Shown: one piece after another, positions 1 to 64,000 of the stretch
Layout of the letters: every line of letters begins with the position of its first letter
How positions within the stretch are numbered: the stretch's first letter is position 1
Assembly: GCA_022457155.1 (NCBI GenBank)
Contig: JAJGOT010000214.1
Span: forward strand, 217,501-281,500
Length of the DNA stretch: 64,000 nucleotides
Direction: 5' to 3'
Origin: Cladopsammia gracilis
Lineage: Eukaryota > Cnidaria > Anthozoa > Scleractinia > Dendrophylliidae
Translations under genes and position numbers: made by a program
The notes under the pieces: model-generated
The model's input: the letters and a program-made list of their open reading frames with translations, nothing else
Told to the model about the DNA's origin: nothing
Database searches by the model: none

Positions 1-760
1 GTAAATTCCGCGAGACAAACTCGCAATCGCCCATTCCGCGAGACACACTCGCAATTACATGCCAGTAACATCACGAGATAAACTCGTAATCGCCAACTCC
101 GCGAGACACACTCGCTGTCATATGGACATTTGGCGAGACAAACATTGGCGAGACACACTTGCTATCACATGTAAATTTCGCGAGACAAACTCGCAATCTC
201 CAATTCCGCGAGACACAGTCGCTATCACGCGACAAACTCGTAATCGCCAATTCTGCGAGACCGACTCGCTATGACATGTAACTTCCGCGAGACGAACTCA
301 CAATCGCACGTAAATTCGCTATTACAATAAAATTCAGTGGGACAAACTCGCTATCCTAGTAAAAACTTCGGCGACTACATAACTGCGCTACATAACAAAA
401 TTTGGGCTAGAGAAAACCGTAGTATGACGGCTAACGACGACACGCACTCGCGAAAACGGCTGTAATAGACGAGACTCCGGCTTGACAACTACGCCCTAAC
501 AGCGAAATTCGGCGAGACAACGTGTTATGACAACAAAATTCGGCGAGACAAACCCGCTATCCCAACAAGATAACATCGGCGAAACAAATTCGAGACAACG
601 TGTTAAAACCGACGAGGCATAACGCCCAAACAACAACTAACTCCGAGAGACAACCACGCCCTAACAACTAAATTCGGCGAGACAACGACTCTTCGATAAC
701 AATAAATTCGGCGAGACAGCACTCGCTCGCTGCAAAGAGCTAACTGCCCTAAAACCAACG
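1..760. repeat. Degenerate tandem array with GCGAGACAAACTCGC core
   Basis: The motif (G)CGAGACAAACTCGC or CGAGACACACTCGC recurs about every 25-50 bases with spacers such as AATCGCCAATTCC, decaying to GGCGAGACAACG-type versions after about position 480. The core is partly self-complementary (GCGAG/CTCGC), so each unit can form a small hairpin. The unit length varies, so this is a degenerate satellite rather than a clean minisatellite. The array probably continues to the left of the window. No gene is seen; the short open frames here are by-products of the repeat. Confidence 0.8.
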
Positions 761-1861
761 AAACAAAAACTCGAAGAAAATAATAAAATGGGAGTGACAC
801 ACAAACTGGTGATAATAATCACACTCCACTCTTGTAAAATGAAGAAACCAGTTCAGCCGGTTCTTTTTGGTCGAGGAAGAACACTCTGAGCTTGACCGTC
901 TGAAAGGTCGTCATTTCGCTGGGCCGGAACAGGTAGGACTGCTTGGGCAGCTTGAGCAGCCGGGGCGTCGACAACTTGCTAAAGTAGAATTATCGATTGG
1001 GACGGGAACTTGCGACGTCATGAACATTAAAGTAGAGGGGGCAGCGATGAACCTTGAGTGAATAAACGAAGCTATGTGACGGTCGTCCCTTTCGAAAAGA
1101 CTGAGGGATGTTTTGGCGTAAGACGAGCACTTTATACTGAACACAAAGTATATGGTTACGTAATACGTCCCCTTGGGCCACATACTGCACGGCGCATATA
1201 TCTAATTAGGAATAGAGGGCATTGTGTGCGAGTTCCCCAGAGAAAATAAGATATGATTTGAAGCAAAAAATAGTGGGAGCAAGAATAAATCACACTGCTG
1301 AGAGCCAATCAGATTGCGAGGATCACCAGTGATTTCAAAATGGATGTAATAAAATATGATATCATAACAACATAAATTGAAGTGACAAAGTAAATGTAAA
1401 AAAGTGAAAGGTAAATAAACCAACAATAAAAAATTTGAAAAATTTGCAGCACGATACAACTGCTGAACCTTATCGAGGAAAATGATTTAACGTCTGAGGT
1501 ATTCTAGCTTATTCTACTTAATTTGCGAAAACAGGCCAGGCATGATTTCAAAAAGCCGAGAAGGCCAGAAAATAACACTTTCTTCCGCCATGGGTTAAGA
1601 AAACGGTACGATATTGTCCGGAAACCTATTTAGGATTGAGTGTAGTAATTAGTGAGCATATTAACAAATTCTCGGCTTGTTGTGAGATCAGTCGCTTACG
1701 AAAGGATGCAAAATGTCTGCATGATGGAAGCTCCAAACGGCATTTCATGAAGAGATGAGTCAAGAAATGGTAAACGTACAGCGTGCGTACATCTAAATAA
1801 AATAAATAAATAACTATATTTAGAGAGGAAAGCCACATCAGCCGTAGCTGGTTTTCGTGCA
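761..1861. other. Intergenic stretch with one GC-richer open frame
   Basis: Mostly AT-rich non-coding DNA. At about 867-1061 (+) there is a 64-codon frame that is GC-richer than its surroundings and reads as charged, Glu/Leu/Gly-rich protein (it includes VEEEHSELDRLKGRHFAGPE). A GT-type donor could follow CCGGAACAG, but I find no matching upstream exon and recognise no domain. It could be an exon relic or part of a repeat. Nothing else of note is seen up to the SINE at 1.86 kb. Confidence 0.3.
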
Positions 1862-2068
1862 GGTCCTCTATCCAGATCGAATTGGAATTTAGAATGTTGG
1901 TTTTTGAGGAGAGGGGAAAACCGGAGTACCCGGAGAAAAACCTCTCGGAGCAAGGAGAGAACCAACAACAAACTCAACCCACATATGACGCCGGGGCCGG
2001 GACTCGAACCCGGGCCACATTGGTGGGAGGCGAGTGCTCTCACCACTGCGGCATCCCTGCTCCCCATC
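1862..2068 (-). mobile_element. tRNA-derived SINE (coral-type)
   Basis: Read on the minus strand, the element begins GGGGAGCAGGGATGCCGCAG, carries an A-box-like TGGTGAGAGC stretch and a B box GGTTCGAGTCCC, then a body containing GTTGAGTTTGTTGGTTCTC, CTCGGAGAGG-like and CTCCGGTTTTCCCCTCTCC segments and a tail near CTCAAAAACCAACATTC. The tRNA-like head does not fold into a proper anticodon arm, so it is not a functional tRNA. I recognise this head-plus-body arrangement from stony-coral genomic DNA, which is one reason for the organism call; that recognition is from memory. Confidence 0.75.
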
Positions 2069-2914
2069 GAGATATGGATACACGGGGGAGGCAGCTCAGC
2101 ACGAAAGAAGCGTAACAGTCGCCAGAGACGATAGTAAGACTAGGTGAATGACGTGAGCGTGCTACCCACGGGCAAATGGATGGCACTTATCAGGTCTTAT
2201 CAACCAATTGGAGCCAAATTCTACATATAGTCGAACCTCACGAAGCAGCCACCCAAAATCAAGAGAAAATAAAAGCAATTGGTGGTCGTAATTTTTAAAA
2301 TGGTCCCGATTTTTTTTTTTAATTTACATGTTTCGATGTGACTCACATCTTCGTCAGTTACAAAGAGTGTTTGAAAAACCGTTTAAACTTACAACAACCT
2401 AAAGAAGCATACATAATTAACTATGATTACATAAATTAATAACAAAGAAAGAAGGCGTAAATAATAACAATGCCTAACTGGCGTAAGACTCCGCGTAAGT
2501 GTCAAATTGACGTGTTTGACTTGTCGCTTACGGGAGTTCGTTGTCTTAACTTTGAATGACACGAACCTGTTTTAATTTCAATGTACAAAGCATCTAAAAG
2601 CGACAACTGCTTTATAATGTAGAAGTTTTGATGCAAGGGACAAAATTTTCGTTGCACTGGAGTTAGTTGTGCTGTAATACATTCATGGTTCATTTTGCGT
2701 CTGTAGTGGCACTGAAAGATGGGCGAGTGGTCGCCTACCAGAGGTTAAAAACAATAAAAAGATTCAAATATCAGTGTTGAAAGTGGTCGCGGACGCTTTA
2801 TACTAGAGGTGGTCGCTTACGAGATGTTCAACCGTAAATGATTTGACTGCAAAAAAAAATAATATTTTGGAAAAGTCGCTTACAAGAGGTGATCGCACTG
2901 CTGTATACAGTTTT
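2069..2914. other. No gene seen; AT-rich
   Basis: Holds a poly-T run near 2310 followed by the motif GTTTCGATGTGACTCACATC, which resembles the end of a retroelement, and otherwise unremarkable AT-rich sequence. The open frames are short and show no coding features. Confidence 0.4.
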
Positions 2915-3220
2915 GTCCAGGATTGCAGATAATTAGATGCATGGCAAATTTAATAAGCGTCACAAAGTGTCCTCTTGCTCTTCTACTGAACTTTAACATC
3001 ACTTGTTTTCAAAAATACAGACAAAAAACGTCACGAAGTGTCCCCTAAATTCTGCTCTTTAAGTAAAGATAAACACGTGCGTTTACCCTAACCTTAAAAT
3101 AACACTAACACTAATGCTTACCTTACATTTCAAAAAAGATGGTTAACACTTAGACTTAACGGGACACTTCGTGTTGGATATCAAAATTTGCCATGCATCT
3201 TATTATCTGCAATCCTGGAC
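2915..3220. mobile_element. MITE with about 36-bp terminal inverted repeats
   Basis: The left end GTCCAGGATTGCAGATAA(T) is repeated inverted at the right end as TTATCTGCAATCCTGGAC. The match extends inward through ATGCATGGCAAATTT with few mismatches. The interior of about 230 bp has no coding capacity but contains internal direct echoes of GTCACRAAGTGTCC. The structure is that of a non-autonomous DNA transposon; the superfamily cannot be assigned. Confidence 0.8.
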
Positions 3221-6200
3221 ATAAGTGGCCGTATAAGTATATTCTATCAACTTGATTTTGTATTCAGAAGAAAACCGCATAGTCGGTCCTAATCGGTTTT
3301 AATAGCAATCTATTTAGCATGGTATTACAATGGTACAATGGTATTGTTATTACGCAAACAATGAAGAGATCATATTCGTACAGTCATCGTTATCGTCATC
3401 AACATTACCAACGTCATCATGATTAACACCGTCATAGTCTTCGGTTTTTCATTATAACGATCAACCATTATAATATCATCAATGATTGTCGTCGTCATCA
3501 CCATAATTATATCGATATTTATCGTCATGATCATTTTCCTTACCGATAAAGACTTCCTTGAACTGAGCGAACTTCGAGGGATGTTGTGGAGCTTGACTTC
3601 TCCGGCTTGGTGTGGGGCTGTTGCCTGGTAACATGTGCTTATCTTCCTCATTACACGGCGATAAAGTGGTATGCTTTGCTACTGCAGAGAAATAGAAATA
3701 AAAACTGTAGCCTGCTGTGCAGGTGTTTCTTTCTTTCTTTTTTTTTTTTGGTGGGCGAGTGCTGAATTTAGTGTTTGGTCGCCATTTTGGTTTGCGCAAA
3801 GTCGGGGGCTGGGAGTCCTTTCTTTCCACCCCCCCCCCCCCCCTTCCCCCCCTCCTTCGCCTTCCAGCCTGACTCCGACACCCTTGGTCGCATCTTTTGA
3901 CGCACCTCAGTCTGCGGTTTTAAAACGCAGCGCTCGCTCGTCCCCCAATACCCTGCTTTGCAGGCTATAAAAACTGTCATGAGATCGAGAAAACACATGC
4001 ATATCGGAACTCAACAAGCCCAACAGCACGCTTGCGTATGTCGCAATGTATTTTACAAATGGGAACCGGCTTAAAATGAGATCAAGAATATATATTGGTA
4101 AAAAGAAAATAACAGTATGACAACACTGGGCTTGCGTGTGTCACTTATGCTTGTGGTTGTCGCACAAGTGGGAAATACATGCAGGCTTGAATATGGAGCT
4201 TAATTCCTTAAGAGCTTTCTCCACGGCCTTAGAATGAGTCAAAGATTGTCTTGAATATCATTTGCATCATTTATCACTGTACGTGAGTGGTTTGGTTTTA
4301 AACTCAGACTTTTTCAGTTTAATTTTGAGCCTCACTTATAACCTAACAACTTGTTTTAGTTTTTGAGTAATGGATTTAATATTGTCTGGTTGTTCTGAAA
4401 GAGCATATCAATCGGACTATGACCCCAAAACAGTTTATTTTACAAGGTGCGCAAACCACTGAGTAGCCGTTAGATTGTTGAACAAAAACTGAAAAAATAA
4501 TCTCTATCACCATATGCAGTTTGACAGAAGCGGAATCTGATGATTTTAATTTTGGAATATTTGACTAAGGCAAACTATCTCATAATCTCTTTAATACAGA
4601 ATTACAAATATACCACATCAAAAATAAGGATATACCTCCTCAATGAATTACCGTAAAGATTTTTAGAAAGGGTGTTCCAATTAGTGCTTAAGATTTTTTT
4701 TTATAGATAACCACGTGAATTCGCGGCAAGCGAAATAATTAATGTCGAATTCGGAAAAATATCCGAAAAATGACTATAAATAATATTCATCATCCCGTAA
4801 TATGACTTACTCAGGTGCAATATTTATATTTGCATACAGGTGTAGTATTGTATAAACCTCTCATTTATTTTTTTTTTGTCCACGAACTTGTGAGATATCA
4901 TGCCGAAACTTTCAGTATTGTTGTCAAAAACATCCATCATTAAATTGTCTTCTTCCGAAGGCTTTAGCAATATAGTTGAAAACAGTAGTTCAGAAAACTA
5001 TCATGATGATCGTTAAAGATGGACTGACGAGGAAAAAATACATTTGTAGACCTATTGTTATTCACAAGATATAAAAAAACTCGACAATTAACAAATTGTC
5101 AAAAAACATTTCTTCAGAAAGAGAGTTAGAGCGTAAAAACAATGCATCTTTGAGATTTTCCATTAATATGTGTACGGATTTTGTTATTTCGACGTGGTTA
5201 AAGCATAAAATGCCCATTTTTCGATCTGAGGAAGGACAGTTACGAAATTTCAAGGTAATAAACTGTAACGTAGGAGCTAAATTAAAGAAATTTCCCCAGA
5301 CAATTCCCCTGCGTCGTTACGCCAGAATTGAAATCAAAACTGCAGACTTATTCCGCGGTTGCTGCAGGCAATGTGAGGAAACCTTACCTTGAAACATTGT
5401 TTTGTCCGAGCTTTCAACACCACCCATACTTTTCCATGATGTCGAGATGATGTCTTGCCAATACCTTATTCAGCTCTCATCAATATTTCGCTGAGTCTGT
5501 TTTCGTTCTTTCTTTGCTCACTCGGTATCGAATGAATAATTAACGACTTTCGAGCAGGTACTCACGAGAAGATTTAACATAATTATCGCCATACGAATCC
5601 ATGGTAACTGACAGCTTGCTTCAATATCCATATCGTGGGAAGCAACAATAATTTTGCTGAAAGCGATTTGCAGAAATCTTGCTGCGAGCGCATTCGAATT
5701 TTGAAACAATCAACAGCTTTTTACGGACCAAATAACACCTTAGAAAATCTTCTGATTGTAAAGAAGCGAGCTTTATATTAGATCGTTAAAAGTAAAGATA
5801 GACTATGAACGACAAGTTTACAAAAAAAGGTTTTAATGGCACACATAACTGACGTCGTTAGCGCATAAGTTCGAACACACTGGAGATATTTTACAAATAT
5901 TATTCTCAAGACTGACAATTTATGACGTAGTTTCATTAATTCAAAATTCAAAAATACTGGAGATATATTTCAGGCACTCCTTTACGCTCCGGATTGAGTT
6001 AAAGATTAATTTTTTAGTTAAAGATGAAACGAGTTACAAATTTAAACGTTCCAATATACTCTGATCATTTTCAGATCTATTTTTGTGAGTGTATTTAATA
6101 TCATTTACAGTCTATTTTCAATGATGAACAAGTTATTTACATGTTATTTACGTAGTATTATTTGAAAGCGTGCATGGTCAACTTTAAATTTCTCCCTGTA

Positions 6201-8029
6201 ATAACCAACAAAAAGTCTCATAAGTTAAAATATTTAAAACAATCGAACCTCCTTAAAGGTGATGTTACACGGGACGATTCGCAACGACGATTTTTAGCGC
6301 AACAAAATTAAACAACTTGAGTAAAATTTGTGTTTTTGCGTTGCAAGTTTTTAAAGCTGATTCAAAAACTTCGCAACGCAAAAATTGCGAAGAAAATCTT
6401 TGTCAACTGTTGTTGCCTTTGTTTTAATTTCTTAGAACGGTTTTCAATTGAGTGTCGTAAAACCCAAACCGAAGTAATTAATATGGCCACTCTGATTTGG
6501 CCAACTACAACATAGGAAGTCATTGCAATGAGCCAATCAGAAGCGATATATATAGCCAGCGCCAAGCGCGGGAAAACGCGCACAAGCAAGTAATAGCGGA
6601 GCACTTGCCAGGCCGAAGGCCTGGCTGCGCAGCTCCATACTCATAGAACCTATGCCGCTTTAGTGGAAAAAGACGAGCTTTCAGGGATAAAATCTTGCTT
6701 CGAGGAACTTCATGTATTACGTTTTTATCAATGCGGGAGATTTTTGTTTTCTACTAATTTCAGAACCAGAAGCGGAGATTTGAATTTCCAAGCAAGCGAG
6801 GGACTTAAAGGTAAAACAGATTACAGTTTTCGATGAGAATTTATGTTGATATCAATCTGTGAGTGACTTTTTATTAGTGTTATTGTTAGTTTTGGAGAAT
6901 TGATTTTAAAACGTGCTTAAATTCAGTTGTATCGATCTCTTGAATTTCATCGAAGAAAGCTTGAACTCGATGAGCTATAATTAAATGGTACGCGTTTTCC
7001 TTTTAAACGTAAACTAATGGAGATTTGAATAATTTTTTTCGAAAGAAGATTGTGTTGTCCATTTTTATGTGTTTGTTCATTCATTAGATAGATTGAAAAG
7101 CGATTTTATGTAAACAAAACAAGACTTTGATTTTATAGTACAGTTCTATCTTTACTCGCATCGCTTTATGCAAATATGTTTGTGTATTTTTGCAATTTTT
7201 GATTTTCAAATCAGTTTCTCGGGCAATTTTTGACAAACATAAACTGTATTTTATTCGGAAACTAGTGGTACTAGTTATTTTAGACAGACTTTTGTACGGT
7301 CTATAAAGATGTACTGTGCAGACGATCGCGTAATACTGTTTTTGAGAATTGCTAAAATTGAAAATAGCCCGTTCGTCAATCTTAATTATTGTGCTTCCAA
7401 CCTTTCACCTTAGTTAAGTTTCACCTTAGTTAAGCTTGTTCAAAGTGTGACGCTGTTAGGCTTGGGCTATGTATATATATTAATTGGTGTTGGTTTTACT
7501 TCCGATTAGTTGAGAAAGTGGCGCGAAATTTTTTTTATCCAATCACAAAGCGTAGCAATGTGAAACCAAAGACGGATTGCGAAATTACCTTCGACACTCA
7601 AATGGAAAGAGCTCTTCGTCTTATTTTGAGAGGTGACATTAAAGCGGAGTAAATTCATAAAGAAAATAAAAGTTAGAGACTGTAATTGGTGGTCGATTGT
7701 CGTATCATTGTTAACAAGGTGATCAGCCGTATATTTCAAGAATGGCGCGAACGATATTGTCAGACCCAGGTCTCCTCGATCGTCATTCACTTTCTCAGCG
7801 ATCATAGCTATCGCAGCGATCATATGGAAACCATCAATCGATGCGATCGCTGGACTATTTTTTTCAGCGATCGCAACGATCGTAGCGATCATATGGAAAC
7901 CGGGCTTTAGAGTAGGCTTCCGCCGTACTGGCAAGGATAACCTTTTTTAACTCTACCGTTCCTGCATTTGTCTTTGCAGTTTCTTTATCATTGTCAAGAA
8001 ACCCAACCTGTGGTCTTTAAATTTTCTAT
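3221..8029. other. Intergenic, repeat-derived, no gene supported
   Basis: Contains a CAT/GAT-rich low-complexity tract (about 3375-3540), a poly-T run (3730) and a long C homopolymer run (about 3829-3850). At 6246-6300 there is an end of a transposon-like repeat starting GGTGATGTTACACGGGACGA. At 7790-7912 lie two direct copies of a unit with GCGATCATATGGAAACC, the terminal motif of another common repeat. The open frames at 5096-5392 (+) and 7506-7934 (-) are over 95 codons but lack recognisable domains; the second lies mostly inside the repeat copies. Confidence 0.5.
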
Positions 8030-8160
8030 TTTTGTTTCTTTTTTAAGAAATCAAAATCAAGCGAGAATCAGTCAATTTTCTTGAACCATTTACTTAATGT
8101 ATAGAATATGTCTGAATGTTTTGATTCATTTTGTGGAAAAAAGACAGATTTTGTCAATGA

Positions 8161-8375
8161 AGGGTGTCTAGAAAACTAAGACCCTGAGACCTCAAGAACT
8201 AACCCTAACCCCAACTCTAACCTAGCTCCTAACCCTAAACTCGAAAACTAAGACCCTAAGACTTACATTTAAGACTTACGAATTTAGGGTTAGGGGTTAG
8301 GGTTAGGGTTAGTTTTTGAGGTCTTGGGTGTTAGGTCTTAGGTCTAAGGGGCGGCTTAGTTTTCGAGACATCCTG
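8161..8375. repeat. Foldback element built of TTAGGG-like repeats
   Basis: The left half carries CCCTAACCCCAACTCTAACC-type units and the right half TTAGGGTTAGGGGTTAGGG-type units, so the element is a large inverted repeat. Its outer ends, GGGTGTCTAGAAAACTAAG and CTTAGTTTTCGAGACATCC, are imperfect inverted repeats. A homologous copy sits at 23559-23747, at the equivalent place downstream of gene B, so it was present before the A/B duplication. It looks like a MITE that amplified telomere-like units rather than a chromosome-fusion scar. Confidence 0.75.
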
Positions 8376-8783
8376 TCAATTAAGTTAAGAAAATTATTGA
8401 AACTGTTGGAACATTTTCGGGTCAGTTTATGATGGGGTTATAAGATTGACGGTGCATGTAAACATGAATAACTATTAACGCACATTGCACACAATTTAGC
8501 TTTATTTCTAATAAATGCTATTTTAATTTGTAACACTAGGAATGTTTCGCAAGTAAATAAATTTCATGAAAGATTAAAACATTACCTTAAAACTCACTAT
8601 ACGATACATTGTTTATTTTCATTGGAAATACTAGTTTTGAAATCTGAATTAAACAAAATCATAGATTTTATGACAGCTGTCCGTAAACTAATCTGGTGTT
8701 GATAGGTAATTAACACAAAGTAAGATCTGACATTCAAATGCGGTATCAGTTATAATGGAAAAATTCTTGTATTTAATTTGATT

Positions 8784-11700
8784 TTATAAACTATTCCTAG
8801 GCCTGAATCTGAAGAAATCTTGATGCATTCTGTAACCCTCTATGCGCAAGTAATATAAAACACATTGTGATAAATGGCAAGCAACTGTACTGAGAGACTG
8901 GGTTCGACGAGTAGTACTTGTCCCTGTGGTGTTACGCTTGACTGTAGAGGACGACTGCTGGCCAGCTGTAGTGCTGACTGGGGTAAGTCCTAGGAGTTTT
9001 CTATCCTGAAAGAAAATGTTTCAAGGGTTATTATTTTCCGACAATTTCCGAGGAAGATCCGAAAGTGTTTCGAGCGTGGTTATTTTCCGAAAATGTCCGA
9101 GGAAGATCCGAAAATGTTTTAAGTTATCTGTTTAAAAAACGAGCCAGTAGTGTATTATCAGGTTTAAAAACTCAAGGCGAAGCCGAGAGTTTTTACACCT
9201 GATAACACACGTACTGCGAATTTTTTTGAACGGCTTCAAAAACGTTCGTTCAAGAAAAACAAGTAGACTGATTAGCATACAACACATGTGCCACGTCTTC
9301 GATGAAGTGACCATTGCTTCCCGGCTCCTATCGAAAGTTTTGGGATTTTACAGTTCTGAGGAAAAAATAATCTACTGAAAAATGCTATACCACAGTTGAC
9401 AGGTATGGTAGATAAAACGCCTGACATTTTTTTTTTTCCGACAATTTCCGAGGAAGATCCGAAAGTGTTTCAAGAGTGGTCATTTACCGAAACGTCTCCT
9501 AGGAAAACATGAAAATGTTTAAAAAGACCACAGTAGCGAAATAGAAACACCGGATATCCTCTATTACAGGATCTAATCAGCTATAAAATTATGGTTTGAT
9601 GATAAAGTAAGGTTGATTCCCGGTATGGAAACGACTATATTTGTTAATCCGCCTTGCTTTTTTATCAAATAGTTTCACGAAAATGTCTGCATTTGAAATT
9701 AACACTTGGTTCGGGAGTCTTTCAAGGGATGTCGAACCATTAGACTAGTCTATACACGAAAAAGTTTCCTCTTGCTGCGTCGTTGCAGGGAAAAAACCAT
9801 GCCTCAAGTTGGGCTTTTGCAGTTCTAAGTTACTCAGTTTTTCCGTACAATTGGCTTGCAGTATGTATATATTTTTTCAAAATCACCCAATCCCCCTCCC
9901 CCTAAAAAATCTAGTGGTTCACCCCTAATAGGCTCCTATATAGGGGCACTGAAGATGAAATCGATATCTGCACTTATAATTCAACACATTGATACACTGC
10001 CCAAATATGGTCAAAAAGTTATCGATATACGCTATGTCTACATGATGTCTACGGCCTCGTCGGCTAAGAATAGACGATATCATGCGTGCTTTCGCGCTAT
10101 AATAGTTAAATATGTTGCAATATGATTTTTCGTGGTGGGGGAATTGAAATGTTTAATGTTTATATAAAGTCGCTGAAGTGGCGTATGGCGTATGCGCTCT
10201 TCGTTTGTAAAACAAATGGTAACAACTTACAATCTTAACTGCCTTCGTAACCAATCTTTTCACTGTGCCCACCATGTCTTCAGTGTCTCGCAAACTCTTC
10301 ATATATGTGGCCGAGGGTGTTGTCATGTTCTGAGCACGTGATAGATCTGCTAATGAGTTGGTAAGCAGTTGACTGAAGCCGAGGAAAACTCTTCTGTAAA
10401 ATTCGAGAAGTGTGCTTCTCTGAAAAGTAATCAACATATGAAACATTTTTATTATCCTGTCTGTCATCAGCTATATCAGTCATTATTTCATTATACTGTT
10501 AGCCTCCTTCAGGTCCTCACACCGTAGCTAAGTGTATTAACCACGTTAATTATAAATAAACTATCTATTGTCTATTGTCCTGTCTGTAATTGTGCTATAT
10601 ACACACTTACAACATAAGCATGAAAGCGAGGCCTAATGGCCACATCGCCATTAAAATGTCAGAAGCGCAGCCTATAACTACGACAAAAAACTCTCTGAAA
10701 TGCTGTGCCCCTGCGCTTTGTTATAATCGTTCCGATAATAGGAAAGACTTGACGTTTCATGCATTTCCGAAGGAACCTTACCGAAAGTTAGCTTCTCCAC
10801 CGTCCACTTTTCAACTGACTTTCATTTACTATAACTGCTTCAGGAATATCTTCTAGGGTTAATTTTTAATCCCTAAATCACAAATCGCTCTTGTTTCCGC
10901 CGTCATATTTACTTTTTTTTAAGTTTGCGGTAAGTTTGGTGGCCCTTAAGCCTCGCTTTCATGCTTACGTCGTAAGTGTGTATCGTATAGAGCGTATGCA
11001 CATGACGTCACGGCGGCCATATTGGTGTACCAAAACAATAGAACGGCGGCCATGTTGGTGTACCAAAACAATCCTGTGGGATTTGAACGCTTTTCTTATG
11101 TTAACACTTTCTTTTGTTCCAATAAATTTGCATAGCTGCTTGCCACGTGAGTGCATACGCTCTATAATAGCTAATTTATTATACTGTTAGCGTCTTTCAG
11201 GCTTTCATAGTGGGGTCTAAATAATTGACACAGATCGCTAAATTCGAAAAACGCACACAAACTATAGAGTAAGTAGTAGGACCAAGTCTTACCGATAGAT
11301 TCGTCCAACGTGATCTAGTTAAGTTCATATCTTGCATTATCACAGTTGCAGGTGAGTCACAGGTAGGATTGCAGGAATCAGTAATGCTATACTCAAAATT
11401 CTGCAATAAAAGACTCAACACAATTAAAATGCCAGTATATCAACTCGCTTTATTTTTGCCAAAAAATTTCCCCAAATATCTTAAGAAGAAACACGTGTCG
11501 CCCAAAGTGAAACATGGCAAAAAATTGGATGACATTTGCCTCTAATTTTTAACCCGTGAACATACGCGCATGCGTAATGAACGGGTTATCGGTATCGGCG
11601 ACAGATATGCAAATGAGTCACTCACTCGCTCACTCCTTCCATCAGCTGTAAACTTCGTGACATAATGCTTTGTTACGAATGCGTTTTGTAACAAGAACAG

Positions 11701-14700
11701 CGTGAATCCAGCGATAACAATAACTAAATTGGTGTAAACGAACATAAACAACAATAAGCTTAAAGAGATGTTTCGCATTTGGAGTCTTAAATGCAACGTT
11801 AAAATCGATCTAAAAGGAATTTTCAACCGAGACACGCGTTTTTATGCTTATCAACCTTGAAGTAATAAAATTTATCACGTTTTGAGTCAGTGATCACGGT
11901 GGTCGAATGCTGTAAAGCGCGGACTAACAGCCAAAAGGCCCCAGGTTCGAATCTCGCTCGTACCGTTCTTTTTTTTTATTTCTTTTTCTTTTTTTTTCTT
12001 TCTTCTTCGGACTGAACATTACGAAAGTGATGTACTGTATTTTTCTTTTTGCGTTTGTCAAAAATCCTTACGTTTAATTTTAAAAACAATATTGAATCGT
12101 GTCAGTGTGAAAACATAACAATATTGCAATGTTGCGTTATGCGTTAGCATTTCTTATTCACGAGTTGGCTCTTAGGAGCCTTTGATTTAACACGACCCCA
12201 GACCCCAACTTGACCCTTAACTATCACAGCGAAAACACCACTTTTTGAAGGGAAAATCAAAATTTCGCCCATTTATGAATTACTTTTCGAAAATCCACAC
12301 TCGGATTCGAAAAATATGGTTATTATTCTATCTGGAAACGTCAAAATATTTTAATAACTTAAAAAAAGTCCCGTCATTTGACCTTGAAGTAACCAATGTC
12401 ACGTAAAGGCTTGTATGGAGTTCAACCGCGCGGTCATCGCTTTTAACGGTATTACTCATTTTAATAGGCGTAATGTCAACATCCACACTCGGATTGGAAG
12501 AGACTGGGATCTAGCGAACATTTTAGCGGGAAATAAGATTTAGTCGGAGTGAAAAAAAATCCCGTCATTTTGCCATTTTTTCAGTGCAATATGCTTCGAG
12601 TGAGCCTATTTTGGCTTCATTGATGACTTGCGCGGACTAGCTCCCAGGCTGTTCGAGCTCAACTGCGCATGGGCAATAGTTCATTTTAGTAACATACATA
12701 AAACTTTATTTCATCTCGAATTTCAGCGCACGCCCGCGCACGTGTCCGCACATGTGCGCACGCACGCGCCCGCCCGGAGCAAATGTCTCCTTTCAGGGGG
12801 CAATTTTTTGGTTTGAAACTGTTGATAAGGCAAATGCATTAAGCATTATATCATTCATTTATAACAGTACCTTTCCCTGGATTTACGTACAAAATCTTTA
12901 CCTCCGAAGAAGGGCAAAATTAATGCAAAATGAAAACAATTACTGAATTTTTCTTTTTCTAAAGTACTACATTGTGTATAAATAACAGAACCAAAGGAAT
13001 GCACTGCTGAAGAGCTTCGATTTGAGTCGTCACAATGTATGATTTCATCTTTTTTTGGCTTGATTGACAAAGTTGATTGGCAGTACGTTAAACTAAAAAA
13101 AGGTTTTCTTTCGTTCGTTGGTCGCGTGATATTTGAATTGATACTCTATAGACAAAAAAGTAAGACTTACTGTATAGTTCTCGGCTGTGTATGCTAAGCC
13201 AGCCAGGCTATGCGAAGAAACATATAGAGAATCAACTTTTTTTTCTAACTCCCGATGGAGTGCGATAGTTTCCGAGCATTGAGTCCGGTTACAGCCGGCG
13301 TCTACAGTAGAATTACTGAGGTACACACTCAATAAACATAGCAATAGAAAACAATGACTTGGGTGGAATGTAGCTTGTGAATCTGCAAGAAATATGAAAA
13401 AAAATTGCTTATACTTTCAACTTGTTTATAACAAACTACCACACAAATTGACAGCATCTGTGACAAAACATTTCTGAGTCAAACAAGGAGAAATCTTTCT
13501 TGTTTTTGTGAATGTTTCAGACACAAACAAACGTAATATTACTGACAAGTTTTTAAAGTGGTAAACAAAGTACGACAATGAAATTAAATAAACGCATTTC
13601 AGGATACCGAATAAAGACTTGCAGGTAGACAAAACAATTTAAAGGCGGAGTGAAACAGTATATTACGGGGAATAAATAACACTGAGAAAAAAAAAAAAAA
13701 AGAAAAAAAACAGAACACGCTTTCTAGTTTTAATTATGTTTTTAGGTCGGGTGTTCTTCAGCAATCGTCAGTGAGTCACAAAAGTTCAAGTTGAGCTTGT
13801 GTACCAATAAATATATCATGATTATATATGTTATATATGTTTATCTAACTTATAGCGGTTATGTCCTTTATACTTTATTAGTATTATAAATTGAAATTAA
13901 ACTTTGTAACATTTATTTTTCGAACTGATGATGGAGCGGTAATTATACCGAAACATGTCTTCAAAAAAATAACCTTTTTCTTAAATTCATTTATATTAAG
14001 ACTATGTAATAGTTAGCAATGATCTAACTTTACTTGTAAATAATTCCATTTCTCTTGTAGCGTATTATGAATGCAATGAATAAGTAGCGGAAAGAGAAAT
14101 GATTTCCTTATGGACGAGGGAGGTCCTAGGTTTTGGTATGCAAATATATGATAATTAGGTTGTTTAAAAGTAATGCGTAACGGATATTTAGCCATTGTGG
14201 TTCTGGCACCTTTGTATCGATATCTTCAACGTAATCGAGCTTGAAATTTTTTGTATATGTGCCAGTAACATTTCGCAGGTAGTCGCTGTCATACGCTGTA
14301 CGCTGTACGAACAGTCCGAAAAATTTTCGTTACATAATGCTTTATAGTGATTTCAAATAAATGCGCATTGCATTCCTCCGTGATTTATACATTTCGTTGT
14401 GATCTGCTGTGCATCTATTATCTGTATTCGAGCATGATTGTACCTTATTGGTTTCCAGATTCCCTTAAGTCTCTTTTCAGGATTAGTTTGAGCAATAAAT
14501 GCCCTTTTGCGTTTTAAAAACATTTTTACAGCAGGCATTTGAGTGCAAAAGAAAACAGATGCAAAGAAATTTGCATCAACGAGCATACATTGAAATGTTT
14601 CAATCACGGAGGAATGTAATGCGCATTGATTTGAAATTATTACTGAGCATAACTTTAAAAAAATGAATTTGCAACGCAAACGTTTTGGCCGGCTCATACG

Positions 14701-15424
14701 TCGTCTTCATTATTTTATAAATTTAAAGGCGTTCCAGTGAATCAATGTCAATAAAACTTTCAGACGATATTTTGCACATCGGTAAGCATGCGTGGTGAAC
14801 GTTTAAAATAAATCCATCGAGCCGTTGCTCAGATTTTTGCAGAAGCGATTAAAATCGAAGATTACCCAAAAATTGCACATGAAGCGATATTAAGAAAAAA
14901 GGTAGTTCTCAAGATCGCAAAAGAGAAAGTAAATAAAACTTTGAAGGTGTACAACATCAAGCTACTTTTTGACGCTATCTTTAAGTAATTTCACAAAACC
15001 AGGGTTAATCTCTCGATCAATTTATTACCAGTACACAAATAGCAAGGTTTGAAATGTTATAACGATTTATTTGAAATCAAACATACAGAATTTTTTTATT
15101 TTTGCAAAATATATATGCCATATACCATATTTTAAGATGTCTGTGTGGGATTTTCAATGCGAAATCTTAAACGCGCAAAATTTCACTTTTACTGATTTCG
15201 ACGTCTCTTATTTATCGTCGTCATGGAAAAATCGATTTTACCAGAAAATATATCTTGCCAAACTTCAATTCAAAACCTGGTCCAGTTAGTGGTGAAAATT
15301 TCACGTTGATCTGACTTGTAGAAGACCGCTTAAAAGCTGATTGAAAAAATGTAGGTATGGTCTCCAGAAAACTGTGTCGAAACACCTTAAACAAAGCACA
15401 ATAAATAAACCAATTACCTGCCAT
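8784..15424 (-). CDS. Gene A: secreted helical cytokine-like protein, five coding exons
   Basis: Coding exons (minus): 15424-15418, 13382-13171, 11400-11293, 10419-10231, 9005-8784, giving 245 residues. All introns are GT-AG with phases 1,0,0,0. The ATG is set by the short first exon (ATGGCAG then donor). Residues 1-32 are a signal peptide (FLLLCLLSVYL core). Helix A follows in exon 2; exon 3 is a loop with CNPTC; exon 4 has two amphipathic helices (around LLEFYRRVFLGFSQLL and MVGTVKRLVTKAV); exon 5 has a Ser/Thr-rich loop, then a final helix with ACHLSQCVLYYL. Six Cys remain after the signal (33, 38, 83, 87, 215, 220). At least five N-glycosylation sequons are present. The architecture fits a long-chain four-helix cytokine; no database match was possible. 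Introns carry several transposons. Closest paralogue is B, then C. Exon calls are sound; the cytokine role is inferred. Confidence 0.8.
9151..9216. repeat. Hairpin in intron 4 of gene A
   Basis: GTGTATTATCAGGTTTAAAA and its near-perfect inverse TTTTTACACCTGATAACACA flank a loop of about 13 bases (AAGGCGAAGCCGA). It lies among direct repeats of TTTCCGAGGAAGATCCGAAA (about 9040-9115 and again near 9440), which are intron-4 sequence expanded relative to gene B. Confidence 0.7.
10600..10984 (+). mobile_element. P-element-like MITE carrying a THAP-domain fragment
   Basis: The ends ACACACTTACAACATAAGCA and TGCTTACGTCGTAAGTGTGT are inverted repeats extending about 42 bp inward through TGAAAGCGAGGC. 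The interior has an open frame (10590-10856) whose residues include LKCCAPALCYNRSDNRKD followed by LTFHAFPKEP: the start of a THAP zinc finger (C-x4-C, NR, then FHxFP). THAP domains are the DNA-binding part of P-element transposases. The rest of the transposase is missing, so this is a deletion derivative. Gene B lacks it at the same site in its intron 3, so insertion followed the A/B duplication. Confidence 0.7.
10985..11167. mobile_element. Short MITE with TA flanks in intron 3 of gene A
   Basis: The ends TAGAGCGTATGCACATGACG and CACGTGAGTGCATACGCTCTA are inverted repeats, bounded by TA, consistent with a Tc1/mariner-type TA duplication. The inner part holds two direct copies of CGGCGGCCATRTTGGTGTAC. 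The equivalent site in gene B (about 25673-25683) is empty. It sits immediately next to the THAP-bearing element, so two independent insertions hit the same intron. Confidence 0.7.
11514..12818. mobile_element. About 1.3-kb composite insertion in intron 2 of gene A, with tRNA-like SINE head
   Basis: Gene B runs uninterrupted across the matching point (about 26320, CAAAGTAAAACAAACTGTTG), while A carries some 1.3 kb extra. Inside, 11898-11966 (+) is tRNA-like: an A-box-like TGGTCGAATGC, a B box GGTTCGAATC and then long T-rich runs that could end Pol III transcription. Later parts contain repeats around CACACTCGGATT (12297 and 12484) and a GC-rich alternating purine-pyrimidine stretch (12724-12775). 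No transposase is seen. It is probably several nested insertions. Confidence 0.55.
13921..13962 (+). other. Hammerhead-core-like motif in intron 1 of gene A
   Basis: CTGATGATGGAGCGGTAATT followed by ATACCGAAACATG has the two conserved hammerhead strands (CTGATGA and GAAA) separated by a hairpin that can form GGTA-ATTA-TACC. Motifs of this form occur at the ends of Penelope-like retroelements. The same block is at 27516-27556 in gene B, so it is pre-duplication. Stems I and III are not convincing, so activity is doubtful. Confidence 0.35.
14358..14630. mobile_element. MITE in intron 1 of gene A
   Basis: ATGCGCATTGCATTCCTCCG and CGGAGGAATGTAATGCGCAT are inverted repeats about 25 bp long, enclosing about 215 bp without coding capacity. 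The surrounding stretch 14035-15360 has no counterpart in gene B, whose intron 1 is much shorter here. Confidence 0.7.
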
Positions 15425-15525
15425 AATTCAGGATAGCACTTGTTTCTTATTTTTCTTGTCGTAGATTCTTGCGCTGTACACTCTGATCTTTCAAATTGAA
15501 ATGAAAAAATGTCCAAATTGCCATC

Positions 15526-15655
15526 CTTATATACCCATTTGAAAGTTCCTGGTTTGTCATCTCATGGTCTAATTTAAGATTTTCCTTCCCAACTCTAAAA
15601 GAGGTAGAATGCAGAAAATTCTTTATCCGATGTAGTTTAGGTGTCTTCTGACTCA
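15526..15655 (-). promoter_or_regulatory. Promoter of gene A: TATA and AP-1 elements
   Basis: On the minus strand a TATATAAGG element (15526-15533) lies about 100 bases before the ATG at 15424, leaving a 5' UTR of roughly 75 bases. A consensus AP-1 site TGACTCA reads across 15649-15655 on the plus strand. Both elements, and most of the roughly 300 bp around them, are conserved in the equivalent positions of genes B and C and the orphan copy at 58.5 kb. The conserved neighbourhood also includes CATCCGATGTAGTTTAG-type and GGGAAGTCAAATTTTAG-type segments. Activity is inferred. Confidence 0.65.
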
Positions 15656-17142
15656 TCAAGCAGGTGGCAAGATATACCCCTAAAATTTGACTTCCCAATT
15701 TTGATACTTTACTTTCAGGGTCTAACTTTATTCCTCTATTGCTTTTTTAGTAAAAAAAAATAACAAACGCAGAACACAACAGAAACGCTAAAAAACCTGC
15801 ACGTATATGCTGAATTGTTTTGAAATTGTTTAATTATTGTTTAACAACGTAGAACAATGCATCCCATTATTATGACAAATCCGATATATTTCCTTTATTA
15901 TTATAAATATTTTATTAATTCTAAAGGAATTAACAACAAACTTCCAACTGTGTCAACAACCTACGTCCGCTGCTGGGAATAGGCAGGGTTCTCTGTTTTT
16001 ACAAAAATTCAACAATAGATGTGATAATATTCTGGCCGTTTCTGACTTTGTTGTTTGAAGTGACCACAACCGGTGTGTACTTGCAAGTCGCATTCAATGA
16101 ATTTTATGTTTCAGAAACAGGGTATATTTTGTTAAAGAAAATAGTTTTACAGTGGAAAAATTCCAAAATGCTAGCGTATGAAAAGAAGAGCTCTTCAGTT
16201 CCTGTTGTTGTTCACGGCTGTCATGAGCTAAGTTTACATTAGGTGGGTAATCTTTTAAGGTAGGTACGTGAGTACCATATTGAGTCGGAAATTTTTTTCT
16301 TCAACATTATTCCAACATCCTTTCCTCGTTTTATTTCACATTTCACAAGAATATATATGGATTAAACGCTTGGGCCTGCAACTTCGCTATTCATTAGTCA
16401 GATTAAAGACCATCCATATAGCTTCATCACCAAGGGCGCGTTTTTTTTGGGACATATTCTGGTCATTCCTAAAAACAGAATACTTCTAATTATTGCATCT
16501 ATTCCTCTGACTCGTAAAATATGGAAAGACACTACTATGACTCTGTGTACGTGCAAACATTTTGGCCTATGAGAGTGTACACAACATTATTTAGTTAACG
16601 TATTCTGATTTCAGAATGACCAGAATATGTCTCAAAAAACGCGCTCTATTTTTATTGTTGGCGATTTAAAAAGACATAATAAACACTCATGATTATCAGA
16701 TTATGAACATAAGCGAAGGTGATTCAATAGTCATACATTCGGCCAATTGTTTAAGAGTTGTTTTGTCAGTATTCCTGCTGCTCAGTTGTTTGTTGTTTCC
16801 TCTCTCTCTCCTTTTCTTTCTTCATGGTTTTGTTTCTTGAAGAATGTTCGCCTTATTTACTTAACAAGGCGAGATTAAGTTAATAGTTGAGGACATAGTG
16901 TCAAAAGGATGCCCCATGATTCGAGCTTTAGCCGTTTTAGGTTCGTTTAGGCTCTCATCTATTTGAGACCAACTCCTTTCTAAATGAAGAAACATTGACA
17001 TGTCTGGGAGATAAAGTAAAAGCAATCCAACACTCTACTCGACTGAAACCCATGCCATTAATTTCATTGTAACTTATCAGACCTAACGAGAACTGGAGTC
17101 GGATGAGAGTTGACAAGAGCTATGACGTTAATTCGATGGGAG
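15656..17142. other. Conserved upstream flank of gene A with distal block at 16199-16265
   Basis: No gene is seen. The region aligns with 28055-29315 upstream of B and partly with the flanks upstream of C (37.1-38.3 kb) and the orphan promoter (58.7-59.9 kb). The best-kept block, CCTGTTGTTGTTCAC then GCTGTCATGAGCTAA, occurs in all four at a similar distance (about -0.8 kb) and is a candidate enhancer. The short open frames are not conserved between copies. Confidence 0.55.
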
Positions 17143-19889
17143 TAATATAGAATTATATTTTATTCATGGCAGAACGCAGACGACTTCTACTGTAAGTACC
17201 GCTAAGGAATGCTAGGAAAATTTCCTAGCATTCCTTACATACCTCAGCTTAAGACGCACCACGTTTCTTCCCCTTTGAGACCGGCAAGGTGTCATAATCT
17301 GTTTCAATGTCACGGAGCATGTAATTAAATCGGAAACAAACCAGAAAACGCCAAGTGAATATAATCTGAACCAAAATGTACAAACGTGTAGTGAAATTAG
17401 ATCAAATTTTAGAAACAGTGTAATCTGTGGAGTAATTTTGATAAACTAGATGGCGGACTCCGCTGTGTGACAAAAGGCATTGTTGGAGTGCTAACTTCTC
17501 TCTGTGAATCTAAATTCTGAGAGGGCTCTAGATCTATCAACCAGATTAACTTGATAGCCTCGTACACGCGAAGCGTGATCTGAATTTCTAATATTTTCCT
17601 CATTTTTGTTTTGTTTAAGAATGAACGAATGCTTCGCCTTTACTAAAACTGATAAAACCTTTCCTGGCATGCTGCCGGCAGAAATAGAAATGTGTGTTTT
17701 AAAATGCGTGCAAACGTCAAATAAAGTAAAAAATCTCTCTCGCCTTTAAAGCTAGTATACAAGATCGCTTCACATGGGAGCAACTGATGAGGTTCACCAA
17801 AGAACCGAAACTTGAGTCTTGAGTATTTTTAAGCTCATTTGGACGCATATAAAAATGTAAGCCGGCAGTCAGAAATCACTGGAATTATATTGCCTGGAAT
17901 TACATTTCTGACATTGTATATTTATGTAACTGGCAACATTATTTATAGGGTAACAAAGAAAGAAAGATTGTATATTTTAAGCTTGGTCGTGAGAAATGAG
18001 AAAGATGTAATGTCCACAAGAGGCGACTTTCGCGCTCGCGTTATCACCCGCTCGACTATCCATGAAATATTTTTTTTTCGGTTTCACCGCTCAGTCTTAG
18101 CGCTACCGCCAGAACAATAATCCCGCAAGCTAAACAGGCTTATTTAAGTTTAATTACACTCCTTTCGTTGTGGTCTTCAGTGGCTTACGAATCACTGACA
18201 AATTCCAGAGAATTTAGGGCAAAATTTCTAGGGAAGGGAAGGTGGTGCCTGCGAGGTTCTCGCCGGGCGCGCGCGTTTACAAAAATTATATTGGCTGTTG
18301 CGTCAATAATCGAGCCTTCTCTCCTTTGTTACAAAGACAGCTTTGCTCCCCATGAGACGTTCAAGATTCATAAATAATAACCTTTAACCCACAAATATTG
18401 ACACGTTCATTGACAAGATCAACTATGCACAAAAGTATTTCCTGATAAAACCTTTCCTAACGCTTGGAGTGTGGCCGGTATTAAACTGTGTGTATAAACG
18501 TCTCAATCGGTTTGAGATGCGCGCGAAATACAAAAATTGAGTCTTACTTAATTTGTGCCTTTAGAGCTAGTGGTGTCTTCCAGGCTGCTTCACATGGGAG
18601 AAACCACCAAAGAACCGAAACTCAAGTCTTGCTTAAATAATATATCAAAAATCACTTGCATCCGCCGTTCTCTACAAAACTGCAGTCATGATGGAGACTC
18701 AAATATTTCATGCTGGATGCAATACATGTACCGCCATACGTGTAACAACGGAATTACTGCTTAATGTTCTTGCAGGACGGCCATAAAAATATATCGTTCC
18801 TTCAGGAACGATGAAATTCGGAAAAGTTTGCGTTATTTTCAGGAGAGAGGGTAGAGGGAGGGAAGCGTGACAGTATTCTAAGCCAATCACTGAGCGAGTT
18901 TGAGCTGGACAGCTCACTACTCAACTACATGACGGGGTTTTTGAAAAAAAACAAAGCTGATTTCTTCGCCGCCGAAACCGAAGTTTAAAGATCCTCCCGT
19001 GTCGACCCAAACGATGTTTTGGCGTTTGTATAATGGAAGACAGCAACAATGGATGAATGTCAAGCGATAAAGACTCTGAAATTGATCAGTTCTAGCGAAG
19101 AATCGAAGTAATTGACTTTGAGAGTTGAGCGGTGTTGAACAATTGGTCGAGTGTACATGTAAACATACGTACGGCCGGTCATACTCTGTCATACTGTAAG
19201 GTAACTCAAAAGGCAATTATGATATTTTGACGGGATAGTTACCTTTGAAATCTGCTTATTGCTTCGAATAAACGTTTTGGCTTACTTTTGGAAAGATGTC
19301 TGGCGGATAAAGTGTTTTTTGTTGCGACAGGAAACCAAAATCGAGACGAGATCTTTTCACGTATCATGTTTGCATAATTAATTAGGTCAAATTTCATGCA
19401 CAAAATTTTATTTGCACCTGAGTCGATTCCTCTGCATGGATTTACTCTGGGAAGAGTACCTGGAGTACTTGGGAGTACCTGGGAGTACCTGGGAAGAGTA
19501 CCTGGTGCTCTATATAACAAGGAAACTTTTTGCTTTCAACTTTTTTCTTGAACTACATATCAGTTTTAACCAATATGAGCTAATATACTATATGAGCTAA
19601 TATAATATGAGCTAAATTTATAGGCAATTGTGGAATAATTTTGCTAATCTGAGCTAATTAAATGCAACATATATTTTGGAAAGGTTATTTATTACCCTTT
19701 CATACGAGGCATAGCTATTCACACACTTGTAAAATAATACCTTTCAAGAAAATTAATAAAGAATAATGTTGTCCATTTTGACACAGTTGGCTCTGAGAAA
19801 TTTCTCTGGCACCTACTAGGGGTAAAGCCGGGCTTAAATACTTTTTTGCACAAGCAGGATTTTTGCAAGGGCTGTCACCTTTTATAGCG

Positions 19890-20815
19890 ATGGGCACATG
19901 ATTAGAACTCAGTTTATCTTAAATCGAACTGTATGAGGGGTGCCGCTCCGTTCAGATGGGCCAAAATATAAAGTGCAAACTAGCTGCATGATTAGTACTT
20001 TTATGTTATATCGAACTGTATGAGGTGTGCCACTGGCCAGTTCAGATGGACAATAATATTAAGTGTAAGCTGGCTGCATGATTAGTATACTTTTATGTTA
20101 CATTGACCTGTATCTGATGTGCCAATTGCCAGTTCAGATGGACAATAATATTAAGTGTAAGCTGGCTGTATGATTAGTACTTTTATGTTACATCGAACTG
20201 TATGAGGTGTGCCACCGGCCAGTTCAGATGGGCAATAATATTAAGTGTAAGCTGGCTGTATGATTAGTACTTTTATGTTACATTGAACTGTATGAGGTGT
20301 GCCACCGGCCAGTTCAGATGAGCCAAAATATTAAGTGCAAACTAGGTACATGATTAGTACTTTTATGTTATATCGAACTGTATGAGGTGTGCCACCTGCC
20401 AGTTTAGATGTGCCAAAATATTAAATGCAAACTGGCTGCATGATTAGTACTTTTAGCCAGTTCAGATGGACAATAATATTAAGTGTAAGCTGGCTGCATG
20501 ATTAGTATACTTTTATGTTCCATTGACCTGTATGAGGTGTGCCACTTGCCAGTTCAGATGGACAATAATATTAATTAAAGCTGGCTGCATGATTAGTATA
20601 CTTTTATGTTACATTGACCTGTATGAGGTGTGCCAATTGCCAGTTCAGATGGGCAATAATATTAATTAAAGCTGGCTGCATGATTAGTATACTTTTATGT
20701 TACATTGAACTGTATGAGGTGTGCCACCGGCCAGTTCAGATGGACAATAATATTAAGTGTAAGCTGGCTGTATGATTAGTACTTTTATGTTACGTTACAT
20801 CGACCTGGCTGCGTG
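19890..20815. repeat. 90-bp minisatellite, about ten copies
   Basis: The unit runs GCTGCATGATTAGTACTTTT, then ATGTTA, CATCGAACTGTATGAGGTGT, GCCA, CTGGCCAGTTCAGATGG and ACAATAATATTAAGTGTAAG. Copies begin about every 90 bases from 19985, with one shortened copy near 20440-20490 and degenerate copies at the left end. Variants alternate between CGAACTG and TGACCTG and between AAGTGTAAG and AATTAAAG, showing higher-order homogenisation. No coding role is seen. Confidence 0.9.
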
Positions 20816-21862
20816 GTTTATAGTACTGTAGTGTTCAAGTCAGTGTAGGTCTTCAGTTTTTCCAGGAGAAATGCTTGCTCAACAATCTTGAATGTGTTTG
20901 AATATTTCAAGCTCAGGTGGATGGATAAAATGTAATTAAGTTGGCTGCCAGTCAGAATCACACAGAATGCAATGCAATTAACCTGGAATTATATTGCCGA
21001 CACTGTATATTTATGATACTTAGCAAAGAAAGAAAGGTTGTAAATTTTTAAAGCTTGGTCTTGAAGTAAGAAAGCTGTAATGTTTACAGGAGTAGATTTT
21101 CGCGCTCGCGGCATCACCCGCTCGACTATCTATGAAATAGTTTCTTTTCGCGGTTTTGCTGCTCGTTAGCTGCCGCCGCAACTTGATTTGCTCTCTAAAG
21201 CGAATAATTCCGCAAGCTAAGCGCACTCATTTCGTTGTGGTCTTTAGTGGCTTACGAATCATGAACAAATCCTAGAAAATTCAGGGCTAAATTTCTAGGG
21301 TTCTCAAAAATCATTATCATTATTTTTGTTTGCACTATTGTTTACATTTCGCACTTTGCACTGAAACTTGCTGTATGTCCATTAGGATTTTGCAAGTAGA
21401 TCATGTAGATGTAGATGAATACATGTATATACACTGTCTCTCTCTCGCGCGCGCGTTTACAAAATTATATCGCCTGTTGCTCTTTCAATCGAGCCTTTCC
21501 TCCTTTATAACAAAGATAGCTTTGCACCCCAAGAGACACCCAAAATTTATGAAACTACATGTACACGTTCCGATTGACAATAGCGACCAGCCCTTTGTTA
21601 TAAAATTTCGCGCGCGCGTGCACGAAATTGCACCAAATATTATTTATGCGCAGCCAACAAAATACATACAATCGGAACTTCCCGCGTTCACAATATAAAA
21701 TACAGGGTCAGTGTATATAATAATTGGACATTTAATATACGGGCACCAGCTTTTCATCTAAAAACACAGTAATTTGACTTTTGGTAAAATCTAAGATTTC
21801 ATACGCGTGAAAGGCGGTCACTTTATGGCAAAACGCTGGGTAGAAAAAGTAAATGGACTAAC

Positions 21863-21921
21863 CTGACATTCCCAATGTGATTGGCAGTGAATGATTCATG
21901 ATCCTCGAAAGTCCTGGCCAT
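21863..21921 (-). CDS. Possible first coding exon of an unrecognised gene or captured fragment
   Basis: ATG at 21921 opens a 19-codon frame (MARTFEDHESFTANHIGNV) that ends at a GTTAGT donor (exon end 21863, phase 2). A longer minus-strand open frame in a different reading frame covers 21858-22118. I find no downstream exon on the minus strand. It lies in the inserted spacer segment and points away from the small plus-strand frame at 22154. It may be a captured host exon or chance. Confidence 0.2.
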
Positions 21922-22153
21922 CGCGTATGAATGCATTCATTCTTCGATTGCACCAAAACGAAACAACAAAGGTTCCCTTTACGCCGACAACAACTAAAAC
22001 CGTCCGTTTCTGGTGCGAGAATGTTGCAATTTAGCCGCAGTTGCTTTAACTGAAGACGGTCGCTAAACAATCGGACAAATTCAGCTTCCCTTCTAGTCAA
22101 TGCATCATTTGTTATCACATCTCCGGTAACACCACCTCTCGATTCTCTTTAAA

Positions 22154-22315
22154 ATGTGCGCTATTAAAGTATTAGAACTTCAAATGATGAAATCCTGGAA
22201 AAGAACTGTTCAACTAGCTGCCGAATATGTGCGACAGGAACGAAATAGAAGTTGTTGCGAAAACGAGACTATATTTTCTATTCCTCGTGGTTTGGAAGCC
22301 GTTTGGCGCAAATAA
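22154..22315 (+). CDS. Small unrecognised open frame, 53 codons
   Basis: ATG TGC GCT opens a frame with charged, structured-looking content (includes TVQLAAEYVRQERNRSCC and FSIPRGLEAVWRK) before TAA at 22313-22315. The composition is less AT-biased than its surroundings and the residues look protein-like. No domain is recognised, no paralogue is present in the B unit, and no splice partner is obvious. It may be a captured gene fragment inside the 5.5-kb insertion. Confidence 0.2.
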   Translation: MCAIKVLELQMMKSWKRTVQLAAEYVRQERNRSCCENETIFSIPRGLEAVWRK

Positions 22316-22637
22316 ATTTATTCTGGCGCGAAATGAATAGTGTGCATAAATTTAATACAATGGAAATTGATCCACGTAATACTAGCGATGACAGGATTAC
22401 TGGGACATGATAACTTTCGGTAGCTCGACATATTTAATGAGATTAAATCACCTTCGGTGACCACAAAGATTAAATCTCCCCATGACACCGTACTTACAGT
22501 AAAAACTTTATGCGTTCTTTCATGGAGTATCTAATTGTAATATAGAATTATATTTTATTGTGTTACTATATTTTTATTTACATACTGACTTGATGCAAGA
22601 GCGTTGTTAGTTAATAAAGTAGATGTAGATGGAGTCG

Positions 22638-23558
22638 AGCACGATTAAAAGCGGATAAATAGAGCCTTGTATGACTTGTATAAGAGTTAATGATAAGAGT
22701 GAGAGTTTGAGGCATCGTCGATTCTTCATGAAAATATCGGACAGATTCAAATTGGTGAGGGCGATAAGTGTACTGGACAATCGAGAAAGTTGGTGGTCAA
22801 ACGACTGTATTAATATTCTCCAGTTTGATTTAAGACATTTCTGAAACATTCTCTTGGTAGTTAGTTTGCATGTTCATTACTTCCTCGATTCTACGTTTGT
22901 TTTTTGTTTTGTATATGTAGTAACTTGTGATTATTCTAGTTGATCCGTATAGTGGAGTTCCCTACGAGCCGAACATACTGATTTGCACTGATTTTAATTC
23001 TAGCGGCAGGACAGGATTATCACTGGACTTTAGAGAATTACAAAATGTTTGTGATATTTAATCAATTTGCGCTGTTGGACCTGTTTTATTGTGTTATGTT
23101 TCGAGTTCGTGAAGAATCTGATTTCATTCCTTCACGTTTTTTACTCGCTTATCATTCAATCGATTTCATTCAGTAATAACTCGACAAAAGCACTCATAAC
23201 TGTGATGTGAATAATTAATAGCAGGCTGCCTAGTAGGCTTCGTATTTTAACTTATTATTATTATGATCAGTGCAGTGAACAGTGAAAAATAGTTATGCTT
23301 ATGAAAATAAAACAGGTAAAGGAGACCAAAAGACGTGGTAGTTCCTGTCATTGAAATAATGAAGAATACAGGCAATTAAATTTGTGCTCCGTAAAATAAA
23401 AAAAGAAAACAAAAACTAAAGTAACGTATTTCAGAAGCTAAGGAAATTTTAACTTTAAATTTTCATTTATTTTTTTTAAGAAATTCAAGCGAGAATTAGT
23501 CAATTTTCTCGAACCATTTACTTATTCATTTTGTGGAAGAAGACAAATTTTGTTAAAT
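22638..23558. other. Spacer duplicated at 29.33-30.19 kb
   Basis: No gene is seen. The stretch to about 23455 aligns with 29326-30186 beyond gene B's upstream flank (shared blocks include GGTATCGTCGATTCTTTATG-like and TTCGTGAAGAA(T/C)CTGATTTC). The A/B tandem unit boundary lies near 23455, where sequence homologous to the 3' flank of gene A (8030 onward) begins. Confidence 0.6.
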
Positions 23559-23747
23559 ACCCTAAGACCAAAGACCCAAGAACCCGAAAACTAAGAGCTC
23601 GAAAACTAACCCTAACCACAACCCTAAACTCGAAAACTAAAAACGCTAATACTTACATGTAAGACCTAATAATTCAGGGTTAGGAGTTAGGATTAGGGTT
23701 AGGGTTAGTTTCCGAGGTCTTAAGGCCTTAGTTTTCCAGACACCCTG
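23559..23747. repeat. Second TTAGGG-like foldback element
   Basis: Paralogous to the element at 8161-8375, with the CCCTAA-type half on the left and the TTAGGG-type half on the right and a CTTAGTTTTCCAGACACCC right end. It lies about 440 bases beyond the stop codon of gene B. Confidence 0.75.
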
Positions 23748-25117
23748 TCAATTAAGTTGAGAAAATAGTTGAAAATGTTCATAATACGTACGTAAACTTG
23801 AACAACTAATGACGCACATTTACACACAATGAAGCTTTATTTCTAATAAATGCTATTTTCAATTTGTGTACACGACACTAGGAATGTTTTACAACTAAAT
23901 AAATTACATGACATTTAAACTCACTGTACGGTAGTTAATTTTCTGAATAATTTTGCACATTGTTTATTTTCATTGGAAATGTCCTTTTGAAATCTGAATT
24001 AATAACAATCATAGATTCTATGATAACTGTCCCACCGACAATATAATGAAGTTAACGTTACGGTAACTAAATTAATTTACTTAATATAAACTAAGCTTGT
24101 ATTGAGAGGTATTAAATTAACACCAAGTAAAATCTAACATCCAAACGCGGTATCAGTTAGAATGGAAAAAGTCGTGCACTTGATTTACAAACTATTTCTG
24201 ATTCTGAAGAAATCTGCAATCATTCTATAACACTCTATAAGTAAGTTGTCTAAAACACATCGTGATAAATGGCAGGCAACTGTACTGAGAGACTGGGTTC
24301 GACGAGTACTTGTCCCTGTGGTGTTACGCATGGCTGTAGTGGACGACTGCTGGCCAGCTGTAGTGCTGAGTGGGGTAAGTCCCAGGAGTTTTCTATCCTG
24401 AAAGAAAATGTTTTAAGGGTGGTTATTTTCCGAAAATTTCCGAGGCAGATAAGAAAATGTTTTATAAAATGGTCATTTACTGAAACCTCTTCGAGGAAAA
24501 TACGAAAAGGTTTAAAAAGACCACAGTAGCGAAATAGAAACACCGGAACCTACATGTATAGTACGGGATCTAATCAGCTTTAAGATAACGATTTGATGAC
24601 AAAGTAAGGCTGATTCACGGTACGGAAACGACTATGCCTTGCTTATTTATCAAATCGTTTTACGAAAATGTTTGCATTTAAAATTAACACCTTTTGGTTC
24701 GTTACGAATTTAATAGAGCAGGAGTCTTTTAAAGGTATTGAACCATCAGACCAGTTTATACTCGAAATTGTTTCCTTTAGCTTTGTCACTGCACGATTAT
24801 TTTTGGCTGAAATAACCAAGCCTCAAGTCTGGCTTTCGCAGTTCTAAGTTATTTCAATACAGTTGGCTTGCAGTATGTAAATTGTTGAGTCAAAATCACC
24901 CAAACCCCCTCCCCTAAAAAATATATTGGTTCACTCCTAATAGGCTCCTAAATAGGGGCACTGAAAATGAAATCGATATCTGCACATGTGTCAACTGAAA
25001 TATGATTTTTCGTGGTGGTGGAATTAATGTGGTTTATGTTTATATAAATTCACTGAAGTTTGTATAATAAAGAGGCGCATGCGCTATTGGTTTGAAAAAC
25101 AATGGTAGCAACTTACA

Positions 25118-25314
25118 ATGGCCCTTATCGTAGATGAGTACGCCAGGCCAACATATCAGCGGTTTCTCGCTTTCTTGACCCTATAGTCTCGTTTTGATGT
25201 TTACGCTCACCGTCGTCAGAGGTTCTCGCAAACATCAAAACGAGACTAAAGGGTCAAGAAAGCGAGAAACCGCTGATATGTTGGCGTAGCGTACTCATCT
25301 ACGATAAGGGCTAT
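25118..25314. mobile_element. Palindromic element inserted in exon 4 of gene B
   Basis: The arms, about 85 bp each, run from GGCCCTTATCGTAGATGAG to GTCTCGTTTTGATGTTT and back, with a loop of about 26 bases near 25204-25229. Removing it gives a sequence collinear with gene A (ACTTACAAT...ACTGCCTTCG). The arms differ at few positions (for example GCCAGGCC against GCGTAGC), so the insertion is fairly young. It has no coding capacity. Confidence 0.8.
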
Positions 25315-27337
25315 TGTCACTGCCTTCGTAACCAATCTTTTCACCGTGTCCACCATGTCTTGCAATTTCTTCAGATATGTGGCCGGTGTTGTCACGTTCT
25401 GAGCACGTGATAGATCTGCTAATGAGTTTGTAAGCTGTTGACTGAAGCCGAGGGAAGCTCTTCGGTAAAATTCCAGAACTGTGCTTCTCTGAAAAGTAAT
25501 CAGCATGTGAAACATGCTTATTATCCTGTCTGTCATCATGCTATTTCATTATTTCATTAAATTAACTGTTAGGCCTCTTTCAGGCTCTCGTACCATAGCT
25601 AAGTGTATTGACCACGTTAATTATAAATAAACTATCTATTGTCTTTTGTCCTGTCTGTAATTTTGCTATATCGTATAATAGCTACATATATTCATTATAC
25701 TGTTAGCCTCTTTCAGGCTCTCGTAGTGGGAACTAATCAGTAAAACGTGAAAGCAATCAACGCGAACACAATTTAAACGCAGGAAGACAGTCTCTGACCA
25801 TTTGATTTTCGCGTTCGCGATCTCCATTAAACGAGAGCCTCGAACAAGCAAATCATTCATGGATTAAATAATAAACTATGGAAGGAAGTGATAATTAAAT
25901 TTCCAAAAAGAATGGTCAAAATTGTAATGGATTACGTATTTAATTGTTACCAAACTTGCGATGATAATATCAATTTTCATGAAAGCGTCTGTATAGCAGT
26001 TAGAAACTAATCTCATCATACATCTTTGCTGAGGGGGGATCTCTAAATTCGAAAAACGCACACAAACTAGAGTACGTAGTACAACCAAAGTCTTACCGAT
26101 AGATTCGTCCAACCTGATCTATTTAAGTTCATATCTTGCATTATCACAGTTGCAGGTGAGTCACAGGTAGGGTTACAGGAATCAGTAATGCTGTACTCGA
26201 AATTCTGCAATAAAAATACTCAATACAATTAAAATGCCAGTTTGTCAACCCGCTTTATTTTTGCCTAAGATTTTCCCTTAATATCTTAAGAAGAAAACAC
26301 GTGTTGCCCAAAGTAAAACAAACTGTTGATAAGGCAAATACATTAAGCATTATATCATTCATTCATAACAGTACCTTTCCCTGGATTAACGTAAAAAATC
26401 TTCACCTCTGAAGACGGGAAATATTAATGCAAAATGAAAAGAGAACTGAATTTCCTTTTTGTAAAATACTACATTGTATATAAACAACACAACCAAAGAA
26501 ATGTACTTCTGAAGAACTTCCATTTGAGTAGTCACAATGTATGATTAACAAAGTTGATTTTGCTGCAATTCAATTCCAATCAATTCAATTCGATTGAACT
26601 TGAAAAAAAAATTTTTTTCCGTTAACATTTATGGTCATTTGTATTTGAATTGATACTCCATATTCATATAGACTTACTGTATAGTTCTCGGCTCTGTATG
26701 TTAAGCCAGCCAGGAGACGCGAAGAAAAATATAGAAATTGAACATTTTTTTGCAACTCCCGACGGAGTGCGATGGTTCCCGAACATCGAGTCCGGATGCA
26801 GCCGGCGTCCACAGTAGAATTACTGAGGTACACACTCAATAAACATAACAATAGAAAACGATGACTTGGGTGGAATGTAGCTTGTCGTGAATCTGCAAGA
26901 ATGTAAAAAAAAAATTGCTTATAAGTTCGACTTAATAATAACAAACTACCACACAGTCAAATTGACAGCATCTGTAACAAAACATTTCTGGGTCAAACCA
27001 GAATAAATCTTTCTTGTTTTTGTGAATGTTTCAGACACAAACAAACGTAATATTACCGACAAGTTTTTAAAGTGGTAGACAAAGTACGACAATGAAATTA
27101 AATAAACACGTTTCAGATACCGAATAAAGACTCGTAGGTAGACAAAACGACTTAAAGGCGGAGTGAAACAGTATATTACGAGGAAAAATAACAGCTTTGA
27201 GAACAACAAGAAAAAAAACCAAGAGGAGAACACGCTTTTTAGTTTGTTTTTAGGTCGGGTGTTATTCAGCAATCGTCAGTGGGGCACAAACGTTCAAGTT
27301 GACCTTGTACAACTATAAATATATCATTATTATAAAT

Positions 27338-27340
27338 ATA

Positions 27341-27430
<90 letters not shown>
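27338..27430. repeat. (TA)n microsatellite in intron 1 of gene B
   Basis: An almost pure TA run of about 90 bases broken by TAATTATA near 27382. The equivalent place in gene A (13820-13845) has only a few TA units, so it expanded in B after duplication. Confidence 0.9.
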
Positions 27431-27433
<3 letters not shown>

Positions 27434-27923
27434 CTAATGTATAGCTGGTATGTCCTTTATACATGTCCTTTAAGTATTATAAATTCAAATTCAACTTTGT
27501 AACATTTATTTTTCGAACTGATGATGGAGCGGTAATTATACCGAAACATGTCTTCAAAAAAATATCCTTTTTCTTAAATTCCTTTATATTAAGACTATAT
27601 AATAGTTAGCAATAGTCTAGCCTTACTTTTAAATAACTGCAGATTAATGTACAACACCCGAAACATGCATGTACTACAAAAAAGCGTGTTTTGCTTCTTG
27701 TTCGCAAAGCGCTTTCTTGCTTGCTTGCTCTTCTATAGCACATGAACTTTTCCTTACAGATTTTGACAGTGGGTAAAGAGAAACTTAAACAAACCACTAT
27801 AACTAAACCAATTACCTGCCATAATTCAGGATAGCACTTGTTTCTTCTTTTTCTTGTTGTAGATGGTTGTGCTGTGCACTCTGATCTTTTAAATTGGAAT
27901 GAAAAATTGTCCAAATTGCCATT

Positions 27924-28054
27924 CTTTTATACTCTTTTAAAAGTTCCTGGTTTTGTCATCCCACGGTCTAATTTAAGATTTTCCTTCCAAACTCTAAAAG
28001 AGGTAGGCTGCAGAAAATTCTTCATCCGATGTAGTTTAGGTGTCTTCTGACTCA
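27924..28054 (-). promoter_or_regulatory. Promoter of gene B: TATA and AP-1 elements
   Basis: TATAAAAG (27924-27931 on minus) is about 100 bases before the ATG at 27822. TGACTCA is at 28048-28054. The surrounding 300 bp is nearly collinear with gene A's promoter, and the promoter appears intact although the coding region is broken. Confidence 0.65.
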
Positions 28055-30186
28055 TCAAGCAGGTGGCAAGATATACCCCTAAAATTTGACTTCCCAATTT
28101 CGATACTTTACTTTCAGGGTCTAACTTTATTTCTCTATTACTTTTTTAGTCAAAAATGTAACAAACTGCACGTATATGCTGAATTGTTTTGAAATTGTTT
28201 AATTATTGTTTAACAAAGTTAGAACAATGCATCCCATTATTATGACAAATCCGATTTATTTCCTTTATTATTATTATAAATATTTTATTAATTCTAAAGG
28301 AATTAACAACAAACTTCCAACTGTGTCAACAACCTACGTCCGCTGCTGGGAGTAGGCGCGGTTCCCTGCTTTTACAAAAATTCAGCAATAGATGTGATAA
28401 TATTCTGGCCGTTTCTGACTTTGTTGTTTGAAGTGACCACAAGCGGTGTGCACATGCAAGTCGCATTCAATGAATTTGTATGTTTGAGATAGAGGGAAAT
28501 TATTTTAAAATAACTTTACAGTGGAAAAATTCCTAAATGATAAACTCTGGAAAGAAAAGCTCTTCAAACGGTTCCTGTTGTTGTTCACCGCTGTCATGAG
28601 CTAAATTTACATTAGGTGGGTAATCTTTGAAGGTAGGTACGTGAGTACCATATTGAGTCGGAAATTATTTCTTTAACATTATTCCAACATCCTTTCCTGG
28701 TTTTCTTTCACATTTACGAGAATATATATGGATTTAAGAAAGCTTGGGCCTGCAATTTCGCTATTCATTAGTCAGATTGAAGACCATCCATATAGCTTCA
28801 TCACCAGTTTTTATTGCTGGCGGCGATTTAAAACGACACAACAAACACTCATGATTATGAACGTAAGCGAAGGTGATTCAATAGCCATACATTTAGTCAA
28901 TTGTTTCAGATTTATTTTGTCAGTATTTGTCTGCTTACAGTTTAGTTGTTTGTTGTGTCCTTGCTCTCTCTCCTTCTCTCTTTATTGGTTTGCAATTGTC
29001 TCTTGAAGAATGTTCGCCTTATTTATTTCACAAGGCGAGAATATTAAAAGTTATATTAGTTGCGGACATAGTGTCTCAAGGATGCCCCATGATTCGAGCT
29101 TTAGCGCAACGTAGTGCCGTTTTAGGTTCGTTTAGGCTCTTAGCTACTGAGACCAACACCTTTCTAATTAAATGAAGAAACATAAACATGTCTGGGAGAT
29201 AAAGTAAAAGCAATCTAACACTCGACTTGACTGGAACCCATTAATTTCATTGTGATTTATCAGAGACCTAACGAGAACTGGAGTCGGATGAGAGTTGACA
29301 AGGGTTTATGTTAACTCGATGGGAGAGCACGATATCGGATAAATAGAGCCTTTCAGGAGTGAGAGTTTCAGGTATCGTCGATTCTTTATGAAAATATCGG
29401 AAACATTCAAATTGGTGAGCTGAGGGCGATGACTGCATGTACTAGACAATCGAGAAAGTTGGTGGTCAAACCGACTGTATTCTCCAGTTTGATTTAAGAC
29501 CTTTTCGAAACATTCCCTTGATAGTTTGCATGTTCACCACTTCCTCGATTCAACGCTTGTTTTTTGTTTTGTACATGTAGTAACTTGAATGTGCTTATTT
29601 TAGTTGATCCGTAGTGGAGTTTCTCACGAGCAGAACACCATTAGATACTAATTAGGAGCTCTGCTACTATCTCGGTTAGTATATATTTTATTCAAACCAA
29701 AGGAACAACTTTTATACAGATTTTAATTCTAGCGACAAGACAGGATTTTATCACTGAACTTTAGAAAATTATAAAATGTTTGTGGTATTTAATCAGTTAA
29801 TTTGCGCTGTTGGACCTGTTTTGTTGTGTTATGTTTTGAGTTCGTGAAGAACCTGATTTCATTCCTTCACGTTTTTACTCGTTTATCATTCGATCGATTT
29901 CATTCAGTAATATATAACTTGACAAAAGCACTCATAGCTGTGACATGAATAATAAATAGCAGGCTGTCCTGGCAGGCTCGTATTTTAACTTGTTATCATT
30001 AATATGATCAGTGCAGTGAACAGTGATAAATAGTTTTGCTTATGAAAATAAAACAGGTAAAGGGGACCAAAAGACGTAGTTCCTGTCACTGAAATAATGA
30101 AGAAATACAGGCAATTAATTTGTCCTCCATAAAACGAAAATGAAACAAAAGTAACACATTTCAGAAGCTAAGGAAATTTGAACTTT
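28055..30186. other. Upstream flank of gene B, duplicated with the A unit
   Basis: No gene is supported. It contains the distal conserved block (28571-28640) and the spacer shared with 22638-23455. A 92-codon plus-strand frame at 28728-29006 is not preserved in the A copy, so it is not likely to be coding. The duplication ends near 30186. Confidence 0.55.
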
Positions 30187-32492
30187 AGCTGACGTGTTTT
30201 TTCGCAGAAAGAGGGAAGTGGCTTTTTGCAGCAGGAAAATTTCCTTGGAACAAACTACGCAATATTTTATGAACTGAAAACAGTATTATACTGTTCAGAA
30301 GGTAACTAAGGAAAAACTACAAAAATGGTAATGAAACTTAAGTCATACTATATGAGAGCAAAACTAAATCTAATGCACGTGAGTGTAACTTTTCTTAGGC
30401 AGGGTTAAGATGCCTTTTCGTAGACACAGCTGTGACAGCTGTGAGGAACCGAATCGGGCTTATTCTAAAAATTCTAAAATTATCTAAATTAAGTTCTAAC
30501 TCTAGGATTTTTTAACGGGATTTGGTTATTTGTTCTGGCTGGAAATCCATAAATGCCTGCAACAAGATGTTATTATCAGTTTTTTTTAATCACTCGCTTT
30601 GCCTTCGATTCGTCTGGATCAGCTGCGGCGTAGTGTTATTTTGATTCTGACGTAATTGCATCGAGTTGTTGTGTTGTTGCCAGGCAACTGCGGACACCTT
30701 CCAAATATAAAGGGGTTAGTTTCTAAAGAAATTGAGTGTGCTGTTGCGTCGGAGGGGAAGTAAAACATAAAAAAAATGGTTTTATCAAATGATTTGATTA
30801 GGGAAATTTACGGTGGCCAATTGTTTTGTTATTAACTCTGTAGATAAAGCCAAATTTTGACCTTCCAAAGATACTTAAGGTGACCGAACACAGTTTTGAG
30901 AGGTTGTGAGTATATGTCATTCGTTAGGGCATTATGTGAGAAAGGTTGCAGTTTAGAAGCTGAAACTTTGCAAAAGGAAAATATAGTGATGAAAGATTTT
31001 AATTAACGGCTTACATTTGCGCTTTGGACTATCTCCATGGCAACGTGGATGATTGAAAACAACCCTAAAATTTCACTTTTGTAAGGTTTACGTAATATCC
31101 AGTCATTAGATTTTCTCATGAACTTGCACACAATAAATAATTCTTATTGTTTAAAGTTGGCTCGACCAAACGGTTTTTTAAATATTCAAGAACATAGCTG
31201 CCCAGTCAATATCGATCGTGTCACAGAATTCCTTTGTTAGACTTCTGTTTTAAAGTTCTCATTATTTGAAATGCGATAAAAATAAGAATTCTGACAAATT
31301 TCATGAAATTTCAATTTTAATTTTTGAGAAATTGTCGTTTGTGTGCATTGTTTACAAAACGGACCTGTCTCAAATTCTTTCTAAAACCCCGCGCCATCAC
31401 GCGAATTACCGCTGACCGCCCGCGAAACAGTGTTCGGCCGCTGACATCTGTTTCCGCGGCTGAGAGATTGTCTGACAAATGAATTTTCAGGATAGTCTTT
31501 CGACAATCTTTCAGCTATTTAAGGGCATTATCCTCCAATATACTCCAGCAAGTCAGAAAGCTAAGGGGTTTATTTATTGCATAACCCTACGATTGATTTC
31601 TTAAACGCAAATATTTTGTGAATTCTGTTTTGTTTCCTAGCACGGCCGATTTGCTAGACTCTGTTACAGGGCCGTTAAATGCAGGTTCGACTGTATTTGT
31701 AATGGTAATTATACGGTTTCGAGTTCAATTTGTGATAAATTTGCACAAGTGAGTTTTTCAAAAAGCTCATCTACAAATAATTATACTTGAAAAAAATTAC
31801 ACAGAGGAAGTGACGGTCTTATCGTAGACAGGAACTGAGCATTTGACGCGTATTCAGTGTGACACTTCATTTACTGATTGGCCGATGAAGATCAGCCCAT
31901 AATACTAGAAGAATATTTTCAATAAGAATTTCAAGCTACAATTGAAATGGTGTTACACCCAGTTAAGCTGCACTGTATACTGATTATGCTGTTATCACTT
32001 GGTATTGGCAAGCACCTGTATTAGTTTTAGTGAATGTTCACTTACCAGAAAAAAACATTTTTATAAAGCGACCAGTGGCCCGTTTCTCGAAAGTCCCAAT
32101 AATTTTTCCGGCCCGGAACTGTATTTTAATCTATAGAATGGTGAATCTATAGAATGGTGAAGTATTTTTTAACTCTCAATAAAATTTAGTCCTTAAGAGA
32201 ATGTAATTTACGACATATCAATGTAACAATACCGTCTAGCTACTTTCACTGACGGCAACATCTCAAAGTTAAACCTAAAAACTGACAAATATATAATCAA
32301 TTGACAGCGCCTAATGTAAGATATTTCTTCAGTTTTGCAAATTGTTTATTTAATTCTTTTGAACATGGTAGTTGAAAATCTACATTAATTATACAAATAA
32401 ATAAGGTTTCTTAAACTAAATCAACTTGCAAAGATTCTTATCAACTGTAACATGCACAAGAAAAAGGCAATATCCGCCCAAATATGGACTTA
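30187..32492. other. Intergenic with a repeat beginning TTAAGGTGACCGAACACAG
   Basis: At 30875 a repeat starts TTAAGGTGACCGAACACAGT and a partial inverse (ACAGTGTTCGGCCG) is at about 31427-31440. It belongs to the same family as the TTAA-bounded element at 40468-41269 but is degenerate. A short repeat with CCCGTTTCTCGAAAGTCCC lies at 32089-32107. No gene is seen. Confidence 0.5.
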
Positions 32493-35400
32493 TTACAGCG
32501 GAGAAATCTTTTTATTCGGTTTGCATTTACAAACTGTAAAGAAATCTTCGCTCATTTCATAAGACTTTTCGAGCAAGTTTAATAAAACACAGCGTGAAAA
32601 ACGGCAGACTATTGAACTGAGGGAGTGGGGTTGGACAGGACTTGGCATCGTAGTTTTGCGCGTAGCAGTAGGGAAGGACTGCTGACCAGATCCCGTATTG
32701 AGTGGAGCAAGGCCCTTGAGTTCGCGATCCTGAAAGAAAATGTTTCAATAACGGTGTCAATAGAGTAACGTTAACCTCTTCACTAGCAGAGTGAATTATG
32801 GAGACATGTAGTGTAGTTCTAACGTTTGAGTTTGTCAACGAAATCACATGATGTGACCGTTCAAATGAAACCTCTTCAGCAGTTAGTTTGCGTGGTACCA
32901 TTTGTTTTTCAATATTTTACAAAATTAAATTTGGGATTTTTCTTTGATGTTGGCACTCTTGCGAGTTTAATAAAGAGTCAAATGTAGAAAGAAGGGCAAG
33001 TAGTGATAAGGATCTTGTTGTTGCTGTTTTTCACTTGGCAGCAACATATATCTGAAGCCATGACTTTGAAGATGACTTCAGGATCCGCAGCTCTTTTTAG
33101 AACTACACTAACCGAAATAGTCACACTTAGCAAACTACTGTTACTCCTGGATTCAACCTATGCACTATAGCTGCATATAGTATTAAAACTTGGCGTGTAA
33201 GCACCTTGTCAGCAAGATTTAGCAAACAAACGCCGGGATTCTCGAGTCATGCTTTCAGTAGGGGGCTTCAGTGACAAAAAATGCGATGGAAATTGTGAAG
33301 AATTAATCGTAGTTTCCACACTGACTTTATAATTGTCGTAAAATATGTAGTTCAGGTTATGTTTCCTCCAAGTTTTCAAGCAGAATCTTGACGTTTTTCT
33401 GCGAATTTTTGCAATTTTCGTAAAATTCCCACTTTTCATCAAGATGCCACTAAATGTCTCATGTCCAGGTCTCTCGTAGCTTTGCCAATTTTTGCATTTT
33501 TAGTAACATATCTAATTTTAGTAAAAAAATGCAGTTTTTGTCAGGGTAACTCTTTGGTCTCATTTTGTAATTTTCGTTCATTTATTTTTGCAGTTTTCGA
33601 CCCGCTCCGTTCGATCCTGAACAAATGGCAGCAATCGCGTGGAACAGTTAAATTGGATTAGGTGCAACAAAAAAAATCAACTTACAAGTTTCACTGCCCT
33701 GGTAACCAAGTTTTTCGTCTTTCTCACCCTGTCTTGCAATTTCTCCAGATATGTGGGCGATGTTGTCCCGTTCTGAGCACGCGATAGGTCTGCTAATGAT
33801 TTTATAAGCTCTTGATTGAAGCCGAGCAAAACTCGTCGATAAAATTCCAGAACTGTGCTTTCCTGAAAAGTAATCGGTACATAAAATTTGTTGAAATAGT
33901 TTATAGTTTCTAAAGTAGCTGTGGTACTGCGTCGGTGAGAAAGTAAAACACTACTATTTGGTATCAACTGTGTTGATAAAGGAAATGGACCACCGTAAAG
34001 AGATAAGATTGAAGTTGAAGTATAACGATTGCACGACGAGCTTCATGGTGCTTTAAATTTATTATGCAAATTAGCTGAGTGCACAATCAATGTGCACTCA
34101 GCTAATTTGCATAAGTAATTATCATCATCTTTTAACATTTGACGGTACTCACTTGGTCTTTTTAAAACCGCAAGCTGACGTACAATGGCGTAACGTTACT
34201 TATGCAAATTAGCTGAGTACACATTTGAGTCTCTTTATACGTTTCTTTCCTATCTGACGCCATTCAATTCTATATTTAGTGATTCTATGCAACATGCAAA
34301 CTGGATGTGACAGTTAAATTAAAGTTGTTAGGATAACGTCAAGGTTTGCATGCAAAGGTGGTCATGCTACCTTATGATAGACATCACAAAGTGATCATGA
34401 CCTCAACTATAGAAGTTCACCAAAACACACATAATTCTGTGACATATGAAGTAATATGAAAATGACAAAAAAACTCTGTGAAATATGAAGTATTTGTTAA
34501 ACAATGCTTGCGAGCAATGATAGAAATTCTATGAAAAATTGGAGAAAATCGTAATGGAATATGGACAGATTGTCGACCCAACAACTATTTTTAGCGACCG
34601 TTTTCATGGCTGTTGTCTATAATAGTTAGCGCTCATCTCATCAGTCGGAATGGTTCATTAAAGTGCACCTAATCCCCAATTTCTTTCTTTTAATCAACTC
34701 AATGTATGTTGAAAAGTTGAATAGTTAAATATTTCGTGTTTTTAACGTGGCGTTGGTGAATTATAGAGGATGCTAATTAGATGACGTCAAATCAAGAATC
34801 GTTTATTTATTATACAACTCCTTGTTTCCACCTCCAAGTAATATTGACTATTAACAGTTTTTATTTAGTATTTCTTAAATTGATTATCCTTAAACTGTGA
34901 ACTGCGTATTGTAAATTGAAGTAGAAATAATGGTAAAGTCTTGATTTGACGTCATCTAATTAGCATTTTGTAAATTTAAATCTCTATAACTCACTGACGC
35001 GACGTTAAAAATACGAAATATTTCATTATTCGAGTTTCCAACGTACATTGAGTTGATTAAAAGAAAAAAAAAAATTAATTACTAGAAAAACTTACAGATG
35101 CATTCGTCAAACTTGATCGAGTTAAGTTCATATCTTTCATTATAAAAGTAACATGAGATTCACAGATAGGGTTGCAGGAATCCGTAATGCTGTACTCCAA
35201 ATTCTGTAATATAAGAGATCAAATTCGATTAAAAATGCCGCTTTGCTGGGTTAGTTTTGTTCTCTGAAAAGTCTATCCACGGACTAAGTCTTTAAGTCTT
35301 TTATTTTAACAAAACGTTTATGCAGACCCTGTTGTATCAGATCTTCTTAGGCAGAATCTCTCATGAAAGGTTAACACCATCAAGAACTTATTTCACTTTT

Positions 35401-36855
35401 GTGACATAGAATTTAACAAAAAAAGTGGACTTTTACTTTATGTGTTATATTTTTAAACTCCATGTGCCTTGCTGGTACTTTGTCAGAACTAAAATGTGAT
35501 TTTCTCAAATATATTGTACAAGCAAGGAAAACACATCATTTATGAAGACTTACTGTGTAGGTAAAGGCTTCAAATGTTGAACTAGATAGGTCAAAGGAAA
35601 AAGGTTTATAAAGGTCGTTGATAACCCTTCGTAATTCATCACGGGGTTCGACAGTTCCCGAGCGTCGAGTGCGGATACAGCCTGCGTCCACGGTAGAAGT
35701 GAGAATCAAACTCAAGATACATAGCCATTGAAAACAATAACTAGGGCGGAATCCGAATGCGGTTTGTGAATCTAAAGGAAAAATAAAGAAGGAAACACCT
35801 GGATTAAGATGGTTTCATAACAAAGCCTCAGCGGCCGTGGTGAGTACCCTGTCCTAGCCCAGTACCTATAAGAAGGACTTGAAAAGAGAACACTGGTAGC
35901 CTATAACTTTAAAAATCCTTAGACTGAATACAGTTTTGAAAATTGTGATTACTCGGTGTATGGAGGGTATAACTGACGTCATATGCTGTCATATCCGCCA
36001 TCTTGAATCTTACATGGTGCATGCTTAATACGTCAGAACACCACATTGAATGACTCAAAAGTATTTACTAACAAACGACCAGAACATTCAGGCCATCAAA
36101 GCGATGTATCTTTTTTATGTTAAAAGATGTCTTTATAGACGCGTTTTGAAAAGGTTTTCCGTACACACGTACGTTTTTTATTCGTTTTCGCCATCCAAAC
36201 GCGTAATATGGAAACTTTATATAATTACTTTGTAATTGAGTGACTTCCTCCTTTGTTGTTCAGTCCTCGTTTACACCATTTACTTTAGAAAGCGCTTTTG
36301 AAAGTCTCTGTTTTCTGTGTGTTCTCGATCTTTTGCTTGTAGACGGAAATCTACTACCGCGTGAAAAGATTCCTGAAACGTTTCTGAGCAAAGTGACAGA
36401 CGCTGGGAAATCTTAGAAAATTGTCAAATGAATATGAAATTTTTGTGTGTACTTTTAAAAAAATTAAGGAAATAGAAGTGCTAATTCAATATGGACTTTT
36501 TAGTAATTTAATCTTAATTTGTAAACACGCTTTAACTTTACCGAGCGTCTTAATTAAATAAAAAAAAAAAAAACGTTTTAAATACTCTAGCCTGCTGAAT
36601 GACAATAAGTAAAGAGAGACCTTAGACTGAAACAAATATGATAACAATGACAAGTGATAAATGCTGTATACCGCACCAGGGTATTCAAGTTAAATAAACA
36701 TGTAAGGAGTTGCTGACAAAATAAGATAAGGCAGAGGGAAGGCAAAAGCATAGAACTCCAAATTTCAATACACGGCTCATTAAATACTCGCTGATAAATG
36801 TGTGAAACATTACACACATTACATTGTAAAACTGCATAAACAGCTCACCTGCCAT
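32493..36855 (-). CDS. Gene C: secreted helical cytokine-like protein, divergent paralogue of A/B
   Basis: Coding exons (minus): 36855-36849, 35771-35554, 35203-35096, 33862-33686, 32729-32493, giving 248 residues with phases 1,0,0,0 and GT-AG borders. The first exon is again ATGGCAG. Exon 2 gives a signal peptide (FQWLCILSLILTSTVDAG) and helix A. Exon 3 keeps EYSITDSCNP and the Asn-Leu-Thr sequon. Exon 4 keeps VLEFYRRVLLGF and SLADLSRAQN. Exon 5 keeps VCRFSRCVLLNLL and EDFF, then extends into a new Cys-Lys tail (VCKCKPNKKISPL). Compared with A, the second Cys of the N-terminal pair is Arg (CIRTRR) and two Cys are gained at the C terminus (237, 239), so disulfides may differ. It is the oldest split within the A/B/C group. 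Introns carry a hairpin and a MITE. The cytokine role is inferred. Confidence 0.8.
34062..34114. repeat. Perfect hairpin in intron 3 of gene C
   Basis: TTATGCAAATTAGCTGAGTG plus CACA is followed by a loop of about five bases and its exact inverse. A third half-copy (TTATGCAAATTAGCTGAGTA) lies at about 34199. The 24-bp arms contain ATGCAAAT, the octamer-factor motif. It is probably a short foldback repeat. Confidence 0.8.
34685..35066. mobile_element. Foldback MITE in intron 3 of gene C, next to exon 3
   Basis: CTTTTAATCAACTCAATGTA and the inverse TACATTGAGTTGATTAAAAG mark the ends, and the arms continue inward for about 110 bp with mismatches (includes TCTAATTAGCAT and TTTGACGTCATC). The right end is only about 30 bp from the exon 3 donor at 35096, so it could affect splicing. 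There is no coding capacity. Confidence 0.75.
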
Positions 36856-36953
36856 ATCTCGGGGTAGAACTTCTTTGTTCTTTCTTTTTAAGATTCTTGG
36901 GTTGTAAACTTTGTGATTTGAAGTTAGAATGGAGAATGTTCCATGCATTCATC

Positions 36954-37074
36954 CTTATATTCTCATTTAAAAGTTCCTGCTTTGTCACCTCACGTTCTAA
37001 TTTAAGATTTGCCTTCCCAATACTAAAAGACGTAGAAATTCCTCATCCGATGTAGTTTAGTTTTTTCTGACTCA
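36954..37074 (-). promoter_or_regulatory. Promoter of gene C: TATA-like and AP-1 elements
   Basis: An ATATAAGGAT element (minus, 36954-36960) precedes the ATG at 36855 by about 100 bases. TGACTCA is at 37068-37074, followed by CATCAAGC as in A and B. CATCCGATGTAGTTTAG is also retained. The preservation of these blocks while the exons diverged supports a regulatory role. Confidence 0.6.
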
Positions 37075-40000
37075 TCAAGCACAGGTGGCAAGACTAGTAC
37101 CCCTTAAACTTAACTTCCCAATTTTGATAATTTCTGTAAGTCTAACAGAGTCTTAGTAGTTTTATTCCATTAGTATTTGTCAGTCAAGAAACTTACGATA
37201 GTTAAAAATAGGCACTTTCAAAGATATCTGCCTTGAAATTATTTTATTGTTTAACACGGTTTTTCAACCGCGATAGAAGAATACGCCCTATTGTTACGAC
37301 AAATCCGATTATTTTAATTATTACTTTGTTTATATTTTTTTCCTGAATATTAACCGGAGTATAATAAAAATATTTCCAGCTGTGTCAACTAGCTCCTTCC
37401 GCTCTTGGCAGCAGGTGGGGTTTCCTGTTCTTTGTTTTTGAGTAATTTCAACAATAAATGTAATCATTCTTTGTGGTTTGTTTTTGTGTTGCATAAAGTT
37501 ACCACCAGCCCTGTGTATATGCTAGTAGCATTTAATTAATCTAAAAGTACAGTTAAAGACATAGTACAAAAATGTTCGTTCATTGAATTCAACATGACGA
37601 AAAGAATCCGAACTGATAACGGCTGGAAAGGAGAGCTGTTACGTTCCTGTTGTTGTTCACCGCTGTCATGAGCTAAATTTACATGATGTGGGTCAACTTT
37701 GAAGGTAGGCGAACGACGGTTGTAGAGAGTCGGGATTTAATAATAATTAATTATTCGAACATCCTATCTTCGTTTGCTTTTAATTTTCATAAAGTTTAAA
37801 CTGAAGATGCTATAATGATTTAAGAGTGTCAAAGGGATAGACAAGTTTTTCGCTAGTCAGTCGAGGACAATATTACATTTAAGTCTTGCAAATTCATATT
37901 CAATAATTTTTGGTTTCTGGATAAATAAACTGTATTACTATATAAGGACTAAACATAAGCGAATTGAAGATGAACATTCGAATACATTACAAAGTCTATT
38001 GCTGTACAGTTCCTTGGTTCTAACAGCTTTGTAGTCCCCTCTCTCATACTCTCTTACAATGTTCTCTTGAAAAAAGTGTCGATTTAAGCTCACCATGAAA
38101 GTGGATGAGAGCGGGGACAAATTGCTGGTGAAGCGAACGCGAGAGTTTGAAATCATGTCGAGCCTCGTGAAAATCTGAACAGATAAAAAAATTAAAACTT
38201 TCGAGACCGATAAGAGTGGATGAGGGCGCGTCAAATCTTTACGCAGGAACGAGGATTAAGGAGTTTAAAACATAAAGTTTAACGTTAGTAAGCAGTAATC
38301 TTGTTTACCACTGCTTCAATTCGCCGCCGTGTTCATTCCTTTCAGAGTTGTGCCGAAGAAAACAAAACATGCTACGAACGAGTCTACTCCAGTTGCTCAT
38401 CTTGACGAGCAATTGTGCTGCATGCATTTTAGTTTTAGCTGCTGGATCCGCTGTGTCATGTTATGTAATTGTGTTTGGCTAGTTTATTTTTCGACTGTTT
38501 TCTAAAAATAATGACAAATTTGGCTGATAATATCTCGCATAAGCGTCTGCGTCGTCAACTGTAAAAGTTGCGTGCGTGAATTATTGTTATGATTAGAGCT
38601 TTTCGAACCGTAAAACAAAGTGTAATGGGTTCCTGCTGGGAAAATGCCACCAAATATACAACTTAATCAAACAAAAAGATTCTATAGAACAAAACAGAAG
38701 CAACAGTTTGGAGATTATGTACAGGATTGCAAGGATAGAAGTGGATTACTGTTCATCAAATTTGATTTCTTGACCGCCTGTCAAGAAATCAAAATTGTCA
38801 TTTTTGTGGATTTTTTCCTTGGTTAATACTAGAAATACGTGTCTCGCAGAACCTCGCGAAGCTCGGGTGAGGTGGCACCGCAAAATTTTAGCGACGGGGG
38901 AGGGAGAGATTGTTTTTCTGGTTTAAGTGGAGAGGATGGGTTGCATGACGACAATGGCCGCAAAATTTGAAGTTGAGACATTCTGGTTCCCAGTCTCTTC
39001 TAACTTGTTTAATATAATTTCTTTGCTTTCATAACGTTTGGCGATTTCTCTTTCCTATTTTAAGATAACAAAGCAATTTAATGCAAGCTCCTGGTCATAA
39101 TCATGAAATCACGATATATATGTCAGCCGGGACAGTATCCCTTTCAACGAAAATCTCTATATCTAATGCAAATGAATGTTTTGATATTAATTCCGGTAAG
39201 TAAAACCTTAAAAATACGAGCAACAAGATACAGTCGACACATGCACAGTTTCATCTCTCAAAAGGAAGCGTGGAGATGATATGAGAGTAACATATTTCAG
39301 GGAGGGGAATTTTAAAACGATAATTCTTATATTTAGCCGACGTAGTGTTTGCGGCCGGAAGAAGATAGCTTGTTAGCGCAGCATAAACCAAAAAATAAAT
39401 AAAACAATGTCATAAAAATAAACTATTCAAGAGTCAAAGCAGAAATATGCCAGCAGATAAGTTTGTCTCGCTATATAAATTAAGAAATAGTTAAATACGA
39501 ATAAAATCGTCTTCAAACTGGAAACGTCACTTTCATGGCTTATCGTAAGCCTGTATTCGCAACAGATTCGATCTTAAATTGCTACAAAATGTACACATTA
39601 TGTAATTAATTGCAAAACAAAAACATGGGATAATATTCTTCGTTTTACAGAAGTTCTGATTTCTAGAAAAATAAATTCACGTTTTAAAAAATCGGACACG
39701 TAAGAGCGGAGTTACATTCAGCCGCCACCAAATAATTCAAAATCCCACACATGTACTGTTGTTATCTCTCCCCTCCCCCAAACAATTTATGGCGTCACAA
39801 ACCGTGAAAATCGCTCTAAAAGAGAAAAACATTCGAAAGCTTAGTTTTAAGTCAATTTTATTTTCAAGCATTCATAATGGACCCACATTTAAACTTTATT
39901 TGTTCTATTTTATTTTATTTACGTTCGCCCGCCATATATACAAATGTCTCACAGAGACAGTAATTTACGATGCAAGTATCATATAACGATAAGATTCCGC

Positions 40001-40078
40001 TTAACTTCTCTACTTTCGCACCAGTAAAAATCTGGTAAAAACTGACATCTCTGATGACTACTTTTGGTTTCATAATTT
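37075..40078. other. Upstream flank of gene C and 3' flank of gene D; duplicated at 58.7-62.8 kb
   Basis: No gene is seen. It contains the distal conserved block (37643-37710), a hairpin with TGATTTCTTGAC arms (about 38761-38796) and several AATAAA signals on the minus strand (near 39897-39920) that would serve gene D. Relative to the second copy there is a private stretch at about 38825-39012. The plus-strand frames are short and not conserved. Confidence 0.55.
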
Positions 40079-43000
40079 CTAGGAGCACAACGTCTTGGCA
40101 ACTATCATGAAATCCAGTTGCATTTCGAAGAGGTTAGTGTACAAATCTTCCATCGTAGCGGACGCTCGCAGAGCTATCCCTTGAAGTGTTAAAGTTGTTG
40201 CCTGTGGTTTTCCTTGCTGTGCTGCCGCGGAGCTCTGGGTACTAGTGTTAACAACACCAGAGCTGCTTGTTGCATTAATGACAACGCTTATGCTGGGACG
40301 AACGACCGCTGTACGTGGTTGTCCAGACTGCAAAAGAAGAGAAAAAGTGTTAGATAGCAGGGAAATTAAACATTAAACTGTTTTAGATAGAAAAGATGAG
40401 GTTAAAAGGACCCGACAGAGTGTATTAATATAATCTAATTTTAGGAAACAGCACCTTTTCAAATGGTTTAAGTTGGCTGAACACAGTTTTACTGTACCTA
40501 TGCATCATTAATTGTTATTTTAAAACCGCTAACGTCTGGGCGCCCAAAATTGGCGAGACACAAGATTAAGCAACAAGCTTTATATTTTGATATTTTTGTC
40601 GAGATTTAAGGGTGTTGCCATGGCAACAAAGTGGATTGTAAATCAGCCTGCAATATTTGGTTTCGTTTATTTTTAGAAAATCTAGTCGTTAGATTTTGTC
40701 CATCATTTGTCTTCAGTAAACTCGTAAAAATATTCGCATGTTAACACTGGTCTCATGTAATTTTAACAGAGGGATCTTTCGTAATTTGTGGTTTAATATG
40801 TTTGCGTTTTGTAGAAATCTCCTCTGTTAGATTGCAATTTTTTCATGGCAGGTGAGTTCGGCATATTCGGAAATATTATTGTGCCAAATTTCGTGAAATT
40901 CTAACCAGTGGTTCCGTAGAAATCAGCACATTTCCGAGGAAAGTCGCTAAAATATCCAGTCAAAATTTTTTGGTTAACTGCGCGTGCGTTGCATTTGACT
41001 GGGCTCTCGATCCAAGCACAAAAAGGACCAAAAGGCAGTGTATTTCTTCAATGGTTCTATAAATTATCTATTGATTCAACAAACATTGTTACGAACAACA
41101 AATTGTTTGATTTTAAGACGAAAAACAACACTATCGCGGTCCACGCTGAGCAAAATAAAATGATCGCTGAATAGGTGCCACGCTTGTTTTTCTCAAAACT
41201 CTGCACGTGCTGACTCTCGTAAGCAGCTGAAATTGAAAAGCGCGTGCAAACTGTGTTCAGCCACCTTAAACAAACGACTTTAACATGTATCTGTACGTTG
41301 ACTTCAGTAAATGCCGGGGTATGTGACCAAGTAATTACGACATTTAATTCATGTGAATCTGGAGAGAGTTGTATCCTTTTACATGAAATGGCGTTAATCA
41401 ATTACAACACAAAATCACTGAAATTGTTTCGCCAACAAGGCCTTGAGTTAATAGAGCAACCGGGCTCTTTGTTGGTATTCAAACATTTAATAATGAAACA
41501 ACTTAATTCACTGATTAGAAAAGAGTTACCTAAAACGTTTGCCTACAGCGAACAAAGATGAACTACAAAATAACTTTAAAAACTTACCTCTAGGAGCACA
41601 CTTTGAATCGCTTGAATAAAATATATGATATTTCCAACTGCCCATTTTATCTGTTGTAGCTGATATGTTACATCCCTGGCGACTGAAAAGGCACCGAATT
41701 GTCTTTTGAACTTGGTTATGTGCTGCATATACACCTTTAAAATTCGTCGGTTTACTTCCAATGTGCTTTCAGGCTGTGAAGATTAAAAACGTACGTATAT
41801 ATGGTATGATGTATTTATTAAAATTGCTAACAGTCACCGAAATAAACTTTACTAGCCGTGTTAGACTAGATATTTTCTTTCTGTGTATATAATCTTAATC
41901 ATAAATGAACGTATGTAATCGGTGACACGGTTTTTACAAAAGACGGAGACAATCCAATGGACCAATCAGAACGCAAAGCAAATACACGTGACCTGCTCGT
42001 TTTGTTTTAATACTTCTGCACTTCTGAGTGGTTGAAAAATTGGTGCGTAGTGATACAGAAATGAAAGAGAACGCAAATTATAATAGCCACTAAAAAGCAG
42101 ACAGCTAGATTTTCAACCGAAAAGTGTTATTTATTTTTTCAGTCAGTACCTAGGCTAAACAGCTTACCATTTTAAGAAAATGGAATATAAATACAGCTAT
42201 TTCAATTAACGTTATCGGATGAAAGTTTCAAGTCAAGACCGCAAGGTAGTATGGGATTTTTATGCACAAAGTCACCAAAATCACCAATAATCAATAAGGA
42301 AAAAAATCACCAATAAGGAGGTTAAGGAACGACGGCAACACCAAGGAAACGTCACTGGTAAAAAGTATTCGTGCTATTTTAAAATACTTTGCAGTTGTCC
42401 CAGTTTGTTTAGTTTGTCTAACGTGACTGGTTTGTATAGGAGCTCAATTTGTAGGGACGGCTTTCAAGTTGAAATGGAGACGGGAATATTAACCATCGGG
42501 TGTTCATGTTCTCCACAAGAACTATAATTTGACGTTGTTGTTTTTTGTATGACGTTGTTGTTTAGAACAGGAGGCAAACGTCCATAGCACTGCCGCCCAT
42601 TTATCGTCGCGCCCGCACTGACCAACGAAATTTAGATCATGGCTACCCATATTACTTTGCAGTCTTGACTTGAACCGAAAAAGTGTTATTTATTGTTTCA
42701 GTGTACCAAGGATAAACAGTTTACTATTTAAGATAACGGAATATAAATATTCCTTAGAGCAAAATGTTACAAACTTAGGACACATACATCATGAGGATGG
42801 TTAAAGATATTTTAACAAATCAGTATAATTGCGTTTTTAAATTCTATTTTACTTATTGTTTACAAGCATAATCGAAAAAATAGATAAATGTTCTCACCGT
42901 TGTTTTATTTATGTTTCGTGGACTGGCAAATTCCGATATCTGTATGTCTGATAATCTGTATAAGTTGTTCTTGAGCCAGCGGTTTACCTACGATGAATGC

Positions 43001-44941
43001 AAAAATGTTGTACTGAATTATTTGTACTGGATATTTAAAAAGAAAAGCGTCCTAAAAACTGACTTTTCATTACTCTTACTCTTAAGCTATATTTCAAGAG
43101 CATTTCTTGTTAGCTCATACCGTCTTTAGTAGCTGTTCCCTTTTCCTTGACACACATTTGGGTAAAGTGTGACGTTAACCGCGGTCAAACGAGAGAAATT
43201 TTGCAAAATCATTTTCACTGTTTAAAGTTTAATATATTTCCAATACACTGTCAATTTACCAAACGTTTTGAAAGTTTACCAAAAAAGTTCCAAGCGTTTA
43301 AAAACTGTGAACTGCAGAATTGTCGGCGCCATTTGCCAACAATCAGGCGCAAAGAGTTTTGGTCAGTTTTCAACGGATAAAAGCTTATTATTTTGAGAAA
43401 AATTAAACGATAGTAACGTCAACTATTTTTTTTTATACATCCTTGCCCATGTTTCCATTTAATATTGAATAAAATCTCACTTAATAAAACGAAAAACGCC
43501 TTGTACGTTTGACCGCGGTGGAAGTTTGACGACAATCGGTTCAGTGGTATGTTAAAGAGATATGATGTCATAAATAGCATGAGGTTAAGCCATTTTTGAA
43601 TAATAATGCGTATTTTTCACCTCTTTTTGGTGAAAAAAGCATATGAAACGCTACCAAAAGAGCAAAATGGTTAATTATATTTATAGCTTCCTAATGTTTT
43701 CGATAACTTTGAATTTTTAGCAAAATCTAAGATGGCGGCCATTTTGGATCACGTCACGGACCCCTAGCAGTGCCATAACCCATAATATTTACTTTCTTTT
43801 GTAGAGCACATCATAGGCTCCCTTTTAGAAGTGATATGTTTCCAATATATGCAACCGCCCTTGTATCCCCCCCTCCCGCCCCCATGTAACACAATGAGTG
43901 TATAAGTTTACGTGTAGGTCCGAGGGTTAAGTAGCCTTTCTGGCGTAGTTAACATGTGCAAAATTAAAAAAAAAAGATATGTTATCACATGCATAAAGAG
44001 TATTCAAATGAGAGTCGTAAAACTAAAACCATTTTAACAGACGCAAGCAATCCAATGAAGCTATCAGAACTCGAAGCAAACACATGTTACCGGCGGAAAT
44101 CACGCGAGAACGTGCGCGAGTAAGCCCAGCGTGTAAATCACGATTGCTTTTGGTTTATCTTCCAGCTGGCTGATTACTGAGTGACGCGAGACTTTTTAGC
44201 CAATCACAAAGCGTAGCAATGCAACACGTGTTTAAAGCAAATGCGATAATTTCGATACTCAATTGAAAACCCCTCTAAATGAGTAATAAATCGACCGCCA
44301 TTTTTGAAAAAGGTCTACAAATAGGCGTCCGGACTCTTATTAATGGCTTTCTTTCTTATTGAGATACATCAATCGCCTAAAACAGAGAATTGTATTTAGC
44401 ATGCAGTTTTTCCTGCTTTTGAAGGATAAGCACTTCCATCGCAAAGATGACTTGCTGACTGAGAGAATTACTTGTAGATCCCACCATGTTATGGACCCAC
44501 TAGTTATTTCAACATGTCACCCAGAAAAGTATGCAAGAAGTTAAAACGATTAAAAACAGAATTTTGAATTTTTTCAGACAGTGGCGAGGCCCCTCTTGGC
44601 ATTGAAAGTTTCACATCTATATGGCTAGGTTAAATAGATTATATGGTGTCATATAAAAGCAGAAATACCGTAAAAGATACTTACAATTGTTTCCTTTGTT
44701 TTAACCAGTTCCACTCCCAATTTACGCAACATCGGCTGTATGCTGTTCAACATAAATCTCGTGTTGTTATTAAGTTGACATCTGGTCACAGTTCGAGCCA
44801 TGTTGACGTTGATGAGTATACAAACTAGTATCATCAGAACTACGAGCAAAGGAAAAATAATAAAGAAAGTAAGGATAGAAGAAAGAAAGGAACGAATCGA
44901 CAACGAACTTACGATGCGAACGAACAAACAAATGATTGAAT

Positions 44942-45007
<66 letters not shown>

Positions 45008-45707
45008 TACTGCAGACAGTACTGTTTCGGCCTTCTGGGCCTCATCAGTGCAGTGCTGATGCTAGGATGGAGGTATAGCTTTAAAAGCCACCCCAAATTA
45101 GTGTGGGAAGGGAGATATGGACAACTTATTGCCTCATAATCTTTGGATCACCAACCTATTCTCGTAAGGAAGGCGATTCACAGCGATTTCTGAAATAAAT
45201 ACATAGACAGTTAAACTGAAAACAGAAATTTTCACAACAAAGATTATGAGTGAAAAAGTGCCTCAGCCGGGAGTTGAACCCGGGTCTCCTGATGACAGAT
45301 GCCTTACCACTAGGCCACTGAGACAACCACACTTACACAAACACAAACAACACATTTGTGGCTTCATAGTGGAAAGCTCTTGGGAGACATTTTTACACAA
45401 ATTCTGCAATTAGGATCGCGTCACTTTACCCAGTCGTTCAGCGATTCACAGTCCACTCCCCTTGGAAATTAATTTACAAATTAGTGAAAATTAGTGTAAA
45501 AAATAGTGAAAAAATTACAAATTAGTGAAAAAGAGCTTTCCACTATGAAGCCACAAATGTGTTGGATTATATTGTGGAGTCACGAGAGTGCTCAAACTGC
45601 AAGCCGTGAGCGAAGCAATTATGCCAATCGTGAACACCTCTTATGAGGCTCTCCACCCAATCCAATCCAATCCAATCTCCAATCCAATCCAATCCAGTCC
45701 AATCCAG

Positions 45708-45751
<44 letters not shown>

Positions 45752-46357
45752 CCTATGTAATACCGAGAAATTCTATATTCTATTTAAACCGGACATGGCA
45801 ACACTTAACAAGCGTAGCGAGCTTATATCAACTTGCAGGCACAACCGTAAGTTCCTACTAAAATTCAATCGCATCCTTAATAACCAATCATAAGTTTACA
45901 AACGTATATCCCTATTGTTTTTACGTTTGAATATTGTAACGGCTTCGGTGAAGATCATGTTGCTGATGTATATAAACTCTAACGAAACTTTAGTGTGTAT
46001 GGAAATTAACTGATGAGTGGATCAACGCTTTGTTGGTCTACGAAACAGTTCTGTATTAAAAAGTCCATATGAAACGATATTGAGTAGAAACACTTTGTTA
46101 TTACCGCTCCATTACTGCAGACAGTACTGCCGGCCTTCTGGGCCTCATGAGCGCAGTGCTGATGTTGGAGTTGAAGTTAGGCTATATAGCCACGTATATA
46201 ATACACGTATAAAGCTACGTCTGTGTCTTTAGCAGAAAATATTTTATCCAAATAAAATTAACGAAAGGAGCAAGTCCAACCTTAAGCTGAAATCAATTGC
46301 AAAATCAACAATTTTAAGGCAGCCAGGGCTTACAAATGTTAGAATACCTTTCATCAT
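40079..46357 (-). CDS. Gene D: secreted helical cytokine-like protein, second subfamily
   Basis: Coding exons (minus): 46357-46348, 44839-44685, 42987-42898, 41773-41588, 40327-40079, giving 229 residues with phases 1,0,0,0. Exon 1 (ATGATGAAAG then GTATTC donor) was found by matching the phase-1 acceptor of exon 2 and the first exon of E. Residues 1 to about 18 are a signal peptide ([17 protein letters not shown]). Cys24 precedes helix A; exon 3 is a loop; exon 4 has two helices and starts [20 protein letters not shown], aligning with RSTLLEFYRRVF of A; exon 5 has a Ser/Thr/Gln-rich loop and a last helix ending IVAKTLCS. Cys24 and Cys228, one at each end, recall the N- to C-terminal disulfide of erythropoietin and growth hormone. 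Exon 3 is the least certain, but its frame and donor are kept in gene F. A TATA box lies upstream. Cytokine role inferred. Confidence 0.75.
40468..41269. mobile_element. TTAA-bounded DNA element in intron 4 of gene D
   Basis: The ends TTAAGTTGGCTGAACACAGT and ACTGTGTTCAGCCACCTTAA are inverted repeats with TTAA at each edge, the target duplicated by piggyBac-type transposases. Gene F lacks it: only about 105 bp separate its exons 5 and 4, against about 1.26 kb in D. Other material also arrived on either side. The open frames inside lack transposase motifs. Confidence 0.65.
44943..45004. repeat. (TA)n microsatellite
   Basis: An uninterrupted AT/TA run of about 62 bases in intron 1 of gene D, directly abutting the hammerhead-like sequence. 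A second run is at 45711-45750. Confidence 0.9.
45002..45064 (-). ncRNA. Hammerhead-ribozyme-like sequence at the end of a small retroelement
   Basis: On the minus strand CTGATGA is followed by GGCC-CAGAA-GGCC (stem II), GAA and then ACAGTACTG-TCTG-CAGTACTGT (stem III, fully paired), ending TA at the expected cleavage position. The core nucleotides are all present. Upstream ATCAGCACTGCA is shared with the degenerate copy at 46.1 kb, but the sequence beyond the cleavage site differs ((TA)n here), so the element ends exactly at the cleavage site. That explains the missing second strand of stem I, which a dimeric transcript would supply. Such ribozymes are known in Penelope-like elements and animal retrozymes. 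Activity untested. Confidence 0.6.
45264..45330 (-). repeat. tRNA-like sequence, not a functional tRNA
   Basis: On the minus strand GTCTCAG and CTGAGGC can pair as an acceptor stem, GCC-TAGTGGTAA-GGC forms a D arm and CCGGGTTCAACTCCCGG a T arm. The segment between the D and T arms is about five bases too short for a proper anticodon arm plus variable loop. It is therefore a tRNA pseudogene or a SINE head. It lies within intron 1 of gene D between inverted repeats. Confidence 0.6.
45347..45565. repeat. Inverted repeat with 35-bp arms
   Basis: CACATTTGTGGCTTCATAGT plus GGAAAGCTCTT is mirrored by AAGAGCTTTCC plus ACTATGAAGCCACAAATGTG. The interior of about 150 bp includes short direct repeats of AATTAGTGAAAA. 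It is probably a MITE nested in intron 1 of gene D. Confidence 0.75.
46113..46170 (-). ncRNA. Degenerate second copy of the hammerhead-like element
   Basis: It has the same stem II (GGCCCAGAAGGCC) and stem III remains as the copy at 45.0 kb, but the catalytic strands are mutated: CTGATGA has become CTCATGA and GAAAC has become GGC. It should be inactive. Its upstream side (ATCAGCACTGCG) matches the first copy, which defines the shared element body. Confidence 0.6.
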
Positions 46358-46440
46358 TTTAAAGAAATCTTTGATCCAAGGTACGTAGGTTTGATCCTGA
46401 GTTTCCACCGGGGTTTAGACAAATCACGGGAGGGTATTCC

Positions 46441-46448
46441 TTTATATA
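46441..46448 (-). promoter_or_regulatory. TATA box of gene D
   Basis: TATATAAA on the minus strand, 84-91 bases before the ATG at 46357, the same spacing as in gene E. This independently supports the very short first exon. The AP-1/CCGATG block of the A/B/C promoters is not visible here. Confidence 0.55.
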
Positions 46449-49334
46449 CCCATCGCGAAGTTGTAAAATTCAAAATTAGAAACCTGGATTTCTGTTCCTC
46501 TCAACACTCGTCTATTCCTATTTGATGTCTTGTTGTCAAGGAAGAAAATAGCAGGGATTTTCACTGAACTATTAACTTTTTGTGTCCTAAGGTACATTTG
46601 TTCTTCTTTGTTCATTGGAGGAACCCTCTCCAGAAGGGGGCGTTTCTATTTCTGATTTATGAGCTAAGTCCAGGCGAGGATTTCTATAGAATAGTACGGT
46701 GCGGGAAGATTAGGAAAAGATCAATCGTTGCCTTGAAACTCGAATCTCCCTACTTGGTGTCTTGTTGTCAAGGAAGAGGAATAGTAGTGGTGATTTTCGT
46801 TAAATGAACATCCATTAGCTTTTGGGTGTTTTTAACCGGTACATTTGAGTTTCGTTGTGGATTTCGACATCTTGTGACGCTATCTCCTTAAACTCCCCTT
46901 AGGGCATTCCCCTATTTCTGCATTATGAGATGTCTCTCCATCTACTTTGAGGGGGTCATGCATCTACTTTTTTCTACCCTTTCCACAGTAAGGATTGTCC
47001 ATTTCTGCGTTATGAGTCCCTGTATGTACTTCAAGGGGATCATGCATGTACTTTTCATCTACCCTTGCCATAGCTAGGAAGAGTTGTCCATTTCTGCGTT
47101 ATGACCTGGATCCCAACAAACTATACAAAATAGCAGTGGAGTGCACGTGATGGGAAGATTAGGGAAAGACCAGCCTGGGCGGACTGCTTGTTTCAATAAC
47201 CTTGATCGAAATAACATTAATATTAAATATCAAAACTGAAAAACAATTTATTTTATACCAAAGCATCAGATTTACATTGAGAAAGCAAAGCTGTTGATTT
47301 CACAATGCAAATTTATACTAATGGGATAAAAACGTCCTCGATCGAATCGCTGTGAGTTTCCTTGTTACCCATCGAACAGATACTGGAACTCGTTTCTTTA
47401 AAAGAGTCCGAATATATAAAGTGAACAAGTAACATTTTTTTGCCGGTTATTTAAACGAAGTTTAGACGCGGTTTAAACCAACTTCAATTTCGCCAACCCT
47501 AATAATTAAACATTGTTTACCGTAAACAGTGTGAAGAAAGCATATAGCACAGACCAGAAAGACACATATCTACTTACAATGACCAGTTTATATTAAGATG
47601 TGGAGGTCAATTAATTGTCCTAAACCGCGGTTTACGTTAGACTTAAAGATACCGCTTAAAGATACCGCTTAAAGATCGATAATGCAGCTGCGAAAACCGT
47701 AGAACGTCAGTAATTATTCAATCTTGCAGGTGTTTCATAAATATCAGATGATCAGTCGTTTTTTGTGTGTGCTTCTGTCGGTTATTGCACCTGGTTATTA
47801 AATGGATTAATCGAAATTTCACAATGCAGCTTATATTTGCAAATTGAACTCGTGTAGCTAGTATCAAAAATTCTTAAAATACAATATTTGATGCAATATG
47901 ATTCTCATTAGATCGATTAAAGACGAATTTCATAGCATGATGCTTCGCCGTATTAGAACAAGTAAGAGCACCTGTATCACTGATTGAATTACATTTTATA
48001 TATATAAGTACGGAAATTAAAAGATCTCGATCTCATGTGCTCCCATTTCATGTCTAAAATAACGTTAAGTAATATTTTACCCTACATGTACAAATTAAGT
48101 TTTGAATTCGTCTATTATTGAGAAGCATTAAATCTATACCTTCTATTTTTTATCGTTAATTTCTTACAAACCAAAAATCTCTACATTTAACGAAAATATT
48201 GTTTTTTTAGTATTCTTAACTAAGTTGTCAGGCGACTTTAACGTCCGAATTTAACTTATTTTACACCTGCTAGCGAAAATATCAACATTTAGTGATCCTC
48301 TTACTCATTTAATTTATTCTCTTTACTGAATATGTTTGTTGCATTTAACGTCAAATTTGACATACAAAACAATTGATCTGATTTTGAATACATGAATTAT
48401 GCATGTATTCACAATCATTTTCCAAGAAAAGAACTTCTAGGCTAGAAGCCATGAAACTAATGTCGTGCGCATAAATATTGTTAAGCCAATGATAAACTAG
48501 AAAATGTTAGACTTCGCGATGTAGGTGTACTCAATGTTGGCCATTTGAACCAGTTTGAATGTAATTCAACTGTTCGATATAGGTCGTCAACGTCATCCTC
48601 ATAAGGATCCGGTAGGTGTATATGTAATTGGCCTTACAGTTCGAAGTGTTGATTTTATGTCTCGCGGCAGGTAAAATTGAAATCAGGTGTTCCTTCCATT
48701 TTTGCATCCTAAGTAACACATCAACCAACTTATGGGCGAGGTTTTATAAACAGTGTGCATCATCTTTTTAAATAGGCATACATGGTGGAAGCAATGTTTT
48801 ATTTATATCCAGGAAATTGTTAGGACTGTTATTCTTGGTACAATTTCAATGGGCAAATCCCCACTAAATATATATCACATCAGGATGAGAAAGTTAAAGA
48901 ATACATATTGTGGTTCGACACCTGGTCATAAAGGTAACACTATAATGGAAAATACGCACGGAACTTTTAGCTACACCGTGATAGCATAAAACGAACGAGG
49001 TTCAGCGCGGCAAACAAAATGATTGTCTTTTAATTTTCAATAAATAAATTTCAATAAATACAATAAATTTCAATTACAAAAAAAGATTACTTCATGACCA
49101 TTTTATCAATAAATACGTCCGATTTGGAGTAATAATTATCATTTGGGTCAAACGCGGACAGGAAAATGTCTTCGTTTAGTCGATTGATAAGAAAATTTAC
49201 CAGGATAAATAATAGAGCGAATTTCATTTTGCAGTATTTTTTCTTATTATTTAAATCTAGTTGATTCAACTGCACCGCTAACCGCGAGATCAACTTTGAT
49301 GTAAGTTCAAGAACGTTTTTCTTCAAGATTTCTT
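46449..49334. other. Intergenic between D and the foldback element
   Basis: Two direct copies of a block with GTCTTGTTGTCAAGGAAGA lie about 235 bp apart (46525 and 46760). A tandem repeat of about 75-80 bp with GTCCATTTCTGCGTTATGA spans about 46905-47110. At 48531-48728 (minus) an open frame with amphipathic residues (DVLLRMQKWKEHLISILP) has an AG before it and a GTAAGG donor after it, so it could be a stray exon of the same gene family. At 49087-49326 (minus) a frame ends in a short hydrophobic N terminus (MKFALLFILVNFLI). Neither can be assembled into a gene. Confidence 0.35.
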
Positions 49335-49772
49335 TTGTCGCAGATAAATGTTTTTATGGGACAAATCTTTTGGGACTACGTTTCTGTTATAGAAATTACA
49401 GTATTGTTTATATCCAAGTTTTTAAAACCCTTTCTTGTAACCATGGAGAATCATGTATTATTTTCTATGTTAAATCGATCTAAAGATATAAACATTGCAC
49501 ACCAAGGGGGGATTTTTGGCGCGATAACCTATCTGTCGTGCATGCTTTCCGGCTTTTCCTTGGTCTTAATTGTAAATGCTCAGGTATCTTTAAAAAAATG
49601 TTCTATTTTGTTGCTGTTTTTTTTTTTATGGAGTTCATGTAAAGCGGAAAATCATGATCAATGTGGTTTAACCGACTCCTCAATACTCCAGGATACTATC
49701 GATAGTTTCCATGGTGTCTTATGTCTTAAACGTTTACGCCCCGTACAAGCAAAACTTAAAAGACACAAATGA
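49335..49772 (+). CDS. Unrecognised 145-codon open frame with two hydrophobic segments
   Basis: An intron-less plus-strand frame, the longest in the window. The N-terminal half is mixed; a hydrophobic stretch (about residues 58-85, YLSCMLSGFSLVLIVNA) is followed by a second (ILLLFFFLWSSCKA) that would make a good signal-peptide core, then a Cys-containing segment (ENHDQCGLTDSSILQDTI). The part from the second hydrophobic stretch resembles in layout the signal-peptide exon of gene E, on the opposite strand, but I found no matching splice structure. By length alone such a frame could arise by chance in DNA of this size. No function is assigned. Confidence 0.25.
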   Translation: MSQINVFMGQIFWDYVSVIEITVLFISKFLKPFLVTMENHVLFSMLNRSKDINIAHQGGIFGAITYLSCMLSGFSLVLIVNAQVSLKKCSILLLFFFLWSSCKAENHDQCGLTDSSILQDTIDSFHGVLCLKRLRPVQAKLKRHK

Positions 49773-49980
49773 AAAAAATATTCAAAATTTGCTACATTCA
49801 TTTTTATTTATTACATACATAATAATAAAAATAATAATAAAATCAATTTATATTCCGCGTGTTTCATTTGAATATGTTCACACGCGCATTACATTATTTT
49901 TGTTTAACTTACTAAAAATCTTTGACAAGATAAAAATTAACAAAGGCCAATTTTTTTAAATTTTAAAACGATGAACAAAT

Positions 49981-51385
49981 TACACCTTTTGCTGTTCATT
50001 ACGAGAAAATACGCATTCATTTGCTTGAAATGGCGACCAATAGCGCTAAGATATATTCATTAGCGCCCAAAAACAAACATTTGCGCGTAACTCATGTTCA
50101 ATAACGATTTTTGCATTTTAATCAACATTCAATTACATTTTTGGGCATTCTTTTGCGTCATTTCGGCATACAAAAGAGAAAAATATACTTTCATTTGCGC
50201 TAACATTCCAGTCGTTAACACCATCTTGAAAGTCAATTGAGACAATCGACAAACATTGAAGTGCAAAAAACATTTATTAACATTTTTATCACACTGTTTG
50301 AAATTCAATAGCATTCCTGGACCGCGTTAGTGCGGATGAAACAAATATTAATGCGCTTGTACAAACAATTGAGCGTTCTTTACATTCAATATACAAAAAT
50401 ATATTTTCAATTGTACAATACAATTTAAAAGAATTATTTTGTTCTGAATTTCAGTTTACCCTTCAATTATCTCTCTATTCAAACAGCTATTCAAAAATCA
50501 TCTGTATTTATTATTTATTTTATCCAAACATCCTGGCAGATAGGTCTGCATGAAGCGGTACCACTACGCGCCGGCCCACCGAAACCCGGCCATTCCCGCC
50601 CCAAACACAGAGCTTGTATAGTCCTATATATCCCTCCTATAGTCCTTTCCTAAACATCGTGAAGCAGGCAATAAGCTGTCTGAAAGCAGCAATCAAGGCC
50701 GACAACTCGCGTCCAGAAATTCAAAGACGTATGGGTAACAGAGCAGTGAGGCCAGAGCACGAGGAATTCCACTGGGTGAGTTTCGAACACAACTGCTTGA
50801 AGCTCTGCACAGAAATATCGACACTGTGACCGCAGCAAAGAGCGCGCAATGGTACCGCTTCATGCAGACCTATCTGCCAAGATGTTTGAATAGAGAGTTT
50901 ATTGAAGGGTAAACTGAAATTCAGAACAAAATAATTCTTTAAATTGTACTGTTTAATTGAAAATATATTTTTATATATTGAATGTAAAGAACGCTCAATT
51001 GTTTGTACAAGCGCATTAATATTTGTCTAATCCGCACTAACGCGGTCCAGGAATGCTATTGAATTTCAAACAGTGTGATAAAAATGTTAATAAATGTTTT
51101 TTGCACTTCAATGTTTGTCGATTGTCTCAATTGACTTTCAAGATGGTGTTAACGACTTAAATCTTAGTGCAAATGAAAGTATATTTTTCTCTTTTGTATG
51201 CCGAATGACGCAAAAGAATGCCCAAATAAGTAATTGAATGTTGATTAAAATGCAAAAATCGTCATTGAATCTGAGTTACGTGCAAATGTTCGTTTTTTGG
51301 CGCTAATGAATATATCTTAGTGCTATTGGTCGCCATTTCACGCAAATGAATGCGCATTTTCTCGTAATGAACAGCAAAAGGTGTA
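49981..51385. mobile_element. Foldback transposon with about 570-bp inverted repeats and an IS630/Tc1-like fragment
   Basis: The arms (49981 to about 50552 and about 50850 to 51385) begin TACACCTTTTGCTGTTCATT and are near-complete inverses. TA lies at both edges, consistent with a TA target duplication. The central 290 bp has a frame (50614-50829) containing YPSYSPFLNIVKQAISCLK, which matches the tail of the catalytic domain of IS630/Tc1/mariner transposases (the SPxLNPIExxW-type motif). Only this scrap of transposase remains, so the element is non-autonomous. Confidence 0.75.
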
Positions 51386-51471
51386 CTATATAATAAACGA
51401 AAAGTGGATAATAAAAATATAATTATTAAAAGCTAGCATTTAACTCTTATTCACCTAATTCAACTACATGC

Positions 51472-51670
51472 AATAGGCCATTTTCGAGTTGCCTTTAGCC
51501 TCTCTATCAAAGCGAGGCTAGGTGCGAAACCTTTCATATGAAAATGAGTTTTCATTCACATGCAAATAAGTTGTATTTGCATGTGAATGAAAACTCATTT
51601 TCATATGAATGGTTTCGCACCTAGCCTCGCTTTGATAGAGAGGCTAAAGGCAACTCGGAAATGGCCTATT
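51472..51670. repeat. 199-bp near-perfect palindrome just after the stop codon of gene E
   Basis: The left arm begins AATAGGCCATTTTCGAGTTG and the right arm ends CAACTCGGAAATGGCCTATT. The centre (about 51570) has almost no loop. It starts about 113 bases past the gene E stop codon (51783), so it is likely part of the 3' UTR, where it would fold into a hairpin with arms of nearly 100 bp. By structure it is a palindromic MITE. Confidence 0.85.
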
Positions 51671-51782
51671 CATACAATACTTAAACGTAATCTATTTAGT
51701 CCAGGTAAGTTTTCAGACAAACGACTGCTACAGCAAGTCACAATGATAAATTTGTCATCTTGAATCAAGTTCAAATAGCGTT

Positions 51783-52909
51783 TTAGGGACAAATTTGTTT
51801 CTTGGTGATTTTTAAACTTTTATAGACAGACCGAAGCTTTCCTAAAATCTCTGCCAAAATAGCCTTCCCACGACTCACTGCGATGCTGATAAATCGTCTA
51901 CCGTTTCCCAAGGCACTCTGGGAGCGGACAGTGCAACTGGGTGGAACACAGATGCTGTCTGCGGTTTGATTGGCTGGCTGTGGCTGTAAGATAAATCGGA
52001 AAAAAAAACATAGTCATAAAACGTAGTTTATAGAATACTGCAAGCTAAGGAAAAGACATAAGAGCGCGTTTGATTGACAGTATTCCAGAGTACACAGAAT
52101 GGTGACCAAAAATCGTTCATGTTATAAGCTTATTTTGGCAGGTTTATATTGCAAATGGCCTGAAAAGACAATTTTACAGAGACTATCCTCTTTTTCGTAT
52201 TCCGGAATACGGTCAATCGAACGCGTCCTTAGATTGCATTTTGCATTGGCCCTGATGAATATACAGTTGACTGCTAAGGCAACTCGATTATTTATTTTAC
52301 AGACTGATGAACTTCGTTAAATCGTATTGGAACGCTTTAGTTCAGACGTAGGAAAGAGTGCCATTTTTCCAATCTCTTGCAAAACAAACATTAAATCTAT
52401 TAAGAAGTTTTATTAAATTATTTCATGGGAAAATTGATTAAGAGAATGACTGAGCTTCCCTTTTGTGGACCAAAAACCGTGCCCGTGGAGCAGGATTTCA
52501 CTGCAATTTGATCTGATGTTCTATCAAGTATAAACAAACAATTGTAGTTTCGATGCAAAAAGGGTTGATATAAAATTGAACAAAAGAATGGATTCGCTGT
52601 CTTAGAGTTCTTACCAAATGCAACGTGTCTCGTGCTTCCTGAAAATGTCGGATGAGATTCTTGCTGTCCCACCTTAAATCTTTTAACTTATGAACAATGC
52701 CTTTTGTGTTAGGTACTGCGCCAAATTCTGTTATGGTACAAGTAAGCAATAGCAGGAATGACTCCAGAATACAATGATCAACCTTCAGGCGGGTTTGCAT
52801 CTACAGTCGATAAAAAACAATAAAGATGTAAGATTCATTACAGTAGTGGAAATAATTTTACAAACGATACTATCCCACATACTATACTCTTTTGAATTTA
52901 TTTAGGTGA

Positions 52910-52946
<37 letters not shown>

Positions 52947-55582
52947 ACAATGGCGAGCCGAAGGCGAGCCATTGTAAACGCCCATACAGATCGGACGCGA
53001 ATATTTTATCTGACTTATGACATGAAACAATGAGTAGAGATCTGTATGAAAAGTTAATGCATACTAATTAGCTCAGCAGAGATCTGTATCAAAAGTTAAT
53101 GCATACTAATTAGCTCAGCAGACATCTGTATCAAAAGTTAATGCTACTGTTTAATAATTCATCAACTCAGTTGATCTGTATTGGGGTTTACAAACCTTCA
53201 TTAAACATTCATTTCTTTTGTATTTTCCTTATGAATTATTAATGAATTTTATAATTATAATTAGAAGTTATTTGGGACGGTTTGCACAGACATACATATA
53301 CGCAAATGAAAGATTTTGTCTAATTGAAATATCATAGTTTTATAAATTCTAATGATATGTAGCATTACTAAAAATAATCATTCTTACATTGTCACTTGCT
53401 CGGTGCGACAAACTGATGAAGAGAGGATAGTTTGCCTGCCCGTATTGTCCCGGCCAGCGGGCATTCTATAACAACAAACAAACGAATCAGAAAAAAAATT
53501 GGCATTTAGCAACCACGAAAATTAAAGTATGAGTGCAATTAAGGTCAATGTTGAATGAGATATTTCATAAGAACTGATGTTATTAAATTGATACAGTAAC
53601 TTTACTGATTTGGATATTGAAAGTTTTGAATGAATCTCTTCAAGGGAAACTTCACTCACAGTTAAAACAAATTGACGTTAAATGGTGAAAATAAAGTCTT
53701 AATTTTAATTCTTTTAATCCTATTTTGCGTAGGGGGGGGGGGGGGAGGATTGTGCTTGCGCTGACTTTCAACATTCATAATATTTTTAATGTGTATTCAA
53801 ACGCCATCAAACTTTGTGACTTTCCTAAAATGTATCTGGCATCAATTCGGTCATTTCATTGATCACGTGATTTGATGTGATCACGTGATTTGATGTTTCC
53901 ATGTCAACAAGATTTTGACAGCCATGTTTTTTAAATATGCATATTTTTACCTTTGAATGAAGAAACACAATGTTTATTCGTAGAACGTTTTACATTTTTA
54001 TGTAACTTCGCGTTTATTTATTGGTTTTGATTAATTGTGAGTCAATTTGGATGGTTTTTAAGAGGTTTTAAAAAAATTCAGAAATCCAAGATGGCGGATC
54101 CAAGATGGTGGTCGTATCACTAATTACCTAATAACTACGTCATATGACGTCATCATTTCACTGTGCGGACCGCACTGAAAAAAAAGGAACTCAAAAAAAG
54201 CCCAGGCAAAATAGGGTTAATAAGAAGTTAAATTATAATTTTTGTGTAATATTACTTAAATTGGATACATCGTTATTTCCGCTTGTACATTTCTCGCGCG
54301 TCGTCATTTTGAATCGTTGGCAAAAATAAACGTCGATTCTCAATAACCGTATGACGTCATATAAATTGAAAATAGCGGAGCGCGGGAAGTTTAAAAGCGA
54401 AAATAGGTGATATTCATATCCAATTTTGTTTGAACACTGAAATTTTCTTTCCATCTGTTATAAAAGAATCGAAATCTAGACTATATTTCCAACAATTGAC
54501 GTCAATTTGTTATAACAATGGAGGTTCCCTTCAAATCAAAGCTTTTTCAGCCCTTACTCAAAATTCAAGAAAATCCTGAATTTTATTGTCTACAAAACTT
54601 AAATGATATTACCACAGTAAAGAACTGCTTCAGTTGTATGTGGCTATTGTTTGAATGGTCGCACAGTTAGGTTTCATACACAGCAGATTGTGCGACTAAA
54701 TGTATTTTGTAAGCTGTGAACTAGGTCATATATTTTTGGCTTGAGGTATGTAAACTGGCTGACTTAAGTTATTAGTTTAATACGTTGCCCTTTCCTTGCC
54801 TTAACATTTCTTAACTAGACAACCGTTCTCTTTTGTGAGAAAAATGATCCCCCCCCCCCCCCCCTCTTAAAGATCCTAGACGTATTTAGTTTATGACGAT
54901 AAATGCGATCACCCTAATATGAGGCGTTTAACTACGTTAAATAACTTTTTCATCTTTTGGAAGAATAGCTGTTCTTTTTGATAGGATAGCCTGAACAAAA
55001 CCAAAAACTATTAATAACCACGTCTTTCATTATATCATGGGCTTTCAAATTTCTTCGACAAGAATATTGAAGGAACTTACAATCTGGCTTATGCTGTTTG
55101 TGATATCTGTGCTTAGGTTCTTCAACAACAGCAGCATTTCAGATATTAAATCCTTTGAGCTTTGATCAGTCTGTATACACGTTTGAGGATTGCTGACAGG
55201 AACAGCTCTAGCGATGGCGAGGGTAACAAACAGAAGAAAGCAAGTCTTCTTGAATCCTGCAATAAAAATAAATGAAAAGATATTTTTTTTGTTATTATGT
55301 ATGACTGACATTCAATTTTGAGCTCCAAAGTTAGAAAAAAAGTTTTTTTAATGGTTTGGATGGCTTTTCAGCACTGAAAACTATGTTTATTAAAAGCAAC
55401 TAAACTACATTTTTTATGTTGCCCGCAAGAAATATGGGAATTCTTTTTCAGTTCCAATTTTAACATTTTAGACCAACCACAATCCTTAACGATTTGAAGT
55501 ATATAAATGTGATTTACTGTTCTTGACAGGATCTTTACCAGTTTAAATAACATAGTTCGCAACTCCTACCTTTCATCTTCAT
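51783..55582 (-). CDS. Gene E: secreted four-helix cytokine-like protein, the clearest member
   Basis: Coding exons (minus): 55582-55570, 55256-55081, 53465-53388, 52800-52615, 51983-51783 (13, 176, 78, 186 and 201 bases), giving 217 residues. Introns are GT-AG with phases 1,0,0,0. The signal peptide is about residues 1-22 (KKTCFLLFVTLAIARA). Helix A (about 37-63) has DLISEMLLLLKNLSTDI. Exon 3 is the A-B loop. Exon 4 holds helix B (VDHCILESFLLLLTCTI) and helix C (DSKNLIRHFQEARDTLHL). Exon 5 opens with a Pro-rich loop (ICVPPSC) and ends in basic helix D (KAILAEILGKLRSVYKSL). Cys31 before helix A and Cys216 at the C terminus could form the end-to-end disulfide typical of erythropoietin-like proteins. 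Exon lengths and phases mirror human EPO from memory. No homology search was possible; the cytokine role is inferred. Confidence 0.85.
52930..52992. repeat. Perfect hairpin in intron 3 of gene E
   Basis: GATCTGTATGGGCGTTTACA plus ATGGC is mirrored by GCCAT plus TGTAAACGCCCATACAGATC around a loop of about 13 bases. GATCTGTAT also begins the units of the neighbouring tandem repeat at 53034, so the two are probably parts of one repeat. Confidence 0.8.
53034..53146. repeat. Tandem repeat, 42-bp unit, nearly three copies
   Basis: The unit is AGAGATCTGTATCAAAAGTT then AATGCATACTAATTAGCTCAGC. Two full copies and one partial are nearly identical. It sits in intron 3 of gene E. Confidence 0.85.
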
Positions 55583-55661
55583 TCACTTACAACTGCAATA
55601 TTCTTTGAAGATAGCTTCGTGTTCTTGAACAAATGTTTATGCTCCGCGAATCAAGAGAACG

Positions 55662-55669
55662 CCTTTTAT
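55662..55669 (-). promoter_or_regulatory. TATA-like element of gene E
   Basis: ATAAAAGG on the minus strand, 80-87 bases before the ATG at 55582. The spacing equals that of gene D, and no AP-1 site is seen close by. Confidence 0.5.
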
Positions 55670-55689
55670 TCATTCATCCGAAGGCACTT

Positions 55690-58431
55690 TTTGCAATTTG
55701 TTAGGAAGTTTTCACAAGTTTAGGAAGTTAAAAGAACTTTGTCAACGTTTAAAAGTAGTTCGTACCATTCGTAATGTTCCGCTACTTTCACCGGAGAAGC
55801 TGGCTGTGCGGAGGCAGCTAATTACATGTAAAGTCTTCCCTTTGCGACTGTTAACAACATCATTTACCCACCTGAACGACCTGAACAAGAAACAAATTTA
55901 GAAACGTTTAAAATATACTTCATTAAAAAGCCAAATAGCCAAGCATTTTTTTACTTAGAAAAAACTTCCACAAAAGTGTTGTTCCATAATCGGTTATTTA
56001 ATTAATGTTACTTTAAGAGTCCTTTAATGATTTCATCCGCAGACTTTAAACATACATTCACCTTGTACAGTATCACATGATATTATCGCTCAATAGATTT
56101 GCATTCACATATTTGATGAATGGTGATAGTCCATAATTGTAACTCCATCCACAGACGCTACGGAAAGTAAAGCTACACATTACTGGACTTGATCTTTGAC
56201 TTAAGTTCTGCTTTCACGTTTCCTTTTTTTCTTTCAACAGTTGTGTTAAATGTCGTTTCTTGACATTTAGAAAATACGAAAACGTAGGTTTCGTCTTAAA
56301 GTGGTATAAAAATATTTTTAAGAAGTCGCATTTTTTCGTAAAAAAATAATGTTTAATTAAATTTTCGTGAAAATATGACCGAAGATTATGCGTACCGTCC
56401 GTAATATTTAGCTGAGAGAATATTTACATGTTTCACCTATAAATCTCTCCACACATTTGTTAATGTTTTTATGTTCACCGAAAGGAAGAGGAAATTCGAT
56501 TTAACCCTAGCAATTACTAGAGGAAGAATTAGATGCTGGGAAAAACGTCATTTCTGTTATTTCTCTCATGTACATGTAAGCTGTTAGTCATTCAGTGTTG
56601 TAACTCCTTGACTCATCTTTCCTTTTATAAAAAAAAATACCAATATAAAACCTTAATAAGTCATCTCGCTTGTTGATGTTTTTAGTCAACAACTTGGCAA
56701 AAATGGAAAAATAGTTTAGAAGCGGATCTTTCCAAGAAATCATCTGCCTAACAATTCCTAGAATTATAGACGAGCTTAAACAAAAGAAAAGTTTTTAAAA
56801 CAACAGTTCCAACAACGAACAATCATGTTTAGTTGCCCGGTGATCAATCATGGAACTGTTTCGATCTTGAACCATTGATGTTAAATATGATTATATCCTC
56901 AATTAGGACGCTGATGTAGGAGTCGACCTTACAAAGAAAAACTCTACGCTTTATTTAAAGATTGACGCTAATACTTGAGAATAGCTTATAATAACAACTT
57001 AAGTGTTGTACAAAGTTAGTCTTTAAGACGGTTATAAAAAGATACACGATTTACTCGCACAGTACCTCATATATCAGTACTGATTGCATGTCATACATGA
57101 AAATTTCAACACGCCCTCCCCATATAACACCTTTTCAATGTAATGTTTTGCAAGTAATACTGCTTGGTGGATAATTTGGAGATGGTAGTGAATGGCAAGC
57201 ATTCTCACCTTCCAGACACTTCTAAATTTCAGTATGCTGCATCAAAGAGTTGTTTAACAACATATGTGGTCTATTTCAGTGTTCGTGATGTGTGATATCC
57301 CTCATACAACGTTTTTGTGAATTATTTGGTATCCATAATCACATTTCTCAGATTCGAAAGTTTGACAAGGCTATTTTAGGTATCACGCATAAAAGGACCC
57401 AGCAGGCTAACGGATACATAGAATACATACAAAATTTGAAATTACAGAACAATACCTAATGGCGTGACTTGCGGAGATATGATTGGTTAACTAAACGAAT
57501 ACAGTTTTCAACAGGAATTTCTTAGAATGTTTACAAGTAGATAGGAGTTCGCTTCTATTGTTCAGTGTTGACATTTCGGGTCTGCATATGATGTATTGCA
57601 GGTGTATTGACCTAATTTACCACCTAATTTTGCACCAATATTTGAACATGTTTTTTTACGAATAGCTCTGCTAGAATTTGGTCCATATTCAAAGTGGAGG
57701 CACGTGTGCATGGATCTATCCTCACTGCATCAGTTGAGAATCAGAATTATCTGGCAACGTACAAATTGATGACGTCGCAAGTGGTGCAATGTCTGCTGCT
57801 CCAAATGTCGACAAAAGTCGACTTTGGCAGCGAAAGGGTTAATTTGTCTTTTGTAAGTATGTAAATTGTAAACCTATCTTAGCGTAAGTTAATTCATCTT
57901 TTTAATTGCTTTGTATATTGAACGATTATTTTATATCACGTTTTAAATGTAAAAATTTTAGATAATGAACAACTGTAAATTTTAAACCCATCTTAGCATA
58001 ACATATTTATTTTAACTTATTGTGTCCACAATTAGATATTAAGCTTAATACTCTGACACTTAAATAAAGTTTATTATCAATTGTTAGTTATTATTAGTTT
58101 TTTATTAATTATTAATTATTATTATCAATTAATTTTTAATTAATTAATTAATTATTACTTATTAATTATTAATTAATTAACTATTAAATAGCTGTTTCTT
58201 TTTATAGGTCAACTGATAAGTTTTTTTACTTAATCTCGGTCCCAGTCCCTTTTCACTACTATATAAGTATAGTTTTCAACACTGTAAGGGTCACTTTTGA
58301 AAATGTATGTAGTAGCATACGAAACGTGAAGTTTTATCAAAAATGAATAAGTTCAATATGTTTATCACCGCGGTTTGTATTCTTTTTCTCATAAAGTTTA
58401 TTATTATTATTATTATTACTATTATTATTAT
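55690..58431. other. Intergenic upstream of gene E; AT-rich
   Basis: No gene is seen. A plus-strand frame at 55698-55901 begins inside the likely promoter region of gene E and has no recognisable features. The right part (58080-58190) is a TTAAT/ATTA-rich low-complexity tract and 58397-58431 is a (TTA)n run that borders the duplicated segment. Confidence 0.5.
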
Positions 58432-58505
58432 TAAATACTCGCTGTATATAAAACATTACACACATTCTATTGTTAATAACTATTAAACAACTCACCAGCT
58501 ACCAT
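58432..58505 (-). pseudogene. Orphan first exon of a C-type gene
   Basis: ATG at 58505 opens ATGGTAGCTG followed by a GTGAG donor (exon end 58496), again phase 1. It is the duplicate of gene C's first exon at 36855. The homology stops at 58432, where a (TTA)n run starts, so no exons 2-5 follow. A transcript from here could in principle splice to the phase-1 acceptor of gene E exon 2 at 55256; that is speculation. Confidence 0.6.
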
Positions 58506-58606
58506 AGCTCGGGATAGCACTTCTTTGTTCTTTCTTGACAAGATTCTTGTGTTGTACACTTTGTGATTTGAAGTTTGAATGGAGCATGATGTTCCATACA
58601 TTCATC

Positions 58607-58728
58607 CTTATATTCTCATTTAAAAGATCCTGCTTTGTCATGTCACGTTCTAATTTAAGATTTGCCTTCCCAACACTAAAAGACGTAGAAATTCTTTATC
58701 CGATGTAGTTTATATTTCTTCTGACTCA
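58607..58728 (-). promoter_or_regulatory. Orphan copy of the C-type promoter
   Basis: An ATATAAGGATG element (58607-58613) and TGACTCATCAAGC (AP-1 at 58722-58728) sit at the same spacing as in genes A, B and C. The promoter has kept these sites despite losing its own gene body. Confidence 0.55.
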
Positions 58729-61700
58729 TCAAGCACAGCTGGCAGAACTATACCCTTAAAATATAACTTCCCAATTTCGATACTTTCTGTAAGTCTAACA
58801 TAGTCTTAGCAACTTTATTCCTCTAGTGTTTGTCAGTCAAGACTTACGATGTTTAAAAATCGGCACTTTCAAAGATATCTGTTTTGAAATTACTTTATTG
58901 TTTAACACGGTTTCTCAGCAGCGATAAAAGAATACGCTCTATTGTTACGACAAATCCGATTATTTTAATTACTACTTTGTTTATTACGACAAATCCGATT
59001 ATTTTAATTACTATAGTTTGTTAAAAAAATTTCATGAATTTTAACCGGAGTATAATAAAAATATTTCCAGCTGTGTCACCTAGCCCCTTCCGCTGTTGAC
59101 AGCAGGCGAGGTTCCCTGTTTTTTGCTTTTGAATAATTTCAACAATAAATGTGATCATCCTTTGTGGTGGTTTGTTTTTGTGTTGCATAAAGTTACCACC
59201 AGCGCTGTAAATATGCTAGTAGCATTTAATTAATCTAAAAGTACAGTTAAAGACATAGTACAAAAATGTTCGTTCATTGAATTCAACATGGCGAAAAGAA
59301 TCCGAACTGATAACGGCTGGACAGGACAGCTGTTACGTTCCTGTTGTCGTTCACCGCTGTCATGAACTAAATTTACATGATGTGGGGCGACTTTGAAGGT
59401 AGGCGACCGTCGGGAATTATTGAACATTATTCCATCATCCCATCTTCGTTTGCTTTTCATATAGTTTTTAAACTGAAGTGCCACATGTATAATAATTCAA
59501 GAGTGTCGAAGGGATAGCCGGTAGCCAGTCGAGGACAAATATACTAAGCCTTGCAAATTTTTGGTTTCTGGATAAATAAACTGATAAATAAGGATATAAA
59601 TAAACTGGATAAATAATGACTAAACATAAGCGAAGATGGACACTCGAATACATTAGAAAGTCTATTGTTGTACAGTTATCTGTCAGTATCCTTGGTTCTA
59701 ACAGCTTTGTAGTTCCCTCTCTCATACTCTCTTATAATGTTCTCTTGAAGAAAGAGTCTACTTGTCTAATTTAACGAGAATATAACCTCGATTTAAATTC
59801 ACCGTGAAAGTGGTCAAGAGCCCAGCGGGACAAATCGCTGGTGAAGCGAACGCGAGAGTTTCAAATCTTGTCGATCCTGGTGAAAATCTGAACAGAAAAA
59901 AGAATTAAAACTTTTGAGACCCATAAGAGTGGACGAGGGCGCGTCAAATCTTTACACAGGAACGAGGCTTAAGGAGTTTAAAACCTCCGATAATTCGGGT
60001 TTCAACTTATCTTTTTGTCAAAAATAAAGTTTAACGTTAATTAGCAGTAATCGTGTTTACCACTGCTTCAATTCGCCGCCGTGTTTATTTTGATCAGAAT
60101 TGTGCCGAAGAAAACAAAACATGTTACGAACGCGTCTACTCCAGTTGCTCATCTTGACGAGCAATAGACCTCTTTAGCTTGTACATTTTGTTTTCCCAAT
60201 GTAGGTCATGTGATGTTCTCAAAGGAATATGTCCTTTGTCTTTTCATAAATTATGCATACATATGCACGTGAAGAAAACAAAATTTTAAAGAAACTGTTC
60301 TCCAGGGTAACATCACATGACCTACATTGGGAAAACAAAACGTACAAGCTAAAGAGGTCTATTGTGCTGCACCATTTTAGTTTTAGCTGCTAAACCCGCT
60401 GTTTCATGTTATGTATAATTGTGTTTTGTGTAGTTTATTTTTCGACTATTTTCTTAAAATAACGACAGATTTGGCTGATAATATCTCGCATAAGCGTCCG
60501 TGTCGTCAACTATAAAAGTTGCGGGCCTGCATTATTGTTATGGGTTCTTGCTGGGAATATGATGTTGTATCACCAAATGCCATCAAATATATAACTTTAA
60601 GTACAGGAATGCAAGGATGGAAGTGAATTACCGTTCATCGAATTTGGTTTCTTGACCGCCTGTCAAGAAAACAAAATTGTCATTTTTGTGGAATTTTTCC
60701 TTGGTTAATATTTATTTGCTTTCATTTCGTATGGCGAGTTTTCTTTTATATTTCAAGATAGTAAAGCAAGCTTAAAAACAAGCTCCTGGTCATAATCATG
60801 AAATCACGATATGCCGGGGGGGAGGGGGGGGGGGGGGGCGGTATGCAGCTCTTACAAGGTCTTCTCTGATTAACCGAGAAAACAATACAACAAACGACAC
60901 AACAATGGCTAACAATAGACCTTAGCCCTGAAAACAATAGAGCTGCGTGGTATACAGGTCCAATGAAATTAGAGGTTCTAAAGAGCTGCGTGGCTACTGC
61001 AGCCGGGACAGTGTCCCTATAAAACGAAAGTCTATATACTTAATGCAAATGAATGTTTTGATATTAATTCCGGTAGCTAATACGTTAAAAATACGAGCAA
61101 CAAAATATAGTCGACAAATGCACAGTTTCATCTTCTCAAAAGGAAGCGTGGAGATGAGATGAACATATTTCAGGGAGGGGAATTTTAAAAAAAATAATTT
61201 TTATATTTAGCTGACGTGGTATTTGCGGCCTGAATATGGTACCTTGTTAGCGCAACATAAACCAAAAAATAAATAAAACAATGTCATAAAAATAAACTAT
61301 TCAAGAGTCAAAGCAGAAATATGCCAGGAGATAATTTTGTCTCGCTATATAAATTAAGAACAAGAGGCACCACTTGTAGCCTATACTCATGCGCTTGCAT
61401 AAGAAAGTTTCACGGTTTATTTTAACTGGATCACGCACCCCTTCCCCCTCAACGAATTCTGCGTGACATACCAAAGAACCGTCGTCGAGACACGTTTTCT
61501 GTACTTGCTGTGAATATTTAATTTATTGATTCCCGATCAAATCCACACTCGGCTTACATTTCCCAAACAGTCACTTATTTCTGTTACATTTGAAAAGACT
61601 ACTTTTAAAAGTAATGAAATCAGTAAACGACTGGGCTATTTTTTAATTTTAGCAGTTCTCAAAAACAGTATTACGCGACCGTCTGTTGACAACTGTACTC

Positions 61701-62824
61701 GCTTTGAATATTTAATTTATTGATTCCAGATCAAATATACGCTCGTCTTTTATTTCCCAGAAACTGATTTGGAAATAAAAATTGCAAAACATACCCAGAC
61801 ATCTTTGCGTAAGGCGAAGTGTGTGAAGTTAGAACTATAAAATTACATGTAAGTCTTGTTTTGTTTACATAATATCAGAAATCATTTATTATTGAACACG
61901 TTTTACAAACATTTCTCCAAAACTAGCTAGAACACAAAGAAAAAGTCAATCACAAATTGATATCAACATAAGTTCTCTTCGAAAAATGAAATTTCTTTTC
62001 CGGTAAAGTCCAAATGCTAGTGGCTTGACTCGGCTATTTGAAAACAAGAACGTGATTACGGGCACTTCGAATTATCACGAGGTCGCGTGTCAACCAATTA
62101 GACCAGTGAAAGTCGTCCGGCGGGATACCGGAAACTTTAAAAAAAAAAAGTCAATTTGTGACCACGAAAAGAAATTCGACCGGAACCTAAACTCGTGTCG
62201 CTGCGCGCACGAGTAAAAAGCTACATACAAATAAAGTCGTCTTCAAACTGGATAAGTCACTTTTATGTTTTGTATACGCAATAGATCCGTGCATTCGATA
62301 TCGATCTTGAATTGCTATAAAATGTACACATTATTTAATTGCAAAACAAAAACATGGGATAATATTCTTCGTTTTACAAAAGTTCTGATTTCTAGAAAAA
62401 TAAATTCACGTTTTAAAAAATCGGACAAATGAGAGCGGAGTTATTATATTTAGCCACCAAATAATCCAAAGTCCCATACATGTACTGTTGTTATCTCCTC
62501 AACCCTCCCCCCCCCCCCCCCCCCCCAACCAAACAATTTATGGCGTCACAAACCGTGAAAATCGCTCCAAAAGAGAATAACATTCGACAAGCTAAGTTTT
62601 AAGTTAATTTTATTTTCAAACATTCATAATAGACCCACATTTAAGGTTTATTTGTTCTATGTTATTTTATTTACGTTCGCCCGCCTTATACAAATGTCTC
62701 ACAGAGACAGTAATTTACAATGCAAATATCATACAACGATAAGATTCCGCTTAGCTTCTCTACTTTCGCACCAGTAATAATCTGGTAAAAAAATCTCTGA
62801 TGGCTACCTTTGGTTTCATAATTC
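58729..62824. other. Duplicated flank (copy of 37.1-40.1 kb) with private insertions
   Basis: No gene is seen. It carries the distal conserved block (59336-59400), a copy of the TTTCTTGACCGCCTGTCAAG hairpin near 60647, long G and C homopolymers (60816-60838 and 62506-62526), and minus-strand AATAAA signals for gene F near 62645. Relative to 39466-39520, about 860 bp at 61362-62217 is extra; inside it AATATTTAATTTATTGATTCC occurs twice (about 61512 and 61707). Confidence 0.55.
60162..60364. mobile_element. MITE absent from the paralogous site at 38.4 kb
   Basis: AGACCTCTTTAGCTTGTACA and TGTACAAGCTAAAGAGGTCT-type ends form inverted repeats of about 54 bp (continuing through CCCAATGTAGGTCATGTGATG). 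At 38400-38412 the duplicate reads straight through GAGCAATTGTGCTGC, so the insertion post-dates the segmental duplication. Confidence 0.85.
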
Positions 62825-64000
62825 CTAGGAGCACAACGTCTTGGCAACTATCATGAAATCCAGTCGCATTTCGAGAAGGTTGGTGTACAAATCTTCCATC
62901 ATGGCGGACGCTCGCAGAGCTATCCCTTGAAGTGTTAAAGTTGCTGCCTGCGGTTTTCCTTGCTTTGCTACTGCGGAGCTCTGGGTACTAGTGAGAGAGC
63001 TGCTTGTTGCATTAATGACAACGTTTATGTTGGGACGAACGACCGCTGAACTTGATTGTCCAGACTGCAAAGGAAGAGAAAAAAATGTTAGTTAGAAGGG
63101 AAGTTGGACATTATATTCAGTTTTGTGATAGAAAAGTTACTTAAAACGTCTGCCTACAGCGAACAAAGATGAACTACAAAATAGCATTAAAAAAACTAAC
63201 CTCAGGGAGCACACTTTGAATCGCTTGAATAAAATATATGATATTTCCAACTGCCCATTTTATTTGTTGTAGCTGATATGTTACATCCCTGGCGACTGAG
63301 AAGGCACCGAATTGTCTCTTGAACTTGGTTAAGTGCTGGATACACACCTTTAAAATTCGTCGGTTTACTTCCAATGTGCTTTCAGGCTGTCAAGATTAAA
63401 AACATACGTATATACGATATGATGTATTTATTAAAATGCTAACACTGAAATAAACTTTACTAGTCGTGTTACACCAGATTCAGCTGAATATTTTCTTTTC
63501 TGTGTTTATCATCTCAATCATAAATAAACGTATACATCCGGTGATACGCTTTTCACAAAAGACGCGGACAATCCAATGGACCAATCAGAACGCAAATTAA
63601 AAGCAAATACACGTGACCTGCTCGTTTTGGTGCTAAGTGATGTAAAAATGAAAGAGAACGCAAGTTGTAATAGCCCCAAGAAAGCAGACACTTAGATTTT
63701 GATCCGAAAAGTGTTATTTAGGTGCACCTAGGCTAAACAGCTTACCATGTAAGTTAATTGCGGAATATATAAATAAATTATTCTTTAAAGCAAAATGTTA
63801 CAAACTTAGGACACATACATTATGAGGAAGGTTAAAGATATTTTAACAAATCTGTCATGCTTTTTTAAATTCTATTTTATATTATAAGCATAATCGGAAA
63901 AAAAATAGATAAATGTTTGTTCTCACCGTTGTTTTATTTATGTTTTGTGGGCTGGTAAATTCCGATATCTGTATGTCTGATAATCTGTATAAGTTGTTCT
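62825..64000 (-). CDS. Gene F (partial): duplicate of gene D
   Basis: Exon 5 (63064-62825, 79 residues plus stop), exon 4 (63386-63201, 62 residues) and the 3' part of exon 3 (to 63927) lie within the window; exons 1-2 lie beyond it. Splice phases equal those of D. Exon 5 differs from D at about a dozen residues and lacks three codons in the Ser/Thr-rich loop, but keeps IALRASA, the last helix and the terminal KTLCS. The exon 4 donor is GTTAGT rather than GTAAGT. All visible frames are open, so F is probably functional. Exon 3 frame conservation supports the D exon 3 call. Confidence 0.75.

Follow-up and report, generated by a model that had tools for sequence, protein, structure and literature searches.

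A tandem gene cluster in the window, the 64,000-nucleotide stretch of Cladopsammia gracilis DNA analyzed here, probably encodes a cnidarian family of helical cytokines that are secreted, long-chain and class I-like, and whose members would act as ligands. Five coding exons, intron phases 1,0,0,0 and one predicted helix set per exon characterize all 11 copies with an open frame, five by direct reading and six with intron 1 deduced from exon 2, and this combination is the layout of long-chain class I cytokine genes. In the genes for EPO/TPO, growth hormone, IL-6 and G-CSF, which have five coding exons and phases 1,0,0,0, exon 1 holds a few codons, the signal peptide shares exon 2 with helix A, helices B and C share exon 4, and helix D is in exon 5; the exon order and phases of the coral genes are the same. 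Exon structure is reportedly conserved among four-helical cytokines. The coral layout and phases agree with the familiar plan of long-chain class I genes and not with that of class II genes.

Cluster extent and gene structure

Six minus-strand genes or gene remnants had been proposed in a sequence-only reading of the window, and the models of A–F were confirmed (Table 1). Genes A, C, D and E lie whole within the window, each with five coding exons on the minus strand and a frame found open in a base-by-base check. Gene F enters the window only with part of exon 3 to exon 5 and is completed beyond its edge, with exons 1 and 2 intact within the next 10 kb. The word remnant suits gene B, in which all five exons are present but exon 4 is broken by a 203-bp palindrome and contains in-frame stops; this gene was excluded from the alignments, the dN/dS analysis, the tree and the intron count. 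The description as a cluster proved right and too modest, as the tandem array runs on rightward past the window end, and 12 family copies, against the six claimed, lie at ~226–341 kb of contig C492, 11 of them with an open frame (A, C, D, E, F, E2–E5, G and H). The predicted proteins of the five-exon genes have 213–248 residues. Next to the orphan exon 1 at 58.5 kb, a tblastn search found no further A-type exons.

In genes A, C, D, E and F, all 20 introns follow the phases 1,0,0,0. Introns 2–4 are phase 0 in 11/11 open copies, and intron 1 is phase 1; this was read directly where exon 1 had been modelled (five copies) and deduced from the length of exon 2 in the remaining six. Exon 4 measures 186 nt in 8 of the 11 copies. 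GT-AG boundaries were present at 38/38 introns modelled across these copies, which is non-independent support because the models had been picked for GT-AG.

Table 1. Positions of exons and associated elements (numbered within the window except where a contig position is given; -, minus strand)
Feature	Position	Strand	Remark
Gene A exon 1	15418..15424	-	ATGGCAG, phase-1 donor
Gene A exon 2	13171..13382	-	signal peptide, predicted helix A
Gene A exon 3	11293..11400	-	A-B loop with C-N-P-x-C
Gene A exon 4	10231..10419	-	predicted helices B and C
Gene A exon 5	8784..9005	-	C-D loop, predicted helix D, stop
Candidate AP-1-type site TGAGTCA	15649..15655	-	~230 bases 5' of gene A ATG
Gene B exon 1	27816..27822	-	
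Gene B exon 2	26678..26892	-	
Gene B exon 3	26097..26204	-	
Gene B exon 4	25117..25488	-	interrupted, in-frame stops
Palindromic insert in gene B exon 4	25115..25317	.	203 bp, self inverted match 88.7%
Gene B exon 5	24185..24397	-	
Gene C exon 1	36849..36855	-	
Gene C exon 2	35554..35771	-	signal peptide, predicted helix A
Gene C exon 3	35096..35203	-	A-B loop
Gene C exon 4	33686..33862	-	predicted helices B and C
Gene C exon 5	32493..32729	-	C-D loop, predicted helix D, stop
Gene D exon 1	46348..46357	-	
Gene D exon 2	44685..44839	-	signal peptide, Cys, predicted helix A
Gene D exon 3	42898..42987	-	A-B loop, W conserved
Gene D exon 4	41588..41773	-	predicted helices B and C
Gene D exon 5	40079..40327	-	C-D loop, predicted helix D, C-terminal Cys, stop
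Gene E exon 1	55570..55576	-	
Gene E exon 2	55081..55256	-	signal peptide, Cys, predicted helix A
Gene E exon 3	53388..53465	-	A-B loop
Gene E exon 4	52615..52800	-	predicted helices B and C
Gene E exon 5	51783..51983	-	C-D loop, predicted helix D, C-terminal Cys, stop
Gene F exons 1-2	contig C492 near 284.2 and 283.8-284.0 kb	-	
Gene F exon 3	63927..64000	-	continues beyond window
Gene F exon 4	63201..63386	-	
Gene F exon 5	62825..63064	-	with stop
Orphan exon 1	58496..58505	-	duplicated A/B/C-type promoter

Coding status and coral relatives

Purifying selection acts in the eight paralogue pairs tested (of 55 possible among the 11 open copies), with dN/dS of 0.35–0.64 in 8/8. Public coral proteins were found that span the same exon junctions, one of D type with 57% identity over 99% of the query and one of A type with 49% identity over 98%. 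These proteins lend independent support, and together with dN/dS values below 1 they indicate that the gene models are real. In Desmophyllum pertusum, A-type and D-type proteins that were annotated independently carry adjacent locus tags, and the public proteins cluster by type in the tree; the Desmophyllum proteins include OS493_011864 and OS493_011865. Three named species are among the relatives, all of them stony corals, which bears out the attribution of the family to cnidarians. No relatives were detected in viral contigs scanned with profile A5 or in phage records scanned with D.

Each of the 11 open copies begins with an N-terminus judged hydrophobic by eye, in keeping with small secreted proteins. 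Conserved residues in the family are a Cys ahead of helix A, a C-terminal Cys and, in the A-B loop, a W. Alignment-averaged amphipathic windows (permutation p<0.02, uncorrected over ~440 windows) coincide with predicted helices A, B and C in the D/E/G/H set and with A, C and D in the A set. The windows at helix D in the D/E/G/H set and at helix B in the A set fell short of this level. A profile of 12 D/E/G/H-type proteins (A6) matched an A-type profile (A4) in hhalign with a P of 1.6e-5 over exons 4–5. In tblastn with a window-sized database, exon 4 of D and E in the window matched each other at 0.002–0.004, and the D-type to E-type exon 4 comparison for relatives P0009 and P0001 gave 9e-6 and 2e-5. 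On these hhalign and tblastn results the types form one family.

Cytokine profiles and rival explanations

Profiles were compared with known cytokines using column shuffles as the null. A6 aligned end to end and collinearly with CNTF/CLCF1/CTF1, which are helical and of similar protein length, with all four predicted helices in register; the score was reached by 0/100 and then 1/600 shuffles, and as 50 cytokine or decoy comparisons were made overall, some repeated, the 1/600 result is suggestive only. With A4, the CNTF family score was reached by 1/100 shuffles but by 11/300 in another run, and none of 100 reached the score with human and mouse LIF, a collinear full-length match that includes the paired Cys ahead of helix A and the A-B loop Cys of the A type. 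Identity in the CNTF family and LIF alignments is 12–21%, and ordinary searches miss them. In vertebrates, the LIF and CNTF genes are built from fewer exons than the five of the coral plan.

Most other comparisons were not significant. For A4 these were LIF+OSM (9/100 shuffles) and human and mouse IL6 (13/100); for A6, single CNTF (51/60), EPO (11/60), LIF (20/60) and leptin (40/60); the EPO/TPO profile gave 26/100 and 34/100, and GH1 12/60 and 28/60. Single G-CSF was reached by 1/60 shuffles with A6 and 12/60 with A4, and hhalign against ten vertebrate cytokines as single sequences was mostly null. Known sister families fail by the same method, LIF/OSM with IL6 at 20/60 and EPO/TPO with LIF/OSM at 28/60. 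When Pfam and PDB were searched by sequence, neither single proteins nor profiles A4, A5 and A6 found a credible match or any cytokine; the best PDB matches of A6 had E values of 0.16 and above, most of them to short helical bundles or designs. Support for the long-chain class I exon order proposed for the window comes from gene structure and from phases unlike those of class II, and more weakly from the full-length CNTF-family match.

The chief competitor to a class I-like cytokine family is a family of helical secreted proteins specific to cnidarians, such as antimicrobial, matrix or allorecognition factors, that acquired a cytokine-like exon plan by convergence. It would account for the want of a sequence match to known families, for named relatives confined to stony corals and for cytokine profile matches that are borderline. 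We nevertheless consider it unlikely, given that five exons, phases 1,0,0,0 and the helix-per-exon order jointly fit long-chain class I genes in their familiar layout, and that the CNTF-family alignment holds four helices in register. That the locus consists of functionless repeats, or of unrelated open frames wrongly joined, might be suggested by the broken gene B and the orphan exon 1 at 58.5 kb; this reading is already contradicted by the 11 open copies, by dN/dS below 1 in every pair tested and by coral protein models of independent origin that cross these junctions, and we give it practically no credence.

Kinship with class II helical cytokines of the interferon/IL-10 type would likewise explain five exons and helical character, and single IFNA2 with A6 was reached by 0/50 shuffles (single IL10, 4/50). 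With two-member profiles this similarity was not seen, the IFN score being reached by 22/200 (A6) and 23/150 (A4) shuffles and the IL-10 score by 170/200 and 19/150, respectively. PMC2654155 describes IL-10 and interferon-lambda genes as tandemly clustered, with five exons and helical secreted products, as in the coral, and class II introns as all phase 0, so that no codon is split, whereas coral intron 1 is phase 1 and splits a codon in all five copies for which exon 1 was modelled. IFNL2/3 have an extra phase-1 exon 1', so phase by itself is no proof against class II; on intron phase and profile results combined, a class II origin ranks low and seems very improbable.

Proposed fold, signaling and expression

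A class I-like product would be expected to form an up-up-down-down four-helix bundle with long A-B and C-D crossovers. A disulfide between the Cys just ahead of helix A and the Cys past helix D may pin the bundle in the D/E/G/H types. EPO has one Cys ahead of helix A and another past helix D, an arrangement like that of these coral types. In the A type, the bundle may be pinned by Cys pairs ahead of helix A, within the A-B loop and ahead of helix D. On a target cell, the ligand could bring together two receptor chains of the fibronectin type, as class I (WSXWS) receptors do, with JAK and STAT signaling downstream in immunity, stress or repair.

The receptor and JAK families PF09240, PF09067 and PF17887 gave 0 matches in the genome; the control genomes likewise all stayed below the cut-off in these searches, and introns split the genes. 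JAK and STAT have been reported in Cnidaria (PMC13203501), and so has the orphan class I receptor CRLF3 (PMC6797617). Invertebrate ligands of the insect JAK/STAT pathway, Drosophila Unpaired (Upd), are named in PMC13203501 as well. Among the literature matches listed, judged by titles and abstract openings in a library without bioRxiv and most subscription papers, no cnidarian genes of this kind were described.

Whether the coral genes and the long-chain class I cytokines of Bilateria are truly homologous we regard as evenly balanced. If they are, the ligand would be older than the Cnidaria–Bilateria split, as would its exon plan and its tendency to expand in tandem, and orphan receptors shared by cnidarians and humans, such as CRLF3, may find their missing ligand type among these proteins. 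If shape and function were confirmed, messengers like erythropoietin and interleukin-6 would date back to animals such as corals. The core of the pathway seems older than its known ligands, and a cluster of class I cytokines in Cnidaria would close that gap, supply a candidate class of ligand for the orphan CRLF3 and provide a direct handle on coral immune signaling.

Release of the proteins could be on demand, driven by short TATA promoters, with a common AP-1-type site in the A type. The TGAGTCA motif upstream of gene A has similarly placed counterparts at genes B and C and at the copy near 58.5 kb.

Gene models and exon plan of the cluster

The models rebuilt on the minus strand with explicit splice sites confirm the six minus-strand genes or remnants (A–F) described by the sequence-only reading. 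The window contains A, C, D and E in full, and B has all five exons, with a 203-bp palindrome and in-frame stops in exon 4. Within the window F runs from part of exon 3 through exon 5, and the neighbouring sequence of the contig (C492) supplies the remainder of what is a complete gene. To the right of F lie six more copies in identical orientation, four of E type (E2–E5) and two D-like (G and H), enlarging the cluster from six to 12 copies. With N runs excepted, no convincing extra copy was found in C492 117.5–471.5 kb outside 226–341 kb. These N runs, either gaps or withheld sequence, span approximately 212.5–217.5 kb (directly left of the window), 360–367.5 kb and 445–450 kb. A Desmophyllum D-type protein compared with the whole genome gave seven matches, all within the cluster; the E-type copies and G were missed by this search, and therefore diverged copies elsewhere are possible. 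The window is eukaryotic, with a GC content of 33–38% from 4 kb onward and introns present, and much of it is covered by long tandem duplications. Its closest named relatives point to a stony coral.

Exon 1 was modelled in five copies, as a start codon within 7–10 nt, and in all five the intron phases are 1,0,0,0. The other six open copies, whose exon 1 was read by eye, have introns 2–4 in phase 0; intron 1 is assigned phase 1 because exon 2 opens on the last two bases of a codon that the intron interrupts. Exon 2 encodes a predicted signal peptide and predicted helix A, exon 3 the A–B loop, exon 4 (186 nt in eight of 11 open copies) predicted helices B and C, and exon 5 a Ser/Thr-rich C–D loop and predicted helix D. 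The dN/dS ratio was 0.35–0.64 across the eight pairs compared of 55 possible. Amphipathic windows (uncorrected p<0.02) coincide with predicted helices A, B and C in A6, a profile of 12 D/E/G/H-type proteins, and with A, C and D in A4, the A-type profile. The EPO, growth hormone and IL-6 genes have the same exon plan and phases 1,0,0,0. Class II cytokine genes have five exons and no split codons, the exception being an extra exon in IFNL2/3 (PMC2654155).

Relationships among the copies and coral relatives

We read the types as a single family. Comparison of exon 4 between D and E of the window by tblastn (window-sized database, composition statistics off) gave only 0.002–0.004; their relatives P0009 and P0001 gave 9e-6 and 2e-5 against the opposite type. 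By hhalign, A6 matched A4 over exons 4–5 with P 1.6e-5 and a probability of 79%, and the comparison of A4 with profile A5 alone yielded P 0.0034. In A6 the Trp of the A–B loop is invariant and the Cys before helix A and at the C terminus nearly so; in the A type, the Cys of the A–B loop and those preceding helix D are conserved, and those preceding helix A mostly so.

Independently made public coral proteins span the same exon junctions. Relatives of D type were found in Desmophyllum pertusum (OS493_011865, 57% identity over 99%), Oculina patagonica (ACROYT_G005622, 54% over 83%) and Pocillopora damicornis (LOC113673860, P0003, 44% over 96%), and of A type in Desmophyllum (OS493_011864, 49% over 98%) and Oculina (LOC144641423, 53% over 69%). 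Because both Desmophyllum genes have neighbouring locus tags and equal-size contigs, an old origin of the A–D pairing is probable. Two further contigs contain a match to E-type exon 4, and one of them is equal in size (472,555) to the contig of a D-type exon-5 match. In a tree with six of 13 inner branches open, the public proteins fall with the A or D type, D groups with F, the E copies group together, and G sits on a long branch. The P0003 model contains a second exon-4-like stretch downstream of its D-type domain, as if annotation had fused two adjacent copies; Pocillopora may therefore also have a cluster.

Comparison with class I cytokines

Pfam and PDB sequence searches returned no cytokine matches. 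Profile comparisons were judged by the column-shuffled profiles reaching the real hhalign score. Single vertebrate cytokines were used in 20 comparisons, most of them null; A4-LIF, A4-IL6 and A6-CTF1 each scored above 60 of 60 shuffles and A6-G-CSF above 59 of 60, and reruns with a larger number of shuffles gave 2/200 for A4-LIF and 3/200 for A4-IL6. Ferritin, myoglobin and apoE were null against both profiles. The alignment of A6 with the CNTF/CLCF1/CTF1 family profile spans helix A through helix D and was reached by 0/100 and then 1/600 shuffles. For A4 the count was 0/100 with the profile of human and mouse LIF, and 1/100 and then 11/300 with the CNTF family. Counting against the relationship are A4 with LIF/OSM (9/100) and the IL6 profile (13/100), A6 with LIF (35/100), LIF/OSM (34/100) and IL6 (10/100), and EPO/TPO with either profile (A6, 26/100; A4, 34/100). 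Controls between known relatives gave 20/60 (LIF/OSM-IL6), 28/60 (EPO/TPO-LIF/OSM), 23/60 (IL6-CNTF), 2/60 (CNTF-EPO/TPO) and 0/60 (LIF/OSM-CNTF), by which the method is weak. Because 50 comparisons were made overall, we grade the profile similarity to class I cytokines as suggestive.

A class I cytokine interpretation of these putative ligands is well supported by gene anatomy and weakly by profiles. The sequence itself shows the secreted-type N terminus, exon plan, cysteines and promoter motifs, and we read the proteins as probable inducible secreted ligands. They would form a helical bundle, bring receptors together in pairs and signal via JAK/STAT. The receptor and JAK models PF09240, PF09067 and PF17887 gave no genome matches; control genomes also all fell below the cut-off, and introns split the genes. 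JAK and STAT are reported from Cnidaria (PMC13203501, PMC13337447), and so is CRLF3, an orphan class I receptor (PMC6797617).

Upstream regions and flanking elements

Among 13 upstream stretches (12 copies and an orphan exon 1), eight have a TATA box 78–115 bases before the ATG (A, B, D, F, E2, E3, E5 and H). In the mutual duplicates A, B, C and the 58.5-kb copy, TGAGTCA occurs 219–232 bases upstream, and in G the distance is 130 bases, a plain occurrence in each case. The A/B/C upstream region holds additional conserved blocks, and the 100-nt block shared with the orphan is a candidate enhancer. The orphan exon 1 sits in a stretch repeating the C–D interval, and tblastn found no additional A-type exon beside it.

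Coordinates of the window on its contig and of elements within the window
Feature	Position	Details
Window	C492:217501-281500	878-Mb assembly
100-nt block upstream of exon 1, A	16198-16297	64-96% identity to reference copy
100-nt block upstream of exon 1, B	28571-28670	64-96% identity to reference copy
100-nt block upstream of exon 1, C	37643-37742	64-96% identity to reference copy
100-nt block upstream of exon 1, orphan copy	59337-59436	64-96% identity to reference copy
Orphan exon 1 with full A/B/C-type promoter block	58496-58505, upstream to ~60 kb	
Tandem array	19906-20869	unit ~91 bp
Palindromic element	25115-25317	breaks gene B, exon 4
Palindromic element	51472-51670	
508-bp inverted pair	49981-50488 with 50880-51385	95% identity
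tRNA-like stretch	45259-45324	Rfam 51.9 bits; near (TA)n runs

The palindromic elements and the inverted pair look like fold-back transposons. ARAGORN did not call the tRNA-like stretch. Left of the window, C492 117.5–172 kb contains several open frames that resemble ZNFX1-type helicases, an RNA-defence type of gene, and a 953-residue frame at C492:187474-190332 resembles a GPCR of class C, the class of calcium-sensing/glutamate receptors. Right of the cluster, at approximately 372–392 kb, lie transposon-like open frames with a Polinton/Maverick-like appearance.
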